Assembly (NCBI GenBank): GCA_903822825.1
Contig: CAIJQQ010000022.1
Span: 1-64,000, forward strand
Length of the DNA: 64,000 nucleotides
Origin: an uncultured Burkholderiales bacterium
GTDB taxonomy: Bacteria; Pseudomonadota; Gammaproteobacteria; Burkholderiales; Burkholderiaceae_C
Direction of reading: 5' to 3'
A program made the position numbers and the translations under genes. The first letter of the stretch is position 1. The number at the start of each line of letters is the position of its first letter. Positions 1-64,000 of the stretch are shown here, in pieces. Below the pieces are notes generated by a model that was given only the letters and a program-made list of their open reading frames with translations, did not search any database and was not told the DNA's origin.

Positions 1-767
1 CGCAGCAAAATCGGATCAAAATTGCCGGAACCACCACGTTGTGCGGGTGCATCGAAAGCCGACAGTTCGCCGCCCTCGAGTTGTGCAAACACAGCCAGTT
101 GTTCCACCAGGATCTTGGCCGAAGCGCGCACGGCGTCTTCCGCTGAGATGGCGCCGTTGGTTTCGATTTCAAGGACCAGCTTATCCAGGTCGGTACGCTG
201 TTCAACGCGTGCACTTTCCACGGTGTAGCTGACGCGCTGAACCGGAGAGAACGAAGCATCGAGAACAATGCGACCCAAAGCCTTGGTGGGCTCGTCTGCA
301 AAACGACGCATGTTGCCAGGCACATAGCCACGGCCTTTTTCAACCTTGATTTGCATATCCAACTTGCCGCCATGCGACAGGTTGGCAATGATGTGTTCAG
401 GGTTGATGATTTCGACATCGTGAGGGGTTTGGATGTCAGCGGCGGTGACAGCACCTTCGCCGTCTTTGCGAAGGCTCAAGGTCACTTCGTCGCGGTTGTG
501 GAGTTTGAACACCACGCCCTTGAGGTTCAGCAAGATGTTGACCACATCTTCTTGAACGCCATCGATGGACGAGTATTCGTGCACCACGCCAGCGATCGTC
601 ACTTCGGTTGCTGAATAGCCAACCATGGAAGACAGCAAAACGCGGCGCAGGGCATTGCCCAAGGTGTGGCCATAACCACGCTCGAAAGGCTCGAGTGTGA
701 CTTTGGCACGGTTGGGCGCCAGTTGTTCGACTTGGATGGCTTTGGGTTTCAGCAGATTGGTTTGCAT
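1..767 (-). CDS. rpoA: RNA polymerase alpha subunit, 3'-truncated by window edge
   Basis: Alpha subunit of RNA polymerase, the platform on which beta and beta-prime assemble. The 255 codons present start MQTNLLKPK, with the typical alpha-NTD stretch [17 protein letters not shown] near residue 32-48. They run through the whole N-terminal domain into the linker, ending at FDPILL, where the C-terminal domain begins; that DNA- and activator-binding domain lies outside the window. It is the distal gene of the alpha operon, 104 bp after rpsD. Identity is certain; only the 3' end is missing. Confidence 0.98.
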
Positions 768-871
768 TCAGACTTCCTGTCAATACCCCCGGCTCGTTAC
801 ACCGGTAAGGCTGATGAAGCACCCGGAGCCACCATGCAAGGCGACCCGGGAACGATTGAAACGACTCAGAA

Positions 872-1495
872 TTAACGCGAGTACAGTTCGACGATCAACG
901 ATTCGTTGATGTCGGCGCCAAATTCGTCACGGTCAGGAACCTTCTTGAAGGTGCCTTCGGCTTTGTCAGCATTGACCTCGATCCAAGCTGGGATGCCCAC
1001 TTGCGCAGACAATTGCAAAGCTTCAACCACGCGGTTTTGCTTCTTGGATTTGTCGCGAACAGCAATCACGTCACCGGCCTTGACCAAGTAAGACGGGATG
1101 TTGACCGATTGACCATTGACGGTGATGGCCTTGTGCGAGACCAACTGACGAGATTCAGCGCGTGTAGAGCCGAAACCCATGCGGTAAACCACGTTGTCCA
1201 AACGGCACTCGAGCAAAGCGAGCAGGTTAGAACCTGTATTGCCTTTGCGGCGATCGGCTTCAGCAAAATAACGGCGGAATTGCTTTTCCAGCACGCCATA
1301 CATGCGTTTGACTTTTTGCTTTTCGCGCAATTGCAGACCGTAGTCAGATGTGCGCTGACCAGACGTGCGGCCATGTTGGCCTGGCTTGGTGTCGAACTTC
1401 GACTTGTCCGCGATGGAGCGACGAGCGCTTTTCAGGAACAGGTCGGTGCCTTCACGGCGGGAGAGTTTGGCCTTGGGGCCGAGGTAGCGTGCCAC
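872..1495 (-). CDS. rpsD: 30S ribosomal protein S4
   Basis: Primary 16S rRNA-binding protein of the small subunit; in E. coli it is also the translational repressor of the alpha operon. The protein is 207 aa (E. coli 206), starts M(V)[15 protein letters not shown] and carries an S4 RNA-binding domain in its middle ([34 protein letters not shown]). I chose the GTG at 1495-1493 because AAAGGAAA lies just upstream and the alignment with S4 begins there; a longer in-frame reading to 1555 adds 20 residues foreign to the family. It lies between rpsK and rpoA, as usual. Confidence 0.97.
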
Positions 1496-1585
1496 TGGAA
1501 TTTCCTTTGAATAACAACTGCCGCATTTTAAAAATGCGGGAGCCAGGCGATGCAAGCAAGGCCTGGCGGTGGGCTTGGTGAAGAA

Positions 1586-1990
1586 TTAAATGCGGCGTCG
1601 CTTTTGCGGGCGGCAACCGTTGTGCGGCACTGGCGTCACGTCCGAAATGGAAGTGATGCGGATGCCCAAGGCACCCAATGCACGCACAGAGGACTCACGG
1701 CCAGGGCCCGGACCTTTGATCTCGACGTCGAGATTCTTGATGCCTTGGTCCTGTGCAGCACGTCCTGCCACTTCGGAAGCAACCTGGGCTGCAAAGGGTG
1801 TCGACTTGCGTGAACCCTTGAAGCCTTGGCCACCCGAAGAAGCCCAAGACAAAGCGTTGCCTTGGCGATCGGTGATCGTGATGATGGTGTTGTTGAACGA
1901 AGCGTGGACGTGCGCAATGCCATCAGCAATGTTCTTGCGGACTTTTTTACGGACGCGCTGAGCTGCGCTGTTCGAAGGTGCTTTAGCCAT
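1586..1990 (-). CDS. rpsK: 30S ribosomal protein S11
   Basis: Component of the 30S platform near the mRNA exit. The 134 aa have a basic N terminus (residues 1-20), then the conserved core [17 protein letters not shown] and [17 protein letters not shown], and end with the basic tail [13 protein letters not shown]. Length and motifs match the family. It follows rpsM by 19 bp in the alpha operon order rpsM-rpsK-rpsD-rpoA, so it is very probably co-transcribed. Confidence 0.98.
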
Positions 1991-2009
1991 AATGTTTTTT
2001 CAATCCTGA

Positions 2010-2375
2010 TTATTTTTTCAGTCCTGACGCGCCTTTGCGCGGACCCTTGCGGGTGCGGGCATTGGTGCGTGTACGCTGACCACGCATGGGCAGACCGCGA
2101 CGATGACGGAAACCCCGGTAGCAACCGATGTCCATCAAACGCTTGATGTTCATGGTGGTTTCACGACGCAGGTCACCTTCAATGGTGAATTCAGCGATGT
2201 GATCGCGAATTTTTTCAAGGTCACCGTCAGTCAGATCTTTGATCTTCTTGGAATACGCAATGTCGCATGCCTCGCAGATTTTGCGAGCGCGGGTGCGACC
2301 AATACCGAAGATGGCAGTCAAGCCAATTTCAGTGTGTTTGTGCGGCGGAATGTTGATGCCAGCGATACGTGCCAT
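2010..2375 (-). CDS. rpsM: 30S ribosomal protein S13
   Basis: Protein of the 30S head that contacts the P-site tRNA and the 50S bridge. The 121 aa start [30 protein letters not shown] and include the S13 signature [26 protein letters not shown] (residues about 88-113), followed by a short basic tail. It is the first large gene of the alpha-type group, 24 bp after rpmJ. Confidence 0.98.
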
Positions 2376-2399
2376 TTTCGTCCTCTAAAACTAATGCAA

Positions 2400-2513
2400 T
2401 CAGCCTTGACGCTGCTTGTGACGTGGATCTGTGCAGATCACGCGAACAACGCCTTTGCGCCGAATGATCTTGCAGTTGCGGCAAATTTTCTTGACCGAAG
2501 CCGAAACTCTCAT
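2400..2513 (-). CDS. rpmJ: 50S ribosomal protein L36, zinc-ribbon form
   Basis: A 37-residue protein read from the sequence, beginning [15 protein letters not shown] and ending [10 protein letters not shown]. It has the zinc-ribbon pattern C11-x2-C14-x12-C27-x4-H32, so it is the metal-binding (C+) form of L36. L36 sits in the 50S subunit near the peptidyl-transferase region. The gene lies between secY and rpsM, its normal place. The start is fixed by the conserved MRV beginning; GGAGAAAACC precedes the ATG. Confidence 0.96.
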
Positions 2514-2605
2514 GGTTTTCTCCTAAAACTCTTCGTTTAACCAAGCCCTGAGGTCTGGTTGGATGGTGTGCACCGCATGCAGCGCGGAAATTCTTTTCAA
2601 ATCGC

Positions 2606-3925
2606 TCAAGACTTGAAGCTTGCCCTCTTCAAAAGCGACTCATATTGTTGAGACATCAGGTAGTTTTGAACCTGCGCCATGAAGTCCATGGTGACGACCA
2701 CAATGATCATCAAAGATGTTCCGCCAAAATAAAACGGAACATTGTATTTCAATATCAGGAACTCAGGCAGCAAGCACACAAAAGTGATGTAAGCAGCACC
2801 AACCAAAGTCAATCTCAGCAAAATCTTGTCTATGTAGCGAGCAGTTTGGTCGCCAGGGCGAATCCCGGGAATGAACGCTCCGCTTTTCTTCAGGTTGTCC
2901 GCTGTTTCACGGCTGTTGAAAACCAAGGCCGTGTAGAAGAAGCAGAAGAAAATGATGGCTGCCGCGTAGAACATGACATAGATCGGCTGCCCTGGTGTCA
3001 AAGCTGAGGCTACATCTTTGAAAAACGCAACGACGGGGTTGCTGGTTTCACCCGAACTGAACCAGTTGATCACGGTTGCAGGCAACAAAATGATCGAAGA
3101 GGCAAAGATTGGGGGGATCACACCCGCCATGTTCAGCTTGAGGGGCAAGTGCGACGACTGACCGCCGTAAACCTTGTTACCCACCTGACGGCGTGCGTAG
3201 TTCACAAGAATTTTGCGTTGTCCACGTTCGACGAACACCACAAAGTAAGTCACAAGGACCACCAGTGCGAGAATGAAGATCGAAACCAAAGGTCCCATGG
3301 CACCCGTGCGAACCAGTTCGAACAAGCCGCCCATGGCATTGGGCAAACCGGCTGCAATACCCGCGAAGATCAGTATCGATATGCCATTGCCCAAACCACG
3401 CTCGGTGATCTGCTCACCCAACCACATCAGGAATATCGTGCCCGCCGTCAGGCTGACCACCGCGGTCATGCGAAAACCAAAGCCGGGGTGAATCACCAAA
3501 CCTGCAGAAGCTTCAAGCGCCATGGCGATGCCCAAAGACTGGAACAAAGCCAGTCCCAATGCACCGAAACGCGTGTACTGAGTGATCTTGCGACGGCCAG
3601 CTTCGCCTTCTTTTTTGAGTTGCTCGAAAGCGGGCAACACATACGTCAGCAACTGCATCACGATGGACGCAGAAATGTAAGGCATGATGCCCAACGCAAA
3701 CACGGTAAAGCGCGACAAAGCACCACCCGAGAACATGTTGAACAGGCTCAGAATGCCGCCTTGCTGGCCATTGAACAACTGCTTGAGCTGATCGGGATCG
3801 ATCCCGGGCACAGGGATGTGAGCCCCAGTGCGATAGACCACCAGCGCGAGCAACAAGAAGACCAGTCGGCGACTGAGGTCACCGTACTTGCCTGACTTGG
3901 CTGTTGAGTTAGTGCTGGTTGCCAC
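2606..3925 (-). CDS. secY: Protein translocase subunit SecY
   Basis: Channel-forming subunit of the SecYEG translocon in the inner membrane. The 439 aa show ten hydrophobic segments, starting with [24 protein letters not shown] (about residues 20-43). They also show SecY signatures: [21 protein letters not shown] in the plug/TM2 region and the cytoplasmic loop [19 protein letters not shown]. Length equals the E. coli protein (443). It follows rplO by 22 bp within the spc operon and precedes rpmJ. No infA gene follows it, unlike the order in some beta-proteobacteria. Confidence 0.98.
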
Positions 3926-3947
3926 GGACTTGCTCTTTCACCAACAT

Positions 3948-4379
3948 TCAGGCCACGGAGCCGCCAGCTGCTTCGATGGCAGCTTTAGCCCCAGCGGTCG
4001 CGCCAATGCCCGTCAATTTGACAGCTTTGGAAATCTCACCGGTGTGAATGACCTTGACCACTTTAGCGATTTGGGACACGAGGCCCGCTTGTTTGAGCGT
4101 CAACACATCGACTTCGGCCAAGCCCAGTTCAGTCAGGTTGGACAACGTGATTTCTGCGTTGTACTTCAGCAGATGTGACTTGAAGCCGCGCTTAGGCAAA
4201 CGACGCTGCAAAGGCATTTGACCGCCTTCGAAGCCCACTTTGTGGTAGCCACCCGAACGGGATTTTTGACCTTTGTGTCCACGACCAGCGGTTTTACCCA
4301 GACCCGATCCGATACCACGGCCAACACGGCGCGCAGCGTGCTTGGAGCCGGCTGCAGGTTTGATGCTATTGAGTTCCAT
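3948..4379 (-). CDS. rplO: 50S ribosomal protein L15
   Basis: Late-assembly 50S protein binding 23S rRNA. The 143 aa start [29 protein letters not shown] and continue with the glycine-rich L15 signature [13 protein letters not shown] (about residues 35-47). Two ATGs are adjacent (4382 and 4379). The second is preferred because GAGAGG sits six bases before it and MELN matches the family N terminus. It lies 10 bp after rpmD and 22 bp before secY. Confidence 0.96.
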
Positions 4380-4389
4380 CATCGGCCTC

Positions 4390-4572
4390 TCAGAGAACTT
4401 TGACCAAGTAGGCGATCTTGTTGATCATGCCGCGCACTGAAGGGGTGTCCTGCAGTTCGCTGACGCTGTTGAGCTTGCGCAGACCCAATCCGCGAACGGT
4501 GTCGCGGTGTGATTGCTTGCAACCGATGGGGCTGCGAACCAGCTGGATTTTTACAGTGATTTGTGTAGACAT
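4390..4572 (-). CDS. rpmD: 50S ribosomal protein L30
   Basis: A 60-residue 50S protein (E. coli 59) with the L30 fold. It begins [17 protein letters not shown] and contains the characteristic [16 protein letters not shown] (about residues 22-37) and [11 protein letters not shown] at the C terminus. It sits between rpsE (14 bp) and rplO (10 bp), the standard spc-operon position. Confidence 0.97.
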
Positions 4573-4586
4573 GTTGTGTCTCCAGT

Positions 4587-5105
4587 TCAGGCGAAGATTT
4601 CTTCGACCGACTTGCCACGCTTGGCTGCCACTTCCGAGGCAGTTGTGCAGTTGGCCAGTGCGTCCAAAGTGGCGCGAACCATGTTGTAAGGGTTAGACGA
4701 ACCATGGCTCTTGGCCACGATGTCGGTGATACCAACCACTTCGAAGACCGCACGCATGGGTCCGCCAGCAATGATGCCGGTACCTTTGGGTGCCGGAGCC
4801 ATCATCACATGGGCGGCGCCGTGGTGTCCCATCACAGTGTGATGGATCGTGCCGTTCTTGAGGGCAACCTTCTTCAGGTTGCGACGGGCTTCTTCCATGG
4901 CCTTTTGCACAGCTGCCGGCACTTCTTTCGACTTGCCTTTACCCATGCCAATGCGACCATCGCCGTCACCCACCACAGTCAACGCTGCGAAACCCAAGAT
5001 ACGGCCGCCTTTGACCACCTTGGTAACGCGGTTGACCGCAATCATTTTTTCGCGAAGACCGTCTTCTGGACCGTCACCTTGCGTTTTTGCTTGAAATTTA
5101 GCCAT
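4587..5105 (-). CDS. rpsE: 30S ribosomal protein S5
   Basis: 30S protein important for translational fidelity and the mRNA-entry helicase. The 172 aa contain the S5 N-terminal double-stranded-RNA-binding domain with signature [20 protein letters not shown] (about residues 30-49), followed by the C-terminal domain with [22 protein letters not shown]. Length fits the family (167 in E. coli). It lies 17 bp after rplR and 14 bp before rpmD. Confidence 0.98.
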
Positions 5106-5122
5106 TTGAAATTCCGATCCGA

Positions 5123-5488
5123 TTAGAACTGCAGGCCAGCTTCACGGGCCGCGTCGGCCAAAGCCTTGACGCGACCGTGGTAAGCGAAACCAGCACGGTC
5201 AAATGCAACCTTCTCTACACCAGCAGCTTTCGCCTTCTCAGCAATGCGCTTGCCAATCAGTTGAGCGGCAGTGGCGTTGCCACCTTTGCCCGATGCACCC
5301 AGCTCTTTGCGAACGTCGGCTTCCGCGGTGGAGGCACTGGCCAACACTTTGGTGCCACAACCAGAAATCACGCTGGCATAAATATGCAAATTGGTGCGAT
5401 TGACGCTCAAGCGCGCCACGCCTTGCTGGGCAATGCGGATGCGTGTTTGGCGTGCACGACGGAGACGCTGCTCTTTCTTGGTCAACAT
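5123..5488 (-). CDS. rplR: 50S ribosomal protein L18
   Basis: One of the three 5S rRNA-binding proteins (with L5 and L25) of the central protuberance. The 121 aa start [19 protein letters not shown], a basic tail, then the L18 core [16 protein letters not shown] and the C-terminal [26 protein letters not shown]. It follows rplF by 11 bp. Confidence 0.98.
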
Positions 5489-5499
5489 GATGCAGCTCC

Positions 5500-6033
5500 T
5501 TATTTCTTCTTAGTCTCTTTGATCGTGATCTTCTCATCCGAATAACGGATGCCTTTGCCTTTGTAAGGCTCGGGAGGACGAACAGCACGGATCTCAGCAG
5601 CAATTTGGCCAACACGTTGGCGGTCAGCACCCTTGATCACGATCTCAGTCGCGGTTGGGGTTGCCACCGTGATGCCCGCAGGCATGTCGATGTTGACAGG
5701 GTGCGAATAACCAACGGCCAGGTTCAGCTTGGCACCCGCCGCTGCGGCTTTGTAGCCCACACCGATCAAGTTCAGCTTCTTCTCGAAACCCTTGGTCACG
5801 CCGGTCACCATGTTGTTCACCAGCTGACGCATGGTTCCGCTCATGGCATTGGCTTCGCGTGAATCATTGGCCGGGGCAAAACTCAGCTTGCCGCCGTCGT
5901 TGGTCACAGTCACCAGCATGTTGGCGGAGATGGTCAATTGACCACCCGTGCCTTTCACGCTGATTTGGTCTTGTTTGATGGACACATCCACGCCAGCGGG
6001 GATGGTCACAGGCATTTTTCCTACTCGGGACAT
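5500..6033 (-). CDS. rplF: 50S ribosomal protein L6
   Basis: 50S protein near the sarcin-ricin loop. The protein is 177 aa as in E. coli, starting [17 protein letters not shown]. It has the duplicated L6 fold and the C-terminal signature [25 protein letters not shown] chose the start at 6033-6031 because the L6 alignment begins with MSR and an AAGGGAGAA ribosome-binding site precedes it; a 16-residue upstream extension has no family support. It is 13 bp downstream of rpsH. Confidence 0.97.
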
Positions 6034-6046
6034 TCTTATTCTCCCT

Positions 6047-6442
6047 TTAAGCGACGTAGCACAGTACTTCGCCGCCGACACCGGCTGCGCGCGCTTTGCG
6101 GTCGGTCATCACGCCTTTGGGCGTGGTGACGATGGCAACACCCAGGCCGTTTTGGACCTGAGGAATGGCACCGCAGCCTTTGTACACGCGCAGGCCAGGG
6201 CGGCTCACGCGCTCGATACGCTCGATGACCGGACGGCCTGCGTAGTACTTCAGCGCGATTTCCAGCTCGGACTTGCCGTCGTTGGATTTGACTTGGAAGC
6301 CATCAATGTAGCCTTCATCCTTGAGCACTTGGGCGATGGCCACCTTCACTTTGGAAGAGGGCACCGACACGCTGGTCTTGGCGACCATCTGTGCGTTGCG
6401 GATGCGGGTCAACAGATCGGCAATGGGATCACTCATGCTCAT
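6047..6442 (-). CDS. rpsH: 30S ribosomal protein S8
   Basis: Primary 16S rRNA-binding protein of the platform; in E. coli it represses translation of the spc operon at rplE. The 131 aa start [18 protein letters not shown] and end with the S8 signature [33 protein letters not shown]. It is 19 bp after rpsN and 13 bp before rplF. Confidence 0.98.
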
Positions 6443-6461
6443 GTCGTATCTCTCCTGCCGA

Positions 6462-6767
6462 TTACCAGCTGGCCTTGGTCACGCCCGGAATGTTGCCTTG
6501 GAAGGCAAGTTCACGGATCTTGGCGCGGCCCAGACCAAATTGACGGAATGTTCCACGTGGGCGACCGGTGATTTCACAACGGTTGCGTTGGCGTGTGGGG
6601 TTGGCGTTGCGTGGAAGCTTTTGCAGACCCAGACGGGCTTGTGCGCGTTCTTCATCGCTGCGCTTGAAATCGTTGGCAACGGCTTTCAGTTCCGCGTATT
6701 TTTTCGCGTACTTGGCTGCCAGTTTTTCACGCTTGAGCTCACGCTCGATCAAAGCTACTTTAGCCAC
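6462..6767 (-). CDS. rpsN: 30S ribosomal protein S14, long zinc-free form
   Basis: 30S head protein. The 101 aa are the long form, like E. coli, with a single cysteine ([13 protein letters not shown]) and therefore no zinc ribbon. The start is a GTG at 6767-6765 with GAGGTG five bases upstream, and it gives the expected beginning M(V)[21 protein letters not shown] longer reading to 6821 would run into rplE and has no family match. It is 8 bp after rplE. Confidence 0.96.
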
Positions 6768-6775
6768 GTGACACC

Positions 6776-7315
6776 TCAGTTCTTGAAGGGGAAGCGGAAA
6801 GCTGCCAAGAGTGCTTTGCACTCTTCGTCAGACTTGGCCGTTGTGGTGATGCTGATATTCAGGCCGCGCAAAGCGTCAACTTTGTCGTACTCAATTTCAG
6901 GGAAGATGATCTGCTCTTTCACGCCGATGTTGTAGTTGCCACGGCCATCAAAAGCGCGACCAGAAATACCACGGAAGTCACGAACGCGGGGCAGAGCCAC
7001 GGTCACGAAACGGTCCAGGAATTCGTACATCTGCACGCCCCGCAAAGTCACCATGCAACCAATCGGCTGCTGCTCACGGATCTTGAAACCCGCGATGGCT
7101 TTTTTCGCCTTGGTCACCACAGGCTTTTGTCCTGCAATTTTGCTCAGATCGCCCACAGCGCTGTCCATGACTTTTTTATCGGCCACAGCCTCACTCACAC
7201 CCATGTTCAGGGTGATCTTGGTGATGCGGGGAACCTGCATGGGCGACTTGTAGCCGAATTTGGCCGTCAGCTCAGGGGCGACTTTGTCGCGGTAGAGTTC
7301 TTGAAAACGTGCCAT
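6776..7315 (-). CDS. rplE: 50S ribosomal protein L5
   Basis: 5S rRNA-binding protein of the central protuberance that contacts the P-site tRNA. The 179 aa match the family length. They begin [22 protein letters not shown] and contain the L5 signature [20 protein letters not shown] (about residues 29-48) and [16 protein letters not shown]. It is 2 bp after rplX, implying translational coupling. Confidence 0.98.
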
Positions 7316-7317
7316 CT

Positions 7318-7638
7318 TTATGCCACCTTGATTTCTTCGCCGCTGGACTTGTACACGCGCACACGCTTGCCGTCAGCCAGTTGCTTGATGCCCACGCGAT
7401 CAGCCTTGCCTGATGCAGCGTTGAAAACCGCCACATTGGATTGGTGAATCGGCATGGCCTTTTCGATGATGCCGCCGTTCGTGCCCTTCATAGGGTTTGG
7501 CTTGGCGTGTTTTTTGACGATGTTGATACCGTCAATCACCACATGCGAGTCACTGGCACGCGACGACACTTTGCCGCGCTTGCCCTTGTCACGACCGGTG
7601 ATCACGATGACTTCGTCGCCTTTTACGATCTTGTTCAT
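7318..7638 (-). CDS. rplX: 50S ribosomal protein L24
   Basis: Assembly-initiator protein of the 50S subunit near the exit tunnel. The 106 aa begin [24 protein letters not shown], the KOW motif typical of L24, followed by [13 protein letters not shown]. It sits between rplN (11 bp) and rplE (2 bp), the conserved order. Confidence 0.98.
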
Positions 7639-7649
7639 GGCGCGTCCTC

Positions 7650-8018
7650 TTAGAGCACTTCAGGAGCCAAAGACACGATCTTCATGAACTTCTCGGTACG
7701 CAGTTCACGCGTGACCGGGCCGAAGATGCGGGTGCCAATAGGCTCCAACTTGGCGTTCAGCAGCACTGCTGCATTGCCGTCGAATTTGATGAGTGAGCCA
7801 TCGCCACGGCGAATGCCCTTGGCAGTGCGAACCACCACAGCACTGTAAATCTCGCCTTTTTTGACGCGACCACGTGGAGCGGCTTCTTTGATGCTCACTT
7901 TGATGATGTCGCCCACACTGGCGTAGCGACGCTTGGACCCGCCGAGCACCTTGATGCACAGCACGGACTTGGCGCCGGTGTTGTCGGCAACATCCAACCG
8001 AGATTCTGTCTGGATCAT
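7650..8018 (-). CDS. rplN: 50S ribosomal protein L14
   Basis: 50S protein at the subunit interface. The protein is 122 aa, exactly the family length, starting [27 protein letters not shown] and containing [18 protein letters not shown]. The ATG at 8018-8016 was chosen because L14 proteins begin MIQ; an upstream in-frame extension of 14 residues is not conserved. It is the first gene of the spc-type operon here. Upstream lies glpD rather than rpsQ, so a promoter in the 209-bp gap is expected. Confidence 0.97.
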
Positions 8019-8159
8019 TTCAATATTCCCAACTTGTATTCCCCGAGCCACCAAAGGCAACCGAAGGAATCAGTCTTGGACCCGTCATTCGTACCGCAAA
8101 CCACTTGCAGCACTTCAGATTGGGCAGATAACCACGCTTTTTGAAAAGCGAAGCCCTCT

Positions 8160-8188
8160 ATTGTGGCAGAAAAAAAGGGAGGGAGCAA
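8160..8188 (-). promoter_or_regulatory. Candidate sigma-70 promoter for the spc operon
   Basis: On the minus strand TTGCTC (8188-8183) and CACAAT (8165-8160) are separated by exactly 17 bp, and this is the only long gap ahead of rplN. The hexamers match consensus 4/6 and 4/6. The start would fall near 8152, giving a leader of about 135 nt. This is pattern-based only. Confidence 0.4.
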
Positions 8189-8195
8189 TGCCTTC

Positions 8196-8219
8196 GCTGA
8201 TTTTTTTACTGAAATCAGC
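8196..8219 (-). terminator. Short hairpin after glpD, possible weak terminator
   Basis: GCTGATTT and AAATCAGC form a perfect 8-bp stem with an 8-nt loop, starting 9 bp after the glpD stop. No U-run follows directly on the minus strand, although CCCTCCC plus seven T follows about 10 nt later. It may slow readthrough of glpKD into the ribosomal operon; evidence is weak. Confidence 0.3.
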
Positions 8220-8227
8220 CAAAAAAC

Positions 8228-9811
8228 TCACGGGCATTGGGCGTATCGATCGGTCAAAGCCTCGAATTCAGCAAGTTGGGGGGGCACTCCTGTCTCTTCA
8301 AACAGCACCTCAGCCACCCTGGGCGCCCATTGGCTGGCCAAGCGGGCGTCCAGCATCAACAGACGCGATCTTCTTGACAGCACATCTTCCACTGTTCTTG
8401 CATATTCATACCGAGCGGCAAAACGCACCATGGCCTCGTTCAAACCGGGCAACCACGCGCTGTCACCACCGGGCATGCTTTGCACAAAGGACGCTTCGGT
8501 GCCGTAGCCGTGCCATCCAGGCTCGGCTGACAGACCCAAGTGCTTGACCGCTTCCTGCGGCGAACCCACCAGTGGCAACCATGGCGCAGGGTGAGCCGCC
8601 AGCTCTGGCAACAAACCCGCTGCCACGCCCGTTTTGAGTACATCGGTCGCCATGGCGCGAAAAGTCGTCCACTTGCCCCCCGTCACGGTCAGCAATCCGG
8701 ACTCGGAAATGTCTATCCGGTGCTCGCGGCTGACGCGGCTGGTGCCACCGCTATGCTGGGCATTGTTCACGAGCGGGCGCAGGCCCGCCCACACGCTTCG
8801 CACGTCGGATCGGGAGGGTTTGCGGGTTAAATAATGCCCCGACTCTTGCAGGATCTGGTCCACCTCTTCTTTGAGGGGGAAGGGTTCCAGCAGCTTTTCG
8901 ACTCTGGGTGTGTCCGTCGTGCCGAGCAACACCTTGCCCAGCCAAGGCACCGCAAACAACACCCGCCCGTCACGGGTGGACGGCACCAGCAAAGCACTTT
9001 CGCCGGGCCAAAATGACCGATCCACCACCAGATGGATGCCCTGACTGGGGCGCACCAAAGGGGCCACCGTTTGGCCTTTGGCCTTCGCATCCATGCCACG
9101 CAAGCCATCGACCCAAACCCCGGTGGCGTTCACCACGCAACGGGCCCGCACATCAAAATCACGCCCGGTCTCTGCGTCGCGGGCGTGAACCCCAGCGACC
9201 CGCCCCTCTGAGTCGATCAAGCCCGTCACAGGCACGTGGTTGATGGCCAGCGCGCCGTGCATGGCGGCGGTTCGAACCAGGGCCAGCGCCATGCGGGCAT
9301 CGTCAAATTGTCCATCCCAATACTGCACACCACCGCGCAAGCCTTCAGCCTGAACGCCCGGTGCCGCATGCAAGGTGGCGTTTCGGCTCAAAAACCGGGT
9401 GCCCCCCAGGCTGGCACTTCCGGCCAACAAGTCGTACACCTTGAGGCCCGCACCATAAAAAGCCTGCTCACCCCAGCGGTAGGCCGGCATCACAAAAGAC
9501 AAAGGCCGCGCAATGTGCGGCGCTGCGTCAAGCACAGCGCGGCGTTCGTGCAGCGCTTCGAAGACCAATGGCAAATGCCCCTGAGCCAGATAACGCACGC
9601 CGCCATGCAGCAACTTGGTCGAACGCGACGATGTGCCTTGCGCAAAGTCATGCGCGTCCAGCAGCACCACGCTCAAGCCCAAACGGGCCGCCTGCAAGGC
9701 CACACCCAGCCCAGAAGCGCCGCCGCCCACCACGGCCAAGTCCCACACGCGTGGCTCTGCCAGTCGGGCCAGCAAGTCTGCCCTGATCGTGGGCAAGGGA
9801 ATCGCCGTCAC
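8228..9811 (-). CDS. glpD: Glycerol-3-phosphate dehydrogenase, respiratory (FAD)
   Basis: Membrane-associated flavoenzyme oxidising sn-glycerol 3-phosphate to dihydroxyacetone phosphate and passing electrons to quinone. The 527 aa carry the FAD-binding GGGASG motif at residues 29-34 and the GlpD signature [17 protein letters not shown] shortly after. The region [18 protein letters not shown] occurs in the C-terminal half. The start is the GTG at 9811-9809, which overlaps the glpK stop as GTGA; reading further upstream would run deep into glpK. glpK and glpD therefore form a translationally coupled glycerol operon. No glpF or glpR gene is visible. Confidence 0.93.
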
Positions 9812-11313
9812 GCCTTGGCCCAACGGCGGGAACGGTCCACCGCCTCGCGCCAGCGGGCCATGCCGGCCTCGCGCTGCGCCACAGACCATTGCGGCTCAAA
9901 GCGCTGATCCTCGGCCCATTGCGCGGCAATTTCATCGGCCCCGGACCAAAAGCCCGTGGCCAACCCGGCCAGATAGGCCGCTCCCAGCGCCGTGGTTTCG
10001 GTCACGAGGCTGCGCACCACGGGCACGCCCAGCACATTGGCCTGAATCTGCATCAGCAAGTTGTTGCGGCTGGCACCACCGTCCACCCGCAACTCGGTGA
10101 GCGCCAGGCCACTGTCGCGCGCCATGGCACCAAACACATCGGCCGATTGCCAAGCGATCGCTTCGAGCGCCGCTCGGGCCAGGTGCGCACGGGTGGTGCC
10201 CCGCGTCATGCCAACCAAGGTGCCGCGCGCCTGGCCGTCCCAGTCGGGCGTGCCCAGGCCTGCAAAAGCTGGCACCAAATACACATCGCCCGTTTCGGGC
10301 ACGCTGGCCGCCAAAGCCTCGACCTCGTTGGCCGAGTGGATGATCTGTAAGCCGTCGCGCAGCCACTGCACGGTGGCCCCCGCCATGAACACCGAGCCCT
10401 CCAGTGCGTAAGCCGTGCGCGGCTCAGATGCACCGACAGGCCCTTGCCAGGCCACTGTGGTCAGCAACTGGTTGCGACTCGCGACCGGGGCGCTGCCCGT
10501 GTTCATCAGCATGAAGCAGCCCGTGCCGTAGGTGTTCTTGGCCATGCCGGGCGTGAAGCAAGCCTGCCCAAACAAGGCCGCCTGCTGGTCGCCTGCGCAA
10601 CCGGCCACCGCGATGGGCAGGCCCAAAATGTCGGCGTCGGTTTCGGCCATCACGCCGCATGAGGGCAGCACCTGCGGCAAAACGCTGGGTGGGATGCGCA
10701 TCAACGCCAGCAAACTGTCATCCCATTTCTGAGTGTGCAGATTGAACAGCAAGGTGCGCGAGGCGTTACTCGGGTCGGTTGCGTGCACACGACCACCCGT
10801 CAGCTTCCAGAGCAACCAGCTGTCGATGGTGCCAAAGGCCAGCTCGCCGCGTTCGGCACGTGCGCGGGCACCGGGCACGTTGTCCAGCAACCATTCGAGC
10901 TTGGTGCCCGAAAAATACGCATCCAACACCAGCCCGGTCTTGCGGGCCAGGGTGCGGTGAGCGCCCTGAGCGCGCAAAGCCTCGCAGCGCTGCGCGGTGC
11001 GGCGGTCCTGCCAAACGATGGCCGGGGCCACAGGCTCGCCAGTGCGGCGGTCCCAAAGCACCGTGGTCTCGCGCTGGTTGGTCAGCCCGATCGATCGCAC
11101 TTGCCGCGACGAAATGCCTGCAGCCTGCAGCACCTCGCGCAAGACCGCCAGCTGCGTGAGCCAAATTTCGGTCGCATCGTGCTCCACCCAGCCGGGCTGC
11201 GGGAAATACTGTTTGAATTCACGCTGGGCGATGGCCACGGGCTGGCCCGCGCGGTCAAACACCACCGCCCGCGAACTGGTGGTGCCTTGGTCAATGGCAA
11301 GGATGTAGTCCAT
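9808..11313 (-). CDS. glpK: Glycerol kinase
   Basis: Phosphorylates glycerol with ATP to glycerol 3-phosphate, the substrate of the next gene product GlpD. The 501 aa (E. coli 502) start [15 protein letters not shown], the FGGY-kinase phosphate motif DQGTTSSR at residues 8-15. They also contain the glycerol-binding region [28 protein letters not shown] and the FGGY signature [21 protein letters not shown] near the C terminus. The start matches the family; an upstream extension to 11379 is unsupported. It is divergent from proC with 86 bp between starts. Confidence 0.96.
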
Positions 11314-11399
11314 AGGGGCAAGCCTACCTGAAAGTCCAGACCACAAACAGCGACAATGCCCGAACTGACCTCCGTGCACGACACCCCAGAGACACTTTC

Positions 11400-12224
11400 A
11401 TGAGCCACACCCCCCCCCACATCGCATTCATCGGCGGCGGCAACATGGCCAGCGCCATCATCGGTGGCCTGATCCGCCAAGGCATGACGCCCGAACAGAT
11501 CACCGTCGTCGAGCCCTTTGCCGACACCGCTGCCAAGCTGAAAACAGACTTTGGCATCACCGCCCTGCCCGCCGCTGGCCCGGCGCTGGCGCAGGCCAGC
11601 CTGGTGGTGTGGGCGGTCAAGCCGCAGGTGTTCAGCGAAGCCGCCGCCCCGGTCAAGGCCCACACGCTGCAAGCCCTGCACCTGTCGGTGGCCGCAGGCA
11701 TTCGCACCGACAGCATCGGCCGCTGGCTGGGCACCGAGCGCGTGGTGCGCTCCATGCCCAACACCCCGGCGCTGGTGGGCCAGGGCATGACGGCGCTCTA
11801 CCCCTGCCCGGCCGTCACGGCCCACGACAAGGCCCTGGTCGAAAAAGTCATCGGCACCACGGGCCAGTTTCTGTGGGTGAACCAAGAGTCCCTCTTGGAC
11901 GCCGTCACCGCGCTGTCGGGCTCTGGTCCGGCTTATGTGTTCTTTTTCCTTGAAGCCATGACCGAAGCGGGCGTGGGCATGGGCCTGAGCGCCGAGCAGG
12001 CTTACCAGTTGGCGGTGGCCACCTTTGCCGGGGCGTCATCGCTGGCCGCAGCGTCTGCCGAACCTGCCGAAGTCCTGCGCCAGCGCGTCACCTCCAAGGG
12101 CGGCACCACCTACGCGGCCATCACGGCGATGGAAGCCGCGGGCATCAAACCCGCTTTTGTGAAAGCCATGCAGGCCGCCGAGCAACGCGCCCGCGAGCTG
12201 GGCGACGAATTCGGCAAAGCCTGA
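11400..12224 (+). CDS. proC: Pyrroline-5-carboxylate reductase
   Basis: Catalyses the last step of proline synthesis, NAD(P)H reduction of 1-pyrroline-5-carboxylate. The 274 aa begin MSHTPPHIAFIGGGNMASAI, with the dinucleotide-binding GGGNMA at residues 12-17. They contain VRSMPNTPALVGQGMTALY and, near the C terminus, the P5CR signature SKGGTTYAAITAMEAAG. The stop codon TGA is immediately followed, without a gap, by the reverse-strand stop of ubiA, so the two genes converge end to end. Confidence 0.96.
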   Translation: MSHTPPHIAFIGGGNMASAIIGGLIRQGMTPEQITVVEPFADTAAKLKTDFGITALPAAGPALAQASLVVWAVKPQVFSEAAAPVKAHTLQALHLSVAAGIRTDSIGRWLGTERVVRSMPNTPALVGQGMTALYPCPAVTAHDKALVEKVIGTTGQFLWVNQESLLDAVTALSGSGPAYVFFFLEAMTEAGVGMGLSAEQAYQLAVATFAGASSLAAASAEPAEVLRQRVTSKGGTTYAAITAMEAAGIKPAFVKAMQAAEQRARELGDEFGKA

Positions 12225-13079
12225 TCAGAAGCCGTAGCCGAGCACCACACCCACGAACACGCTGAACCCCAGCCAGTGGTTCAGCCGGAAGGCCTTGAAG
12301 CAGCCATCGCGGGTGCGCTGGCGGATCAGCCCAAAGTGCCAAACCACCTGGGCGACCGCCACGGCCCAACCCAAGGCAAACAGCGGACTCTGGCGCGGCA
12401 CAGGCAACAGTGCTGCCCAGACCACCAGATAGGCCCCATAAAACCACATGATGGCGGGTACGTCCTTGTCGCCCAGGGTGATGGCCGAGGTCTTCATGCC
12501 AATGCGCAGGTCATCGTCGCGGTCCACCATGGCGTACTCGGTGTCGTAGGCCAGCACCCAAAACAGGTTGCCCAGCAACAAGCCCCAGGCCAGCAGCGGC
12601 ACATCACCCAGCACCGCCGCAAAAGCCATCGGAATGCCGAAGCTGAAAGCCACCCCCAGCACCGCCTGCGGCATGGACACGTGGCGCTTGGCGTAGGGGT
12701 AAATCAGCGTCACCGCCAGCGCCGCAAACGACCACTGGATGGTGGCGGCGTTGGTGGTCAGTACCAAACCAAATGCGCACAGGGCCAGCACCGCGCCCAC
12801 CAGCAAAGCCTCTCGCGTGCCGATGCGCCCGCTGGTGACGGGGCGCTCGGCGGTACGCTTGACGTGCTTGTCAAAGTCACGGTCGGCCACATCGTTGATG
12901 CAGCAACCCGCGCTGCGCATCAGGATGGTGCCCAGCGAGAACACCACGATCAGGTGCCAACCGGGAAAGCCCCCAGCCGCCACCCACAAAGCGGCCAGTG
13001 ACGGCCACAGCAAAAGCAGCCAGCCCGCAGGGCGGCTCCAGCGGATCAGGTCGAGGTAAAGCTGGAGTTTGTCGCGCAT
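12225..13079 (-). CDS. ubiA: 4-hydroxybenzoate polyprenyltransferase
   Basis: Integral membrane prenyltransferase of ubiquinone synthesis that attaches the polyprenyl chain to 4-hydroxybenzoate. The 284 aa are strongly hydrophobic with eight or nine predicted membrane helices. They show both aspartate-rich, magnesium-binding motifs of the UbiA family: NDVADRDFD (about residue 61) and [12 protein letters not shown] (about residue 179). The ATG at 13079 gives [20 protein letters not shown], a typical UbiA beginning. It abuts proC at its 3' end. One interspersed repeat lies just upstream. Confidence 0.95.
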
Positions 13080-13104
13080 CTTGCCGATTTTAGAAGCTGA
13101 CCTT

Positions 13105-13180
13105 GTAGGAGCCGCGCCCTAGCGGCGATGGTGCACCTTGCTGCTGCGGCCCGATCGCGACGGGGGCGTCGCTCCCACAA
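13105..13180. repeat. REPIN-like inverted repeat, copy 1
   Basis: Begins GTAGGAGCCGCGCCC and ends GACGGGGGCGTCGCTCCCAC, with imperfectly complementary arms around a roughly 25-nt centre. It lies between the start of ubiA and the stop of oxyR. It is one of nine related elements in this window. Confidence 0.8.
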
Positions 13181-13190
13181 ACAGCCAAGG

Positions 13191-14141
13191 TCAAGAAAGC
13201 CGCGTGACACCCGGCAGTGCACAAGCGTAAATCGCGTTGCGCACGGCCGCGATCGCTTCGTAACGGGTGAAGCTGCGCCGCCACACCAGCACCACGCGGC
13301 GCGTGGGGGGCGGGCCGCCTTGCGGGTCCACCACGGGCAGGTAGCGCACGGGCGCGTCTTGCCAGCCAGACTTGGCAGGTTGCTCGGGCACCGACAAACG
13401 GGGCACCAGCGTCACCCCCATGCCCGCGGCCACCATGTGCTTGATGGTTTCGAGCGACGAGCCTTCAAAAGTCTTGCGTATGCCCTCGGCCTGGCTCGCG
13501 TAACGGGCGAACTCGGGGCACACCTCCAGCACATGGTCGCGAAAGCAATGCCCATTGCCCAGCAAGAGCATGGTCTCGTTTTTGAGTTGCTCGGTGGTGA
13601 TGGACGTCTGCGACGCCAACGCATGGTTCACAGGCAGCGCCGCCATGAACGGCTCGTCGTACAGCGGTGCGATCGCCAGGCCCGCGTCCGGAAACGGTTC
13701 GGCCAAGATGGCGCAGTCGATCTCGCCCATGCGCAGCATCTCCAGCAGGCGCACGGTGAAGTTCTCTTGCAGCATCAGCGGCATTTGTGGGATGTCCGAG
13801 ATGATCTGGCGCACCAAGTCCGGCAGCAAATAAGGGCCGATGGTGTAGATCACGCCCAGCCGCATCATGCCCGCCAACGGGTCCTTGCCGCGCTTGGCGA
13901 TTTCTTTGATTTCGGCTGCTTGTTCCAGCACGCTTTGCGCCTGCCGAACGATCTCTTGACCGAGCGGCGTCACGGTGACTTCGCCCGCCGTGCGTTCGAA
14001 CAGCTTGACCTCCAGCTCCTCTTCGAGCTTCTTGATCGCCAGTGACAGCGTGGGCTGCGACACATGGCAAGCCTCGGCGGCTTTGCCAAAGTGCTTCTCG
14101 CGGGCCACGGCCACGATGTATTTCAACTCGGTCAGGGTCAT
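13191..14141 (-). CDS. oxyR: Hydrogen-peroxide-sensing LysR regulator OxyR
   Basis: LysR-family redox sensor that activates peroxide defence genes. The 316 aa have an N-terminal winged helix-turn-helix (residues 1-60; HFGKAAEACHVSQPTLSLAIKKLE). In the regulatory domain, Cys199 and Cys208 lie in LLLGNGHCFRDHVLEVC. These are the same positions and 9-residue spacing as the E. coli OxyR disulphide pair, which distinguishes it from CysB- or BenM-type relatives. It follows recG by 4 bp on the same strand, so it is probably co-transcribed with recG. No catalase or peroxiredoxin gene is adjacent in this window. Confidence 0.93.
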   Translation of the reverse strand: MTLTELKYIVAVAREKHFGKAAEACHVSQPTLSLAIKKLEEELEVKLFERTAGEVTVTPLGQEIVRQAQSVLEQAAEIKEIAKRGKDPLAGMMRLGVIYTIGPYLLPDLVRQIISDIPQMPLMLQENFTVRLLEMLRMGEIDCAILAEPFPDAGLAIAPLYDEPFMAALPVNHALASQTSITTEQLKNETMLLLGNGHCFRDHVLEVCPEFARYASQAEGIRKTFEGSSLETIKHMVAAGMGVTLVPRLSVPEQPAKSGWQDAPVRYLPVVDPQGGPPPTRRVVLVWRRSFTRYEAIAAVRNAIYACALPGVTRLS

Positions 14142-14145
14142 TCGC

Positions 14146-16212
14146 TCACGCTTTCAGATATTCCGATTTTCCACCCAGCCAGCGGCTGACATGGCGCTCG
14201 GCCAGCGGCGGGTAGCGGTCCAACATGACCGGGGCCAGTTCGCGGGCCCATTCGAGCAAGGGCGTGTCGGTGGTCAGATCAGCAAAGCGCAGCAAAGGCG
14301 CACCCGACTGGCGGGCACCGAGGAACTCGCCCGGGCCACGGATTTCGAGGTCGCGCCGGGCAATCTCAAAGCCGTCGGTGGTCTCCACCATGGCGCGCAG
14401 GCGTTCGCGGGCCGTCTCGCCCAGGCGGCCGCTGTCGCCCGTGCCGTAGAGCAGCACACAGGCCGACGCAGCCGCACCCCGCCCGACCCGGCCGCGCAGC
14501 TGATGCAACTGGCTCAGGCCAAAGCGCTCGGCGTGCTCGATCACCATCAGCGAAGCATTGGGCACGTCCACCCCCACCTCGATCACGGTGGTGCTGACCA
14601 GCACGCCCATTTGGCCGCTGGTGAACAAATCCATCACCGCCTTCTTTTCGGCCACGGGCATGCGCGAATGCAGCAGGCCCACCATCACGCCCGGCAAGGC
14701 CTCACTCAGGTCGGCGTGGGTTTGCGTGGCGTTGGTCAGGTCCAGCGCTTCGCTTTCTTCAATCAGCGGGCACACCCAATACACCTGCCTGCCCTGCGCC
14801 AGCTGCGTTCCAATGCGCGCCACCACCTCGTCACGGCGGCTGTCTGAAATCACCCGCGTCACGATGGGCGTGCGCCCGGGTGGCAGCTCGTCGATGACCG
14901 ACACATCCAGGTCGGCGTAATAGCTCATGGCCAGCGTGCGCGGGATGGGCGTCGCGCTCATCATCAGCATGTGCGGCTCCATGCCGCCTTCTTGCATCTT
15001 GCCGCGCAAGGCCAGGCGCTGCGCCACGCCAAAGCGGTGCTGCTCGTCGATCACGGCCAGCGCCAAATTCTTGAACTTCACATGCTCCTGAATGACCGCG
15101 TGCGTGCCCACCACCAGCGCGGCTTCGCCCGACGCGATCATCTCGAGCATGGCGGTGCGTTCTTTCTTCTTTTGGCTGCCAATCAGCCAAGCCACATTGA
15201 TGCCCAAAGGCTCCAGCCAGCCCACCAGCTTGGCAAAGTGCTGGGTGGCCAAAATTTCGGTCGGCGCCATCAGAGCGCACTGCCAACCCGCGTCGATGGC
15301 CACCATGGCCGCCAGCGCCGCCACCACCGTCTTGCCTGCGCCCACATCGCCCTGCAGCAAGCGGTGCATGGGCACAGCCCGCGCCAAGTCGGCTGCGATC
15401 TCTTGCCCCACACGCTGCTGCGCCCCGGTCAGGCCAAAGGGCAGCGCCGCCAGCAACCGGTCATGCAGGTCACGGGCTTGCAGGCGCAAATGAGGCGCAC
15501 GCAAACGGTCACGTTCGCGCTTGGCCGTCAGCTGCGACAACTGCTGCGCCAGCAGCTCCTCGCACTTGAGGCGAATCCAGGCCGGGTGGCTGCGGTCTTC
15601 GAGCGCGGCCAGCGACACATCGGGCGTGGGGTGGTGCAAAAACTGCAAGGCATCACGCAGCGACCAGGTGCCACGCGGGTCTGGCCAATGGGCCTGAGGC
15701 GGCAAAGTCTCGCTCAGGTCGGCATGGTTCAAGCCGGTGATGACGGCACGGCGCAAATACGCCTGCGCCAAACCCGCCACCGTGGGGTACACAGGCGTCA
15801 GCGCCGTGGACAGCGCACCGCCCGCCGCCTTGAAATTGGGGTGCATCATGGTCAGCCCCATGAAGCCCCCACGCACCTCGCCCCGAGCGCGGATGCGGCT
15901 GCCCACCGCCAGCGCCTTCTGGTGCGAGGGGTAAAAACTGAAAAACCGCATCACGCAGGTGTCTGAACCGTCGTCCACCGTCACCAGCAACTGGCGGCGC
16001 GGGCGCATCGTGATCTCGCAAGCGGTGACCGTGGCCTCGATCTGCACCGTGTCGCCCTCGCGGGCATCGGCCAGTTTCACGATCCGGGTTTCGTCCTCGT
16101 AGCGCAGCGGCAAATGCAACGCCAAATCGATGTCACGCACCAAACCCAGCTTGCGCAGCGCTTTTTGCGGGGCGGTCAGGGTTTTGGCGGGGGACGAGGG
16201 GCTCTCGGACAT
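14146..16212 (-). CDS. recG: ATP-dependent DNA helicase RecG
   Basis: Branch-migrating helicase that remodels stalled forks and recombination intermediates. The 688 aa (E. coli 693) have an N-terminal wedge/OB region (about residues 1-250) and then superfamily 2 motifs: Walker A GDVGAGKTVVAALAA, DEQHRFG (the DExH box), MSATPIPRTLA, and motif VI QLRGRVGRG. The start MSESPSSPAK at 16212 was chosen because the upstream extension to 16311 is low-complexity Arg/Leu coding in another gene's leader. It is 28 bp after the regulator gene 16241-16654 and 4 bp before oxyR. Confidence 0.95.
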   Translation of the reverse strand: MSESPSSPAKTLTAPQKALRKLGLVRDIDLALHLPLRYEDETRIVKLADAREGDTVQIEATVTACEITMRPRRQLLVTVDDGSDTCVMRFFSFYPSHQKALAVGSRIRARGEVRGGFMGLTMMHPNFKAAGGALSTALTPVYPTVAGLAQAYLRRAVITGLNHADLSETLPPQAHWPDPRGTWSLRDALQFLHHPTPDVSLAALEDRSHPAWIRLKCEELLAQQLSQLTAKRERDRLRAPHLRLQARDLHDRLLAALPFGLTGAQQRVGQEIAADLARAVPMHRLLQGDVGAGKTVVAALAAMVAIDAGWQCALMAPTEILATQHFAKLVGWLEPLGINVAWLIGSQKKKERTAMLEMIASGEAALVVGTHAVIQEHVKFKNLALAVIDEQHRFGVAQRLALRGKMQEGGMEPHMLMMSATPIPRTLAMSYYADLDVSVIDELPPGRTPIVTRVISDSRRDEVVARIGTQLAQGRQVYWVCPLIEESEALDLTNATQTHADLSEALPGVMVGLLHSRMPVAEKKAVMDLFTSGQMGVLVSTTVIEVGVDVPNASLMVIEHAERFGLSQLHQLRGRVGRGAAASACVLLYGTGDSGRLGETARERLRAMVETTDGFEIARRDLEIRGPGEFLGARQSGAPLLRFADLTTDTPLLEWARELAPVMLDRYPPLAERHVSRWLGGKSEYLKA

Positions 16213-16240
16213 GCGCCGATTGTGCCCCGAGGCCAAAGCC

Positions 16241-16654
16241 TCAGGCGGGCTTTTTGGCGATAGCCGCAATCGACAGCGCAGTGACCACCTCGCGAACCGT
16301 CTTGCGGTCACCCACGGTCAAGGCCAGGTAGCGGTGCAGCATTTCGCGATCGGCCATGTCCAGGCGTTCAAAGTTGGCATCGGCTGCTGCGTTTTTTGAA
16401 ACAGTGCTCAAGCTGCCAAACCGCAATGCATCAGGACTGACTTGGAGCCAATCAGCCAAAACGCGGAGTTTGTCTTGCGTGGGAATCGCCTTGCCCAGCA
16501 ACCAATTGCGTGCCGTGTGGGGTGTGATACTGCGCCCCCAATAGCGCAGGTTGAACTCGTTGGCCACCACGGTAGGCGAAGCACGCACACCGCTGCCCTC
16601 CAGCGCCTGCTTGAGCCGCTGGGCAAATGCTTCTGTTTCGGTTGCGGTCGCCAT
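16241..16654 (-). CDS. XRE-like helix-turn-helix transcriptional regulator
   Basis: A 137-residue protein of unknown target. Residues about 8-70 resemble an XRE/lambda-repressor-type helix-turn-helix (FAQRLKQALEGSGVRASPTVVANEFNLRYWG, then ITPHTARNWLLGKAIPTQDKLRVLADWLQVSPDALRFG). The remainder is an acidic, helical tail (ADREMLHRYLALTVGDRKTVREVV) that may be for dimerisation. It is transcribed with recG and diverges from the lipoprotein gene across an AT-rich 122-bp gap, which it may control. The DNA-binding role is well supported; the regulon is not. Confidence 0.75.
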   Translation of the reverse strand: MATATETEAFAQRLKQALEGSGVRASPTVVANEFNLRYWGRSITPHTARNWLLGKAIPTQDKLRVLADWLQVSPDALRFGSLSTVSKNAAADANFERLDMADREMLHRYLALTVGDRKTVREVVTALSIAAIAKKPA

Positions 16655-16776
16655 CCAAGGAAAGTAGCTGGCGCCTCGAACTTCAACTTAAATGTTTATA
16701 ACCATTTCTGTTAAAGTAAATTACATTTTCAACGCAACTGAATACCTGTTCGGGATCAATCATTCAAGGAGCCCTA

Positions 16777-17460
16777 GTGAAATCCATCAAATCACTTTTC
16801 GCGATCAGCGCACTCATGACATTGGCAGCCTGCGGTGGCGGTGGCAGTTCTACAGCACCCAGCACGACAACGACTTACCCCTTGCGCAGTGGTTATCAAA
16901 GTTTGATCAGCCAAAGCGAAGTCAACAGCTTTTCAATCAGTGGAACCTGTACAGGCACAGCAACCGAAACACGCAGTGCTGCCGTCCCTGCGACATTCGA
17001 AGGCACCACTGGCGTCTCAACAACGACAACTTTGACTGGCAGCTACAGCAATTGCACGCCTGCATCCTTTGCCAGCACGGGCATCAGTTACTACGACACC
17101 AACTACAAACCCTTGGGTAGCGCGACGCCTGGTTCAGACTATGCGGTGTATTCGGTCACCGACTTGCCCATCAGTGTCAAAGTTGGGGATACAGCCCAGT
17201 TCGGCACCGCCGATGTTTATTCATCCAGCACCAAACAGGTCAAAACCGGCACCCGAACACTGAGCTACGCCGTTGAGACAGACAGTGGCAATACCGCGAT
17301 CATCAACGTGATTACGAAAGCGTACAACACGTCCAATCAATTGCTCTTCACACAACAGAGTCGGTCTCGCATCAATGCCAGCGGACAGTTCACTGCCGTT
17401 TCAAAAGACATTCAATACAGCACAACCAACACTTCACACATGCTGTGGACTAAAAACTGA
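16777..17460 (+). CDS. Small Ser/Thr-rich lipoprotein of unknown function
   Basis: A 227-residue protein with a lipoprotein signal peptide (MKSIKSLFAISALMTLAAC); Cys19 would be lipidated, followed by a GGGGSS linker. The mature part is rich in Ser, Thr, Asn and Tyr with little charge, suggesting a beta-rich surface domain. I do not recognise a family. GC content is lower than its neighbours and codons such as AAA/ACA/TCA are more frequent, which hints at later acquisition. The start is GTG or ATG near 16777 with CAAGGAG ahead. It is monocistronic: an AT-rich promoter region precedes it and a strong terminator follows. Confidence 0.75.
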   Translation: MKSIKSLFAISALMTLAACGGGGSSTAPSTTTTYPLRSGYQSLISQSEVNSFSISGTCTGTATETRSAAVPATFEGTTGVSTTTTLTGSYSNCTPASFASTGISYYDTNYKPLGSATPGSDYAVYSVTDLPISVKVGDTAQFGTADVYSSSTKQVKTGTRTLSYAVETDSGNTAIINVITKAYNTSNQLLFTQQSRSRINASGQFTAVSKDIQYSTTNTSHMLWTKN

Positions 17461-17493
17461 CAGCCTGCGAACCTTCATAGGTAAAGTCAACTC

Positions 17494-17523
17494 AAAACGG
17501 CGTGAGACAATCACGCCGTTTTT
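17494..17523 (+). terminator. Strong intrinsic terminator after the lipoprotein gene
   Basis: AAAACGGCGTGA (17494-17505) pairs perfectly with TCACGCCGTTTT (17511-17522) across a 5-nt loop, giving a 12-bp stem ending in a run of five T. It lies 34 bp after the lipoprotein stop and separates that gene from queA. It is the clearest rho-independent terminator in the window. Confidence 0.85.
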
Positions 17524-17553
17524 CATTCGCACGGGCCTGTCCAGCCCTGAACC

Positions 17554-18609
17554 ATGTCTGCATCTGCCCCCCGCGCTTTCACGCTCAGCGATTTCGACTT
17601 TGAGCTGCCCCCCGAACTGATTGCCCAGCACCCGGCTGCCCAGCGCAGCGGCTCGCGCTTGCTGGACGGCTCATCGCCCACGGTGGTGGACCGCATCTTT
17701 CACGAACTGCCTGGCCTGCTCGATGCGGGCGACCTGCTGGTCTTCAACGACACCAAGGTGGTCAAGGCCCGCATCTTTGGCGAGAAGGCCACAGGCGGCA
17801 AGCTGGAGTTGCTGATCGAGCGCGTGCTGCCTGGCCACCAGGTGGTCGCGCACATGAAGGTGAGCAAGAAGCCTTTGGTGGGCGGCAAGATGTTCATGAT
17901 GGGCGGTGCCCGCAACGGTGGTTTTGATGCCACTCTGCTGGGCCGCTGGCCCGATGCCAACGGCCAGTTGTTTCACCTGCAGCTGAGCGACGAGCCGCAT
18001 GCGCTGATGGAAAAGCACGGCCATGTGCCTTTGCCCCCCTACATCACCCACACCGACACCGTCGAAGACGCCCAGCGTTATCAGACTGTGTTTGCGCGTG
18101 CGCCCGGTGCGGTGGCGGCGCCCACGGCAGCGCTGCATTTCGACGAAGCCTTATTGGCCCAACTGGAGGCCCGTGGCGTGCAACGCGCCAGCGTCACACT
18201 GCATGTGGGGGCAGGCACCTTCCAGCCTGTCAAGACCGAGAACATTGCCGAGCACACCATGCACCGCGAGTGGTACGAGGTGCCTGAAGCCACACAGCAA
18301 GCGATTGCCGAATGCAAGTCGCGGGGCGGCAAGGTGGTGGCGGTGGGCACAACCACCGTGCGCACGCTGGAGTCGTGGGCCAAGTTCGGCCAAGCCAGCG
18401 GGGACACGCAGATTTTCATCACGCCGGGGTTTGATTTCAAAGTGGTGGACCGCCTGATCACCAACTTCCACCTGCCCAAGAGCACGCTCATGATGCTGGT
18501 GAGCGCCTTTGCGGGCTACGAGCACATCATGGGGCTGTACAGACACGCGATTGCGAGCCAGTACCGGTTCTTCAGTTATGGCGATGCGATGTTTTTGAAT
18601 CGGCGCTAA
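17554..18609 (+). CDS. queA: tRNA preQ1(34) S-adenosylmethionine ribosyltransferase-isomerase
   Basis: Queuosine pathway enzyme that transfers and isomerises the ribosyl group of S-adenosylmethionine onto preQ1 in tRNA, making epoxyqueuosine. The 351 aa begin [28 protein letters not shown]. They contain [25 protein letters not shown] and the conserved C-terminal [23 protein letters not shown]. Length and motifs agree with the family. tgt, the preceding enzyme of the pathway, is on the same strand 4 kb downstream (22644) but separated by the oxygenase and toxin-antitoxin genes. Confidence 0.96.
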
Positions 18610-18628
18610 AATAAGCTCTTTATTTAGC
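18605..18628. promoter_or_regulatory. Inverted repeat ahead of the toxin-antitoxin operon
   Basis: GCTAAA (18605-18610) and TTTAGC (18623-18628) flank an AT-rich centre, giving an imperfect palindrome of 24 bp that overlaps the queA stop and ends 18 bp before the antitoxin ATG. The position suits an autoregulatory operator of a Phd/YefM-type antitoxin. This is inferred from position and symmetry only. Confidence 0.35.
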
Positions 18629-18646
18629 ACTCATTGGAGTTTCGCA

Positions 18647-18898
18647 ATGGAAACCTTGATGACCCAACAGACGGTGAGTATGTCTGAATTCAAACGCAAT
18701 CCCGCCTCGGTGTTGCGTTCTGCCAATCGACGCCCCGTGGCCGTACTCAGTCACAACAAGGCCGCCTTCTACATGGTCGAACCTGCACTGTTTGAAGCCA
18801 TGCTAGAGCAAATGGCAGACCGTGATCTGGAAGACCTGGTCAGGTCCCGCTTAGACCAAAAAGCGCAAGCCATTTCGGTGGACATCGATACGGTTTAA
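18647..18898 (+). CDS. Phd/YefM-family antitoxin
   Basis: The 83-residue antitoxin half of a type II toxin-antitoxin pair. The N-terminal part (VSMSEFKRNPASVLRSANRRPVAVLSHNKAAFYMVEPALFEAML) is the Phd/YefM/StbD DNA-binding fold, and the acidic C terminus (DRDLEDLVRSRLDQKAQAISVDIDTV) would wrap the toxin. It precedes the toxin gene by 3 bp. The start could also be the internal ATG at codon 5. Regulation is probably autoregulation at the palindrome just upstream. Confidence 0.85.
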   Translation: METLMTQQTVSMSEFKRNPASVLRSANRRPVAVLSHNKAAFYMVEPALFEAMLEQMADRDLEDLVRSRLDQKAQAISVDIDTV

Positions 18899-18901
18899 GC
18901 G

Positions 18902-19204
18902 GTGGCTTACACCTTGAAATTCTTGCCGGAGGCTTTGGCCGAGTGGCAAGCGCTGGATGGCTCCGTCAAAGAGCCTTTGCGCAAACTGCTGAAAAAACGC
19001 CTCGAAAACCCGCACGTCCCCGGCGGCGCGTTGCATGGAGATTTACAGGGCTACTACAAGATCAAACTGCTCAAGCAAGGCGTTCGACTGGTGTACGGTG
19101 TCGAAGACGATGTCCTGATCGTCATGGTCATGGCTGTTGACCGCCGCGAAAACAGCAAGGTTTACCAATCCGCTTTAGACCGGCTGCTAGCCTCCAAGCC
19201 TTAA
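18902..19204 (+). CDS. RelE/ParE-family toxin
   Basis: The 100-residue toxin partner of the preceding antitoxin. The sequence YTLKFLPEALAEWQALDGSVKEPLRKLLKKRLENPHVPGGALHGDLQGYYKIKLLKQGVRLVYGV is typical of the RelE/StbE branch, which acts as an mRNA endonuclease on the ribosome. The basic residues and Arg/Tyr of the core are present, so it looks intact. It starts at GTG 18902, 3 bp after the antitoxin stop. Its TAA stop shares the TTAA palindrome with the stop of the ferredoxin gene on the other strand. Confidence 0.88.
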   Translation: MAYTLKFLPEALAEWQALDGSVKEPLRKLLKKRLENPHVPGGALHGDLQGYYKIKLLKQGVRLVYGVEDDVLIVMVMAVDRRENSKVYQSALDRLLASKP

Positions 19205-19509
19205 AGCTGAAGAAACACCCGCCCGCCTTCGATCTTGACCGGCCAGGTTTTGGCTGGCTCGGTTGCGGGGCCGCAGGCCACCGAACCATCGCGCAAGCTG
19301 AACTGCGCTTGGTGGAACGGGCACTCCACATGGTGGCCTTCCACAAAGCCGTCGCACAGCTTGGCGTTGCCGTGGTTGCACAGGTTGTTGATGGCGAAGA
19401 CTTCACCTTCCACGCTGAACAGCGCAATGTCTTGGCCCTCGGGGGCGACGGCAATGCCTGCGCCTTCAAACAAATCGGCCTCGGCGGCCACGTCGGTCCA
19501 TTGGGTCAT
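19201..19509 (-). CDS. Rieske-type [2Fe-2S] ferredoxin of an aromatic oxygenase system
   Basis: A small soluble electron carrier, 102 aa. The Rieske ligands are Cys44 and His46 (LCNHGNAKLC) and Cys63 and His66 (ECPFHQ), the CxH...CxxH pattern of dioxygenase ferredoxins. It would pass electrons from a reductase to the alpha subunit encoded upstream (20116-21381). It lies 130 bp downstream of the beta-subunit gene, with an interspersed repeat in the gap. No reductase gene is nearby, so a housekeeping or remote reductase must serve it. The start MTQWTDVAAE has a GAGAGTAACC ribosome-binding region. Confidence 0.88.
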   Translation of the reverse strand: MTQWTDVAAEADLFEGAGIAVAPEGQDIALFSVEGEVFAINNLCNHGNAKLCDGFVEGHHVECPFHQAQFSLRDGSVACGPATEPAKTWPVKIEGGRVFLQL

Positions 19510-19538
19510 GGTTACTCTCTCTTGAGGTGTGTGGTGAT

Positions 19539-19612
19539 GTGGGAGCCCCACCCTCGGGGCGATGGGTGGTGGTCTGCAAGGCTCTTTCGCAGCGAGGGCG
19601 CCGCTCCCACAA
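19539..19612. repeat. REPIN-like inverted repeat, copy 2
   Basis: Begins GTGGGAGCCCCACCCTCGGG and ends GAGGGCGCCGCTCCCACAA. It lies inside the oxygenase operon, between the beta-subunit stop and the ferredoxin start. A stable transcript hairpin here could protect or separate the upstream mRNA segment. Confidence 0.8.
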
Positions 19613-19639
19613 AGGGCTCCGAGAAAGCGCCATCCATTT

Positions 19640-20116
19640 TCAGATCGGGTAAATGATGGCGTTGGGGATCATTTCGCTGTCGTACACGCACAGGCGCTCG
19701 GCGAACTTGAAGCCTTCGGGGGTTTGCACGATGGTGTCGATGTAGCGGCCCACATTGAACACCGTGCTTTCTTTGTCGAGCTTGGTGCGGAACACCGCGT
19801 AGTTGGCTTCTGCGTAGATGCAGCCATCTGCCACACGGCGCACGATGGGCGCGCCCACCACATGCCGCTGGTAATAGGGGTCGTGGTACAGCGTCTCTTG
19901 GATGCCGTACACGCGGTCTTTGAGCATGCCTTTGCTGGTGAAGGACAACGTGCACAGCGGAAAGCCGCGTTCAAAATTTTCTCGCGGCTGCAGTTTGTAG
20001 ACGCACTGCTCGGTGAAAAACTCGGGCCACAGGTCCCAGTGGCCGCTGTCCACGGCGCTCGCGTAATCGGCATAGAGCTGCTGGATGCCGAACCAGGTAT
20101 TCATATCGACCATCAT
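19640..20116 (-). CDS. Aromatic ring-hydroxylating oxygenase, small (beta) subunit
   Basis: A 158-residue beta subunit, structural partner of the alpha subunit in a Rieske non-haem iron oxygenase. The sequence ([35 protein letters not shown]...[37 protein letters not shown]) fits the SnoaL-like/NTF2 fold of NagH, AndAd and related subunits. The start is the ATG at 20116, sharing one base with the alpha stop (TGATG) and preceded by GGAGG. The second ATG, three bases on, is equally possible. Length is close to salicylate-5-hydroxylase and anthranilate-dioxygenase beta subunits. Confidence 0.88.
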
Positions 20117-21381
20117 CAAGCCTCCATCACTTTGCGCCAGTATGCGTACATGCCCCTGATCAGCGTTTCGGTCACCATGTGGTCGGTCTCGCCCACATCG
20201 CGCCCGCCCAGCTCCACCAGCATGCGGTGCGCTGGTTTGGTCTCAAACGCCTGCTGCGAAAACTCGATCACCTCGCCATCGTCCGCACTCACAAAACCGG
20301 CCGGGCCAAACAGGTTGGACTGGCGCAGGCGGCGCTCGTGCATCTCGGGCGTGTCGTCCTCAAAGCCGAAGTGCGTCCAGACAAAATCAAACGCACCATG
20401 CCCATCGGGCTGGATGTGCCGGGTGGACACGCTGTTGACCTGCTGCTGAAAAATCACACTGGGGAACAGTGTCATCATCACCGCCGAGGGCATCTGGTCT
20501 TCCAATTTCCACCAGTCCTCGGGCACGATGTCCAAGAAGCTCGGGTCGTTGAGCTGCATGCTCTCTTTGAAGCTGCTCACTTGCGTGACCTGCGACGCCT
20601 GCCCCGTGGCCTGACCCGCGCTGCCGCGTGTCGAGACCATGGCCGCGTGGCGGTGGTGCGCGTCCATGCGCAGCTCGCTCTTGTTGTCGGCACGCCAAAG
20701 GCCAAAGGTCACAAACCAGGTGTGCAAGAGGCCTGGGTGGTAAGGGTCTTTGATGTTCTCTTGCATCAGCTTCCAGTTGCCCGGAATGCGTTGGCGGTTG
20801 TAACCCAGCAGCACCAGCTTGCGGCCATTGAACAGGCGGTCAAAGTATGTCAGGATGGTCGGGCCCATGAACTCTTCGAGCGATTCGACGTTGTGGTCGA
20901 ACGACGCGAACACCACCCCGCCTCGGGTGGCCACTTTCAGGGCAGTGAGGCCGTGGTTCTTGGGGTCAAAGTCGGCGGGCATGCCGCCGTTGACCTTGCC
21001 GTCTTGGCGCACACCGCGCCGAAAAGGCACGCCCTGCAAGTCGCCCTTGAGCGTGTAGCTCCACTGGTGGTAGGGGCAAACAAACTCTTTTTTGTTGCCG
21101 TGGCGCTCGCGGCAAAACTGCATGCCCCGGTGGGCGCAGACGTTCTCGACCACATGGATCTGCCCGTCGGTGGCGCGCGTCATGATGACCGAGCGCTCGC
21201 CCACCACCGTGCGCTTGAAGTCGCCGGGGTTCGGGACCTCGGCCTCCAGGCCCACATAACTCCAGTGGCTTTTGTAAAAGAAGCGCTCAAGCTCTTTCTT
21301 GTGCAAGTCTTCGTCGGTGTACACGGCAAACGGAACGCGGCTGGTGCCTTCCGTTTCCCAATGGATGGGGTGTTCAGTCAT
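20116..21381 (-). CDS. Aromatic ring-hydroxylating oxygenase, large (alpha) subunit
   Basis: Catalytic subunit of a Rieske oxygenase, 421 aa. The Rieske cluster ligands are Cys82, His84, Cys102 and His105 ([10 protein letters not shown]...VCPYHQWSY). The mononuclear iron site has His215 and His220 with bridging Asp212 ([12 protein letters not shown]). Overall it resembles salicylate 5-hydroxylase NagG and anthranilate dioxygenase AndAc by length and partner arrangement, but I cannot fix the substrate. It is the first gene of the operon alpha-beta-ferredoxin and diverges from a NahR/NagR-like lysR gene across 186 bp that hold a repeat and two palindromes. Confidence 0.9.
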
Positions 21382-21406
21382 GGGTAGCGCTCCTCAATTC
21401 CTTTTT

Positions 21407-21480
21407 GTGGGAGCGACGCCCTCGTCGCGATCGGGCATCCGCAAATCGAAAACCTTCGCGACGGGGGCGTCGCTCCTACA
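21407..21480. repeat. REPIN-like inverted repeat, copy 3
   Basis: Begins GTGGGAGCGACGCCCTCGTC and ends GACGGGGGCGTCGCTCCTACA; the arms are almost perfectly complementary. It lies in the divergent region between the oxygenase alpha gene and the lysR gene, so it would be in the leader of the oxygenase transcript if the promoter is near the palindromes at 21507-21544. Confidence 0.82.
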
Positions 21481-21506
21481 GTGGGCGCCATCATGCGCAA
21501 AGCATT

Positions 21507-21520
21507 GATTTTCGTAAATC
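21507..21520. promoter_or_regulatory. Candidate LysR-type binding site
   Basis: GATTTTCGTAAATC contains arms GATTT and AAATC and, with the preceding T, fits the T-N11-A pattern of LysR-family operators. It is about 126 bp from the oxygenase start and 48 bp from the lysR start, the usual divergent-promoter geometry. Inferred from symmetry and position. Confidence 0.4.
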
Positions 21521-21529
21521 GAATTTCAA

Positions 21530-21544
21530 AGATAATCATTATCT
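21530..21544. promoter_or_regulatory. Fur-box-like palindrome AGATAATCATTATCT
   Basis: A perfect 7-1-7 inverted repeat whose core GATAATCATTATC equals the right-hand 13 bases of the classical 19-bp Fur box. It ends 23 bp before the lysR start codon and is flanked on both sides by GAATTTCAAA direct repeats. It could place the oxygenase or its regulator under iron control. Binding is untested. Confidence 0.45.
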
Positions 21545-21567
21545 GAATTTCAAATACCACTCATCGC

Positions 21568-23840
<2,273 letters not shown>

Positions 23841-23878
23841 GCTGGGCGGAAACGCGCTCCTGACATGCACATCGAGCT

Positions 23879-23951
23879 GTGGGAGCCCCGCCCTCGGGGC
23901 GATTGCGTGGTCTGCGAAGGCACCTATCGCGGCGAGGGCGCCGCTCCTACA
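23879..23951. repeat. REPIN-like inverted repeat, copy 5
   Basis: Begins GTGGGAGCCCCGCCCTCGGG and ends GAGGGCGCCGCTCCTACA. The right arm (23924-23951) is also coding: it supplies the last nine codons (VGAAPSPR-stop) of the FIST gene on the minus strand. Confidence 0.82.
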
Positions 23952-25171
23952 AAAACTGTCAGCACCCCGGTGTAGCCATAAAGCTGGCTGCCCGCGATCT
24001 CACCTGCAGCGTAAAAACCGACCAGCGGCACATCGCCCAAGGCGTGGCGAATGATCTGCATCTCGGCGCTGGGGCCGCCAAAGTGGCCACCGCCGCGCCC
24101 GGTGCAGCTCACATAGATGGCGCCCGCAATGCGCTTGCCGCCCAGGGGCAGGGTTTGCGTGGCGTCGGGGCTTTGCAGCCATGCTGCCTCGAGCGGCAGG
24201 CTTTCCGGCTCCAGCGCTTCGCGGATTTCGGCGCAGATGCGCACCAAGTCGGCCCGCGCGGCCTTGGCGTCGCGCTGGCAAAACGCCACACGCATGCCGC
24301 TCTGCAGGTGCTCGGCCACGGCGATGCCTTGTCGCATCGGGTCCAAGCCCACGATGTGGCGCACCCGCACGTCTTGCTGCAGGTGGCCGGTGCGGCCCAC
24401 GGCCGCGTCGCCGGGCAGGCTCAAGCCCACCAGGGTGGAGCGCACCACGGCAATCGCGCGTTGCGGTTCGTCCAAAGAGATGTCGAGCTCGCGCAGCATG
24501 ACTTCGAGTGCGGGCTGCGCGTCCAGCTCCAAAATCACATGCTGGTCGGCCCGGGTGATGTGGTGCTCGCCCGCCACGGGCAAGCAGCCCTGCGTCACGC
24601 GGGTGATGCAGGCCACCCCAGGGCCAAAGGCCACACCACTCAGCCCCCCTTGCCAAACGCCTCGTGCAGCGTCCGACTTCACAGCAAACTGCACCGATTG
24701 CTGGCGGCTCGACACCAAACCGCCCATGAGAGCACCGTCAGTGGTGCGGCTGGCCAGCTCGGCGATCAGCTCAGCCAGCTCCGGGGTTTGCGGCTCGGCG
24801 TGCACCAGCGCGGTTTGTGCGCGCCAGCTCGCAGGCAAAGGTGCCACGCCCGAGAACACTTGGTATTGCTCAGGCGGCAAATCGCACAGCATGATCGCCA
24901 GCGCGGGTTCGTCCCAATACTCGGCCCCACTGGCCGCGATGCCCACGCCCGTGCAACCCGCCCAATCGCTCACCCCGGGCAGCTCTTCGCGCAGGTGATC
25001 CAGGATGGCCTGCGCTTCGGGCGCGTAGTGGTCGGTGATGTACAGCAGGCCCAAGCGGGGTTCGCTTGCAAAGCCGGGCAAGGCCATCTGCGCACGCAGC
25101 TGGGCCATGGCCAGACCTGCGGCCATGCGCCACTGCGGGTGCGTGGCATGACCGCTGGGAAACAGCTTCAT
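23924..25171 (-). CDS. FIST-domain sensory protein
   Basis: A 415-residue protein with FIST-N (from about residue 35; MALPGFASEPRLGLLYITDHYAPEAQAILDHLREELPGVSDWAGCTGVGIAASG) and FIST-C (about residues 250-400, ending LVGFYAAGEIAG). FIST domains are predicted small-ligand sensors often linked to signalling; here there is no fused output domain. The start ATG overlaps the phaM stop (ATGA), so the two are translationally coupled. The C-terminal residues VGAAPSPR and the stop come from an interspersed repeat, which suggests the original terminus was lost by repeat insertion. Confidence 0.88.
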   Translation of the reverse strand: MKLFPSGHATHPQWRMAAGLAMAQLRAQMALPGFASEPRLGLLYITDHYAPEAQAILDHLREELPGVSDWAGCTGVGIAASGAEYWDEPALAIMLCDLPPEQYQVFSGVAPLPASWRAQTALVHAEPQTPELAELIAELASRTTDGALMGGLVSSRQQSVQFAVKSDAARGVWQGGLSGVAFGPGVACITRVTQGCLPVAGEHHITRADQHVILELDAQPALEVMLRELDISLDEPQRAIAVVRSTLVGLSLPGDAAVGRTGHLQQDVRVRHIVGLDPMRQGIAVAEHLQSGMRVAFCQRDAKAARADLVRICAEIREALEPESLPLEAAWLQSPDATQTLPLGGKRIAGAIYVSCTGRGGGHFGGPSAEMQIIRHALGDVPLVGFYAAGEIAGSQLYGYTGVLTVFVGAAPSPR

Positions 25172-25908
25172 GCGGCGGGGCGCTTGCGTGCAGGCGTTTT
25201 GCGCACGGCCTTTTTGGCGGGGGCTTTTTTGGCAGGTGTGCTTTTGGCGCTGCGCGCTTTTCCGGCAGCCTTCTTGGCTGCGGCAGGCTGGGTTGCAGCT
25301 TGGCCCGCTGGTTTTGCAGCCGCAGCAGCTGCAGCTTGGGCAGCCGCTTGGGCTTTCATGGCTTCTTGCGCCACGTCTTTCATGGCGGCACCTGCAATGC
25401 TCTGGAACTGCTGCGTGAGCGAGCCCCACCAGGCCATTGGATCGACCGCTGGTTTGTCAGCCCCCTCCTTGGCTTGGGCTTTTGGTTTGGCTTTGGATGG
25501 GGCTTCAGGCTCTGGCGCCACCTCAGGCTCGGGGGTCTTTTCAGGAACAGGTTCTGGCTTGGCAGCAGGTGCAGCGGCTTCTGGCGGCTTGGCGGTGAAG
25601 GCCTTGGCCAAGTCGGCCATGCTCACGTTCATGCCTTGCAAGGTGGTCAGGGTCATCTTTTGCACTTCGAGCGCCTGGATGGTGGCCTTGAGCGCCGTGC
25701 CGTTTTGTTCCAGCCAGAACTGCACGGCCTTGAGCTCTTGAATGCGCTTGTCGATTTCTTCCACGTTCAGCGTGGGCGCGACCCAGCTGGACATGCCGGG
25801 GATCGCCCCCGCAGCAGGCGCGGTCTTGGACGCGGTTTGCGACAGGTTTTGCAAGAAGTCAAAGCCCGGGACGAATTTGCCGAAGCCGAAAGCCGATGTG
25901 TCGCTCAT
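25168..25908 (-). CDS. phaM: PhaM-type polyhydroxyalkanoate granule protein
   Basis: A 246-residue protein resembling PhaM of Ralstonia eutropha, which activates PHB synthase and tethers PHB granules to the nucleoid. The N-terminal phasin-like part has the typical NVEEIDKRIQELKAVQFWLEQNGTALKATIQALEVQKMTL (about residues 48-87). A Pro/Glu/Ala linker follows, then an Ala-rich helix, then a Lys/Ala/Pro-rich histone-like tail (AKSTPAKKAPAKKAVRKTPARKRPAA) that would bind DNA. It is the first gene of a two-gene operon with the FIST protein. No PHA synthase gene is present in the window. Confidence 0.88.
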   Translation of the reverse strand: MSDTSAFGFGKFVPGFDFLQNLSQTASKTAPAAGAIPGMSSWVAPTLNVEEIDKRIQELKAVQFWLEQNGTALKATIQALEVQKMTLTTLQGMNVSMADLAKAFTAKPPEAAAPAAKPEPVPEKTPEPEVAPEPEAPSKAKPKAQAKEGADKPAVDPMAWWGSLTQQFQSIAGAAMKDVAQEAMKAQAAAQAAAAAAAKPAGQAATQPAAAKKAAGKARSAKSTPAKKAPAKKAVRKTPARKRPAA

Positions 25909-25981
25909 GGTGTCTCCTGTTCAGGAATAAGTGCCATTAAACCAAACCGCGCCCAGTGCGAAACTGACAAGCGCTCAGTTC

Positions 25982-28069
25982 TCAAAAACGGTGCGTCCAG
26001 CGCAGCCGAACCGTGCGCGGCTCGGCCGGGTGCACATGCCGGTCCAGCAAGCCCTGAGCGCTTTCGCCCGCGAGCCTGGACACATAGGCGTACTCGATGT
26101 CGTTGACCCGGCGGTCAAGCAGGTTGTACACATCAAGCGCCCACTGCTCATGCTTAGATGTGCGGTAGCCCACGCGCAAGTTGACCCAGGCCGCAGCGGG
26201 GGCGCGCCAGCTGTTGTCTTCCACCAGCGGTCTCGCACCCCAATAGCGCAAGCGCAGCGCGCCCGACCACGGACCTTGCCCGTCCCAGCTCAAACCCAGA
26301 TTGGCCGTGGTGCTGGCAGCACCGGGAATGTAAGGGCCCGCCAGATCGCCATCGGTGAATCGGGCTTGCGACCAGGCCAGATCGGCGTCGATCGCCCAGT
26401 GCGCGTTGAGCGCCACGAAATGGTGCCATTCCACACCACGCCGCCGCGAGGGTCGCGAGGGCTCGGTGGTGCCCGCATCGCCCACAAACAGCAACTCCGA
26501 CGCCATGCGCAGCTGCCACAAGGCCAGCGTGGACTTCCAGCCAGGCAGCCATTCGCTGCGCAGGCCGATTTCTTCGCCCCGGGTGCGCACCAGCGGCGAC
26601 ACCGACTGCAATGCACTCACGGTATCTGCCGGGTCCACGCGCAAGGTGGTGCCACGGGCATCGTTGGAGTGGTAACCCTGCCCATGGTTGGCGTAAAACT
26701 CTGAGCCGCGCCAAGGCCCCAGCACCACCGACAGTTTGGGCGAGAGCAAGGCGCTTTGCGCCTGCCCGCTGTTGGCGGCCAGATTCGACTGGACCTTGAA
26801 CCGATAGGCATCGCCACGCACACCCGCTGTGGTGCGCAGCCAGTCGTTCCAGCGCAGCTCGCTCTCGGCCCACAAGCCCAGGCTTTGCTGCTGCACGCGG
26901 TCTTCGCGCACCGTGCCCAAGCGCTCGCGTTGGTGCGTGCGGTACAGACCCACCGGGGCCAAATCGTCGGCACGGGCCTGCACGCCCCAAGCGTGGCGCA
27001 CGTCCAAACCTTGCCATGTGCTGGCCCAGTGGCGGCTGTGCGCGCCGCCTGCGGCCGTGCGCCGCTCGGCCTGCTGGAACTGGTCGCCCACCGGGCACGT
27101 CGCTTGGGCATCGGTCAGGCAATAGGTGAAGTTGGACCACAGATCGAGCGCCGACTGCAGCGCCCACAACTCGGTTTTGCGGTGCACACCGTCCTGCACC
27201 TGCGTCCATTCGCCCGAGAGGCTGTAACGCTGCGTGACGCCGCCTGCCGTCGGGTCCAGGCTGTCGTAGCGGCCAATCAAGCCCTGATTCAGCGCACGCT
27301 GCGGCACCTGGTCGGTCGAGGTCCAACGGCCTTGGTAGGCCATGGCCGTGATCGAAAAGCCTTGCGCGGCCGTGCCTTCGCTGTAACGCAGCACGCCATT
27401 GAGCTTGCGGTAGTTCTCGGGCACGGTCCAGGGGCCGTTGTTGTGGAACAGCTCCAAGCCGTACAGCCATTGACCTGTTGCTTCTGGGCTGGCCTTGAGC
27501 GAATCGGCGAGCAAGGTGCGCACGTAGCCGCCAGGCCCCACCGTCACTTGGGCCAGGCCCGCATCCAAGTTGCGGCGCAGGTCGATGCGCGCCGAGCCAG
27601 CCGAAGCAAAGTCGCCGTCTTCGGCAAAGTACGGCCCCTTGCGGTAGCGCACCTGCTGGACGAGTTCCGGGATCAAAAAGTTCAGGTCGGTGTAGCCTTG
27701 GCCGTGCGCGTGGCTGGGCATGTTGACCGGCACGCCCGCCACCCACGTGGCGAAGTCGGTGCCATGGTCCAAGTTGAAGCCGCGCAAGAAGTATTGGTTG
27801 GCCTTGCCATCGCCCGCATGCTGGGTCACCAGCAAGCCGGGCACCATCTCCAGCACCTCGCCGGGGCGCAAGAGCGGCACCAGCGCCAGCCGCTCGGCAG
27901 AGACCACGCCCTCGCTGGCGGATTGTGCGACGCCAGAGAGGTCTTCGGCGCGGGCGCGGATGTCGAGGGTGGGCACCGCCTCGGCGCAGCTTACCCTGGG
28001 CATCGCAGCCCCCAAAAACAAAGCCGCCCCACACAGGGCGACTTGCCGTGAACGGCTGCGTCTGGACAT
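25982..28069 (-). CDS. TonB-dependent outer-membrane receptor (copper cluster)
   Basis: A 695-residue outer-membrane receptor. It has a signal peptide (residues 1 to about 30, ending VSCAEA), a plug domain (PGEVLEMVPGLLVTQHAGDGKANQYFLRGFNLDHGTDFATWVAGVPVNMPSHAHGQGYTDLNFL), and a beta-barrel ending in the outer-membrane signature RLRWTHRF. The plug phrase with HAHGQGYTDLNFLIPEL is common in receptors next to copper chaperones. The start ATG shares one base with the PCuAC stop (TGATG). It is the last gene of a five-gene minus-strand operon. Substrate is inferred from context as copper or a copper chelate. Confidence 0.87.
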   Translation of the reverse strand: MSRRSRSRQVALCGAALFLGAAMPRVSCAEAVPTLDIRARAEDLSGVAQSASEGVVSAERLALVPLLRPGEVLEMVPGLLVTQHAGDGKANQYFLRGFNLDHGTDFATWVAGVPVNMPSHAHGQGYTDLNFLIPELVQQVRYRKGPYFAEDGDFASAGSARIDLRRNLDAGLAQVTVGPGGYVRTLLADSLKASPEATGQWLYGLELFHNNGPWTVPENYRKLNGVLRYSEGTAAQGFSITAMAYQGRWTSTDQVPQRALNQGLIGRYDSLDPTAGGVTQRYSLSGEWTQVQDGVHRKTELWALQSALDLWSNFTYCLTDAQATCPVGDQFQQAERRTAAGGAHSRHWASTWQGLDVRHAWGVQARADDLAPVGLYRTHQRERLGTVREDRVQQQSLGLWAESELRWNDWLRTTAGVRGDAYRFKVQSNLAANSGQAQSALLSPKLSVVLGPWRGSEFYANHGQGYHSNDARGTTLRVDPADTVSALQSVSPLVRTRGEEIGLRSEWLPGWKSTLALWQLRMASELLFVGDAGTTEPSRPSRRRGVEWHHFVALNAHWAIDADLAWSQARFTDGDLAGPYIPGAASTTANLGLSWDGQGPWSGALRLRYWGARPLVEDNSWRAPAAAWVNLRVGYRTSKHEQWALDVYNLLDRRVNDIEYAYVSRLAGESAQGLLDRHVHPAEPRTVRLRWTHRF

Positions 28070-28533
28070 CAGTGCTTGTGGTCGCCTTGGCCCTGCGGCA
28101 TGCCGGTGGTCACGGGCACGCTGACCTGCTGCTTTGTTTCCAAGCCTTTGGCGTCCTTGAAGGTCAAGGTCAGGGCCACGCTGCTGCCCATCATCAGCGG
28201 GGCTTTCAGGTCCATCAGCATCAGGTGGAAGCTGCCGGGCTTGAGCTCGACCGCTTGGTTGGCAGGCAGGTCCAGCGCAGGGATGGCGCGCATTTGCATG
28301 ACCGAGCCGTCCATCTTCATTTCGTGCACTTCGGCCACACCCGCCACGGGTGTGGACACCCCGACCAAACGGGTGGCTTGGGGTGCAGTGAGTTTCATGA
28401 AAGCGCCCGTGGCCTTTTGGCCCTGCACGGTGGCGCGGGCCCAACCGCCCTCGACCTTGACTTGGGCCAAGGCGACGCCAGCGATGCAAAGGCCGGCCAT
28501 CAAGGCTGCGATTCGTTTGAAAGTGTTGTTCAT
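28069..28533 (-). CDS. Periplasmic copper chaperone, PCu(A)C family
   Basis: A 154-residue secreted copper(I) chaperone that delivers copper to cytochrome oxidase assembly in related bacteria. After a signal peptide (residues 1-23, cleaved after ALA) the copper motif is exact: His70-x10-Met81-x21-His103-x-Met105. A His-rich C terminus (GDHKH) may add a second site. The start MNNTFKRIAAL was chosen over a longer reading because it begins the signal peptide. It lies 55 bp after the YcnI-like gene and overlaps the TonB receptor gene by one base. Confidence 0.93.
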   Translation of the reverse strand: MNNTFKRIAALMAGLCIAGVALAQVKVEGGWARATVQGQKATGAFMKLTAPQATRLVGVSTPVAGVAEVHEMKMDGSVMQMRAIPALDLPANQAVELKPGSFHLMLMDLKAPLMMGSSVALTLTFKDAKGLETKQQVSVPVTTGMPQGQGDHKH

Positions 28534-28588
28534 GGGTGTCCTTGTGTAGAGGGATTGTCTTCGATCCGCGTGAAAGTCATGGGGCAAG

Positions 28589-29143
28589 TCAGTGCGCGTG
28601 TGCAGCTGCACCTGCGCTGGGCATGACTTCGAGCAAGGCAGCGGGCGATTTCAGGTCCGACAGCTTTTGCCCTGGCTTGGGCACCTCCGTCCAATCCATT
28701 CGGCCTTGCTCGCACAGCTGCTGCACCGGCCAGTACATCACCCCTGCTTGCGCAGGCAAGGTCCCCACCAGCACGAATTCGTCGTAGTGGCCGTTGGGCA
28801 GCATGTCGTCGGCCGTTTTGGCAGTCCAGCTGATGCGGGTGACGTCTTCGGTGATGGTGCGGCCATGGCTGGTGTAGGGCTGCGCCAACTTGTCGCGGGT
28901 CACCTCCAGACGCCAGCCCGCCTTGGGCATGGGTTTGGCACCCTGCACGCCTGCCGGGATGTCGACCACGATCTGGCGTGTGGGTGACGCGCCGCAACCG
29001 TGGCTCACCTTGAATGTGGCCTTGTAACTCTGGCCAGCGGTGGCCACCTGGTACTCGAGCACGGTGTGGGCCGAAGCCCCCCAACCCAGACCTGAGCCCA
29101 AGAGAGCCACCATGGCGCACAACAGGGGATTGAAAAGTTTCAT
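28589..29143 (-). CDS. YcnI-like copper-binding protein (DUF1775)
   Basis: A 184-residue secreted protein. The signal peptide ends at Ala25, so His26 becomes the first mature residue (AHTVLEY), the position used for copper binding by a histidine brace in YcnI proteins. The conserved core VSHGCGASPTRQIVVDIPAGVQGAKPMPKAGWRLEVTRD follows, and the C terminus ends in AHAH. This family is regularly paired with PCu(A)C chaperones, as here. It lies 12 bp downstream of the second TonB receptor gene. Confidence 0.9.
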   Translation of the reverse strand: MKLFNPLLCAMVALLGSGLGWGASAHTVLEYQVATAGQSYKATFKVSHGCGASPTRQIVVDIPAGVQGAKPMPKAGWRLEVTRDKLAQPYTSHGRTITEDVTRISWTAKTADDMLPNGHYDEFVLVGTLPAQAGVMYWPVQQLCEQGRMDWTEVPKPGQKLSDLKSPAALLEVMPSAGAAAHAH

Positions 29144-29155
29144 GGTCGGTGTCCT

Positions 29156-31480
29156 TTAAAAATGGGCCTTCAGCTCAGCTGTGGTGCTGCGCTGGGGGTA
29201 GGGGTGGAAGTTCCAGTACTTGTCGTTGTTCAGGTTGTCGATGCCAAAGGCGGCGACCAGCTTGGGCGTGATTTGCCAACGGGTGCGAACGTCCATGGTG
29301 GTGAAGGGGCTCACGCCCATGTAGGCATCCCCGTTCACATCCGAGTTGTTGAGCGTGCGGAACTGTTGGCCGCTGTAGCGCACCGCCACCGAGCTGGTCC
29401 AGGCGGCATTCCAGCGGTACGCCGCCAGCAAAGTCGCTCGCCACTTGGGAATGTTGGGCTGCATTTTTCCCAGGGTGTCGCCAACCACGGCCACAAAGCC
29501 CTGGTTGGCCTTGATCACCGAATCGGCATAGGTCACGCTGCCCGTCAGATCGAGCCCCGGCAAGCCGAAGCTGGTGACTGTAAAAGCGCCCTCCAAGCCT
29601 CTGGTCTGGATGCGGTCCACGTTTTGCACGCGGCTGATGGTCTTGTTGCCCGCAGCGGGGTCGACCACCGACTGCGAATAAATGCCGTCTTGTGTGTCTT
29701 CGGCAAATGCCGTCAGACGCCACTGGGCTTTGTCCAGGTTCTTCTCGTAGCTCAGCTCTTGGGTCCACGATTTTTCAGGACGCAGGTTCGGGTCGTTGAT
29801 GTACTGCGAGTTGGTGGTCGAAGTGGCGCCGTACAGCTCGTTCACGGTGGGCATGCGCACGGCGCGGCCCACGGCGTATTTGAGGAAGGCGTCCTCGGCG
29901 ATCTGTTTGGACAAGGCCGCTTTGGGCGACAGGTGGTTCTCGCTGCGGTTTGCAAAAGCCAAGTTGCTGCTGGCCGAGAAGCGCGTCAAGCCTTGCGTGG
30001 CGCTCCAGTGTTCCGCCCGCAAGCCCAGTACGGCGCGCCAGTCAGGGGCAAAGCGCCAAGTGTCTTGCGCGTACAGGCTTTGCAGCTGGGTGCGGCCGCC
30101 CACTTCGCTGGCCACGCTGCCTGCAGCGTCGGTGGTCCAGTTACCTGCGATGTTGGACGTCAGGTAGCGCAGCTTGTAGCTGTCTTGCTGCGCGCCAAAA
30201 TCCACAACGTGTTCGCCTTTGGGTCCTTGCGGGCGCCAAGTGCCACGCAAAGCCAGGTTGTTCCAACCCGTGCCCGAGCCGTCAGCGATGGTGCCCGCGC
30301 CGCCTGTTGCGGCGTTGGGCAAGGTGTTGCTGCCAGCATTCTGGCGTTTGGTGTCCGAGCCGTAGTCGTACAGGCTGGCGGCCACTTCCCAGTCGAAGGT
30401 GCCTTGCGTGCGGCTCTTGATCGACAGGCCGTGCAGGGTGTGGCTGAGCTTTTCGTTGGTGAGGGCAAAATCACCCCCGTTGAGCGCCGCGTAGCTGCGG
30501 CCACCGATGTTGATCGCGCCGCTCGTGACGGTTTGGCCCGAGGCATTGGTGAGGTAAGACTGCGGACGGCCCTCGGACGTGTTTTGCCAGATGCCCAACG
30601 AATACGTGGCACGCACGGTGGGGCTGAAGTCATAGGCCACTTTGGCTTTCACATGGTCTTGCACCGTGTGGTACTGGGTGAGCGCTCCCAAAATCAGCCA
30701 GGGCACATTCGCACTGTTCAAGCCTGCAACGGCACCCGTCACCGCCGTGCCTGCTGACCCCACCGTGCCGGTGCTCACGGTGCGTGTGGCAAAGGTCAAG
30801 GGCTGGCCCTGGCTGTCGGTGTGGTTCAGGTTGACAAACCACGACCAGTCGCCCGAGCGGCTGCCCAAGGACGCGCTGGACTGCCAGCCGCCATAAGTGG
30901 CGTGGGTGTTGTACAGGTCAAAGGGTTGGTGCGAGTAGCCCATCTTGACCGATCCTTCGAGTTTTTCGGGCATTTTGGTCGTGTACTCGACCACCGCGCC
31001 CACCGAGTTGCCTGGGTAAGCGGCAGAAAACGGGCCGTACATCACGTCCACGCGCTCGATTTCTTCGGGCGTGACCATGCCCCAGCGCGGCGCAAAGCTC
31101 AGGCCGCTGACGCCGTTGCCCAGGTAGTTGCTCAGCAACATGCCGTCGGCATACACCGCCGAGCGGGCGGTGTTGCCGGTGCCCGAGGCGCGGCTGGACA
31201 AGATGGCGTGGTTGTAGTCGCCGATGTAGCGCTTGCGCACCAAGAGGCTGGGGAAGTATTTGAGCGCATCTTCGCTGTCGGTGGCGTTGATGTTTTGCGC
31301 GATCTGCGCTGCGGTGATGCCCTCCATGGTGGCCGGGATTTGGGTGGGCAGCGAGGTGGGGTGTTGACTGACGATGGTGACTACGCCAGCGTCTTTGCGG
31401 GGGGCGTGGTCAGCTTGTTGGGCGGAGGTGACAAAGGGGTAAGCCAGGGCCAGGCCCAAGGCGATGCGGGTTTTGCGCAC
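29156..31480 (-). CDS. TonB-dependent outer-membrane receptor, second of the copper cluster
   Basis: A 774-residue outer-membrane receptor. It has a signal peptide (about residues 1-21, FVTSAQQ), a plug domain with the path SEDALKYFPSLLVRKRYIGDYNHAILSSRASGTGNTARSAVYADGMLLSNYLG, and a beta-barrel ending in Phe (TTAELKAHF). The start is GTG at 31480 with AGGAA five bases upstream; it gives MRKTRIALGLALAYP, a good signal peptide. It resembles receptors found with DUF2946 and YcnI genes. Not closely related in length or sequence to the other receptor at 25982, so the two probably recognise different forms of the metal. Confidence 0.88.
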   Translation of the reverse strand: MRKTRIALGLALAYPFVTSAQQADHAPRKDAGVVTIVSQHPTSLPTQIPATMEGITAAQIAQNINATDSEDALKYFPSLLVRKRYIGDYNHAILSSRASGTGNTARSAVYADGMLLSNYLGNGVSGLSFAPRWGMVTPEEIERVDVMYGPFSAAYPGNSVGAVVEYTTKMPEKLEGSVKMGYSHQPFDLYNTHATYGGWQSSASLGSRSGDWSWFVNLNHTDSQGQPLTFATRTVSTGTVGSAGTAVTGAVAGLNSANVPWLILGALTQYHTVQDHVKAKVAYDFSPTVRATYSLGIWQNTSEGRPQSYLTNASGQTVTSGAINIGGRSYAALNGGDFALTNEKLSHTLHGLSIKSRTQGTFDWEVAASLYDYGSDTKRQNAGSNTLPNAATGGAGTIADGSGTGWNNLALRGTWRPQGPKGEHVVDFGAQQDSYKLRYLTSNIAGNWTTDAAGSVASEVGGRTQLQSLYAQDTWRFAPDWRAVLGLRAEHWSATQGLTRFSASSNLAFANRSENHLSPKAALSKQIAEDAFLKYAVGRAVRMPTVNELYGATSTTNSQYINDPNLRPEKSWTQELSYEKNLDKAQWRLTAFAEDTQDGIYSQSVVDPAAGNKTISRVQNVDRIQTRGLEGAFTVTSFGLPGLDLTGSVTYADSVIKANQGFVAVVGDTLGKMQPNIPKWRATLLAAYRWNAAWTSSVAVRYSGQQFRTLNNSDVNGDAYMGVSPFTTMDVRTRWQITPKLVAAFGIDNLNNDKYWNFHPYPQRSTTAELKAHF

Positions 31481-31552
31481 GAGAATTCCTGAAAACGAAA
31501 CACGAGCGACGCGGCCAAGCGGCTTTCACCGCGGCGGCGTCAAGGCGAAGGT

Positions 31553-31909
31553 TCAGGAAAGTGCAGGCGGGCCGCGTGGCGGCAGGGGCGAGCCGGTCAG
31601 CCAGGCGATGTGGGCTGACGGAGCAGGGCGCAGAGCATGGGCCAAGGCGCTCACGGGTGCAAAACCCAACACCACGGCAGGGGGCGGTGCGCTCACATGG
31701 GTGCACAGAGGGCAGTCCATGCCGCCCGACGAGGTGTTGCTGTCGCCCGCGTCGTCCGACATCACCATCTTCATGCCGCCCATGGCCGAGCAGACCATCT
31801 GGGTGGCTTGGGGTTTGACCAAGGGCGAAGCCACCGAGACCCCGATGAACAAAGCAAACCACACCAGCACGAGGCGGGTGATCAGGTGTGCGTTGCGCAG
31901 GGTTTGCAT
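31553..31909 (-). CDS. DUF2946 family protein, probable copper-cluster component
   Basis: A 118-residue protein with an N-terminal hydrophobic segment (TRLVLVWFALFIGVSVASPLV, about residues 10-30) and a metal-ligand-rich middle: QMVCSAMGGMKMV and, after a Ser-rich spacer, GMDCPLCTHVSAPPP. The Cys/Met/His arrangement CxxC-x-H is characteristic of DUF2946, a family that recurs beside copper and TonB genes. It is the promoter-proximal gene of the cluster, only 15 bp after the ykvA-like gene, with which it may share a transcript. Confidence 0.8.
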   Translation of the reverse strand: MQTLRNAHLITRLVLVWFALFIGVSVASPLVKPQATQMVCSAMGGMKMVMSDDAGDSNTSSGGMDCPLCTHVSAPPPAVVLGFAPVSALAHALRPAPSAHIAWLTGSPLPPRGPPALS

Positions 31910-31924
31910 GCCAAAGATTTTAAG

Positions 31925-32299
31925 TCACCAACATAAGCTGAGCAGCCAGACTGCAAAGACCAACCAGGTGAACACAAAAACCGCCGCTGTCACATGGTTG
32001 CGCGGTTTGTTGGCCAATCGAGCGGCTTGTTCGCGGGCATCCGCCAGAAGTTGTGGTGGCAACAGCCGAATCACCAACCACAAACCTGCGGGCACGATCA
32101 GCAGGTCATCCAGATGGCCAAGCACGGGAATGAAGTCGGGAATCAAATCGATCGGACTCAAGGCATAAGCGGCCACGAGCATTGCCAAAAAGCGGATACC
32201 CCAAGAACAGCGCGGATCCTTGGCTGCGAAATACACCGTGATGACATCCGACTTGATCTGCTGTGCCCAAATTTTCAGCTTTTGAAACATGGCAATCAT
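31925..32299 (-). CDS. YkvA-family (DUF1232) membrane protein
   Basis: A 124-residue inner-membrane protein with the DUF1232 core FLAMLVAAYALSPIDLIPDFIPVLGHLDDLLIVPAGLWLVIRLLPPQLLADAREQA and a further membrane helix at the C terminus (HVTAAVFVFTWLVFAVWLLSLCW). The family is widespread and its function is unknown. The start is uncertain: ATGs at 32299 and 32290 are both possible, with no clear ribosome-binding site. Confidence 0.8.
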   Translation of the reverse strand: MIAMFQKLKIWAQQIKSDVITVYFAAKDPRCSWGIRFLAMLVAAYALSPIDLIPDFIPVLGHLDDLLIVPAGLWLVIRLLPPQLLADAREQAARLANKPRNHVTAAVFVFTWLVFAVWLLSLCW

Positions 32300-32435
32300 G
32301 CTAAAGCATAAAAGCCGCAGTGCGAGCCCACGCCAACAGATGGTCCTGCAAGCCATCGCTCACCGGTCATCTAAGTGACGGCAACGCGGAATGCCAGCCG
32401 TTAATCTTTAGACTTTGCCTTGTTTAGGAACCACC

Positions 32436-33086
32436 ATGCTCAAACTCTGCGGCTTCGCAGCCAGCAATTACCACAACAAAGTCAAATTCGCCCTGATGGA
32501 AAAAGGCGTGCCCTTTGAAGAAGAGTTGGCCTGGGTGGGTGCCACCGACGCGTCGGCCAGCCCCTTGGGCAAGGTGCCCTACCTCAAGACCGAGCAGGGC
32601 GCGATCTGCGAATCGGCCGTGATGCTGGAGTACATCGAGCAAAAGTACCCGCAAAACCCCCTGCTGCCCGCCGACCCGTTTGCTGCGGGCAAGGTGCGTG
32701 AGCTGGCGCTGTTTTTGGACCTGCACCTGGAACTGGTCGCACGCAACCTTTACCCCGAAGCCTTTTTTGGCGGCAAGGTGAGTGATTCGGTCAAAGAAAA
32801 AGTCGGTGCGCAACTTGAGAAAAACGTCGCAGCCTTTGCCAAGCTGGCCAAGTTCTCGCCTTTTGTGGCGGGCGACAGCCTGACGCTGGCCGACTGCGCG
32901 GCCGTCACGCACTTGCCATTGGTCTCGGGTGCCACCAAGCTGATTTACGGCAAAGACTTTTTGGCCGACACACCCTCCCGCGAGTATCTGAAGATGATGG
33001 GCGAGCGCCCCCACATGCAAACCATCAACGCCGACCGCAAAGCCAACATGGAATTGATGATGTCGCGCATGAAAGCCAAAAGCTAA
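32436..33086 (+). CDS. Glutathione S-transferase family protein
   Basis: A 216-residue GST. The thioredoxin-like N-terminal domain (residues 1-80; LCGFAASNYHNKVKFALMEKGVPFEEEL, then ASPLGKVPYLKTEQGAICESAVMLEYIEQKYP) binds glutathione through the VPYL...ES loop. The all-helical C-terminal domain (about 90-205) includes the N-capping FVAGDSLTLADCAA. The start at ATG 32436 has GGAACCACC ahead and begins exactly at the thioredoxin fold. It is not a maleylacetoacetate isomerase by its N terminus. Specific substrate unknown. Confidence 0.88.
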   Translation: MLKLCGFAASNYHNKVKFALMEKGVPFEEELAWVGATDASASPLGKVPYLKTEQGAICESAVMLEYIEQKYPQNPLLPADPFAAGKVRELALFLDLHLELVARNLYPEAFFGGKVSDSVKEKVGAQLEKNVAAFAKLAKFSPFVAGDSLTLADCAAVTHLPLVSGATKLIYGKDFLADTPSREYLKMMGERPHMQTINADRKANMELMMSRMKAKS

Positions 33087-33120
33087 GTCTGTGCGTTTGA
33101 GCACCTGATGTGCATCGTCC

Positions 33121-33147
33121 CTGCCCGTGGCCTGTGCCACGCGGCAG
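33121..33147. other. Strong hairpin between GST and the DksA-like gene
   Basis: CTGCCCGTGGC and GCCACGCGGCAG can pair over 11 bp with one bulged G and a 4-nt loop. It is 34 bp after the GST stop and 6 bp before the Anr/FNR-type site. There is no T-run, so it may be a stabilising 3' end rather than a classical terminator. Confidence 0.4.
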
Positions 33148-33153
33148 GCGGCA

Positions 33154-33167
33154 TTGACCCACATCAA
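33154..33167 (+). promoter_or_regulatory. Anr/FNR-type site TTGACCCACATCAA
   Basis: A perfect match to TTGAY-N4-RTCAA, the oxygen-sensing Anr/FNR operator. Its centre is 40 bp before the ATG of the DksA-like gene. TAGGAT at 33189-33194 would be a -10 box at the class II distance, placing the transcript start at the ATG itself; the same bases could instead be the ribosome-binding site AGGA. See the matching finding. Confidence 0.55.
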
Positions 33168-33200
33168 TACCGCGTCGAGAGCGGTGCCTAGGATGAAGCC

Positions 33201-33572
33201 ATGACTTCATCCGATACCCCAACCCCCAACCTCCACCGAGAGCGGCTCTTTCACGAACGGGCAGAGCTCCTGCACCGCATGGCTCAAGAGCGCGGCGGCC
33301 TGGTCTCGCGCGCCGACATGGCGGCCGAGCACGATGTGCGCGATTTGGAGAACCGGGCCCAGGCCTTCTCCGAGCGCGACGACGAATTCGCCATGAACGA
33401 ACACGAGACCGCCGAGCTGGGGGCGTTTGAAGAAGCATTGGCCCGTCTGGACGCAGGGCACTACGGCGAATGCAAGGACTGCAGCGCGCCCATCCCAGAG
33501 GCGCGACTGGCCGCGTATCCGGTGGCGCTGCGCTGCCTGGGCTGCCAGACCACGTTCGAAAAAAACCACTGA
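33201..33572 (+). CDS. DksA/TraR-family zinc-finger protein
   Basis: A 123-residue protein with a coiled-coil-like helical N-terminal part (ERLFHERAELLHRMAQERGGLVSRADMAAEHDVRDLENRAQ) and a C4 zinc finger Cys91-x2-Cys94-x17-Cys112-x2-Cys115. These are the architecture and spacing of DksA, which enters the RNA polymerase secondary channel. It lacks the DxxDxA tip sequence of true DksA at the coiled-coil end, so it is a short paralogue rather than DksA itself. An Anr/FNR-type site lies just upstream. It is followed by the translational-machinery-like gene. Confidence 0.83.
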   Translation: MTSSDTPTPNLHRERLFHERAELLHRMAQERGGLVSRADMAAEHDVRDLENRAQAFSERDDEFAMNEHETAELGAFEEALARLDAGHYGECKDCSAPIPEARLAAYPVALRCLGCQTTFEKNH

Positions 33573-33590
33573 TCCGAAAAGGCATTGAGC

Positions 33591-33965
33591 ATGAGCACTT
33601 TCCACGCCCTCGTCTGGATCGACCACAAGGAATCGCACGTTCTGATGTTCGACCACGAACACCTCGAGTCCCAGCGCATCCCATCGCGCAGCCACCACAA
33701 GCACTCGGGCAAGGCGAATGAGCACGCGGCTTATTTCACCGAGGTGGCGCAAGCCCTGCAGGGCAGCCACGAAGTGCTGCTGACCGGGCCGAGCACCGCC
33801 CGCACGGAGTTCTTGGAGTGGTGCAAGCACCACCGCAGCGACACGGCCAAACGGATCGTGGACAACATCCCGGCCGACCACCCGACCGACAAGCAATTGG
33901 TGGCGCTGGCCCGGCAGTACTTCAAGAAGTTCGACAACATGGCACCCGACCCCGGCCAATTGTGA
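33591..33965 (+). CDS. Translational-machinery-protein-like (eRF1/Host-attachment-like) protein
   Basis: A 124-residue protein beginning MSTFHALVWIDHKESHVLMFDHEHLESQRI. The IDHKEAxV beginning, the HHKHSGK patch and the later LTGPSTARTEFLEWCKHHRSDTAKRIVDNIPADHPTDKQLVALARQYFKKFD match the small proteins often annotated as translational machinery protein, whose fold resembles an archaeal release-factor domain. Function is unknown. It follows the DksA-like gene by 18 bp and is probably co-transcribed, which would put it under the same oxygen-responsive site. The start at 33591 has AAGG at suitable distance; TTG 33585 is an alternative. Confidence 0.75.
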   Translation: MSTFHALVWIDHKESHVLMFDHEHLESQRIPSRSHHKHSGKANEHAAYFTEVAQALQGSHEVLLTGPSTARTEFLEWCKHHRSDTAKRIVDNIPADHPTDKQLVALARQYFKKFDNMAPDPGQL

Positions 33966-34041
33966 TTGGGGCTGCGCAGCACCGGTCAATGGCCCTTTGC
34001 CAGCGCTGCCGCAACGGCCACAGGCTGCTATGCTTTGCCGC

Positions 34042-34455
34042 ATGCGCAGCCTGTTTCATTTCGCTTTCAACGTCACGGACCTGAACGAGGCCCGCCACTT
34101 TTATGGCGGCATTCTGGGCTGCCAGGAAGGCCGCAGCACCGACACTTGGGTGGACTTTGATTTCTTCAACCACCAGATTTCGCTGCACTTGGGCGAGCCG
34201 CTCAAGACGGCCCCCACAGGCCGCGTGGGCGAGCACCTGGTGCCCATGCCGCATTTCGGTCTGGTCCTGCAAAAGGACGATTGGCAGAGCATGGCCGATC
34301 GCCTGCAAGCTGCGGGCGTGCCCTTTGTGATCGAGCCACAACTGCGCTTTGCCGGGCAGCCCGGCGAGCAGTGGACGATGTTCTTTTTAGACCCCTTCGG
34401 CAACCCCCTGGAAATCAAGGGGCTCGCCTCATTGGACACGCTTTACGCCAGCTGA
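34042..34455 (+). CDS. VOC (glyoxalase/bleomycin-resistance) family protein
   Basis: A 137-residue vicinal-oxygen-chelate protein: LFHFAFNVTDLNEARHFYGGILGC (first beta-alpha-beta module) and FGLVLQKDDWQSMADRLQAAGVPFVIEPQLRFAGQPGEQWTMFFLDPFGNPLEIKG (second module, with the metal-ligand Glu in PLEIKG). It is probably metal-dependent, but the substrate is unknown. The last 13 bases overlap the 3' end of the convergent FAH gene. The start at ATG 34042 begins exactly at the fold. Confidence 0.83.
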   Translation: MRSLFHFAFNVTDLNEARHFYGGILGCQEGRSTDTWVDFDFFNHQISLHLGEPLKTAPTGRVGEHLVPMPHFGLVLQKDDWQSMADRLQAAGVPFVIEPQLRFAGQPGEQWTMFFLDPFGNPLEIKGLASLDTLYAS

Positions 34456-35450
34456 GCGACCTGCTGGTCGATGGCGCCGAACAGGCTCTGGCCGTCCTTG
34501 CCTTTCATTTCGATGCGGATGGTGTCGCCGAACTTCATGAACTCGGTCTCTGGTTGGCCGTCCAGGATGGTTTCGATCGCGCGTTTTTCGGCAATGCAGC
34601 TGTAGCCTTTGGGCCAGTCCTTCTTGCCGTTGACTTCCACACCCTTGTTGCTCACCGTGCCGCTGCCCACGATGGCGCCCGCTCTCACATTGCGCGTCTT
34701 GCAGATGTGGGCGATGAGCTGGCCAAAGCTGAACGTCATCTCGGGGCCCGCGTCGCACAAACCGACCTTGCGGCCATTCCAGGTGGACTGCAGCGTCAGA
34801 TGCACACGGCCGCCCTGCCAGGCGTCGCCCAGCTCGTCGGGCGTCACGGCCACGGGGCTGAAGGCGGTGGCGGGTTTGCTCTGCAAGAAACCAAAGCCCT
34901 TGCCCAGTTCACCCGGAATCAGGTTGCGCAAACTCACGTCGTTGGCCAGCATCAAAAGACGCACGGCTTCGATCGCTTCTTCTGGCGTGGCTTGCATGGG
35001 CACGTCGCCAGTGATCACTGCGATCTCGGCTTCAAAGTCGATGCCATACGCTTCGTCGGCGCAGACCACCTGGTCGCACGGCCCCAAAAAGTCGTCGCTG
35101 CCGCCCTGGTACATCAAAGGGTCGGTGTAAAAGCTCTCGGGCACCTCGGAGTTGCGCGCCGCACGGACCAGCTCGACGTGGTTGAGGTAGGCTGAGCCGT
35201 CGGCCCACTGGTAGGCGCGGGGCAGCGGGGCCATGCAGTTTTTCGGATCAAACGGAAAAGCATGGCGCGACTTGCCGTTGTTCAACGTCTGGTAAAGGTC
35301 TTCGAGCTGCGGCGACAAGAAGTTCCAGTCGTCCAACACCAGCTGTAAGGTGTCCGCGATGCCGGTCGCATAATGGGCGCTGGCCAAGTCGCGCGACACC
35401 ACCACCAGTTGTCCGTCGCGTGAGCCGTCTTTGTAGGTCGCCAGTTTCAT
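34443..35450 (-). CDS. Fumarylacetoacetate hydrolase family protein
   Basis: A 335-residue FAH-fold hydrolase. The metal-site region is GIDFEAEIAVITGDVP (about residues 137-152), with the N-terminal part NFLSPQLEDLYQTLNNGKSRHAFPFDPKN and the C-terminal VGSGTVSNKGVEVNGKKDWPKGYSCIAEKRAIETILDG. These enzymes hydrolyse C-C bonds in acylpyruvates such as fumarylacetoacetate. It diverges from an iclR gene across 102 bp that hold a palindrome, so it is probably that regulator's target. It converges with and overlaps the VOC gene. Confidence 0.87.
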   Translation of the reverse strand: MKLATYKDGSRDGQLVVVSRDLASAHYATGIADTLQLVLDDWNFLSPQLEDLYQTLNNGKSRHAFPFDPKNCMAPLPRAYQWADGSAYLNHVELVRAARNSEVPESFYTDPLMYQGGSDDFLGPCDQVVCADEAYGIDFEAEIAVITGDVPMQATPEEAIEAVRLLMLANDVSLRNLIPGELGKGFGFLQSKPATAFSPVAVTPDELGDAWQGGRVHLTLQSTWNGRKVGLCDAGPEMTFSFGQLIAHICKTRNVRAGAIVGSGTVSNKGVEVNGKKDWPKGYSCIAEKRAIETILDGQPETEFMKFGDTIRIEMKGKDGQSLFGAIDQQVAQLA

Positions 35451-35518
35451 GATGCTTGTGTCTCTTCAAGGTTCGATCCGCTACAGTGTGCCGCAGATGA
35501 AATTACGCATTGGTAAAC

Positions 35519-35534
35519 TCGTTTAACTAAACGA
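35519..35534. promoter_or_regulatory. Candidate IclR operator TCGTTTA-AC-TAAACGA
   Basis: A perfect 7-2-7 inverted repeat between divergent FAH and iclR genes, ending 18 bp before the iclR ATG. IclR-type regulators bind short palindromes of this kind in the shared promoter. Inferred from symmetry and position. Confidence 0.5.
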
Positions 35535-35552
35535 AAATCCATTTTAGACCCA

Positions 35553-36371
35553 ATGGCCACCTCAAGCCCCCACCCACAAGACAAGACACGCGCTGGCATC
35601 CAGTCGGTCGAGGTCGGATTTGCGCTGCTCGACGTGCTCGCTCAGGCACCCGGCCCGCTGATGCTGCGCGACCTTGCCGCAGCCGCCGACATGAGCGCGG
35701 CCAAAGCGCACCGCTATCTGGTGAGCTTTCAGCGTCTGGGCTTGGTGGTTCAAGACGGCGGCAACACCCGTTACGAGCTCGGGCCCGCCACCTTGCGTTT
35801 GGGACTGGCCACACTGTCGCGCTTGGACGCGGTCAAGATGGCCCGCGAACGGCTTCCCGCCCTGATGGAGCAAACCGGCCACACCTTGGCGCTGGCCGTT
35901 TGGGGCAACCGGGGGCCGACGCTCGTGCACTGGCAAGAATCCCCACTGGCGGTGCCAGTGAACCTGCGCCTGGGAGATGTGATGCCCATGCTGAGCTCGG
36001 CCACGGGCCGCTGTTTTGCTGCATTCATGGGGCACGGCATCGGCGTGGATCAGGCCCGCGCCATGATCGAGGCCGAAATGGCCCAGGCCCGCAAAGCCGG
36101 CCGTCACGATGTACCCCACACGCCAGCGCAGCTGGATGCACTGATGCGCGAGTTGCGCACGCAAGGCATGGGGCGTGTCGACAATGTGTTGCTGCCCGGC
36201 ATCTCGGGCTTTTGCGCCCCGGTGTTCGACGCCGATGGGCATTTGGCGCTGGGCGTGGTGTCCTTGGGCTCCTCGGCCACGTTTTCGACCGACTGGAACG
36301 GCCCGCTGGCACAAGCCCTCAAAAGCATGTCCAAGCAACTGTCTGCCGATCTGGGCTGGAACGGCCAATAA
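35553..36371 (+). CDS. IclR-family transcriptional regulator
   Basis: A 272-residue regulator. The N-terminal winged helix-turn-helix is SVEVGFALLDVLAQAPGPLMLRDLAAAADMSAAKAHRYLVSFQRLGLVVQDG (residues about 18-70). The C-terminal effector-binding domain (about 95-265) includes LGDVMPMLSSATGRCFAAFM and GISGFCAPVFDADGHLALGVVSLG. It diverges from the FAH hydrolase gene, the likely target, whose product suggests an aromatic catabolite as effector. Confidence 0.9.
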   Translation: MATSSPHPQDKTRAGIQSVEVGFALLDVLAQAPGPLMLRDLAAAADMSAAKAHRYLVSFQRLGLVVQDGGNTRYELGPATLRLGLATLSRLDAVKMARERLPALMEQTGHTLALAVWGNRGPTLVHWQESPLAVPVNLRLGDVMPMLSSATGRCFAAFMGHGIGVDQARAMIEAEMAQARKAGRHDVPHTPAQLDALMRELRTQGMGRVDNVLLPGISGFCAPVFDADGHLALGVVSLGSSATFSTDWNGPLAQALKSMSKQLSADLGWNGQ

Positions 36372-36395
36372 CTTCGCCCAAGACGCGACACACGC

Positions 36396-37529
36396 ATGAG
36401 CCACCCCACAGGCACACACGACCCAACAGGCCCCTCACGGCGCACGCTGTGGGTCTTGGCGCTCGCGGTCGCGCTGGTGCATCTGGCCTTGCTGCTGGGC
36501 GTGACTGGCACACTCGACTGGCGCCTGCAGCCCAACACCGCAGCGGTGGCGGTGCCCTTGAAAACACGCATGATTTCGCCGCCCGAAGCTCCAGCTGTGC
36601 GCCCGGCAACGGCCCAAGCACCCCCAAGCCCGGTGCGCCGCACGGCGCCCCTTGCAGAGCCGCGCGACTCAGAATCAACGAACGAAACCACAACGGCCCA
36701 AGCCCCTGCACCAGTCGAGCCCGCTGCGTCAGAGCCGGTCAGTGCTGTCGCCAGTGCAGCGCCTGCGGCATCTGCACCGGTTGAAGCGCCTGCACAGGCG
36801 TCGACCACGCCAGCCACAGCCAGCTGGCCCACCATGGCACTGGGGGCTTTGCCGCCGTCCAGCTTGGCGCGCTACGAGCTGACGGGCATGGACAAAGGCT
36901 TCACCTATTACGCCAATGGCGAGTTGCGCTGGCAACACAATCCTCAGGCCTACGCCTTGACCTTGACTGTCAAGGCCTTCCTGATCGGCAGCCGCAACTG
37001 GCGCAGTACGGGATTGATCGACGGCTCGGGCCTGTCACCCCTCAAATTTTCAGACACCTGGCGGGGCGAGCGCGCATCCCACTTTGACCGCGAGCAAAAG
37101 CGCATCGTGTTCAGCGGCAATGCCCCTGTGGCAACCTTGCAGCCCGGTGCGCAAGACCAGATCAGCCTTTACATGCAGCTCGCTGGCGCCATGGCGGGCG
37201 ACCCCGAGCGTTACCCGGCAGGAACCCGACTGCAGGTGCAAACAGCCACGCTGCGTGACGCTGTGCCCTGGCTGTTGGTCATGGCAGGCCAAGAGCCCCT
37301 GGACGTGGCGGGCCAAACCATGACAACCACCAAGTGGGTCTGCCAGCCCCGCAGCCAGTACGACGCCAAAGTGGAGATCTGGCTGTCACCTCGCCACGCC
37401 TGGATGCCAGCCCGCATTCGCATCACCCAGGTCAGCGGCAGCTTCATTGACTTGACCCTGCGCACCATGGAGCCGCTGCCCTCTCTGCCAGTGGACAGTT
37501 CGGTTGGCGAAAAAACCACAAGCTCTTGA
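36396..37529 (+). CDS. DUF3108 domain-containing membrane-anchored protein
   Basis: A 377-residue protein with an N-terminal membrane anchor (TLWVLALAVALVHLALLLGVTG, about residues 17-38), a Pro/Ala/Ser-rich periplasmic linker (about 55-140), and a DUF3108-like beta-rich domain (YELTGMDKGFTYYANGELRWQHNPQAYALTLTVKAFLIGSRNWRSTGLIDGSGLSPLKFSDTWRG... to about 355). The overall plan resembles TonB-like anchored periplasmic proteins, but no TonB motif is present. Function is unknown. It follows iclR by 24 bp on the same strand. Confidence 0.8.
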   Translation: MSHPTGTHDPTGPSRRTLWVLALAVALVHLALLLGVTGTLDWRLQPNTAAVAVPLKTRMISPPEAPAVRPATAQAPPSPVRRTAPLAEPRDSESTNETTTAQAPAPVEPAASEPVSAVASAAPAASAPVEAPAQASTTPATASWPTMALGALPPSSLARYELTGMDKGFTYYANGELRWQHNPQAYALTLTVKAFLIGSRNWRSTGLIDGSGLSPLKFSDTWRGERASHFDREQKRIVFSGNAPVATLQPGAQDQISLYMQLAGAMAGDPERYPAGTRLQVQTATLRDAVPWLLVMAGQEPLDVAGQTMTTTKWVCQPRSQYDAKVEIWLSPRHAWMPARIRITQVSGSFIDLTLRTMEPLPSLPVDSSVGEKTTSS

Positions 37530-37580
37530 ATTTGTCATGCCCATGCCCACATGTGAGTCTTGTTAAGCGAGAATGAATCC

Positions 37581-37862
37581 ATGAACCTGCTGTACGAATC
37601 TGACGCTTTCGCCGTGATGCATGTGTTGGCCAATGCCTCTGAGAGCGACGCGTCTGCGCCCAGCAAACCCAAGCTGGAACGCCACGGTTTTGAAATCGTC
37701 GACAAGCGCTCGGGCAAAGAGGTGTACCTCGACGGCTCCTGGGCCGAGATGTTCCAACAAAAGATCCAAGTCTGGCAGCAGCACACCCCCACGCAAGAAG
37801 AAGTCGAAGACACGCTCGACGGCTACGTGGGATTGGCGCAGCAGCCTGTGGTCGTTCACTGA
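37581..37862 (+). CDS. DUF3567 family protein
   Basis: A 93-residue acidic protein beginning MNLLYESDAFAVMHVLANA and containing LERHGFEIVDKRSGKEVYLDGSWAEMFQQKIQVWQ, the conserved core of DUF3567, a small family typical of Burkholderiales. Function is unknown. The start at ATG 37581 was chosen over 37560 because the family begins MN(M/L)LY(D/E)S and a GCGAGAATGAATCC leader precedes it. Confidence 0.83.
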   Translation: MNLLYESDAFAVMHVLANASESDASAPSKPKLERHGFEIVDKRSGKEVYLDGSWAEMFQQKIQVWQQHTPTQEEVEDTLDGYVGLAQQPVVVH

Positions 37863-37889
37863 GTTGCACGCCTTTGGGCCTGCCCAGGC

Positions 37890-38978
37890 TCAGACGGCAG
37901 CGATGCGGCGCTCTTCGAGCCTGAACAAAGGCCCCACCAGCAGCAGCACCGCCACCAAGCGGCTGACCTGAAACGCCGTCACCACCGGCACCCCCAACTG
38001 CAGCACCTTGGCCGTGATGGCCATCTCGGCAATGCCCCCGGGCGACGTGCCCAGGGAAAGCGTGGCCACGTGCAAATCGGTTCCCCAAGACAGCGCCCAA
38101 GCAAACAGCCCTGAGCACAGCATCATGGCCAGCGTGCCGACCGCCACCGACAGCAGCCACTGTGGCGCGGTGTGGATGAAATCCTTGCGAAACTTCACCC
38201 CCAGGCTCACGCCAATGACGAGCTGCGCCGCATTGGTCAGCCCTTGCGGAATGGCCGACCACTGCAGCCCCAAGAGCGTCACGGCCATCGACGCCAGCAG
38301 CGCACCCATGAACCACGGGTTGGCGCGGCGCATCGCAAGCAGGAGCAAAGCCCCTGCACCCGAGGCCAGCGCCAGCCACAAGAGGCCTGGCCACTGGGGC
38401 GTTCGGTTGACCATGCGCAGGGTTTCGTCCACATGCAAGCCCCAATGCGCCTGCGCCCATTGCATGGCAAAAGGCACGCTGAGCACCACCATCAGCAAGC
38501 GCAAGGTGTGCGATGCCGCCACCAAGTCGGTGCGGGCGCCTGAGCGTTCGGACAGCAGCGTCATCTCGGACGCGCCGCCAATGGCGCTCGCAAAATAAGT
38601 CGTGGCCCGCAGGGCATGCGGGCTCAGCTGACCCAAGTCAACGCGGTGTTGCCGCTGCAGCCAGATGCCAAAGGCATAGCCCTGCGCCAGCGCCCAAACC
38701 ACGCCCAAGAGCACTGCCCACCAGAGGTTCATGACCAGCGCCCCGACTTGCGGCGTGAAGTACAAACCGAGCGCCGCACCAATCACCCACTGCCCGGCGT
38801 TGCGCAACAGGTCCGAGCTGCGGGTGGGCAGCCCCAGGACGGAGGTGAGTGCCGTGACGACCAAAGGCCCCAGCATCCAGGGCAGTGGCGTGTGCAGCCA
38901 CAGGCACAACTGCACCGCCAGCCAAGCGGCCAGCAAAGTCAGCGCGATGGGTGCAAAGGCTTGTCGTTCCGGTTTCAT
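37890..38978 (-). CDS. AbrB-family membrane protein (putative transporter)
   Basis: A 362-residue integral membrane protein with about ten hydrophobic segments arranged as two similar halves: first half LPWMLGPLVVTALTSVLGLP...GQWVIGAALGLYFTPQVGALV, second half NPWFMGALLASMAVTLLGLQ...AAQLVIGVSLGVKFRKDFI. The repeated PWxxGxLL and GxxLGxxF motifs are typical of the PF05145 AbrB (ammonia-monooxygenase-like) family, whose substrate is unknown. The start MKPERQAFAP at 38978 is used; longer readings run through the interspersed repeat. It converges with DUF3567, 27 bp away. Confidence 0.83.
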   Translation of the reverse strand: MKPERQAFAPIALTLLAAWLAVQLCLWLHTPLPWMLGPLVVTALTSVLGLPTRSSDLLRNAGQWVIGAALGLYFTPQVGALVMNLWWAVLLGVVWALAQGYAFGIWLQRQHRVDLGQLSPHALRATTYFASAIGGASEMTLLSERSGARTDLVAASHTLRLLMVVLSVPFAMQWAQAHWGLHVDETLRMVNRTPQWPGLLWLALASGAGALLLLAMRRANPWFMGALLASMAVTLLGLQWSAIPQGLTNAAQLVIGVSLGVKFRKDFIHTAPQWLLSVAVGTLAMMLCSGLFAWALSWGTDLHVATLSLGTSPGGIAEMAITAKVLQLGVPVVTAFQVSRLVAVLLLVGPLFRLEERRIAAV

Positions 38979-39020
38979 GAATTGTCGGTGTGGGACTTGC
39001 CATGGGCTTTGGCGGGCATG

Positions 39021-39094
39021 GTGGGAGCCCCGCACTCGGGGCGATGGCTCTGGGTCTGCGCACGCCCTGTCGCGGCGAGGGCGCCGCTCACACA
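39021..39094. repeat. REPIN-like inverted repeat, copy 6
   Basis: Begins GTGGGAGCCCCGCACTCGGG and ends GAGGGCGCCGCTCACACAA. It lies between the aminotransferase stop and the AbrB-family gene start, both on the minus strand. Confidence 0.8.
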
Positions 39095-39118
39095 AAGGAA
39101 GCGGTGCCCAACCGTGCC

Positions 39119-40453
39119 TCAGGCATGCCGCCGGATGCTGTCGGCCAGGGTCTGCACGATCTGGTCGATGTGGCTGTTGTCCACAATGTAGGGCGGGCAA
39201 ATCACCAGGTTGTCGCCCGCCGCGCGCACCCACACCCCATGGTGGAAGCAGTCGAGCATGACGTCGTAACCGCGCTTGCCGGGCGAGCCTGCCACCGGGG
39301 CCAACTCGACAGCGCCAGCCAAGCCCAATGTGCGGATGCTGACGACATTCGGCAAACCCTTGAACGTCGCGTGCATGGCGTCGCCGAGCACACGGCCTTG
39401 CTGCCCTGCGCGGGCGATCAGGTTTTCTTCCTTCATCAAGTCCAGCGTGGCGATGGCTGCGGCGCAGGCCACGGGGTGGCCGGAGTAGGTGTAGCCATGG
39501 AAGAACTCGATCGCGTGATCGGGCGCATTGGCGTTCATCATCGCGTCGTAAATGAAGTCGCGACAGATCACCCCGCCCAGCGGAATGACGCCGTTGGTCA
39601 CCGCCTTGGCGAAGTTCAGCATGTCGGGCACCACGCCATAAAAATCGGCACCGAAGTTCACGCCCAGACGGCCAAAGCCGGTGATGACCTCGTCAAAAAT
39701 CAGCAAGATGCCGTGCTTGTCGCAAATCTCGCGCAAGCGCTTCACATAGCCTTGTGGGGGGAGGTACCAGCCTGCGCTGCCCGCAATGGGCTCGACGATC
39801 ACGGCCGCCACGTTACTGGGGTCGTGCAGCACCAAGATGCGGTTTTCCAGCTCCAGCAGCGGGTCCTCGGCCCACACGGGTTCCTCGTGGTGGATGTAGG
39901 CGTGGTTCACCGGATCGTGAATAAAGCGCATGTGGTCGACACGCGGCAGCAGCTGCGCGCCATACACCTTGCGGTTGGCGGGCAGGCCGCCCACGCTCAT
40001 GCCGCCAAAGTTGACCCCGTGGTAGCCCTTTTCGCGGCCAATGAACACGTTGCGGTGGCCCTCGCCCCGGGCGCGGTGGTAGGCCAGCGCCACTTTCAAA
40101 GACGTGTCAGCGGCTTCAGAGCCAGAGTTGCAAAACAGCACCTTGTTCAGGTCGCCGGGGGCCATGGCTGCGATCATCTCTGCGGCCTTGAAGGCTTGGT
40201 CGTTGCTGGCCTGAAAAGCCGTGGCGTAGTCCAGCGTATCGAGCTGCTTTTTGATGGCTTCGTTGATCGGCTTGCGGTTGTGGCCCGCGCCCACGCACCA
40301 GAGACTGGAGATGCCGTCGATGACTTTTTTGCCATCGTGCGTGGTGAAATGCATGCCGTCAGCCGCCACAAACACGCGTGGATCTTTGCGGAAACTGCGG
40401 TTGGGCGTGAAAGGCAACCACTGGTTGTCCATGTTGAAGTTGTGATCTGCCAA
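39119..40453 (-). CDS. Class III (omega-amino acid:pyruvate) aminotransferase
   Basis: A PLP-dependent class III aminotransferase of 444 aa, most like omega-amino acid:pyruvate (beta-alanine) transaminases. Visible motifs are LFCNSGSEAADTSLKVALAYHRARG (phosphate loop), GILLIFDEVITGFGRLG (Asp contacting the pyridine nitrogen) and MLNFAKAVTNGVIPLGGVI with the Schiff-base Lys. The start is taken as TTG 40453-40451 because AGGAG sits seven bases ahead and no ribosome-binding site precedes the ATG at 40432; the latter would give 437 aa. It diverges from purU. Confidence 0.88.
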   Translation of the reverse strand: MADHNFNMDNQWLPFTPNRSFRKDPRVFVAADGMHFTTHDGKKVIDGISSLWCVGAGHNRKPINEAIKKQLDTLDYATAFQASNDQAFKAAEMIAAMAPGDLNKVLFCNSGSEAADTSLKVALAYHRARGEGHRNVFIGREKGYHGVNFGGMSVGGLPANRKVYGAQLLPRVDHMRFIHDPVNHAYIHHEEPVWAEDPLLELENRILVLHDPSNVAAVIVEPIAGSAGWYLPPQGYVKRLREICDKHGILLIFDEVITGFGRLGVNFGADFYGVVPDMLNFAKAVTNGVIPLGGVICRDFIYDAMMNANAPDHAIEFFHGYTYSGHPVACAAAIATLDLMKEENLIARAGQQGRVLGDAMHATFKGLPNVVSIRTLGLAGAVELAPVAGSPGKRGYDVMLDCFHHGVWVRAAGDNLVICPPYIVDNSHIDQIVQTLADSIRRHA

Positions 40454-40593
40454 GGCGCGGCTCCTGTCGGTTTGAGGCACAAAGCAGCAGTTTAAGCCCG
40501 CCTGCGCCCTCCAGCCGCGCCCCAGGTGACAACAAGAGGCTGTCTTTACAATACAAGCCCGATACGCACCTCGTTTTTGCGCCCCCATTCGAC

Positions 40594-41442
40594 ATGACCA
40601 CGACTTACATCCTCACGCTCTCCTGCCCTGACCGCACCGGCATCGTGCATGCCGTTTCGGGCTTTTTGCTGGAGCGCGGTGGCAACATCGAAGAAGCAGC
40701 CCAGTACAGCGACCCGGGCACCGGCCTGTTTTTCATGCGGGTGCAGTTTGCGTGTGAGCAGATCGGGGGCGATGCCCTGCGGGCGCAGCTGGGTGAGCTG
40801 GCGCAATCTTTCCAGATGCAGTGGCACCTGCACACCACGGCCCAGCCCGTGCGCACTGTGATCATGGTCAGCAAGGAAGGCCATTGTCTGAACGACCTGC
40901 TGTTCCGCTGGAAGTCGGGCCTGCTGCCGCTGGACATCCGCGCCATCGTGAGCAACCACCGCGAGTTCTATCAGCTGGCGGCCAGCTACAACGTGCCGTT
41001 TCACCACATCCCAGTGTCCAAAGACAACAAGGCGCAGGTCGAAGCCAAACAGTTCGAAATCATCCAGGCTGAAGGGGCTGAGTTGGTGGTGTTGGCGCGC
41101 TACATGCAGATCCTGTCGGATGACCTGTGCCGCAAGCTCTCGGGCCGTGCCATCAACATCCACCACAGCTTTTTGCCCAGCTTCAAGGGGGCCAAACCTT
41201 ACTACCAGGCGCATGACCGGGGCGTGAAACTGATCGGCGCCACTGCCCACTACGTGACGGCTGACCTGGACGAAGGCCCGATCATCGAGCAGGACGTGGC
41301 CCGCGTGGACCACAGCAAGACCGTAGAAGACCTCACCACCATTGGTCGCGACACCGAGAGCCAAGTCCTGGCCCGCGCCGTCAAGTGGCACAGCGAGCAC
41401 CGCGTGCTGCTCAACGGTCACAAGACAGTGATCTTCAAGTGA
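40594..41442 (+). CDS. purU: Formyltetrahydrofolate deformylase
   Basis: Hydrolyses 10-formyltetrahydrofolate to formate and tetrahydrofolate, balancing one-carbon pools. The 282 aa have an N-terminal ACT domain (residues 1-85; YILTLSCPDRTGIVHAVSGFLLERGGNIEEAAQYSD) and a formyltransferase domain with the catalytic region INIHHSFLPSFKGAKPYYQAHDRGVKLIGATAHYVTADLDEGPII (His and Asp). It overlaps the following lysR gene by one base (TGATG). Confidence 0.95.
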   Translation: MTTTYILTLSCPDRTGIVHAVSGFLLERGGNIEEAAQYSDPGTGLFFMRVQFACEQIGGDALRAQLGELAQSFQMQWHLHTTAQPVRTVIMVSKEGHCLNDLLFRWKSGLLPLDIRAIVSNHREFYQLAASYNVPFHHIPVSKDNKAQVEAKQFEIIQAEGAELVVLARYMQILSDDLCRKLSGRAINIHHSFLPSFKGAKPYYQAHDRGVKLIGATAHYVTADLDEGPIIEQDVARVDHSKTVEDLTTIGRDTESQVLARAVKWHSEHRVLLNGHKTVIFK

Positions 41443-42317
41443 TGTCCGTCGCATCCCGCATCCCGCCCATCCAGTGCCTGCAGACCTTTGAGGCCTTGGC
41501 GCGACTGCGCAGCGTGACGCAAGCGGCCGACGAGCTGTTCGTCACGCCCAGCGCGGTGAGCCACCGGGTCAAGCAGCTCGAACAGATCATCGGCACCAAG
41601 CTCTTTGGCCGTGCTGATTTTTCGCTCACGGTGGAGGGCAGCGAGTACTTGGCCCATGTGCGCGAAGGCCTGCATTCGCTGCAACGCTTTCCCAGCGCCA
41701 ACAACAGCCAAGGCCGCCGCAAACTGCGTGTGGCCGTGACGCCCACCTTTGCCCGCTCGATCCTGATGCCCCGGCTCAAGCAGTTTCTGGAGGCCTACCC
41801 CGAGATCGACATCACGCTGCAAGTGAGCATTCCACTCTTGGACGTGGTGGCCGAAGAGGCCGACCTGACGATCCGCTTTGGCACCGGGCGCTACGCCGAT
41901 GTGGAGCACCTGTGCCTGACCAAGGACGAGGTCACACCGTTGGCATCACCCGCGTGGATACGAGAAAACGGCCCCTTCAGTAGCCCGCAAGAGCTGGAAG
42001 GCCTGGCCCTGCTGCGCAGTCCGCTGGAGCCCTGGCGCACCTGGTTTGCGGCCAACGACCTGGACTGGCCCGAGCCGATGGAAGGCTCGTCCTTCAACGA
42101 CATTGGCCTGATGTGCGACGCCGCCGCACTGGGCTTGGGCGTGGCGCTGGTGCGGCTCAAACTGGGCGCACCCTGGCTCGAAAACGGCCAGCTCGTGCGC
42201 CTGTTTGACCGCAACGTGCCCAGCCCCCATGCCCACTACCTGTGCTGGCGCACCGGCACCATGGAGCGCTGGGAGTGCTCGACCTTTGCCGACTGGCTCA
42301 AGAGCGCGCTGGCCTGA
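41442..42317 (+). CDS. LysR-family regulator, GcvA-like
   Basis: A 291-residue LysR regulator. The N-terminal helix-turn-helix is IPPIQCLQTFEALARLRSVTQAADELFVTPSAVSHRVKQLEQIIGTKLF (about residues 7-55). The effector domain starts near residue 88 and includes LRVAVTPTFARSILMPRLKQFLEAYPEIDITLQVS and the C-terminal GLGVALVRLKLGAPWLENGQLVRLFD. The VTPSAVSHRVKQLE helix is typical of the GcvA subfamily. It is translationally coupled to purU, which suggests a link to one-carbon or glycine metabolism; the target is unproven. Confidence 0.87.
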   Translation: MSVASRIPPIQCLQTFEALARLRSVTQAADELFVTPSAVSHRVKQLEQIIGTKLFGRADFSLTVEGSEYLAHVREGLHSLQRFPSANNSQGRRKLRVAVTPTFARSILMPRLKQFLEAYPEIDITLQVSIPLLDVVAEEADLTIRFGTGRYADVEHLCLTKDEVTPLASPAWIRENGPFSSPQELEGLALLRSPLEPWRTWFAANDLDWPEPMEGSSFNDIGLMCDAAALGLGVALVRLKLGAPWLENGQLVRLFDRNVPSPHAHYLCWRTGTMERWECSTFADWLKSALA

Positions 42318-42328
42318 AGCCCCCTGCT

Positions 42329-42402
42329 GTAGGAGCGGCGCCCCCGCCGCGACAGGGCCTCAACGGCCCGCAGGCATTCGCCCCGAGGGCGGGGCTCCCA
42401 CA
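42329..42402. repeat. REPIN-like inverted repeat, copy 7
   Basis: Begins GTAGGAGCGGCGCCCCCGCC and ends GAGGGCGGGGCTCCCACA. The arms belong to the two different subtypes (GGCGCC-type left, GGGC-type right). It lies 11 bp after the lysR stop and 126 bp before glcD. Confidence 0.8.
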
Positions 42403-42527
42403 TTTCACCCTCCGCGATGGCCCACCCCAGCGGGTGCGTGCAAATTCACACGTCAGTCAAAGATTCTTCAGCCCCGCGCCAGGGGCTTGCGCTTACAGTT
42501 GGGTATTCCTTCAAGGTTTTGATTGTC

Positions 42528-44036
42528 ATGAGCGCCAACACCCCTGCCGAAACACAGCAACTGACCGCCACCGAACGTGCCGAGCGCCAACGCGCTGTGG
42601 TGCAGGCCCTGGGTCGGGTTCTGCCCGCTGATGCCATCCTCTTCACGCCCGAAGACACCACGCCGTATGAGTGCGACGGCCTGACCGCCTACCGCGAGCG
42701 GCCCTTGGTGGTGGCGCTGCCCGAGACCGAAGCGCAAGTGCAAGCCGTTCTCCAAGCCTGCCATGCCCTGCAAGTGCCGGTGGTGGCGCGCGGCGCGGGC
42801 ACCGGCCTGTCGGGCGGCGCCATGCCCCACCGCATGGGCGTGACGCTGTCGATGGCGCGTTTCAACCAAATCAAAACCGTGGACCCCGTCAGTCGCACGG
42901 CGGTCGTGCAATGCGGTGTGCGCAACCTGGCCATCAGCGAGGCGGCGGCGCCCTACGGCCTTTATTACGCCCCTGACCCGTCCAGCCAGATCGCCTGCAC
43001 GATTGGCGGCAACGTGGCCGAAAACTCGGGTGGCGTGCATTGCCTCAAATACGGCCTCACGGTGCACAACGTGCTCAAGGTGCGCGGCTTCACCATTGAG
43101 GGCGACCCGATCGAATTTGGCAGCAACGCCCTCGACACATCGGGCTACGACCTGATGGCCGTGCTGGTGGGCAGCGAAGGCATGCTGGCCGTGACCACCG
43201 AAGTCACCGTCAAGCTGGTGCCCAAGCCGCAATTGGCGCGCTGCATCATGGCCAGCTTTGACGACGTGCGCAAAGCCGGTGACGCTGTGGCCGCCGTGAT
43301 CGCGGCGGGGATCATCCCCGCAGGGCTTGAAATGATGGACCGCCCCATGACCGCCGCGGTCGAAGACTTTGTGCACGCCGGGTACGACCTGAGCGCCGCC
43401 GCTATTCTTTTGTGCGAGAGCGACGGCACGCCCGAAGAGGTCGAAGAAGAAATTGGCCGCATGAGCGAGGTGCTGCGGGGCTGCGGCGCGACCGCCATCA
43501 CTGTGAGCCGCGACGAAGCGCAGCGCCTGAAATTCTGGAGCGGTCGCAAAAACGCCTTTCCGGCGTCGGGCCGCATCAGCCCCGACTACATGTGCATGGA
43601 CTCGACCATCCCGCGCAAGCGCTTGGCCGACATCCTGCAAGCCATCTCAGAGATGGAAACCAAATACGCCCTCAAGTGCTTGAACGTGTTCCACGCGGGC
43701 GACGGCAACCTGCACCCGCTGATCTTGTTCGATGCCAACGATGCCGACCAGCTGCGCCGCTGCGAGTTGTTTGGTGCCGAAATTTTGGAAACCAGCGTGG
43801 CCATGGGCGGCACGGTCACGGGCGAGCACGGCGTGGGCATTGAAAAAGTCAACAGCATGTGCGTGCAGTTCAGCGCCGAAGAAAACGAGCAGATGTTTGC
43901 CGTCAAACGCGCCTTCGATCCACAAGGCCTGCTCAACCCCGGCAAGGTCATCCCTACGCTCAACCGCTGCGCCGAATACGGCCGCATGCTGGTGCGGGCG
44001 GGGGCGATCAAGCACCCGGAACTGGAACGCTTTTGA
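42528..44036 (+). CDS. glcD: FAD-linked oxidase, glycolate oxidase subunit GlcD-like
   Basis: A 502-residue flavoprotein of the GlcD/D-lactate dehydrogenase family. The FAD-binding PCMH domain is in the first half (PLVVALPETEAQVQAVLQACHALQVPVVARGAGTGLSGGAMP, then CTIGGNVAENSGGVHCLKYGLT). The C-terminal FAD-oxidase cap contains NVFHAGDGNLHPLILFD and GTVTGEHGVGIEKVN. It oxidises a 2-hydroxy acid such as glycolate. GlcE and GlcF, normally encoded beside it, are not here, so it may act with remote partners or alone. The start ATG 42528 was chosen by homology. Confidence 0.85.
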   Translation: MSANTPAETQQLTATERAERQRAVVQALGRVLPADAILFTPEDTTPYECDGLTAYRERPLVVALPETEAQVQAVLQACHALQVPVVARGAGTGLSGGAMPHRMGVTLSMARFNQIKTVDPVSRTAVVQCGVRNLAISEAAAPYGLYYAPDPSSQIACTIGGNVAENSGGVHCLKYGLTVHNVLKVRGFTIEGDPIEFGSNALDTSGYDLMAVLVGSEGMLAVTTEVTVKLVPKPQLARCIMASFDDVRKAGDAVAAVIAAGIIPAGLEMMDRPMTAAVEDFVHAGYDLSAAAILLCESDGTPEEVEEEIGRMSEVLRGCGATAITVSRDEAQRLKFWSGRKNAFPASGRISPDYMCMDSTIPRKRLADILQAISEMETKYALKCLNVFHAGDGNLHPLILFDANDADQLRRCELFGAEILETSVAMGGTVTGEHGVGIEKVNSMCVQFSAEENEQMFAVKRAFDPQGLLNPGKVIPTLNRCAEYGRMLVRAGAIKHPELERF

Positions 44037-44173
44037 GCCTGAAGCCAGCTGGCAAAAATGGTTTGAATTCATCTGTGAGAATCAGGTTTCGATGGGTCAG
44101 CATTTGCCTTCGCTGATCCACCCAATTTCCAATACCAAACGGCGCTCAGGCGTCAGGTCCTTAGGAGCATATT

Positions 44174-45046
44174 TTGCGCATCGCCACTTTTAACCACAAC
44201 GGAAAACGCCACGTCGGTCAGGTCTCAGCCGACGGCCTGCAGGTCACGCCTTTTGACCTGACCGAAGCCCAAGCCCACCACGGCGCACAACTGCTGATCG
44301 ACACCCTGGTGGCCGGTCTTGCTTTGCCCGCCCTGAGTGGTGCCGCGCTGGCGGTGTCGTCGGTCAAACTGGAATCGCCCCTGCCCGTGCCCCGCCGCAA
44401 CCTGTGGTGCGTGGGCCGCAACTACCATGCGCACGCCAAAGAGCTGCAGGCCTCGGTCTTCAAAGACAGCAACACCGACACCAAGGCTTGGCCCATCGTC
44501 TTCACCAAAGTGCCCGAATGCGTGGTCGGCCCGACCGACGACGTGCAATTGCCCGGCGCAGCCGTGTCTGACCAGATAGATTACGAAGCCGAGTTGGCCG
44601 TCATCATTGGCCAAGGCGGCAAAAACATCAGCCAAGCCGATGCCATGAAGCATGTGTTTGGCTACACCGTGGTCAACGACGTGACCGCCCGCGACGTGCA
44701 GATGCGCCACCAGCAATGGGACATGGGCAAGTCCTTCGACACTTTTTGCCCCATGGGCCCCTGGATCGTGACAGCCGACGAAATCGACGGGCGCCAAACC
44801 CGGGTGCGCTGCTGGGTCAACGGCGAATTGCGCCAAGACGGCCCCACCGAAAACATGATTTTCGACATCCCCACCCTGATCGAAACCATCTCGCGTGGCA
44901 TCACGCTGTACCCCGGCGACATCATCGCCACGGGCACACCCGCTGGCGTCGGAATGGGTCTGAACCCGCCACGCTACATTGCCAAAGGCGACGTGATCCG
45001 CGTCGAAATTGACGGCGTGGGCCAGATCGAAAACCGCTTCGTTTGA
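44174..45046 (+). CDS. FAH-family hydrolase of the molybdo-hydroxylase operon
   Basis: A 290-residue FAH-fold enzyme. The metal-site region is DYEAELAVIIGQGGKNISQADAMKHVFGYTVVNDVTARDVQ (about residues 137-177), followed by DTFCPMGPWIV and the C-terminal GITLYPGDIIATGTPAGVGMGLNPPRYIAKGDVIRVEIDGVGQIENRF. Members hydrolyse or decarboxylate ring-cleavage products. The start is TTG 44174 with AGGAG six bases upstream; no ATG gives the family N terminus MRIATF. It is the first gene of a plus-strand operon running to 50526. Confidence 0.87.
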   Translation: MRIATFNHNGKRHVGQVSADGLQVTPFDLTEAQAHHGAQLLIDTLVAGLALPALSGAALAVSSVKLESPLPVPRRNLWCVGRNYHAHAKELQASVFKDSNTDTKAWPIVFTKVPECVVGPTDDVQLPGAAVSDQIDYEAELAVIIGQGGKNISQADAMKHVFGYTVVNDVTARDVQMRHQQWDMGKSFDTFCPMGPWIVTADEIDGRQTRVRCWVNGELRQDGPTENMIFDIPTLIETISRGITLYPGDIIATGTPAGVGMGLNPPRYIAKGDVIRVEIDGVGQIENRFV

Positions 45047-45103
45047 TCACATGAAAAGCAGGCGGGGCCTGACCCTGACCTGCGCCACAAGAAGAGACAA
45101 GTC

Positions 45104-46078
45104 ATGAAAAAACGTTCGTTGTTCCGAATCGCCTTGTGCACCGTGCTGGCCTGCGCGGGCCTGAGCGCTGGGGCGCAAAGCTACCCCACCAAACCCATCA
45201 CCATGGTGGTGCCCTTTCCGCCGGGCGGCGTGGCCGACACGGTGGGGCGTCCGGTGGCCGAAGCCATGTCTCGCCACCTCAAGCAAAGCATTGTGGTCGA
45301 GAACAAAGGCGGCGCGGGTGGCGGCATCGGCATGGCCCAAGTGGCCAAATCCAAGCCCGATGGCTACACCGTGTTGATGTCGCTGTCTTCGCTGGTGGTC
45401 TTGCCCGAAGCCGACAAGATCTTGCAGCGTGCCCCGATGTTTCAGGTCAATCAACTCAAAGCCATTGCCCGTTTCACCGCCGACCCCACTGTGTTGGTGG
45501 TGCGCAGCGAGAGCCCATGGAGGACTTACGCCGAATTCATGGCCTACACGAAGTCCAACCCCGGAACGATTTCCTTTGGCTCATCGGGCAACTACGGCAC
45601 CATGCATGTGCCTATGGAACAACTCAAAGCGGCCACATCGAGCTTCATGCTGCATGTGCCCTACACCGGCGCGGGGCCTGCGGTCTTGGCTTTGCTCAGC
45701 GGCCAGATCGAAGCTTTGTCTACCGGCCCCGCCAGCGTGAAGCAACACATCGCCTCGGGCCGTTTGCGCGCCTTGGCGCACTGGGGTGAGGGCCGCTTGG
45801 CCAGCATGCCTGAAGTGCCCAGCTTCAAAGAGTTGGGTGTGCCCATCCAGTACTCGCAATGGTCGGGCCTGTTTGTACCGGCCGACACACCGGCTGCGGT
45901 GGTGGACAGTTTGCGTCAAGCCGCCAAATTTGCCGCGCAAGACCCCCGCGCCGTGGGTGCATTGGCCGCAGCAGGCACGTCCTTCATGTACCAAGATGCA
46001 CCGGAATTTGAACGCTTTGTGCAAGCCGATGCGAAAGACATGAGTGCCCTCGTCATCCGCATCGGCAAAGTCGATTGA
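45104..46078 (+). CDS. TctC/Bug-family periplasmic solute-binding protein (first of two)
   Basis: A 324-residue secreted binding protein of the tripartite tricarboxylate transporter (Bug) family. It has a signal peptide (residues 1-24, ending SAGAQS) and then the hallmark YPTKPITMVVPFPPGGVADTVGRPVAEAMS, and VENKGGAGGGIGMAQVAKSKPDGYTVLM around residues 68-95. Such proteins bind carboxylates or aromatic acids. TctA and TctB permease genes are absent from the operon, common for Burkholderiales Bug proteins. It lies 57 bp after the FAH gene. Confidence 0.87.
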   Translation: MKKRSLFRIALCTVLACAGLSAGAQSYPTKPITMVVPFPPGGVADTVGRPVAEAMSRHLKQSIVVENKGGAGGGIGMAQVAKSKPDGYTVLMSLSSLVVLPEADKILQRAPMFQVNQLKAIARFTADPTVLVVRSESPWRTYAEFMAYTKSNPGTISFGSSGNYGTMHVPMEQLKAATSSFMLHVPYTGAGPAVLALLSGQIEALSTGPASVKQHIASGRLRALAHWGEGRLASMPEVPSFKELGVPIQYSQWSGLFVPADTPAAVVDSLRQAAKFAAQDPRAVGALAAAGTSFMYQDAPEFERFVQADAKDMSALVIRIGKVD

Positions 46079-46133
46079 CCCACAGGGGTTCACAGCCCAA
46101 GCCACCACCCACAGGAAGAGTTGGAGACAAGAC

Positions 46134-47102
46134 ATGACGAACTTAAGCAAGCTTATGAAATTCACAGCATTGGCACTGGCATGGGGGTGCGGCCTCGTCC
46201 ATGCACAAAGCTACCCCAACCGCCCCGTGAAAATCGTGGTGCCTTTTGCCGCAGGCGGGCCTGCCGACAACTACGCGCGCTTCATGGCGCTGCGTTTGGG
46301 GGAAGAGCTCAAGCAATCGTTTGTCATTGACAACAAGCCTGGGGCAGGCTCCATCATTGGCACCGAATTTGCAGCCAAATCCCCTGCGGACGGCTACACC
46401 TTGCTCATGATGTCGAACACGCAAACAGTCAACGAGTCTCTTGTGCCTAACAAGCCCTTTGCCTTGATGAAAGACTTTGTCGGCATCGCCCCGGTCAACT
46501 ACTCCAACTTGCTGTTGGTGGTGCACCCCTCGGTGCCGGTCAAATCCGTGGCTGAGTTGGTGGCCTTGGCCAAATCCAAACCGGGCAAACTGAACTACGC
46601 CTCCTCGGGCAACGGCACGCCCTACCACATGGCCGGTGAATTGTTCAAATACATGGCGGGCATTGACATGACCCATGTGCCCTACAAAGGCAGTTCGGGC
46701 GCGCGCACCGACACCGTGGGTGGACAGGTGGACTTGATGTTCGACGCCGAGACCACCATGGCGGTCATGTCTCGAGAGGGCAAGGTGCGCGCCTTGGCCG
46801 GAACAGGCCTGGCCAGGTCCACGAACTTGCCAGACATGCCCACCGTGGCTGAAACGGTGCCCAAATACGAGGCCACCATTTGGCTGGGCCTGATGGCCCC
46901 CAAAGGCACCCCCGCCGAGGTGGTGAACAAACTCAACGCCGAAGTGCGCAAGATCGTCAACAACCCCGATGTCAAGGCGGCGTGGGCCAAGCAAGGCGCG
47001 GTGCCCATGTCCATGACCGTGTCCGAGTTTGACCAATACTTGAACGCCGACATCGCCAAGTGGGCCAACATCGTGAAGATTTCGGGCGCCAAGCCCGACT
47101 GA
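46134..47102 (+). CDS. TctC/Bug-family periplasmic solute-binding protein (second of two)
   Basis: A 322-residue binding protein similar in plan to its neighbour: a signal peptide ending HAQS, then YPNRPVKIVVPFAAGGPADNYARFMALRLG, then IDNKPGAGSIIGTEFAAKSPADGYTLLMM. The binding-loop sequence differs (AAGGPADN against PPGGVADT), so the ligands may differ. GGAG lies seven bases before ATG 46134; an in-frame extension upstream overlaps the previous gene and is rejected. It is 14 bp before the molybdo-hydroxylase small subunit. Confidence 0.87.
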   Translation: MTNLSKLMKFTALALAWGCGLVHAQSYPNRPVKIVVPFAAGGPADNYARFMALRLGEELKQSFVIDNKPGAGSIIGTEFAAKSPADGYTLLMMSNTQTVNESLVPNKPFALMKDFVGIAPVNYSNLLLVVHPSVPVKSVAELVALAKSKPGKLNYASSGNGTPYHMAGELFKYMAGIDMTHVPYKGSSGARTDTVGGQVDLMFDAETTMAVMSREGKVRALAGTGLARSTNLPDMPTVAETVPKYEATIWLGLMAPKGTPAEVVNKLNAEVRKIVNNPDVKAAWAKQGAVPMSMTVSEFDQYLNADIAKWANIVKISGAKPD

Positions 47103-47116
47103 CAGCGGACTGTGCC

Positions 47117-47590
47117 ATGACCTCGGCAGTTCCATTTCGCTTGAACGGGCAATGCGTGTCCGTGCCAAACGACAGCGGGCAAACCTTGCTGGACCTCTTG
47201 CGAAACACGCTGCAGCTCAAAGCCACACGCATGGGGTGTGGGCAAGGCCAGTGCGGCGCTTGCCGCGTGATGCTGGACGGCCACGCCGTGGCCGCTTGCG
47301 AAACACCCTTGTGGGCCATTGAAGGCAAATCTGTGACCACGGTGGAAGGCTTGGGCAACCGGTCTGCACCGCATGCCTTGCAAACCGCTTTCATCGAAGA
47401 GCAAGCCATGCAGTGCGGCTTTTGCACCAGCGGCATTTTGATGTCGGCGGCGGCCTTGCTGCAAAGACAGCCCCAGCCCACTCGGGCGCAAATTGTGCAA
47501 ACCATCGACGGGCATTTGTGCCGCTGCGGTGCGCACAACCGTGTGGTGCGGGCCATTGAAAAAGCCGCCGCACGACTGGCCGCACCATGA
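47117..47590 (+). CDS. [2Fe-2S] small subunit of a molybdenum hydroxylase
   Basis: A 157-residue subunit carrying two [2Fe-2S] clusters. The N-terminal plant-ferredoxin-like domain has MGCGQGQCGACRVMLDG with a further Cys (AACETP). The C-terminal helical domain has CGFCTSGILMSA and GHLCRCGAHNRVVRAI, the four-Cys set of the xanthine-oxidase family. Size and layout fit NicA/IorA-type small subunits. It would pass electrons from the Mo site of the large subunit. The stop overlaps the large-subunit start by 4 bp (ATGA). Confidence 0.92.
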   Translation: MTSAVPFRLNGQCVSVPNDSGQTLLDLLRNTLQLKATRMGCGQGQCGACRVMLDGHAVAACETPLWAIEGKSVTTVEGLGNRSAPHALQTAFIEEQAMQCGFCTSGILMSAAALLQRQPQPTRAQIVQTIDGHLCRCGAHNRVVRAIEKAAARLAAP

Positions 47591-49818
47591 TGCCCGAATC
47601 CCTCAAAGCCCAGCCGCTGCTGCGCCAATGGCTGGCCTTGGGGCCAGACGGGCAAGTGCAGGCCTTTTCAGGCAAGGTGGATTTGGGCCAAGGCATCTCG
47701 CATGCGCTGAGGCTGATCGTGGCCGAAGAATTGAGGTTGCCGCCTGAGCTGATTGACATGGTGCCTGCCAGCACCCAATTCAGCCCCGACGAAGCTGTGA
47801 CCTCGGGCAGTTTGTCGGTGCAGCATTCGGGCGCAGCCTTGCGATGCGCAGCCGCACATTGGCGCGAGGCCTGCAGGCAGGCCATGGCCGAGCGCTTGGG
47901 CCTTGAGCCGTCCGCTGTCAGGTGCGCAGGCGGTCATTTTTTTGCCGCTGGGGACAGTTCTGGGAGAGCCCTTCGGTTTACCTACCAAGAGCTGTCAGCC
48001 ACCGGCCTGTGGGACAGCGCGATTGAGCCTGTACATGCACAGGCGTCGCATACCGCCATGGACCTGATCCACTGGGCCACCGAAACCACCCCTGCTCGCC
48101 CCGACGTGGCGGCCAAAGTGTTTGGCGAATTTGAATACATCCATGACCGCGTCATGCCGGGCGTGTCGCACCCCATGTGCCACGGCATGGTGTTTCGGCC
48201 AGGCACACTGAGCGCCGAGGTGATCGAGCACGACTTGCAGGCACTGGCAAAGAAATTGCAAGGCGCAAAGGGTGTGCTCAAGGTCGTGCGCGACGGTTTG
48301 TTGCTGGGCGTCTTGACCGAAACTGAAGGCGCCTTGGACGCCATCGCCCACCAGGTCGAAGCAGGCGCTGCCGCAGGCCAATTTTGGCGCTGCGCGGCCC
48401 AAGTCCCTGACCCATTGAACTTGTCGGCATGGTTGAAAACGCAAGCCCATGAGACCACCGTGGTGGCCGACATCCCCCCTCAAACGGTCAACAGCAACGG
48501 CGCACATCAGCGCGTGGTGGCCGAATTTCAACGGCCTTTTGCACAGCACGCCTCGATTGGCCTGTGCTGTGCTTTGGCGCAATGGTCGGCGCTGCCCTCT
48601 GCCCCCCACCTTGAAGTCTGGAGCCACAGCCAAGGCATTTACAACCTGCGCCGCGACTTGGCGCTGGCCTTTGATGTGCCCACCGAGCACGTGCAGGTCT
48701 CACATGCAGAAGGCGCAGGCTGCTATGGCCACAATGGCGCAGACGATGTGGCCTGGGATGCCGCGTGGCTGGCGCGGCTGGTGCCCGGGCGTCCTGTACG
48801 GGTGCAGTGGACACGCCAGGCCGAGCTGGGCCATGCCCCTTTGGCCCCGGCCATGGTGGTGCGCATCGATGCGGGCTTGGATGAATGGGGTCAGCTCACA
48901 GAGTGGACACAAACCGTTTGGGGCCAGGGTCACGGCACGCGGCCAGGCCGAGGCAAAACACCGGCTTTGCTGGGTGCATGGCAAACCGCCGATCCGGCGC
49001 CAGTGACGCTGGCCGTGAATGCCGCGATGGCAGTCGGTGGGGGCTCCGAGCGCAACGCCCAACCCCCCTACGACATTCCAGCATTGAAAGTCGTCAACCA
49101 CCGCGTGCTGAACATGCCTTTTCGCGTCTCGGCCATGCGGGCCTTGGGCGCACCGCTCAACGTGCTGGCGGCCGAGTCGGTCATGGACGAACTGGCCCAT
49201 CTGCAATCGCAAGACCCTCTGGGGTTCCGACTGGCGCACCTTCGCGGCGCAATCCATGCCCGTGCCGCAGCGGTGCTGCAAAAAGCAGCCGACTTGGCGC
49301 ACTGGACCAGCGCAAGACCCGACAACGCCCCTGAGGGCTGGGGCCGCGGCTTGGCTTATGCACGGTACAAAAACACCGGCGCGTTTTGCGCCGTGGTGGT
49401 CGAGCTGGTGGTGGCAGAAAAGGTGAAGCTGCTCAAAGTCTGTATCGCCGCCGATGTGGGCCATGTGGTCGACGCCGACGGCGCCATCAACCAGCTCGAA
49501 GGCGGCGCCTTGCAAGCGGCCAGTTGGGCGTTGTGTGAAACGGCGCACCTCAGCCCACAAGGCATCACCTCCAACGACTGGACGCGCTACCCGATTTTGA
49601 AATTCAGTGACATGCCCGAGGTGTCTGTGGCCTTGATGCCCGGTGCAAACCACGCCTCGCTGGGCGCTGGCGAATGCAGTTCCGGCCCGACTTGCGCGGC
49701 CATTGCCAACGCCATTTTTGATGCCATCGGTGTGCGCGTGCGCAGCATGCCCTTCACCCCCGACAACTTGATGCGCGCCATCGACACCGATGAACCGCTC
49801 AGTCCTTCAACCCCTTAA
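47587..49818 (+). CDS. Molybdopterin-binding large subunit of a molybdenum hydroxylase, IorB/NicB-like
   Basis: A 743-residue catalytic subunit of the xanthine dehydrogenase family. The order of parts follows isoquinoline-oxidoreductase-beta proteins: a molybdopterin-contact stretch first (GKVDLGQGISHALRLIVAEEL, about residues 29-49), then the a/b hammerhead (about 170-260), then the main domains. The active-site Glu is in ASLGAGECSSGPTCAAIANAIFDAIG near the C terminus. Unlike NicB it has no cytochrome domain and there is no FAD subunit, so the electron acceptor is unknown. The substrate is probably an N-heteroaromatic or an aldehyde; this is inference. Confidence 0.87.
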   Translation: MMPESLKAQPLLRQWLALGPDGQVQAFSGKVDLGQGISHALRLIVAEELRLPPELIDMVPASTQFSPDEAVTSGSLSVQHSGAALRCAAAHWREACRQAMAERLGLEPSAVRCAGGHFFAAGDSSGRALRFTYQELSATGLWDSAIEPVHAQASHTAMDLIHWATETTPARPDVAAKVFGEFEYIHDRVMPGVSHPMCHGMVFRPGTLSAEVIEHDLQALAKKLQGAKGVLKVVRDGLLLGVLTETEGALDAIAHQVEAGAAAGQFWRCAAQVPDPLNLSAWLKTQAHETTVVADIPPQTVNSNGAHQRVVAEFQRPFAQHASIGLCCALAQWSALPSAPHLEVWSHSQGIYNLRRDLALAFDVPTEHVQVSHAEGAGCYGHNGADDVAWDAAWLARLVPGRPVRVQWTRQAELGHAPLAPAMVVRIDAGLDEWGQLTEWTQTVWGQGHGTRPGRGKTPALLGAWQTADPAPVTLAVNAAMAVGGGSERNAQPPYDIPALKVVNHRVLNMPFRVSAMRALGAPLNVLAAESVMDELAHLQSQDPLGFRLAHLRGAIHARAAAVLQKAADLAHWTSARPDNAPEGWGRGLAYARYKNTGAFCAVVVELVVAEKVKLLKVCIAADVGHVVDADGAINQLEGGALQAASWALCETAHLSPQGITSNDWTRYPILKFSDMPEVSVALMPGANHASLGAGECSSGPTCAAIANAIFDAIGVRVRSMPFTPDNLMRAIDTDEPLSPSTP

Positions 49819-49836
49819 GCCAACCGAGAGAACAAC

Positions 49837-50526
49837 ATGCATGTATTGAGTGGCGGCGCAGCCGCAGCCGTGGTCCAAGGCGTTCAGGCCGAGTTTGAAA
49901 AAACCACGGGCAGCCGCATCGACGGCACTTTCAGCGCGGTGGGCATGATGCGCGACAAACTGCTGGGCGGCGCACCTTGCGACGTCATCATCCTCACCCG
50001 GCCTTTGATCGCTCAACTGATCGCCTCGGGCCATGTGGTGCCCGGCAGCGCCCGTTCGCTGGGTTTGGTCAAGACGGGTATCGCCGTGCGCAGCGGGCAA
50101 GCGCATCCCAGCGTCAAAACACGTGCCGAACTGCATGCCGCCATGAGCGCAGCGCAAGGCATCTATTTCCCCGATCCCGAAAAAGCCACGGCGGGCATCC
50201 ATTTTCTCAACGTGCTCAAAGCGCTGGGCTTGAACGACAGCCTGCAAAGCCGCTTTCGCGTGTTCCCCAATGGCGCCACCGCCATGGCCGCGATGGCCCA
50301 AAGCCAAGACAGTGGCTTGATCGGCTGCACCCAAGTGACCGAAATCAACTACACCGAAGGCGTGGACCTGATCGACGTGTTGCCCTCTGAGTTTGAACTG
50401 AGCACCGATTACACGCTGGGCATTTGCACGGGCGCCCAAGAGCCCGAACAAGCCTTGATCTTGGCGCAATTGCTGGCAGGCCCAGCCTCTGTGCAAGTGA
50501 GAAAACAAGGCGGTTTTGAGTTTTGA
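49837..50526 (+). CDS. ModA-like substrate-binding-domain protein without signal peptide
   Basis: A 229-residue protein with the fold of periplasmic molybdate-binding ModA: MHVLSGGAAAAVVQGVQAEFEKTTGSRIDGTFSAVGMMRDKLLGGAPCDVIILTRPLI, later YFPDPEKATAGIHFLNVLKALGL and IGCTQVTEINYTEGVDLIDVLPSEFE. It starts directly in the first beta strand. An in-frame TAA 21 bases upstream of the ATG excludes any N-terminal extension, so it should stay in the cytoplasm. It is the last gene of the molybdo-hydroxylase operon, 18 bp after the large subunit. A role in sensing substrate, or in cofactor handling, is conceivable but unproven. Confidence 0.8.
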   Translation: MHVLSGGAAAAVVQGVQAEFEKTTGSRIDGTFSAVGMMRDKLLGGAPCDVIILTRPLIAQLIASGHVVPGSARSLGLVKTGIAVRSGQAHPSVKTRAELHAAMSAAQGIYFPDPEKATAGIHFLNVLKALGLNDSLQSRFRVFPNGATAMAAMAQSQDSGLIGCTQVTEINYTEGVDLIDVLPSEFELSTDYTLGICTGAQEPEQALILAQLLAGPASVQVRKQGGFEF

Positions 50527-50534
50527 CTCGATGA

Positions 50535-50555
50535 GGGGCATGAAAATACTGCCCC
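50535..50555. other. Hairpin between convergent genes
   Basis: GGGGCA and TGCCCC form a 6-bp stem with a 9-nt loop, 9 bp after the ModA-like stop, in the 92-bp gap between convergent genes. There is no T-run, so terminator function is doubtful. Confidence 0.25.
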
Positions 50556-50618
50556 CGTCTGTGGTCGAATTCGCAACCATGCCTGCCTAACGGCGGCCAT
50601 AACCAGTGTTTGGCCACC

Positions 50619-52457
50619 TCACCAGGTGTCGATGGCCAGCGGGCGGTCAACACCCTCTACCCGCCCGGCCTGCAGCCCGGCCACCAGCCACTCGCGTGTA
50701 TCGGCCGGGTCGATGACGGCGTCGATTTCGAGCGTCGCGGCCATGTTGATGGCGCTTCCGCCCTCGTATTGCTGCGCCAGCAGTTTCTGAAACAGCGCCT
50801 CGCGCTCAGGCCCCTCGGGCACGGCTTCGAGTTCCTTGCGAAAGCCCAAGCGCACCGCGCCCTCCAGCCCCATGGCGCCGAACTCGCCTGTGGGCCAGGC
50901 GACAAGGCACAGCGGCTCGTGGAACCCGCCAGCCGTCATGGCCATGGCGCCCAGGCCATAGCCTTTGCGCAGCACCACACTCAGGTAGGGCACGCGCAAA
51001 TGGGCCGCCGCGATGAACATGCGTGAGACGTGCCGCACCTGGCCCTGGGTCTCGATGTCGGGCCCGACCATGAAGCCGGGCGTGTCCACCAGACTGACGA
51101 TGGCCAAGCCATGCGCATTGCACAGCTGCATGAAGCGCGCCGCCTTGTCCGCGGCATCGGCGTCGATCGCGCCACCCAAGTGGTGCGGGTTGTTGGCCAT
51201 CAGGCCGACCGGGCGGCCTTCGATGCGCGCCAGCGCCGTGTGGATGCCCACGCCAAAACCCGTGCGCAGCATCAAGAGGCTGCCCACATCGGCCGCGCCC
51301 TGCATGGCCGTTCGCGTGTCGTACACGCGCAAACGGTTTTCGGGCACTACGTCACGCAATGCATGTGCAGGTGGGGCTTTCCATTCGGGCTGCACCCCCT
51401 GAAAGAACGACAAATAATGCCGCGCCGCAGCCACCGCCTGCGCTTCCGTCTCCACCAGGATGTCGATCACGCCGTTGCCGTGCTGCACGCTGCTCGGGCC
51501 GATTTGCTCGGGTTTGTAAACCCCCAGGCCACCCCCCTCGACCATGGCCGGGCCGCCCATGCCGATGTTGCTGGCAGCCGCGGCGATGATCACGTCGGAG
51601 CAGCCGAGCAAAGCGGCGTTGCCCGCAAAGCAGCGCCCGGCCACCACACCCACCACCGGGACCAGACCATTGAGGCGGGCAAACGACGCGAAAGTACCCA
51701 CATGCAGGCCCGCCACGATGGGCATGTCCACATCGCCGGGGCGACCGCCGCCACCCTCTGCAAACAGCACCACAGGCAGCTTGTTGCGCAGGGCGATGCC
51801 CAGCATGCGGTCGGTCTTTTGGTGGTTGCGCATGCCTTGCGTGCCCGCCAGCACGGTGAAGTCGTAAGCCATGACCACCACGCGCTGGCCGTTGACGCAA
51901 CCGATGCCAGTGACCATGCCGTCCGCTGGCGTGTTGCGCACCAGATCGTCCGCCGTGCGGCGGCGGCTTTGCGCGGCCACGGCCAGCGCGCCGTATTCGA
52001 TGAAGGAGCCTGCGTCGCACAGGTCAGCGATGTTCTCGCGGGCGGTGCGCAGCCCCAGGGCGTGGCGCTTGGCCACGGCTTCGGGGCGCTGCGCGTCTTC
52101 GGTGAAAGCCAGGCGGTCCTGCAGTTTTTGCAGGTCGGCACGCGCCTGTGCAGGCGCCTGCACAGGCGCTGTCACTGAACTGGTTGCGGAACTGGCCGCA
52201 GGGGCCACAGCAGGTGCAGCAGCAACGCTCTCGGGGGCCTCGCCCTTGGCCAGCATCGCCAGCACATCGCCCTCGGCCACCGCCTCGCCCGCTGTGTAGA
52301 ACACTTCCCCCAAACGCCCGCCATGTTCCGCACGGATTTCGTGCTCCATCTTCATGGCTTCCAGAATCACCAGCACATCGCCTGCAGCCACGGCCTCGCC
52401 CTGTTGGACCAGCCATTGCACCACCTGCGCCTGAAGGGGGGAATGTATTTTTTGCAT
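50619..52457 (-). CDS. Biotin-carrier/carboxyltransferase fusion protein
   Basis: A 612-residue fusion. Residues 1-70 are a biotinyl domain with EAMKMEHE, Lys36 being the biotin site. Residues about 72-105 are an Ala/Pro linker. The rest is an acyl-CoA carboxyltransferase (N- and C-lobes), with AEGGGGRPGDVD, GRCFAGNAALLGCSDVIIA and, in the C-lobe, VSLVDTPGFMVGPDIETQGQVRHVSRMFIAAAHLRVPYLSVVLRKGYGLGAMAM. Acyl-CoA carboxylases normally carry these on separate chains with a biotin carboxylase, which is missing here. The acyl-CoA substrate is unknown. Confidence 0.87.
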   Translation of the reverse strand: MQKIHSPLQAQVVQWLVQQGEAVAAGDVLVILEAMKMEHEIRAEHGGRLGEVFYTAGEAVAEGDVLAMLAKGEAPESVAAAPAVAPAASSATSSVTAPVQAPAQARADLQKLQDRLAFTEDAQRPEAVAKRHALGLRTARENIADLCDAGSFIEYGALAVAAQSRRRTADDLVRNTPADGMVTGIGCVNGQRVVVMAYDFTVLAGTQGMRNHQKTDRMLGIALRNKLPVVLFAEGGGGRPGDVDMPIVAGLHVGTFASFARLNGLVPVVGVVAGRCFAGNAALLGCSDVIIAAAASNIGMGGPAMVEGGGLGVYKPEQIGPSSVQHGNGVIDILVETEAQAVAAARHYLSFFQGVQPEWKAPPAHALRDVVPENRLRVYDTRTAMQGAADVGSLLMLRTGFGVGIHTALARIEGRPVGLMANNPHHLGGAIDADAADKAARFMQLCNAHGLAIVSLVDTPGFMVGPDIETQGQVRHVSRMFIAAAHLRVPYLSVVLRKGYGLGAMAMTAGGFHEPLCLVAWPTGEFGAMGLEGAVRLGFRKELEAVPEGPEREALFQKLLAQQYEGGSAINMAATLEIDAVIDPADTREWLVAGLQAGRVEGVDRPLAIDTW

Positions 52458-52514
52458 CGGGCCATTGTGGGGCGCATGGCCCCCGGCCCACGGTCAAATT
52501 CGGGACAAGTCCCC

Positions 52515-52808
52515 TCAGGGCTTGTACTGCTGCTCGCGTTGGCTGCGCACCGCCAGCACATACACCGTGTCCTGGGCTGGGTCGAAGCGGTAGAGCGCCA
52601 AATAGCCACTGGCCCCGGTGGAAATGATCAACTCACGCTGCCCCAGGGCGACGGGACGTCCGATCAGCGGGCTCAAAGCCAGCACATCGATAGCGGCAAC
52701 GATGGCCCCGATCCGCTGGCTGGCGTATTCAGGGGCGTGCCCCAAAAGGAAATCAAAAATCCGGTCGAAATCATCTTTGACCTTGGGGGCCACGATGACC
52801 CGGCTCAT
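52515..52808 (-). CDS. RelE/ParE-family toxin (second pair)
   Basis: A 97-residue toxin: MSRVIVAPKVKDDFDRIFDFLLGHAPEYASQRIGAIVAAIDVLALSPLIGRPVALGQRELIISTGASGYLALYRFDPAQDTVYVLAVRSQREQQY. The LSPxxGRP and YRFDxxxDTVYVLAVRxQRE pattern is that of the ParE/RelE plasmid-stabilisation family. Its ATG overlaps the antitoxin stop by 4 bp, the usual antitoxin-first coupling. It lies 57 bp upstream of the biotin-fusion gene on the same strand. Confidence 0.88.
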   Translation of the reverse strand: MSRVIVAPKVKDDFDRIFDFLLGHAPEYASQRIGAIVAAIDVLALSPLIGRPVALGQRELIISTGASGYLALYRFDPAQDTVYVLAVRSQREQQYKP

Positions 52809-53083
52809 CGCGCCCGGGCCTTTCGTTGGGGCACGTCGCTGGCCTTCAAACGCTCTTGCAAATACGTGCGCATTTCATGCCACTCCACGCCGGGCTCGCC
52901 CGCTTTGAGAGCCTGATCGCGTTGGTGGGCGTCCAGTTGCATGGCCATGCGCCACTCAGCTTCATCGGCTTTTTGCGCCAAAGCTTCGACCATGAAGTTG
53001 TGTGGCGTCTGGTCCAAAGCCTGCGCAAGGCGGGCAATGCGTTCACGCAAGGTGTCGTCAATTCGCAAGGTGGTGGTGGACAT
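52805..53083 (-). CDS. Ribbon-helix-helix (CopG-like) antitoxin
   Basis: A 92-residue antitoxin. The N terminus STTTLRIDDTLRERIARLAQALDQTPHNFMVEALAQKADEAE has the beta strand and two helices of a ribbon-helix-helix DNA-binding domain. The C-terminal helix (about 60-92) would neutralise the toxin. The start MSTTTLRIDD at 53083 was chosen over 53140 because the fold begins there and AAAAGGA precedes it. Two adjacent palindromes upstream are the likely autoregulatory operator. Confidence 0.87.
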   Translation of the reverse strand: MSTTTLRIDDTLRERIARLAQALDQTPHNFMVEALAQKADEAEWRMAMQLDAHQRDQALKAGEPGVEWHEMRTYLQERLKASDVPQRKARAR

Positions 53084-53094
53084 GGGAAATCCTT

Positions 53095-53116
53095 TTGTGC
53101 CACAAGTGTGACACAC
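53095..53116. promoter_or_regulatory. Tandem palindromes, candidate antitoxin operator
   Basis: TTGTG-C-CACAA (53095-53105) is followed directly, without a gap, by GTGTG-A-CACAC (53106-53116). Each is a perfect 5-1-5 palindrome with a TGTG core. They lie 12 bp before the antitoxin start, as expected for cooperative ribbon-helix-helix dimers. Confidence 0.55.
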
Positions 53117-53163
53117 CCCAAAACAGCATGCAAGCGGCAAGCAAGCCGCAGCAAAACACAGGC

Positions 53164-53847
53164 TCAGCGCTTGCCAAAAATCGCCGTGCCCACACGCACC
53201 ATGGTGCTGCCCTCGGCAATGGCGACGCTCATGTCGGCGCTCATGCCCATCGACAGAGTGTCGATTGGCAAGCCCTGGGTGCGCAAGCTGTCAAACAGGT
53301 CTTTGGCCTGGCGGTGCACGGCGCGCATCTGCGCCTCGGTTTCGGCTGGCTCTGGAATGGTCATGAGCCCACGCAACTGCAGACGGGGCAAAGCTGCCAC
53401 CGCCAGCGCCAACGCTGGCAAATCCTGCGGGCTCACGCCCGACTTGGTTTCGCCCCCGTCCACGTTGACCTGGATGCACACCTGCAGGGGCGGCAGGTGT
53501 TCGGGGCGTTGCTCGGACAAGCGCTGGGCGATTTTGAGGCGGTCAATGCTGTGCGCCCAGTCAAAGTGTTCGGCCACCAGCCGTGTCTTGTTGCTCTGAA
53601 TCGGGCCGATGCAGTGCCACACGAGCGGCAAATCGTGCAAGTCCGCGATCTTGTCCACCGCTTCTTGGATGTAGTTCTCGCCAAAGGCGGTTTGCCCGGC
53701 CGTGTGGGCAGCCCGCACGGCGTCTGGCCCCCAGGTCTTGGAGACGGCGAGCAGTTGCACGCAGCCCGCAGGCCGACCCGCCGCCTGGCAAGCGCCTTGG
53801 ATCTGCGTTTGGACCTGCGCCAAGTTCTGGGCAATCGAAGAGTTCAT
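53164..53847 (-). CDS. yggS: Pyridoxal-phosphate homeostasis protein YggS
   Basis: A 227-residue single-domain PLP-binding TIM-barrel protein that keeps free PLP low; it has no known catalytic activity. The PLP-binding lysine is Lys37 in VQLLAVSKTWG, and the signatures FGENYIQEAVDKI, WHCIGPIQSNKTRLVAE and GLMTIPEPAETEAQMRAVHRQ are present. In many bacteria it is encoded next to proC; here it stands alone. It diverges from the dehydrogenase gene with 112 bp between starts. Confidence 0.95.
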   Translation of the reverse strand: MNSSIAQNLAQVQTQIQGACQAAGRPAGCVQLLAVSKTWGPDAVRAAHTAGQTAFGENYIQEAVDKIADLHDLPLVWHCIGPIQSNKTRLVAEHFDWAHSIDRLKIAQRLSEQRPEHLPPLQVCIQVNVDGGETKSGVSPQDLPALALAVAALPRLQLRGLMTIPEPAETEAQMRAVHRQAKDLFDSLRTQGLPIDTLSMGMSADMSVAIAEGSTMVRVGTAIFGKR

Positions 53848-53959
53848 GGCCTGAGCGTACCAAAACCCGACCGCCCCACGGTGCAAGCCGCCACGGTGAC
53901 CACGCACTGGCGCACATGCTGCTAAATTCTCTGCTTTTGACCACCCCACCGGAACCACC

Positions 53960-54865
53960 ATGAGCCAAATCGCCGCCAAAACCTACGAACCCGCACCCGC
54001 CCGCCAAGTGGCCTTTTTGGGCCTGGGCGTCATGGGCTACCCCATGGCGGGCCACTTGGCCCGTGCCGGCCACCATGTCACCGTGTACAACCGCAGCGCA
54101 GCCAAAGCCGCCGCTTGGATGGCCGAGTGCCCCGGCAACGCCAGTGCCCCCACCCCGCGCGAAGCGGCTGCGGGCGCGGACATCGTGTTCGCCTGTGTGG
54201 GCAACGACGACGACTTGCGCAGTGTGGTGTTGGGACAGGACGGCGCCTTTGCCGGCATGAAGCCCGGCGCGATCTTTGTGGACCACACCACGGCGTCTGC
54301 GTCGGTGGCGCGCGAGCTGTCGGCCCAGGCCCAAAAGCTGGGCCTGCAATTCATCGATGCGCCCGTCTCGGGTGGACAAGCGGGTGCCCAAAACGGCATG
54401 CTCACGGTGATGTGCGGTGGCGATGCGGCCGCTTTTGACAACGTCAAGCCTGCGGCCATGGCGTTCTCGCGCGCCTTCACCCTGTTGGGTGAGTCGGGCG
54501 CGGGCCAGCTGGCCAAGATGGTCAACCAGATCTGCATCGCCGGGTTGGTGCAGGGCTTGTCAGAGGCTGTGGCCTTTGGCCAGCAAGCGGGTCTGGACAT
54601 GCACCAGGTGCTGGACGTGATCGGCAAGGGCGCCGCGCAAAGCTGGCAGCTCGACAACCGCGGCAAGACCATGGCTGACGACAAGTTTGAATTTGGTTTT
54701 GCGGTGGACTGGATGCGCAAGGACCTGGGCCTGGTGCTCGACGAAGCCAAGCGCAACGGCGCCCGCCTGCCCGTGACAGCGCTGGTGGACCAGTTCTATG
54801 CCGATGTGCAAAAAATGGGCGGCGGCCGTTGGGACACGTCAAGCCTGATCCGCCGCTTGCGCTGA
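53960..54865 (+). CDS. NAD(P)-dependent beta-hydroxyacid dehydrogenase (3-hydroxyisobutyrate dehydrogenase family)
   Basis: A 301-residue dehydrogenase of the 3-hydroxyisobutyrate/tartronate-semialdehyde reductase family. It has the Rossmann motif GLGVMGYPMAGHLARAGHHVTVYNRS (about residues 21-46), the substrate loop FIDAPVSGGQAGAQNGMLTVMCGG, and the catalytic Lys in GAGQLAKMVNQ. Its C-terminal helical domain follows the family. Whether it acts on hydroxyisobutyrate, glycerate or another acid cannot be told from sequence. It is followed by an interspersed repeat. Confidence 0.88.
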   Translation: MSQIAAKTYEPAPARQVAFLGLGVMGYPMAGHLARAGHHVTVYNRSAAKAAAWMAECPGNASAPTPREAAAGADIVFACVGNDDDLRSVVLGQDGAFAGMKPGAIFVDHTTASASVARELSAQAQKLGLQFIDAPVSGGQAGAQNGMLTVMCGGDAAAFDNVKPAAMAFSRAFTLLGESGAGQLAKMVNQICIAGLVQGLSEAVAFGQQAGLDMHQVLDVIGKGAAQSWQLDNRGKTMADDKFEFGFAVDWMRKDLGLVLDEAKRNGARLPVTALVDQFYADVQKMGGGRWDTSSLIRRLR

Positions 54866-54876
54866 ACGAAAAATTT

Positions 54877-54950
54877 GTGGGAGCCCCGGCCTCGGGGCGA
54901 TGGCCCGTGCCCTTGCAGCGGCCCGTTCGCGTCGAGGGCGCCGCTCCTGT
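54877..54950. repeat. REPIN-like inverted repeat, copy 8
   Basis: Begins GTGGGAGCCCCGGCCTCGGG and ends GAGGGCGCCGCTCCTGT; the last bases differ from the consensus ACA. It lies 11 bp after the dehydrogenase stop and just before the convergent BON-domain gene's stop. Confidence 0.75.
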
Positions 54951-54962
54951 TTCAGCAGAACC

Positions 54963-55589
54963 TCACTTGCCCATGGGCGGCTGGCTCAAGCGCTTGAGTT
55001 CATCTTCTGAAATCTCGTCAAACACCCGCACCACCTTGGCCACACCGCCCACGCCGCGAGCGATGTCGGTGGCGCGTTTGGCTTCGCGCTGGGTCACGCG
55101 GCCCATCAGGTACACGATGCCGCGCTCGGTCACCACCTTGATGCTGTTGAACTGCAGGTCTTTGGCATCAAGAAAGGAGGCCTTGATCTTGCTGGTGATG
55201 TAGGCATCATTGGAACGCTGGGTGATGCTGCTGGCGGCCATGACCGCCAGGTCGTTGACCACGCCCTTGACGTTTTCCTGGCTTTGCGCCAGTTTCTCAG
55301 CACGCTCACGGTCAGCCGTTGCAGTGGCTTCACCGCTAAGCAACACCTGGCGGTTGTAGCTGGTCACGTTCAAGTGAACACGGTCCCCCAGATCTTGCCT
55401 CACAGCACGGGCCACTTTCAGTTCAATGGCTTCATCTTCCAGCTGAGTGCCAGCGGTACGGCGGTCGGTGGCGACCACGCCCGTCATCACGGCGCCGCCC
55501 AACATCAACGGCGCGCAGCCGGAAAGCCCGGACATGACAGCACCCGCCAAAACACACGACAGCCAAGACAGTTTCAAAGCGGTTTTCAT
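54963..55589 (-). CDS. BON-domain outer-membrane lipoprotein (DolP/YraP-like)
   Basis: A 208-residue lipoprotein. The signal peptide ends in LSGC, so Cys25 is lipidated. Two BON domains follow (about residues 50-115, LEDEAIELKVARAVRQDLGDRVHLNVTSYNRQVLLSGEA, and about 125-190, NDAYITSKIKASFLDAKDLQFNSIKVVTERGIVYLMGRVTQREA). DolP maintains outer-membrane integrity in E. coli, where it is also next to diaA and yraN, the same order as here. The start codon overlaps the diaA stop by 4 bp. Confidence 0.92.
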   Translation of the reverse strand: MKTALKLSWLSCVLAGAVMSGLSGCAPLMLGGAVMTGVVATDRRTAGTQLEDEAIELKVARAVRQDLGDRVHLNVTSYNRQVLLSGEATATADRERAEKLAQSQENVKGVVNDLAVMAASSITQRSNDAYITSKIKASFLDAKDLQFNSIKVVTERGIVYLMGRVTQREAKRATDIARGVGGVAKVVRVFDEISEDELKRLSQPPMGK

Positions 55590-56173
55590 TCCAAAGGCTC
55601 CTGTTCACCCAGCAACTGGGTATCGATTCCATCACACAAACAATGCAGCACCAAGTGCTGCACTTCACGGATTCTCGCACCCCGCTCATGGGGCACACCC
55701 ACGTGCACGTCGGTCTCGTGCAAATGCTTACCGACCGCACCGCCATGCCCCCCAGTGAGTGCCAGTACGGTCATTTCGCGCTCATGGGCGGCTTGCACGG
55801 CTTTCAGCAAGGCAGGCTCTTGGCCATCGAGGCTGATGAGCACCAGCACGTCGCCGGCCTGCCCAAGGGCACGCACCTGGCGGGCCAGCGTCTGGTCATC
55901 GGTCCAGGCGGTGGCCATCAAAGCATCGGCCGACAAGGCCAGCGCGGCCAGGCCAGGGCGCTCTCGCTCAAACCCCCCCACCAGCAAATGCACCAGGTAT
56001 TGCGCCAATGCAGCCGATGCACCTTGCCCCGCCACCAGCACCTTGCCACCGCCCGTGACACTGGCCAGCACGGCTTGCACCGCGGCGTCCACGGGTTTGG
56101 CCAAGGCTTCAGCGACCTGGTAATGCAGGTCGGCGCTGTCGATGAAGTGTTGCTGGATGCGCAGTTCTAACAT
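55586..56173 (-). CDS. diaA: SIS-domain protein DiaA/phosphoheptose-isomerase-like
   Basis: A 195-residue sugar-isomerase (SIS) domain protein of the GmhA/DiaA family: VTGGGKVLVAGQGASAALAQYLVHLLVGGFERERPGL and GDVLVLISLDGQEPALLKAVQAAHEREMTVLALTGGHGG. The neighbours yraN and the BON lipoprotein are those of E. coli diaA, which encodes a DnaA-binding initiator of replication; hence DiaA is preferred to GmhA. The start MLELRIQQHF at 56173 is supported by family N termini. It overlaps the BON gene by 4 bp. Confidence 0.85.
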   Translation of the reverse strand: MLELRIQQHFIDSADLHYQVAEALAKPVDAAVQAVLASVTGGGKVLVAGQGASAALAQYLVHLLVGGFERERPGLAALALSADALMATAWTDDQTLARQVRALGQAGDVLVLISLDGQEPALLKAVQAAHEREMTVLALTGGHGGAVGKHLHETDVHVGVPHERGARIREVQHLVLHCLCDGIDTQLLGEQEPLE

Positions 56174-56248
56174 GGCGCGGATGATAACCGGGCACATGTC
56201 AGCCCGCTTGACAAGCTCGGATTTTGCGCTTGGGCCTGTGCTTGCCCC

Positions 56249-56641
56249 TCAAGCCGCGTCAAAGGCCGCTTGCAGCCAAGTGGGTGCGCCGCCGTCGAGC
56301 AACACCACATCAAAACGGGTGGGCGGCATGCGCCGACAGCGCATCAGGTAATGGCGCGCGGCAAACACAACGCGCTGCTGCTTGGTGCGGCCAATGCTGG
56401 CAGCGGCACCACCAAAGTCGCTGCGGCTGCGCTTTCGGACCTCGACAAACACCACCGTGCCGTCGGGCGCTTGCATGACAAGATCTATTTCGCCACCGCC
56501 GCGCCCGGGCGTCCGATAATTGCGCTGTAACAACCGCAAGCCCTGGTCCTGCAGATAGGCCAGCGCCTCGTCTTCGCCCGCATCTCCGCGGGCTTTGGTG
56601 GTGGCAGGGGTGCCTGCCTTGCCCTGTTGAAGGAATTGCAT
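56249..56641 (-). CDS. yraN: YraN family (UPF0102) predicted nuclease
   Basis: A 130-residue member of UPF0102. The PD-(D/E)xK-like core is GDAGEDEALAYLQDQGLRLLQRNYRTPGRGGGEIDLVMQAPDGTVVFVEVRKRSRSDFGG, with the acidic residues of GEIDL and VEV present. It is probably a Holliday-junction-type nuclease relative of unknown role. Its ATG (56641-56639) shares base 56641 with the TTG start of rsmI on the other strand, a very tight divergent arrangement. It lies 75 bp upstream of diaA. Confidence 0.88.
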   Translation of the reverse strand: MQFLQQGKAGTPATTKARGDAGEDEALAYLQDQGLRLLQRNYRTPGRGGGEIDLVMQAPDGTVVFVEVRKRSRSDFGGAAASIGRTKQQRVVFAARHYLMRCRRMPPTRFDVVLLDGGAPTWLQAAFDAA

Positions 56642-57564
56642 TGACTTCTTCTCCCTTGAACGCTTCGTTTGCCCGGGCCTTGGAGGCCGCGCAAGACGCT
56701 GCCGGATCACAAAACCATCCGACGCACACACTGTATGTCGTAGCCACCCCGATTGGCAACCTGGCCGACATCAGTCTGCGGGCGCTGCATGTGCTGGCCC
56801 GTGTCGATGCATTGGCCTGTGAAGACACCCGCCACACCCAACAACTGCTGCGCGCTTATGGGCTTGACCGCCCTGGCGCCCAATTGCTGGCCGTGCATCA
56901 ACACAACGAAGCCGAAGCCGCCCAAAGCGTTCTGGACAAGCTGGCCCAAGGCCAGCGCGTGGCCTATGTGAGCGATGCAGGCACCCCTGCCATCAGCGAC
57001 CCCGGCGCGAGGCTGGTGGCGGCCGTGCGTGCGGCCGGCTACAGGGTACTGCCGCTGCCCGGCGCCAGCAGTGTGGTCACCGTGCTCAGCGCGTCAGGCA
57101 TGACGGGCGACAACGGTTTTGTGTTTGCAGGCTTTTTGCCGTCCAAATCGGCCGAGCGCCAGAGCGCGGTGCAGGCCCTGGCCGCTGAGCCCCGCGCCGT
57201 GGTCTTGCTCGAAGCCCCGCACCGGATCGAGGCCTTGGCACAAGCCCTGGCCGTTTTGGGCGAGCGGCGGGTGACGCTGGGGCGAGAGCTGACCAAGCAG
57301 TTTGAGCAAATCGAAACCATCAAGGCGCAAGACCTGGCCGCCTGGCTGGTCGAAAAACCCGAGCGTCAACGCGGTGAATTCGCCCTGGTGCTGCATGACG
57401 CCCCGGTGGTCGCTGACGCTGGCGAAGGCGAGCGCGTGCTCAAGCTGCTCCTGCCCGAGCTGCCACTGAAGACCGCCGTCAAGCTCGCGGCTGAAATTTC
57501 AGGGGAATCCAAAAACGTTCTGTACGATCGGGCCCTGCAGTTCAAACAGGACGCCCAAGACTGA
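56641..57564 (+). CDS. rsmI: 16S rRNA (cytidine(1402)-2'-O)-methyltransferase
   Basis: Methylates the 2'-OH of C1402 in the decoding centre with S-adenosylmethionine. The 307 aa carry TLYVVATPIGNLADISLRALHVLARVDALACEDTRHT (residues about 30-66), the tetrapyrrole-methylase-type GTPAISDPGARLVAAVR, and LPGASSVVTVLSASGM. The start is TTG 56641 with AAGGA about six bases upstream; it gives a 28-residue N-terminal lead, a little longer than in E. coli. Divergent from yraN with overlapping start codons. Confidence 0.93.
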   Translation: MTSSPLNASFARALEAAQDAAGSQNHPTHTLYVVATPIGNLADISLRALHVLARVDALACEDTRHTQQLLRAYGLDRPGAQLLAVHQHNEAEAAQSVLDKLAQGQRVAYVSDAGTPAISDPGARLVAAVRAAGYRVLPLPGASSVVTVLSASGMTGDNGFVFAGFLPSKSAERQSAVQALAAEPRAVVLLEAPHRIEALAQALAVLGERRVTLGRELTKQFEQIETIKAQDLAAWLVEKPERQRGEFALVLHDAPVVADAGEGERVLKLLLPELPLKTAVKLAAEISGESKNVLYDRALQFKQDAQD

Positions 57565-57606
57565 GTCGGTGCGCGCTGGCAAAGCACCCAAGCCAGCCGG
57601 GCCTGG

Positions 57607-58519
57607 TCAGCGCTTGCGCAGGCCCAGGGCGACCACGGTGCCCACCACGATGGCCGCACCGGCCAGCTGCATCGGCGCGATTGACTGGCCGAGCAAAGCC
57701 CAAGCCAGCACCAAGGCAAACACCGGCTCCACGTTCATGATGGCGGAGTTGCCCACCACACCCAGCTTGGGCAAGACAGTGAACATGATGGTGAAGGCCG
57801 TGCCGTACAAGAAAGTCAGCAAGCCCAAACCCCACCAACCCAGCGCGTCCGCAGGCAGGTGAAAGCCCCCCGTCGCCACCCCCGTGAGCGAGGCCAACAC
57901 GGCCACCTGGGCCATGGTGGTGAAGGTGCGCAGGCGGCCGTCGAGGTCGCCGGCTTCATGCTGCGTCCAGACCAAGGCCAGGCCAAAGGTGGCCGAGGCC
58001 CCCCATGGCAAAGGCCACGCCAGCGCCAATTTGCCCCCAATGGGCTTGAGCGCCCAGGCCAGAGGCTGCACCCAGCACGTCCAGCGCCAAAGCCAAACCG
58101 ATCAGCATGACCGGCATGGCCAGCAGCACGGCGCGCTCGGGGCGGTGCCCATAAAGCAGGCGTGCCCAAAAGGCGGTCGACAGGGGGTAGGTGTTGAACA
58201 CCAGCAGGGCCAGTGCCACGGGCAGCCGGGCCACAGAGGAGTACAGGCAAACACTCTGCACCGCAATGAGTGCGCCGATCAAGGGGAGGAATTTCTTGTG
58301 GCGGTGTGTGAGCTTGAGAGACACCTGCTGTCGCCAGAGGATGAGGCCGACCACCAGGGCGGTGACGCCGCTGCGAAAACTGACCGCCGTGACCACGTCC
58401 ACGCCATGGTTGAACGCCAAACGTGCTGACACGTGGTTGGCGCCCATCATGAGGGCGATCAGCAAGAGGGTGATGAAAGCGGTGGCCGACAGGGCCGGGC
58501 GGGAGGGGGACTCGGTCAT
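57607..58519 (-). pseudogene. EamA/DMT-family transporter broken by a 1-base frameshift
   Basis: Two overlapping reading frames together give one ten-helix EamA-type transporter of about 303 residues. The N-terminal half begins MTESPSRPALSATAFITLLLIALMMGANHVSARLAF, and the C-terminal half ends AGAAIVVGTVVALGLRKR. They join at IGAGVAFAMG|ASATFGLALVWTQHEAG. Base 57999-58004 is a run of six C (six G in the gene); removing one G restores GVAFAMGASATFG in a single frame. It is either a true inactivated gene, phase variation at the homopolymer, or a sequencing error. It converges with rsmI. Confidence 0.82.
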
Positions 58520-58531
58520 TGAAGCAATTTA

Positions 58532-58554
58532 ACCGCCTGCCCCCTGGAGGCGGT
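58532..58554 (-). terminator. Weak hairpin after the small membrane-protein gene
   Basis: ACCGCCT and AGGCGGT form a perfect 7-bp stem with a 9-nt loop, followed on the minus strand by TAAATTGC. It lies between the 52-residue gene and the EamA gene start, so it could end the first transcript. The short AT tract makes it a weak candidate. Confidence 0.35.
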
Positions 58555-58597
58555 GACATTCTGGCGACTGGGTCGAGCCCCCCCAAGGTGTTGAGGC

Positions 58598-58756
58598 TCA
58601 GGCCTTGGCCGACTCCCGCGATTGGCTGTGCTGAAGGAACCGCTCTGTGCGGACCATCGCTTCTTCTTTTTCTTCCATTTGGATGTCGCGCACGGTTTTC
58701 AAGTACAGCGCCAAAACCACCAAAGACAACACGAAAGCAACAACAGACATCCACAT
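58598..58756 (-). CDS. Small single-pass membrane protein, 52 aa, unknown
   Basis: A short open frame read from the sequence, beginning MWMSVVAFVLSLVVLALYLK: one membrane helix (about residues 3-20), then a charged cytoplasmic-type tail (TVRDIQMEEKEEAMVRTERFLQHSQSRESAKA). The tail is amphipathic, with Glu/Met/Arg-rich helix character. I do not recognise a family. Support for coding: a membrane-anchor-plus-tail design with normal codon use, its own AT-rich upstream region with a palindrome, and a hairpin after the stop. The start could also be the second ATG (codon 3). Confidence 0.65.
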   Translation of the reverse strand: MWMSVVAFVLSLVVLALYLKTVRDIQMEEKEEAMVRTERFLQHSQSRESAKA

Positions 58757-58882
58757 GATTTTTTTCTCTGACCTCGCATTTTGCGGTGTCTATGGATGAA
58801 TTATTGCAAAAATCAGTATTACTGTCTACCAAAAAAATTTATTTAAAATCATTATTTTAGATTGTTTAACACTTCTATTGTG
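58757..58882. promoter_or_regulatory. AT-rich island with palindromes upstream of the small membrane protein
   Basis: This 126-bp gap is mostly A and T, in sharp contrast to the GC-rich surroundings. It holds CAGTA-T-TACTG (58814-58824), the hairpin TAACAC/GTGTTA (58867-58885, overlapping the stop of the upstream gene), and a run of seven A at 58831-58837. It probably combines the terminator of the ketopantoate-reductase-like gene with the promoter of the small gene. Confidence 0.5.
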
Positions 58883-59884
58883 TTATTTTTGTAGATTTTT
58901 TATGAATACCCTGGTCAAACCCATCAAAGCATCGGTAAAAGGGGTGGTCACACCGGTCATTTGGCCCAGTTCGCGCACTGCGCCCACCAAGGCATCAAGC
59001 TCGATGGGCTTTTTGGCCTGAACGTCCTGGAGCATCGAAGTCTTGAAGGCCCCCAGTTTGCGGGTCACCGCGTGGCGGTCTTCCGGGCTCTGGTCGATCG
59101 GGATGCCAATGCGCTCGCCAATGGCCTTGGCTTCGAGCATCACGCTCGAAATGAAGCCCCGCACCAGTGGGTCGTCCATGATCAGGTCGGTGGTGGCCCC
59201 GGTGATGGCACTGACCGGGTTGACAGTCATGTTGCCCCAGAGCTTGTACCAAATGTCTTTTTGAATTTGTGGCGACAGCGTGGCGTTGAAGCCCGCTTGC
59301 TTCAACAAGGCATGCAATGCCTGAGCTCTTGGAGTGGTTTGCCCAGAGGGCTCGCCCACGATCAGGCCGTCGCCAAAGTGGTGGCGGACCACACCCGGTG
59401 CATCCACAGAACAACTGGCATGCACCACGCAGCCGATGATGTTCGGCGCAGGCAAGGCCCGCGCTATGACGCCATCAGGGTCCACGCTGTTGAGCGAGCG
59501 ATCCGCCACCGGGCCCCCAAAGCCTTGCAAAAACCACCAGGGCACGCCGTTCATGGCTGTGAGCACCACGGTGTTCGGGCCGACCAGTGGCCCCACCTGC
59601 GCCGCCACCGAAGCCAGCGCAGGGGCTTTGACCGAGATCACCACCAAATCCTGCACGCCCAGTGCCGCCGCATCATTGCTGGCTACCACCGGCACGGTGT
59701 GCAGTTCACCGCCCTGGTGCATCTGCAAACCGTTAGTTTGCAGTGCGGTCAGTGTGTCACCCCGAGCCAACACGCTGAGCTGCGCGCCAGTACGTGCCAA
59801 GTGCACCCCCATCCAGCCGCCGATGGCGCCTGCGCCCACGATGGCGATCTTGTTGTATGTCATGTCTTCTTTCATTGAATTCAT
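58883..59884 (-). CDS. Ketopantoate-reductase (PanE/ApbA)-family oxidoreductase
   Basis: A 333-residue NAD(P)H-dependent reductase of the PanE/ApbA family: IAIVGAGAIGGWMGVHLARTGAQLSVLARG (Rossmann motif, about residues 11-40), DLVVISVKAPALASVAAQVGPLVGPNTVVLTAMNGVPWWF, and the catalytic-Lys region QKDIWYKLWGNMTVNPVSAITG. It is longer than true PanE (about 300) and sits with catabolic genes, so pantothenate synthesis is not certain. The start MNSMKEDMTYNK overlaps the aldolase stop by 4 bp (ATGA); MTYNK is an alternative. Confidence 0.87.
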   Translation of the reverse strand: MNSMKEDMTYNKIAIVGAGAIGGWMGVHLARTGAQLSVLARGDTLTALQTNGLQMHQGGELHTVPVVASNDAAALGVQDLVVISVKAPALASVAAQVGPLVGPNTVVLTAMNGVPWWFLQGFGGPVADRSLNSVDPDGVIARALPAPNIIGCVVHASCSVDAPGVVRHHFGDGLIVGEPSGQTTPRAQALHALLKQAGFNATLSPQIQKDIWYKLWGNMTVNPVSAITGATTDLIMDDPLVRGFISSVMLEAKAIGERIGIPIDQSPEDRHAVTRKLGAFKTSMLQDVQAKKPIELDALVGAVRELGQMTGVTTPFTDALMGLTRVFIKNLQK

Positions 59885-60675
59885 GCGCGCCACCCTCTGT
59901 CGATGCGGTCGACCTGACGCACCAGAGCGTCAAAAACGTCTTGTCCGGCGCCATGGTGGGGGTTGAATTGCAGCGCATCGCGTGTGCAGTTGGCGGCCAC
60001 CGCTTCAGGCACCGGGATCGGTTGGCCCATGCTCTGCGTGGCCAACTGGATTTCGCAGGCGCGCTGCAGTGTCCAAAGGATTGCAAAGGTCTGCGGCAGC
60101 GTCTGCCCCCAGGTCAGCAAGCCGTGGTTGCGCAGGATCACGGCGGGCTTGTTGCCGATGCTTTGCAAGACACGCGGCCCCTCTTCGGCATGGATGGTGA
60201 TGCCCTCGAAGTCGTGGTAAGCCACCATGTCGTGCAGCTGCGCCGAGTAAAAGTTGCTTTGCGAGAGGCCGTCTTTGAGGCACGCCACGGCCACGCCTGC
60301 CGTGGTGTGGGTGTGCATCACGCAGTGCGCGCCCTCAAGACCACCGTGCAACGTGGCGTGCGCCACGAAGCCGGCCGGGTTCACCTTGTAAGGCGAGCCG
60401 TCCAGCACCTCGCCTTGCAAGTTGATCTTGACCAGGTTGCTGGCGGTGACCTCGCTGTAGTGCAGGCCAAACGGGTTGATCAGAAACTGTTTCTCGCCCC
60501 TTGTGGCGCTGTCGGGCAGGCGCAACGTGATGTGGTTGTAGATCATCTCGGTCCAGCCGAGCATGGCGAACACGCGGTAGCAACTGGCCAGTTGGAGCCG
60601 CGCCTGCCATTCATCAGGGTGCATGTGCACTGGGGGGGGCACATCGGTGGGCATGGGTTTCAAAACGGCATTCAT
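59881..60675 (-). CDS. Class II aldolase/adducin family protein
   Basis: A 264-residue zinc-dependent class II aldolase or decarboxylase relative. The fold motifs are YNHITLRLP, FLINPFGLHYSEVTASNLVKINLQGE, the zinc ligands HTHTTAGVAVACLKDGL, and HGLLTWGQTLPQTFAILWTLQRACEIQL. Substrates in this family are hydroxy- or sugar-derived acids; none can be assigned. The start MNAVLKPMP at 60675 has the better family fit. It is translationally coupled to the following ketopantoate-reductase-like gene and is 29 bp after a TctC-type binding protein. Confidence 0.87.
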   Translation of the reverse strand: MNAVLKPMPTDVPPPVHMHPDEWQARLQLASCYRVFAMLGWTEMIYNHITLRLPDSATRGEKQFLINPFGLHYSEVTASNLVKINLQGEVLDGSPYKVNPAGFVAHATLHGGLEGAHCVMHTHTTAGVAVACLKDGLSQSNFYSAQLHDMVAYHDFEGITIHAEEGPRVLQSIGNKPAVILRNHGLLTWGQTLPQTFAILWTLQRACEIQLATQSMGQPIPVPEAVAANCTRDALQFNPHHGAGQDVFDALVRQVDRIDRGWRA

Positions 60676-60704
60676 GGCGCGAACTCCAAAGGTCAATCAA
60701 TAGC

Positions 60705-61694
60705 TCAAGCCTCGGCGGTGAAACCGATGGTCTTGACGATGGGCGCCCACTTGGCGGTGTCTTTGCGGATCAGCTCGGACAACTCGGCAGGCGTGCTCGA
60801 CAGGGCTTCCAAACCAAAGGTGGCCAGGCCGTCCACCACGTCCTTGGAGGCCAGGGCCACCTTGACCGCCGCGTTCAAGCGCGCCACCACCTCGGGTGCA
60901 GCCTTACCAGGCATGAAGAAGGCAAACCACTCGCTGTGCACCATGTCCTTGAGGCCTTGCTCGGCGTAGGTGGGCACATCGGGGGCAAAACGGTTGCGCT
61001 TGGCACCCGATGTGGCCAGGATGCGCACCTTGCCGGTGGGCAGGTGCTGGGTGATGTCGCCGATCGGGCCGCTCACTGCGGCGATTTGGCCGCCCAGCAG
61101 GTCCAGCATGGCCGGTTGTGTGCCACGGTAGGCCACGTGTTTGATCTCGACACCCGCATGGCGGCTCAGCAAGGCACCCACAAAGTGCGGTGTCGAGCCT
61201 GCTGCGGGTGTGCCGAAATTGGCCAATGCGGGATTGGCTTTGGCCCAGACCATGAAATCGTTGATGTTCTTGACGCTGTCGGGCACGGCCGGGCCGACCG
61301 CAAAGCCAAAATCGAACACGCAAGCGAGCGACACGGGGCTCAGATCGGTGGCCGGGTCGTAGCTCAACTTTTTGTAGATGTGCGGGTAGATCGTCAGCAT
61401 CGAGGTGGGCGTTTGCAGCATGGTCGTGCCGTCGGCGGGCTGGCTCTTGACGTATTGGATGGCGATCTGGCCACCCGCACCGGTCTTGTTTTCGACCAAT
61501 GCGGCCTTGGCGTAGGCGCCGGTCATGCGCGTGGCCACACGGCGGCAAGTGGTGTCCGAGGTGCCGCCCGGTGGAAAGCCCGTGACGATCTTGAAGCTCT
61601 CAAGTTGGGCTTGGGCCATGACCTGCTGGCCCAGCATGGCCAGCATGGCGCCAGCGCTGGTGGATTGAACGAGTTGACGACGGGAAATGCTCAT
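60705..61694 (-). CDS. TctC/Bug-family periplasmic solute-binding protein
   Basis: A 329-residue secreted binding protein. The signal peptide has a twin-arginine-like start (MSISRRQLVQSTSAGAMLAMLGQQVMAQA), so Tat export is possible. The mature part has FKIVTGFPPGGTSDTTCRRVATRMTG and VENKTGAGGQIAIQYVKSQPADGTTML, the Bug pattern. It is the third Bug protein in the window and differs from the pair at 45104-47102. Its ligand is probably an acid handled by the neighbouring aldolase genes. AAAGGAG lies close upstream of the ATG. Confidence 0.87.
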   Translation of the reverse strand: MSISRRQLVQSTSAGAMLAMLGQQVMAQAQLESFKIVTGFPPGGTSDTTCRRVATRMTGAYAKAALVENKTGAGGQIAIQYVKSQPADGTTMLQTPTSMLTIYPHIYKKLSYDPATDLSPVSLACVFDFGFAVGPAVPDSVKNINDFMVWAKANPALANFGTPAAGSTPHFVGALLSRHAGVEIKHVAYRGTQPAMLDLLGGQIAAVSGPIGDITQHLPTGKVRILATSGAKRNRFAPDVPTYAEQGLKDMVHSEWFAFFMPGKAAPEVVARLNAAVKVALASKDVVDGLATFGLEALSSTPAELSELIRKDTAKWAPIVKTIGFTAEA

Positions 61695-61744
61695 GGAAGT
61701 CTCCTTTTTGAAGTTAAAACACACGCACAAAATCAAGATTCATC

Positions 61745-61798
61745 GCGCAGCCAATGGACTGCGCCTGAAGGGTGACCGCCCCCTGATGGCTGGGGCGG
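61745..61798 (-). other. Two hairpins between hpaI and the TctC gene
   Basis: GCGCAG/CTGCGC (61745-61764) and CCGCCCC/GGGGCGG (61776-61798) are two consecutive perfect stems in the 197-bp gap. Neither is followed by a T-run. They may terminate or attenuate the hpa transcript before the TctC-aldolase genes. Confidence 0.3.
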
Positions 61799-61891
61799 AC
61801 TGTCAAAGCATACTTCTCCAGCAGGCCGCCGCGTGGCGCCCGAAAATCGCCCATCGTTCAGTAAGGCCACCGTGTCGCCCATGCCAGGTCC

Positions 61892-62704
61892 TCAGTAGGT
61901 CTGGCCGGGGGTGGCTGCAGGCAGCACCACTTGCTTGAAGTGGGCGGCCAGGTCGGCGGTCTGGCGCATCAGGATTTGCGTGTCCAGACCCACGGCGACG
62001 AACACTGCACCCATCTGCAGGTACTGCGCGGCCAATTGCCGGTCAGGCGTGAGGATGCCAGGGGCCTTGCCAGCCTTGAGGATGCGGGCAATGGCGTCGG
62101 CAATCGCTGCCTGCACCTCTGGATGCGCAGCATTGCCCACATGGCCCATGCTGGCCGACAGGTCGGCCGGACCGATGAAGACGCCGTCCACGCCCGGGGT
62201 CGCAGCGATCGCGTCGAGGTTTTTCAGCGCTTCAAGCGACTCGACCTGCACCAGCAGACACACCTCTTCGTTGGCGCGCTTGAAGTAATCGGTGTAGTGG
62301 CCCCAGCGCGAAGCACGCGCCCCGGCCATGCCCCGAACACCGCCCTGCCCGTCATCTTGCGGATAGCGCATGGCTTGCACCAGCTGCGCGGCCTGCTCGG
62401 CGGTGTCGACCATGGGCACCAGGATGTTTTGCGCGCCAAGGTCCAGGTACTGCTTGATGAGCGCCGTTTCACCCACGGGCACGCGGCACACCGCGTGGCT
62501 GCCCGGGTAAGCGGCGAGCGTCTTGAGCTGGGCGATGATGCTGCTCAGGTTGTTGGGTGAATGCTCGCCGTCGATGACCAGCCAGTCGAATCCGGCCAGG
62601 GCACAAATTTCGGCGCTGTAGTCGCTGGCCAGGCCCATCCACAGGCCAATCTGGGGGCGTTTGTTTTTGAGGGCTTGTTTGAACAAGTTGCTTGGGGTTT
62701 GCAT
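61892..62704 (-). CDS. hpaI: 4-hydroxy-2-oxo-heptane-1,7-dioate aldolase (HpcH/HpaI family)
   Basis: Class II metal-dependent aldolase cleaving 4-hydroxy-2-oxoheptanedioate to pyruvate and succinate semialdehyde, the last step of homoprotocatechuate degradation. The 270 aa contain IGLWMGLASDYSAEICALAGFDWLVIDGEHSPNNL, QNILVPMVDTAEQAAQLVQAMRYP, VQVESLEALKNLDAIAATPGVDGVFIGPADLSASMG and GKAPGILTPD, matching HpaI. The start MQTPSNLFKQ follows TTCC-rich leader at 62704; a longer reading adds eight residues. It follows hpaH by 142 bp. Confidence 0.9.
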   Translation of the reverse strand: MQTPSNLFKQALKNKRPQIGLWMGLASDYSAEICALAGFDWLVIDGEHSPNNLSSIIAQLKTLAAYPGSHAVCRVPVGETALIKQYLDLGAQNILVPMVDTAEQAAQLVQAMRYPQDDGQGGVRGMAGARASRWGHYTDYFKRANEEVCLLVQVESLEALKNLDAIAATPGVDGVFIGPADLSASMGHVGNAAHPEVQAAIADAIARILKAGKAPGILTPDRQLAAQYLQMGAVFVAVGLDTQILMRQTADLAAHFKQVVLPAATPGQTY

Positions 62705-62846
62705 GATGGTTCCTTGTGTGTGCATTCGATGGGGATGCTGTTCGGTTCGGGCGGGCCTGCCCGGGCTCAGAGGCGCTTAGCTTTGCCACATCGCCCAGCC
62801 AGGCCCGCCAGACCCGACCAGCGTGGGTGTGCGAAGCGTCCTGGTG

Positions 62847-63662
62847 TCAAATGAATCTGAACTCCAACTTGCCCAGCGGACCATAGTCTGCGTCAAACAC
62901 ATCACCCACTTTGGCAAGAGCCGGTTTGGTGAACGAGCCAGCAAGAACAATTTCGCCTGCCTGCAAATGCTCACCCCAAGGCGCGAGCTTGTTGGCCAGC
63001 CAGGCGATGCCCACGGCCGGATGCCCTTGCACACCCGCCGCGAGGCCCGTTTCTTCGACCACGCCGTTCTGGCGCAGGATGGCCCCGCACCAAGGCAGGT
63101 CGGTGGTCAACGGATCGACCCGCTCGGCACCCAACACAATGCCCGCGTTGGCGGCGTTGTCGCTGATGGTGTCGAACACCCGGCGCATCACTTTGGTGTG
63201 GCGGTCGAACTGCTCGATGCGCGAATCGATGATCTCGATGGCGGGCGTCACATGCTCGGTGGCGTCCAGCACCTGCTCCACCGTCACGTTGGGGCCACGC
63301 AGTTCTTTTTTGAGGATGAAGGCCAGCTCCACTTCTACACGGGGCGCGATGAAATGGGCGTGTGGAATGTCAAGCACCTGGCCGGGGGTGCAGTTGTAGC
63401 GCATGTTGTCCAGCAGCGTGCCGTAGTCGGGCTCGTCGATCTGACTCGAGACCTGCATGGCGCGGCTGGTGAGGCCAATCTTGTGGCCAATCATGGTGCG
63501 CCCCTCGGCGAACTTGATCCGCATCCAGGCGCGGTTGATGCGGTAGCCGTCTTCGATCGTCATGCCCGGGAAGCGCTTGGAAAAGTGCTCGATCTGGGTG
63601 CGGGATTTTTCGGATTGGTTGAGCTCGTGCGCGAGCTGCTGGATCAATGCGTCGTCAAACAT
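62847..63662 (-). CDS. hpaH: 2-oxo-hept-4-ene-1,7-dioate hydratase
   Basis: Hydrates 2-oxohept-4-ene-1,7-dioate to the 4-hydroxy compound, the step before HpaI. The 271 aa resemble the FAH-fold hydratase group: [83 protein letters not shown], and [47 protein letters not shown]. The start [14 protein letters not shown] at 63662 is the family N terminus; the frame is open upstream through an interspersed repeat but that is not coding-like. Downstream of hpaF by 101 bp. Confidence 0.9.
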
Positions 63663-63671
63663 GGTGTTCCT

Positions 63672-63746
63672 GTAGGAGCGGCGCCCTCGCCGCGATGGTT
63701 TCAGGGGTGTTGAGAGGGTCATCGCCGCGAGGGCGCGGCTCTCACA
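63672..63746. repeat. REPIN-like inverted repeat, copy 9
   Basis: Begins GTAGGAGCGGCGCCCTCGCC and ends GAGGGCGCGGCTCTCACA. It lies between hpaF and hpaH, inside what is functionally one pathway operon, 9 bp before the hpaH start codon on the minus strand, so it would form a hairpin right at the hpaH ribosome-binding region. Confidence 0.82.
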
Positions 63747-63762
63747 TCTCGCCAGGGGCCAA

Positions 63763-64000
63763 TCAAATTTTGTTGAACAGAGGATGCAAGTTGCTGTGCT
63801 TGGCGTCGAACACTTCAGGCCCGACGTCGATTTGCAGCGTGATGCCGATGTGGCGTTGCGCCATCACGGGCGCAAAAAAGGCCTTGGCCACTTCGACCAA
63901 GGTTTGTCCGGCTCGTTGCTGCGAGGCCTCGCTGCGGCCCCGGCCCATGCGCACGTTCAGGTACACAAAGGCGTAGTCGCCCGTTCCGCCGGCTTCTCGC
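63763..64000 (-). CDS. hpaF: 5-carboxymethyl-2-hydroxymuconate isomerase, 5'-truncated by window edge
   Basis: C-terminal 78 codons of a tautomerase-type isomerase acting just before HpaG/HpaH in homoprotocatechuate degradation. The part visible reads [78 protein letters not shown]. The [16 protein letters not shown] strand and the NLHPLF end are typical of HpaF. The N terminus, with the catalytic Pro1, lies beyond the window. Its neighbours hpaH and hpaI support the assignment. Confidence 0.85.

Follow-up and report, generated by a model that had tools for sequence, protein, structure and literature searches.

Nine paired inverted repeats in the window

The stretch of DNA analysed here (64,000 nucleotides, referred to as the window) corresponds to G000:C22:1-64000. 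The assembly G000 is a MAG of 2,917,918 bases in 66 contigs, with a completeness of 89.1%. The window contains nine REPINs, each composed of two inverted REP hairpins whose tags point outward and lie 71-73 nt apart. REPINs are short DNA elements that form hairpins and spread within bacterial genomes, presumably through a transposase present in one copy. Including the terminal T and A, and with arm mismatches allowed, the paired elements span 74-76 bp. All nine were recovered by a repeat finder in direct or inverted families, which bears out the nine-copy family of the original prediction. The window has 15 occurrences of the motif GTRGGAGC, where 100 dinucleotide shuffles predict 3.9 and reach 8 at most, and the paired pattern GGAGC-N48-66-GCTCC occurs seven times against 2.5 expected (largest value in the shuffles, 6).

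REPIN 1 (13104-13179, stems CGC + GAC) has a UbiA-family gene (12225-13079) on one side and a LysR gene (13191-14141) on the other, both on the minus strand. REPIN 2 (19538-19611, stems CCC + GGC/GCT) separates a Rieske-domain gene from a ring-hydroxylase beta-subunit gene, also on the minus strand, and REPIN 3 (21406-21480, GAC + GAC) lies between a ring-hydroxylase alpha gene (minus) and a divergent LysR gene (plus). REPIN 4 (22526-22600, GGC + CGC) is positioned between LysR and tgt (22644-23840), both on the plus strand, and is adjoined by a degenerate, unpaired REP at 22607-22633 on the minus strand. REPIN 5 (23878-23951, CCC + GGC) lies at the junction of the convergent tgt and FIST-domain genes. 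REPIN 6 (39020-39094, CCC + GGC, with one mutated tag) is found between an AbrB-family gene and a class-III aminotransferase gene (both minus), REPIN 7 (42328-42402, GGC + CCC) between LysR and FAD-oxidase genes (both plus), and REPIN 8 (54876-54951, CCC + GGC/GAC, degenerate at its right end) where an NAD-binding dehydrogenase gene and a BON-domain gene converge. REPIN 9 (63671-63746, GGC + CGC) is flanked by two minus-strand genes.

Placement between genes, as originally described, holds for eight of the nine copies, a count that assumes later possible start codons for the ORFs beside copies 2, 6 and 9; six of the eight lie between same-strand genes, one between convergent genes (copy 8) and one between divergent genes (copy 3). 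The exception is copy 5, which overlaps the 3' end of the FIST-domain gene. The last eight codons and the stop of this gene are provided by positions 23924-23951, so that its 3' end is rewritten by the REPIN. The described ends, GTRGGAGC and GCTCCYAC, are found in general, but some arms of copies 6, 8 and 9 are degenerate: the tag reads GTGTGAGC in copy 6 and GTGAGAGC in copy 9, and one terminus of copy 8 reads CTCCTGTT. Elsewhere in the window, two short adjoining ORFs (18647-19204) resemble an antitoxin-toxin pair by eye. An Rfam search of the window matched no family, and a viral-contig scan using a window protein gave no match.

Judging from the names of its relatives, the host most probably belongs to the freshwater genus Limnohabitans. 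The nearest relative seen is G096, a Comamonadaceae MAG (JR-MC-C-240519-69), whose long matched segments share 92-96% identity with one part of the window and 88-91% with another. Named relatives include Limnohabitans sp. Jir72 (G057) and Limnohabitans sp. DM1 (G046).

Architecture of the arms and their pairing

The REP consensus is TGTRGGAGC-NNN-GCCCYC-NNN-GCGAT, in which the two NNN triplets are complementary. Each arm consists of the tag TGTRG, the dinucleotide GA, a 6-bp stem (GCxxxG/CyyyGC) closed by a CCCT or CCCC loop, and mostly a terminal GAT, and a spacer of 12-30 nt connects the two arms. With their GTRG tag, unpaired GA dinucleotide and mostly GAT end, the arms would, by our own reading of the letters, belong to the GTAG-1 class of REPs. 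They share with the GTAG-1 REPs and REPtrons described by Di Nocera in 2013 the tag, the dinucleotide between tag and stem, the short stem-loop and the head-to-head dimers (available sections of PMC3733652).

At least 42 REPINs, inverted REP pairs of near-constant spacing, are present in the window and 31 further G000 stretches (L002-L032); they form a partial population, most of the stretches having been chosen at REPIN-looking places. The stem triplets are fully complementary in 75 of the 84 arms, compared with a mean of 22.8 and a maximum of 39 in 5000 shuffles, as in compensated stems. Instead of the two arm subtypes initially proposed, four main stem types are distinguished, and the fully complementary arms include 31 of GGC, 24 of CCC, 12 of CGC and seven of GAC type. 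Copy 7 does combine different arms, as had been pointed out, but it is not special in this respect: eight of the nine window copies are heterodimers, formed by CCC with a GGC-type arm (copies 2, 5, 6, 7 and 8), by GGC with CGC (copies 4 and 9) or by CGC with GAC (copy 1), and copy 3 is the sole homodimer. Among the 42 REPINs, both arms have the same stem type in three, against 10.0 expected from shuffling of the stem labels (P = 0.0023). Moreover, CCC is paired with GGC in 19 of them against 9.0 expected, a number reached in none of 20,000 shuffles.

With RNA parameters, all nine window copies are predicted to adopt a long hairpin-like fold, with energies of -36 to -50 kcal/mol for the heterodimers and -56 kcal/mol for the homodimer; the two arms folded separately sum to -17 to -25 kcal/mol. 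Conserved arms, a variable spacer, a long predicted hairpin and an extragenic location are likewise features of the REPINs that Bertels and Rainey described in Pseudomonas fluorescens SBW25 in 2011, as are some tandem clusters and REPIN clusters beside RAYTs, the tags here being 71-73 nt apart. Unlike those, the present elements reside in a betaproteobacterial host, mostly combine unlike stem types and belong to an assembly in which no RAYT was found (PMC3116915, available sections). Unlike the dispersed copies, two near-identical REPINs with an extra arm are arranged in tandem at L008 1481-1680 (G000:C3), and a further near-identical tandem pair is found at L032 1534-1696 (G000:C47).

Abundance in the genus and occupancy of the insertion sites

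The strict REP pattern matches 140 times in G000 (2.92 Mb), which corresponds to about 70 REPINs. The family is high in copy number and dispersed, contrary to what a family with few copies elsewhere would show, and extragenic as counted for the window copies alone. Across the genus, 35 of 90 genomes contain between 1 and 1053 matches and 55 contain none, as judged by a pattern that covers the stem and loop class of G000 alone, the REPs of other genus members bearing other stems. A reversed control pattern gave 0. The highest counts were obtained for G051 (1053), G073 (542), G082 (269), G096 (141), G000 (140) and G052 (133).

The nine insertion sites were compared with relatives in which both flanks were found, six to nine relatives per site and 72 comparisons in total. 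A REPIN of the family is present in eight of them: six in G096 (sites 1, 2, 3, 6, 7 and 9), one degenerate copy in G013 (site 7) and one in G004 (site 9). Presence and absence at the sites are patchy, and even among members of the genus the copies are not conserved in position. Sites 1 and 2 are occupied in G096 and in none of eight other relatives each; the same holds for site 3 (none of seven others) and site 6 (none of six). At site 7, where G096 and G013 carry a copy, the four other relatives have none, and at site 9, shared with G096 and G004, none is found in six others; at each of these two sites, one relative carries another REPIN type. Site 4 is empty in all eight relatives, including G096, which has a 9-bp junction in common with G013. 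Site 5 is empty in all nine relatives with both flanks, G096 not being among them, and site 8 in all eight, including G096.

The remaining relative sites are bare or contain other sequence, sometimes other REP-like repeats. The loci of four partly read inserts in other relatives contain no REP of the family, as seen for the long inserts at site 4 in G004 and at site 5 in G013 and G046. Gaps that hold a REPIN in the window carry other REP-like repeats (for example of GTAGGTCGG types) in G004 (L117), G021 (L116), G015 (L136) and G041 (L152), as if the same intergenic gaps were reused by different REP-like repeats. At the place of window positions 54866-54962, a hairpin followed by a T-run, terminator-like by eye, occurs in six of eight relatives; G000 has REPIN 8 instead.

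Transposases of the genus and probable loss of the RAYT from the host lineage

By score and flanking sequence, three groups can be distinguished among the NF047646 matches of the genus. The first (about 69-85 bits, mostly 233-258 aa) is nearly always single-copy, recurs as one copy through most of the genus and is flanked by GGGGTCAGAT-type repeats at the loci looked at. It is the only group in G000, where the gene at G000:C63:12303-12689 (L001), bounded by GGGGTCAGAT terminal repeats, is the sole PF01797/NF047646 match of the assembly. No GTRGGAGC is found in the 3.3 kb around this gene, which has TIR flanks and no GTAG REP. As TIRYTs are Y1 transposases flanked by TIRs with GGGGWSAS (PMC3733652, available sections), the features of the first group fit this class. 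GGGGTCAGATCCCAATTAA repeats are found at this single-copy gene in G000:C63 and most of the genus, and one REPIN, at L018, has a similar repeat next to it.

In the second group (about 170-182 bits), each of the 14 loci examined has the repeat GTAGGTCGG next to the gene, 13 of them on both sides, and none has a REP of the window family. This group forms a second REP/RAYT pair in the genus (L066, L067, L073-L082, L101 and L106). The third group comprises short RAYTs (about 99-152 bits), counted by hand in 24 of the 90 genomes; 27 of its 28 loci were examined, G017:C96 being left out. To this group belongs the RAYT of G096, which scores 151 bits on NF047646 (cut-off 80). By eye, it contains PDHLHW and RYVVANPVR, which we take to be the HUH and tyrosine motifs.

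The G096 gene (L083) and those of G046 (L098) and G057 (L102) lie amid CCC + GGC REPINs with a spacing of 72, the commonest pair of the window. The RAYT loci of G099, G050, G051 and G073 have a REP pair that is mainly CCC with GAC. Other short RAYTs are accompanied by other pairs or homodimers, and no convincing REP was found beside four (L087-L090). In the RAYT tree, the seven CCC-flanked genes form one clade (support 92/95), within which the three with CCC + GAC flanks from G099, G051 and G073 group together (97/93); the arm types follow the tree. The first listed REP at the 3' end of the gene is of CCC type in five of the seven (L083, L085, L094, L098 and L102). In L083, L085 and L102, it is faced by a GGC or GAC REP, the nearest one 5' of the gene; L099 and L100 deviate from this layout. 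In G096, the RAYT occupies the position of a REPIN spacer. A RAYT between two inverted REPs, with co-evolving arms and a conserved place of the gene, agrees with the RAYT-REP units reported by Nunvar in 2010; in the available sections of that report, a Pseudomonas-like RAYT is described for Thauera and lacks a counterpart in other betaproteobacteria, unlike the short-class RAYTs in 24 of 90 genomes of a single genus here (PMC2817692).

A CCC-clade RAYT is present in seven of the 16 genomes with at least 10 REPs and in none of the 74 with fewer (Fisher P = 1.5e-6; hand counts, with the cut-off of 10 picked after viewing the counts). For the short subclass as a whole, the numbers are 10 of 16 and 14 of 74 (P = 0.0009). 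Counting all NF047646 matches of at least 99 bits as RAYTs (12/16 vs 15/74, P = 5e-5) was rejected, because the 170-182 bit subclass adjoins GTAGGTCGG and none of the window family, so that the count mixed two systems. A cluster of five GGC-type REPs in another genus (G037:C41) was also considered as a RAYT locus and rejected, no Y1 match being found on the contig. Nine of the 16 REP-rich genomes (G000, G004, G013, G015, G048, G052, G056, G067 and G082) have no CCC-clade RAYT, and REPs without a matching RAYT are therefore common in the genus, with G000 as one case. Three of the nine are rated 100% complete: G013 (38 REPs), G048 (62 REPs) and G056. High REP numbers can thus occur in genomes that lack the RAYT, as seen in G082 and G052, with 269 and 133 REPs and no CCC-clade RAYT.

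The original prediction had inferred mobilisation by a RAYT encoded elsewhere in the genome. This is not supported for G000: no such gene was found in the assembly, its only Y1 transposase being of a different class, and a RAYT flanked by REPs of the window family does exist in the relatives G096, G046 and G057. On either side of the RAYT, the 12.8-kb G096 contig that carries it can be aligned with G000:C56 at 83-92% identity, and between the aligned flanks G000 has a truncated CCC REP and one CCC + GGC REPIN, and no RAYT. The locus was sought in 18 further genomes. A RAYT occupies it in three (G046, G057 and G050, in the last in two frames), REPINs without a RAYT in two (G051 and G073), and other inserts in three (G004, G013 and G048, of which G048 retains a REPIN-like remnant). 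Three genomes have a bare 43-bp junction (G011, G023 and G041), three retain one flank only (G014, G018 and G099), and the locus was not found in four (G015, G021, G052 and G082). The two-frame reading of the CCC-family RAYT in G050 (G050:C9:42049-42378, L094) is apparently another way in which the gene has decayed among these genomes.

The absence of the gene from the assembly is best explained by loss: the likeliest history is that the RAYT was lost in the G000 lineage, leaving an orphan REPIN population. Among the genomes seen, G000 and G096 stand closest to each other, which makes loss in G000 the simplest reading. Acquisition of the RAYT by other lineages is less parsimonious but possible, and the three relatives with the bare 43-bp junction as well as G051 and G073, with REPINs and no RAYT, count toward it. 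In E. coli, REPtrons are stated to be lost through deletion, and both heterodimers and REPtron loss are described for GTAG-1 REPs (PMC3733652, available sections). In the proposed mechanism, the elements would have been copied in trans by the RAYT, an HUH/Y1 transposase acting on single-stranded DNA and recognising each arm by its tag and hairpin; the gene may then have been deleted in the G000 lineage by recombination of the REPINs on its two sides. Enzymes of E. coli, Stenotrophomonas and Marinomonas recognise single-stranded REPs by the GTAG tag plus the hairpin, with cleavage at CT or CA (PMC8266576, available sections), and the Limnohabitans RAYT may, by analogy, act in the same mode.

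Genome-wide copies, patchy sites and RAYTs flanked by the same REP in sister genomes support the identification of the repeats as REPINs. Taken together, we regard it as very probable that they are an ordinary REPIN family that was copied by a CCC-clade RAYT, later lost from this genome; mobilisation by this clade is suggested by the matching flanks and tree. The RAYT might instead still reside in the G000 genome and be missing from, or collapsed in, a MAG of 89.1% completeness. RAYT loci are often wrapped in tandem REPINs that can break assemblies, one G000 contig starts at a REPIN (L024), and copies 4 and 8 look gained after the split from G096. Yet the locus that holds the RAYT in G096, G046, G057 and G050 lies on one unbroken 79.6-kb G000 contig with both flanks and no RAYT, and G013 and G048, both rated 100% complete, also keep their REPs without a CCC-clade gene, which makes a missed RAYT quite unlikely. 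The TIR-flanked transposase at G000:C63 is the sole Y1_Tnp of the assembly, and its class recurs through most of the genus; however, its flanks are GGGGTCAGAT-type repeats instead of GTAG REPs, on which ground it was rejected as the cognate RAYT, and the class is also present in genomes with no family REP match (G001, G006, G011, G012, G014 and G018). It is highly improbable that this gene moves the REPINs. Conserved structured RNA elements or terminators would account for the strength of the hairpins predicted with RNA parameters (-36 to -56 kcal/mol), the location of eight copies between genes, the conservation of arms at shared sites and the position of copy 8 where relatives have a terminator-like hairpin, but the prevalence of empty sites (eight of 72 occupied) and the lack of an Rfam match led to the rejection of a conserved RNA element, no terminator was called at copy 8 and the copies lie amid same-strand, convergent and divergent genes alike, so that this reading has hardly any chance of being correct.

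With the RAYT most probably lost, inertia, a constraint on the arms or a combination of the two may keep the REPINs in G000. Both flanks of 25 of the 42 G000 REPINs were present in the fetched stretches of G096. Of these 25 REPINs, G096 shares 18, and seven, absent or partial in G096, were dropped; the fraction 18/25 overstates the shared sites, because most of the G096 stretches were fetched for holding a REPIN. In the 18 shared REPINs, the arms differ at 32 of 934 positions (3.4%) and the spacers at 53 of 416 (12.7%), 3.7-fold less in the arms (Fisher P = 6e-10 on positions), and the aligned flanks, coding sequence included, differ at 8.4%. Per site, the arms are slower in 14 and faster in four (Wilcoxon P = 0.004). 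The G000 copies were chosen by a near-consensus-arm pattern, which favours low arm divergence, and a shared copy needed 42 of 52 arm bases; the departures found in G096 only, which are free of this choice, number 11 in 934 arm positions. In addition, five of the seven dropped sites keep part of the REPIN in G096, and arms are therefore also lost by deletion.

Departures from the arm consensus number 14 in G000 and 11 in G096, plus seven neutral (allowed R/Y) swaps that may belong to either genome. The two numbers are nearly equal, and therefore the arms show no excess decay in the RAYT-less G000; either the RAYT was lost recently or something else holds the arms. Transposition by itself does not account for the slower change of the arms relative to the spacers. 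Conversion between copies, low mutation in the GC-rich stems and the pattern-based choice of copies may also lower the arm divergence.

The nine repeats themselves are ordinary: their kind is known and the host genus is new. REPINs, heterodimeric GTAG REPs, RAYT-REP co-evolution and REPIN genomes without RAYT have been published (available sections of PMC3116915, PMC3733652, PMC2817692 and PMC8049555). No literature on Limnohabitans REPs or RAYTs was found among the matches listed; three papers among them that contain the genus name and a word starting with 'rayt' are, to judge from their titles, unrelated. Limnohabitans was not found in the available sections of PMC3733652, whose main text includes Thauera and otherwise gave no match to the betaproteobacterial names looked for. 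As in RAYT-less E. coli, described by Park in 2021, the REPIN population persists without the transposase gene; unlike there, judging from the available sections, the former RAYT locus can be recognised here from a REPIN scar, next to a sister locus that is intact (PMC8049555). The model of REPIN persistence in that report needs a host benefit, and its authors state that evidence on the nature of this benefit is scarce.

The question at stake is whether REPINs persist through copying by the transposase or through a benefit to the host. One bolder reading, which we consider rather unlikely, is that one RAYT lineage reads the two unlike arms separately, as a constant left end and a constant right end, the arms now being held by the host through selection or conversion acting on immobile copies. 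If it is true, REPIN arms would be host-domesticated sites, more than transposase substrates, and host-held arms would explain why a RAYT of the matching clade is missing from nine of the 16 genomes of the genus that are rich in REPs. The 90 genomes of this genus range from 0 to more than 1000 REP matches, some have a matching RAYT and others do not, and there are REPINs that they share by descent. Counts of arm and spacer changes per branch, in the presence and absence of the RAYT, can tell the two causes apart in such a genus.
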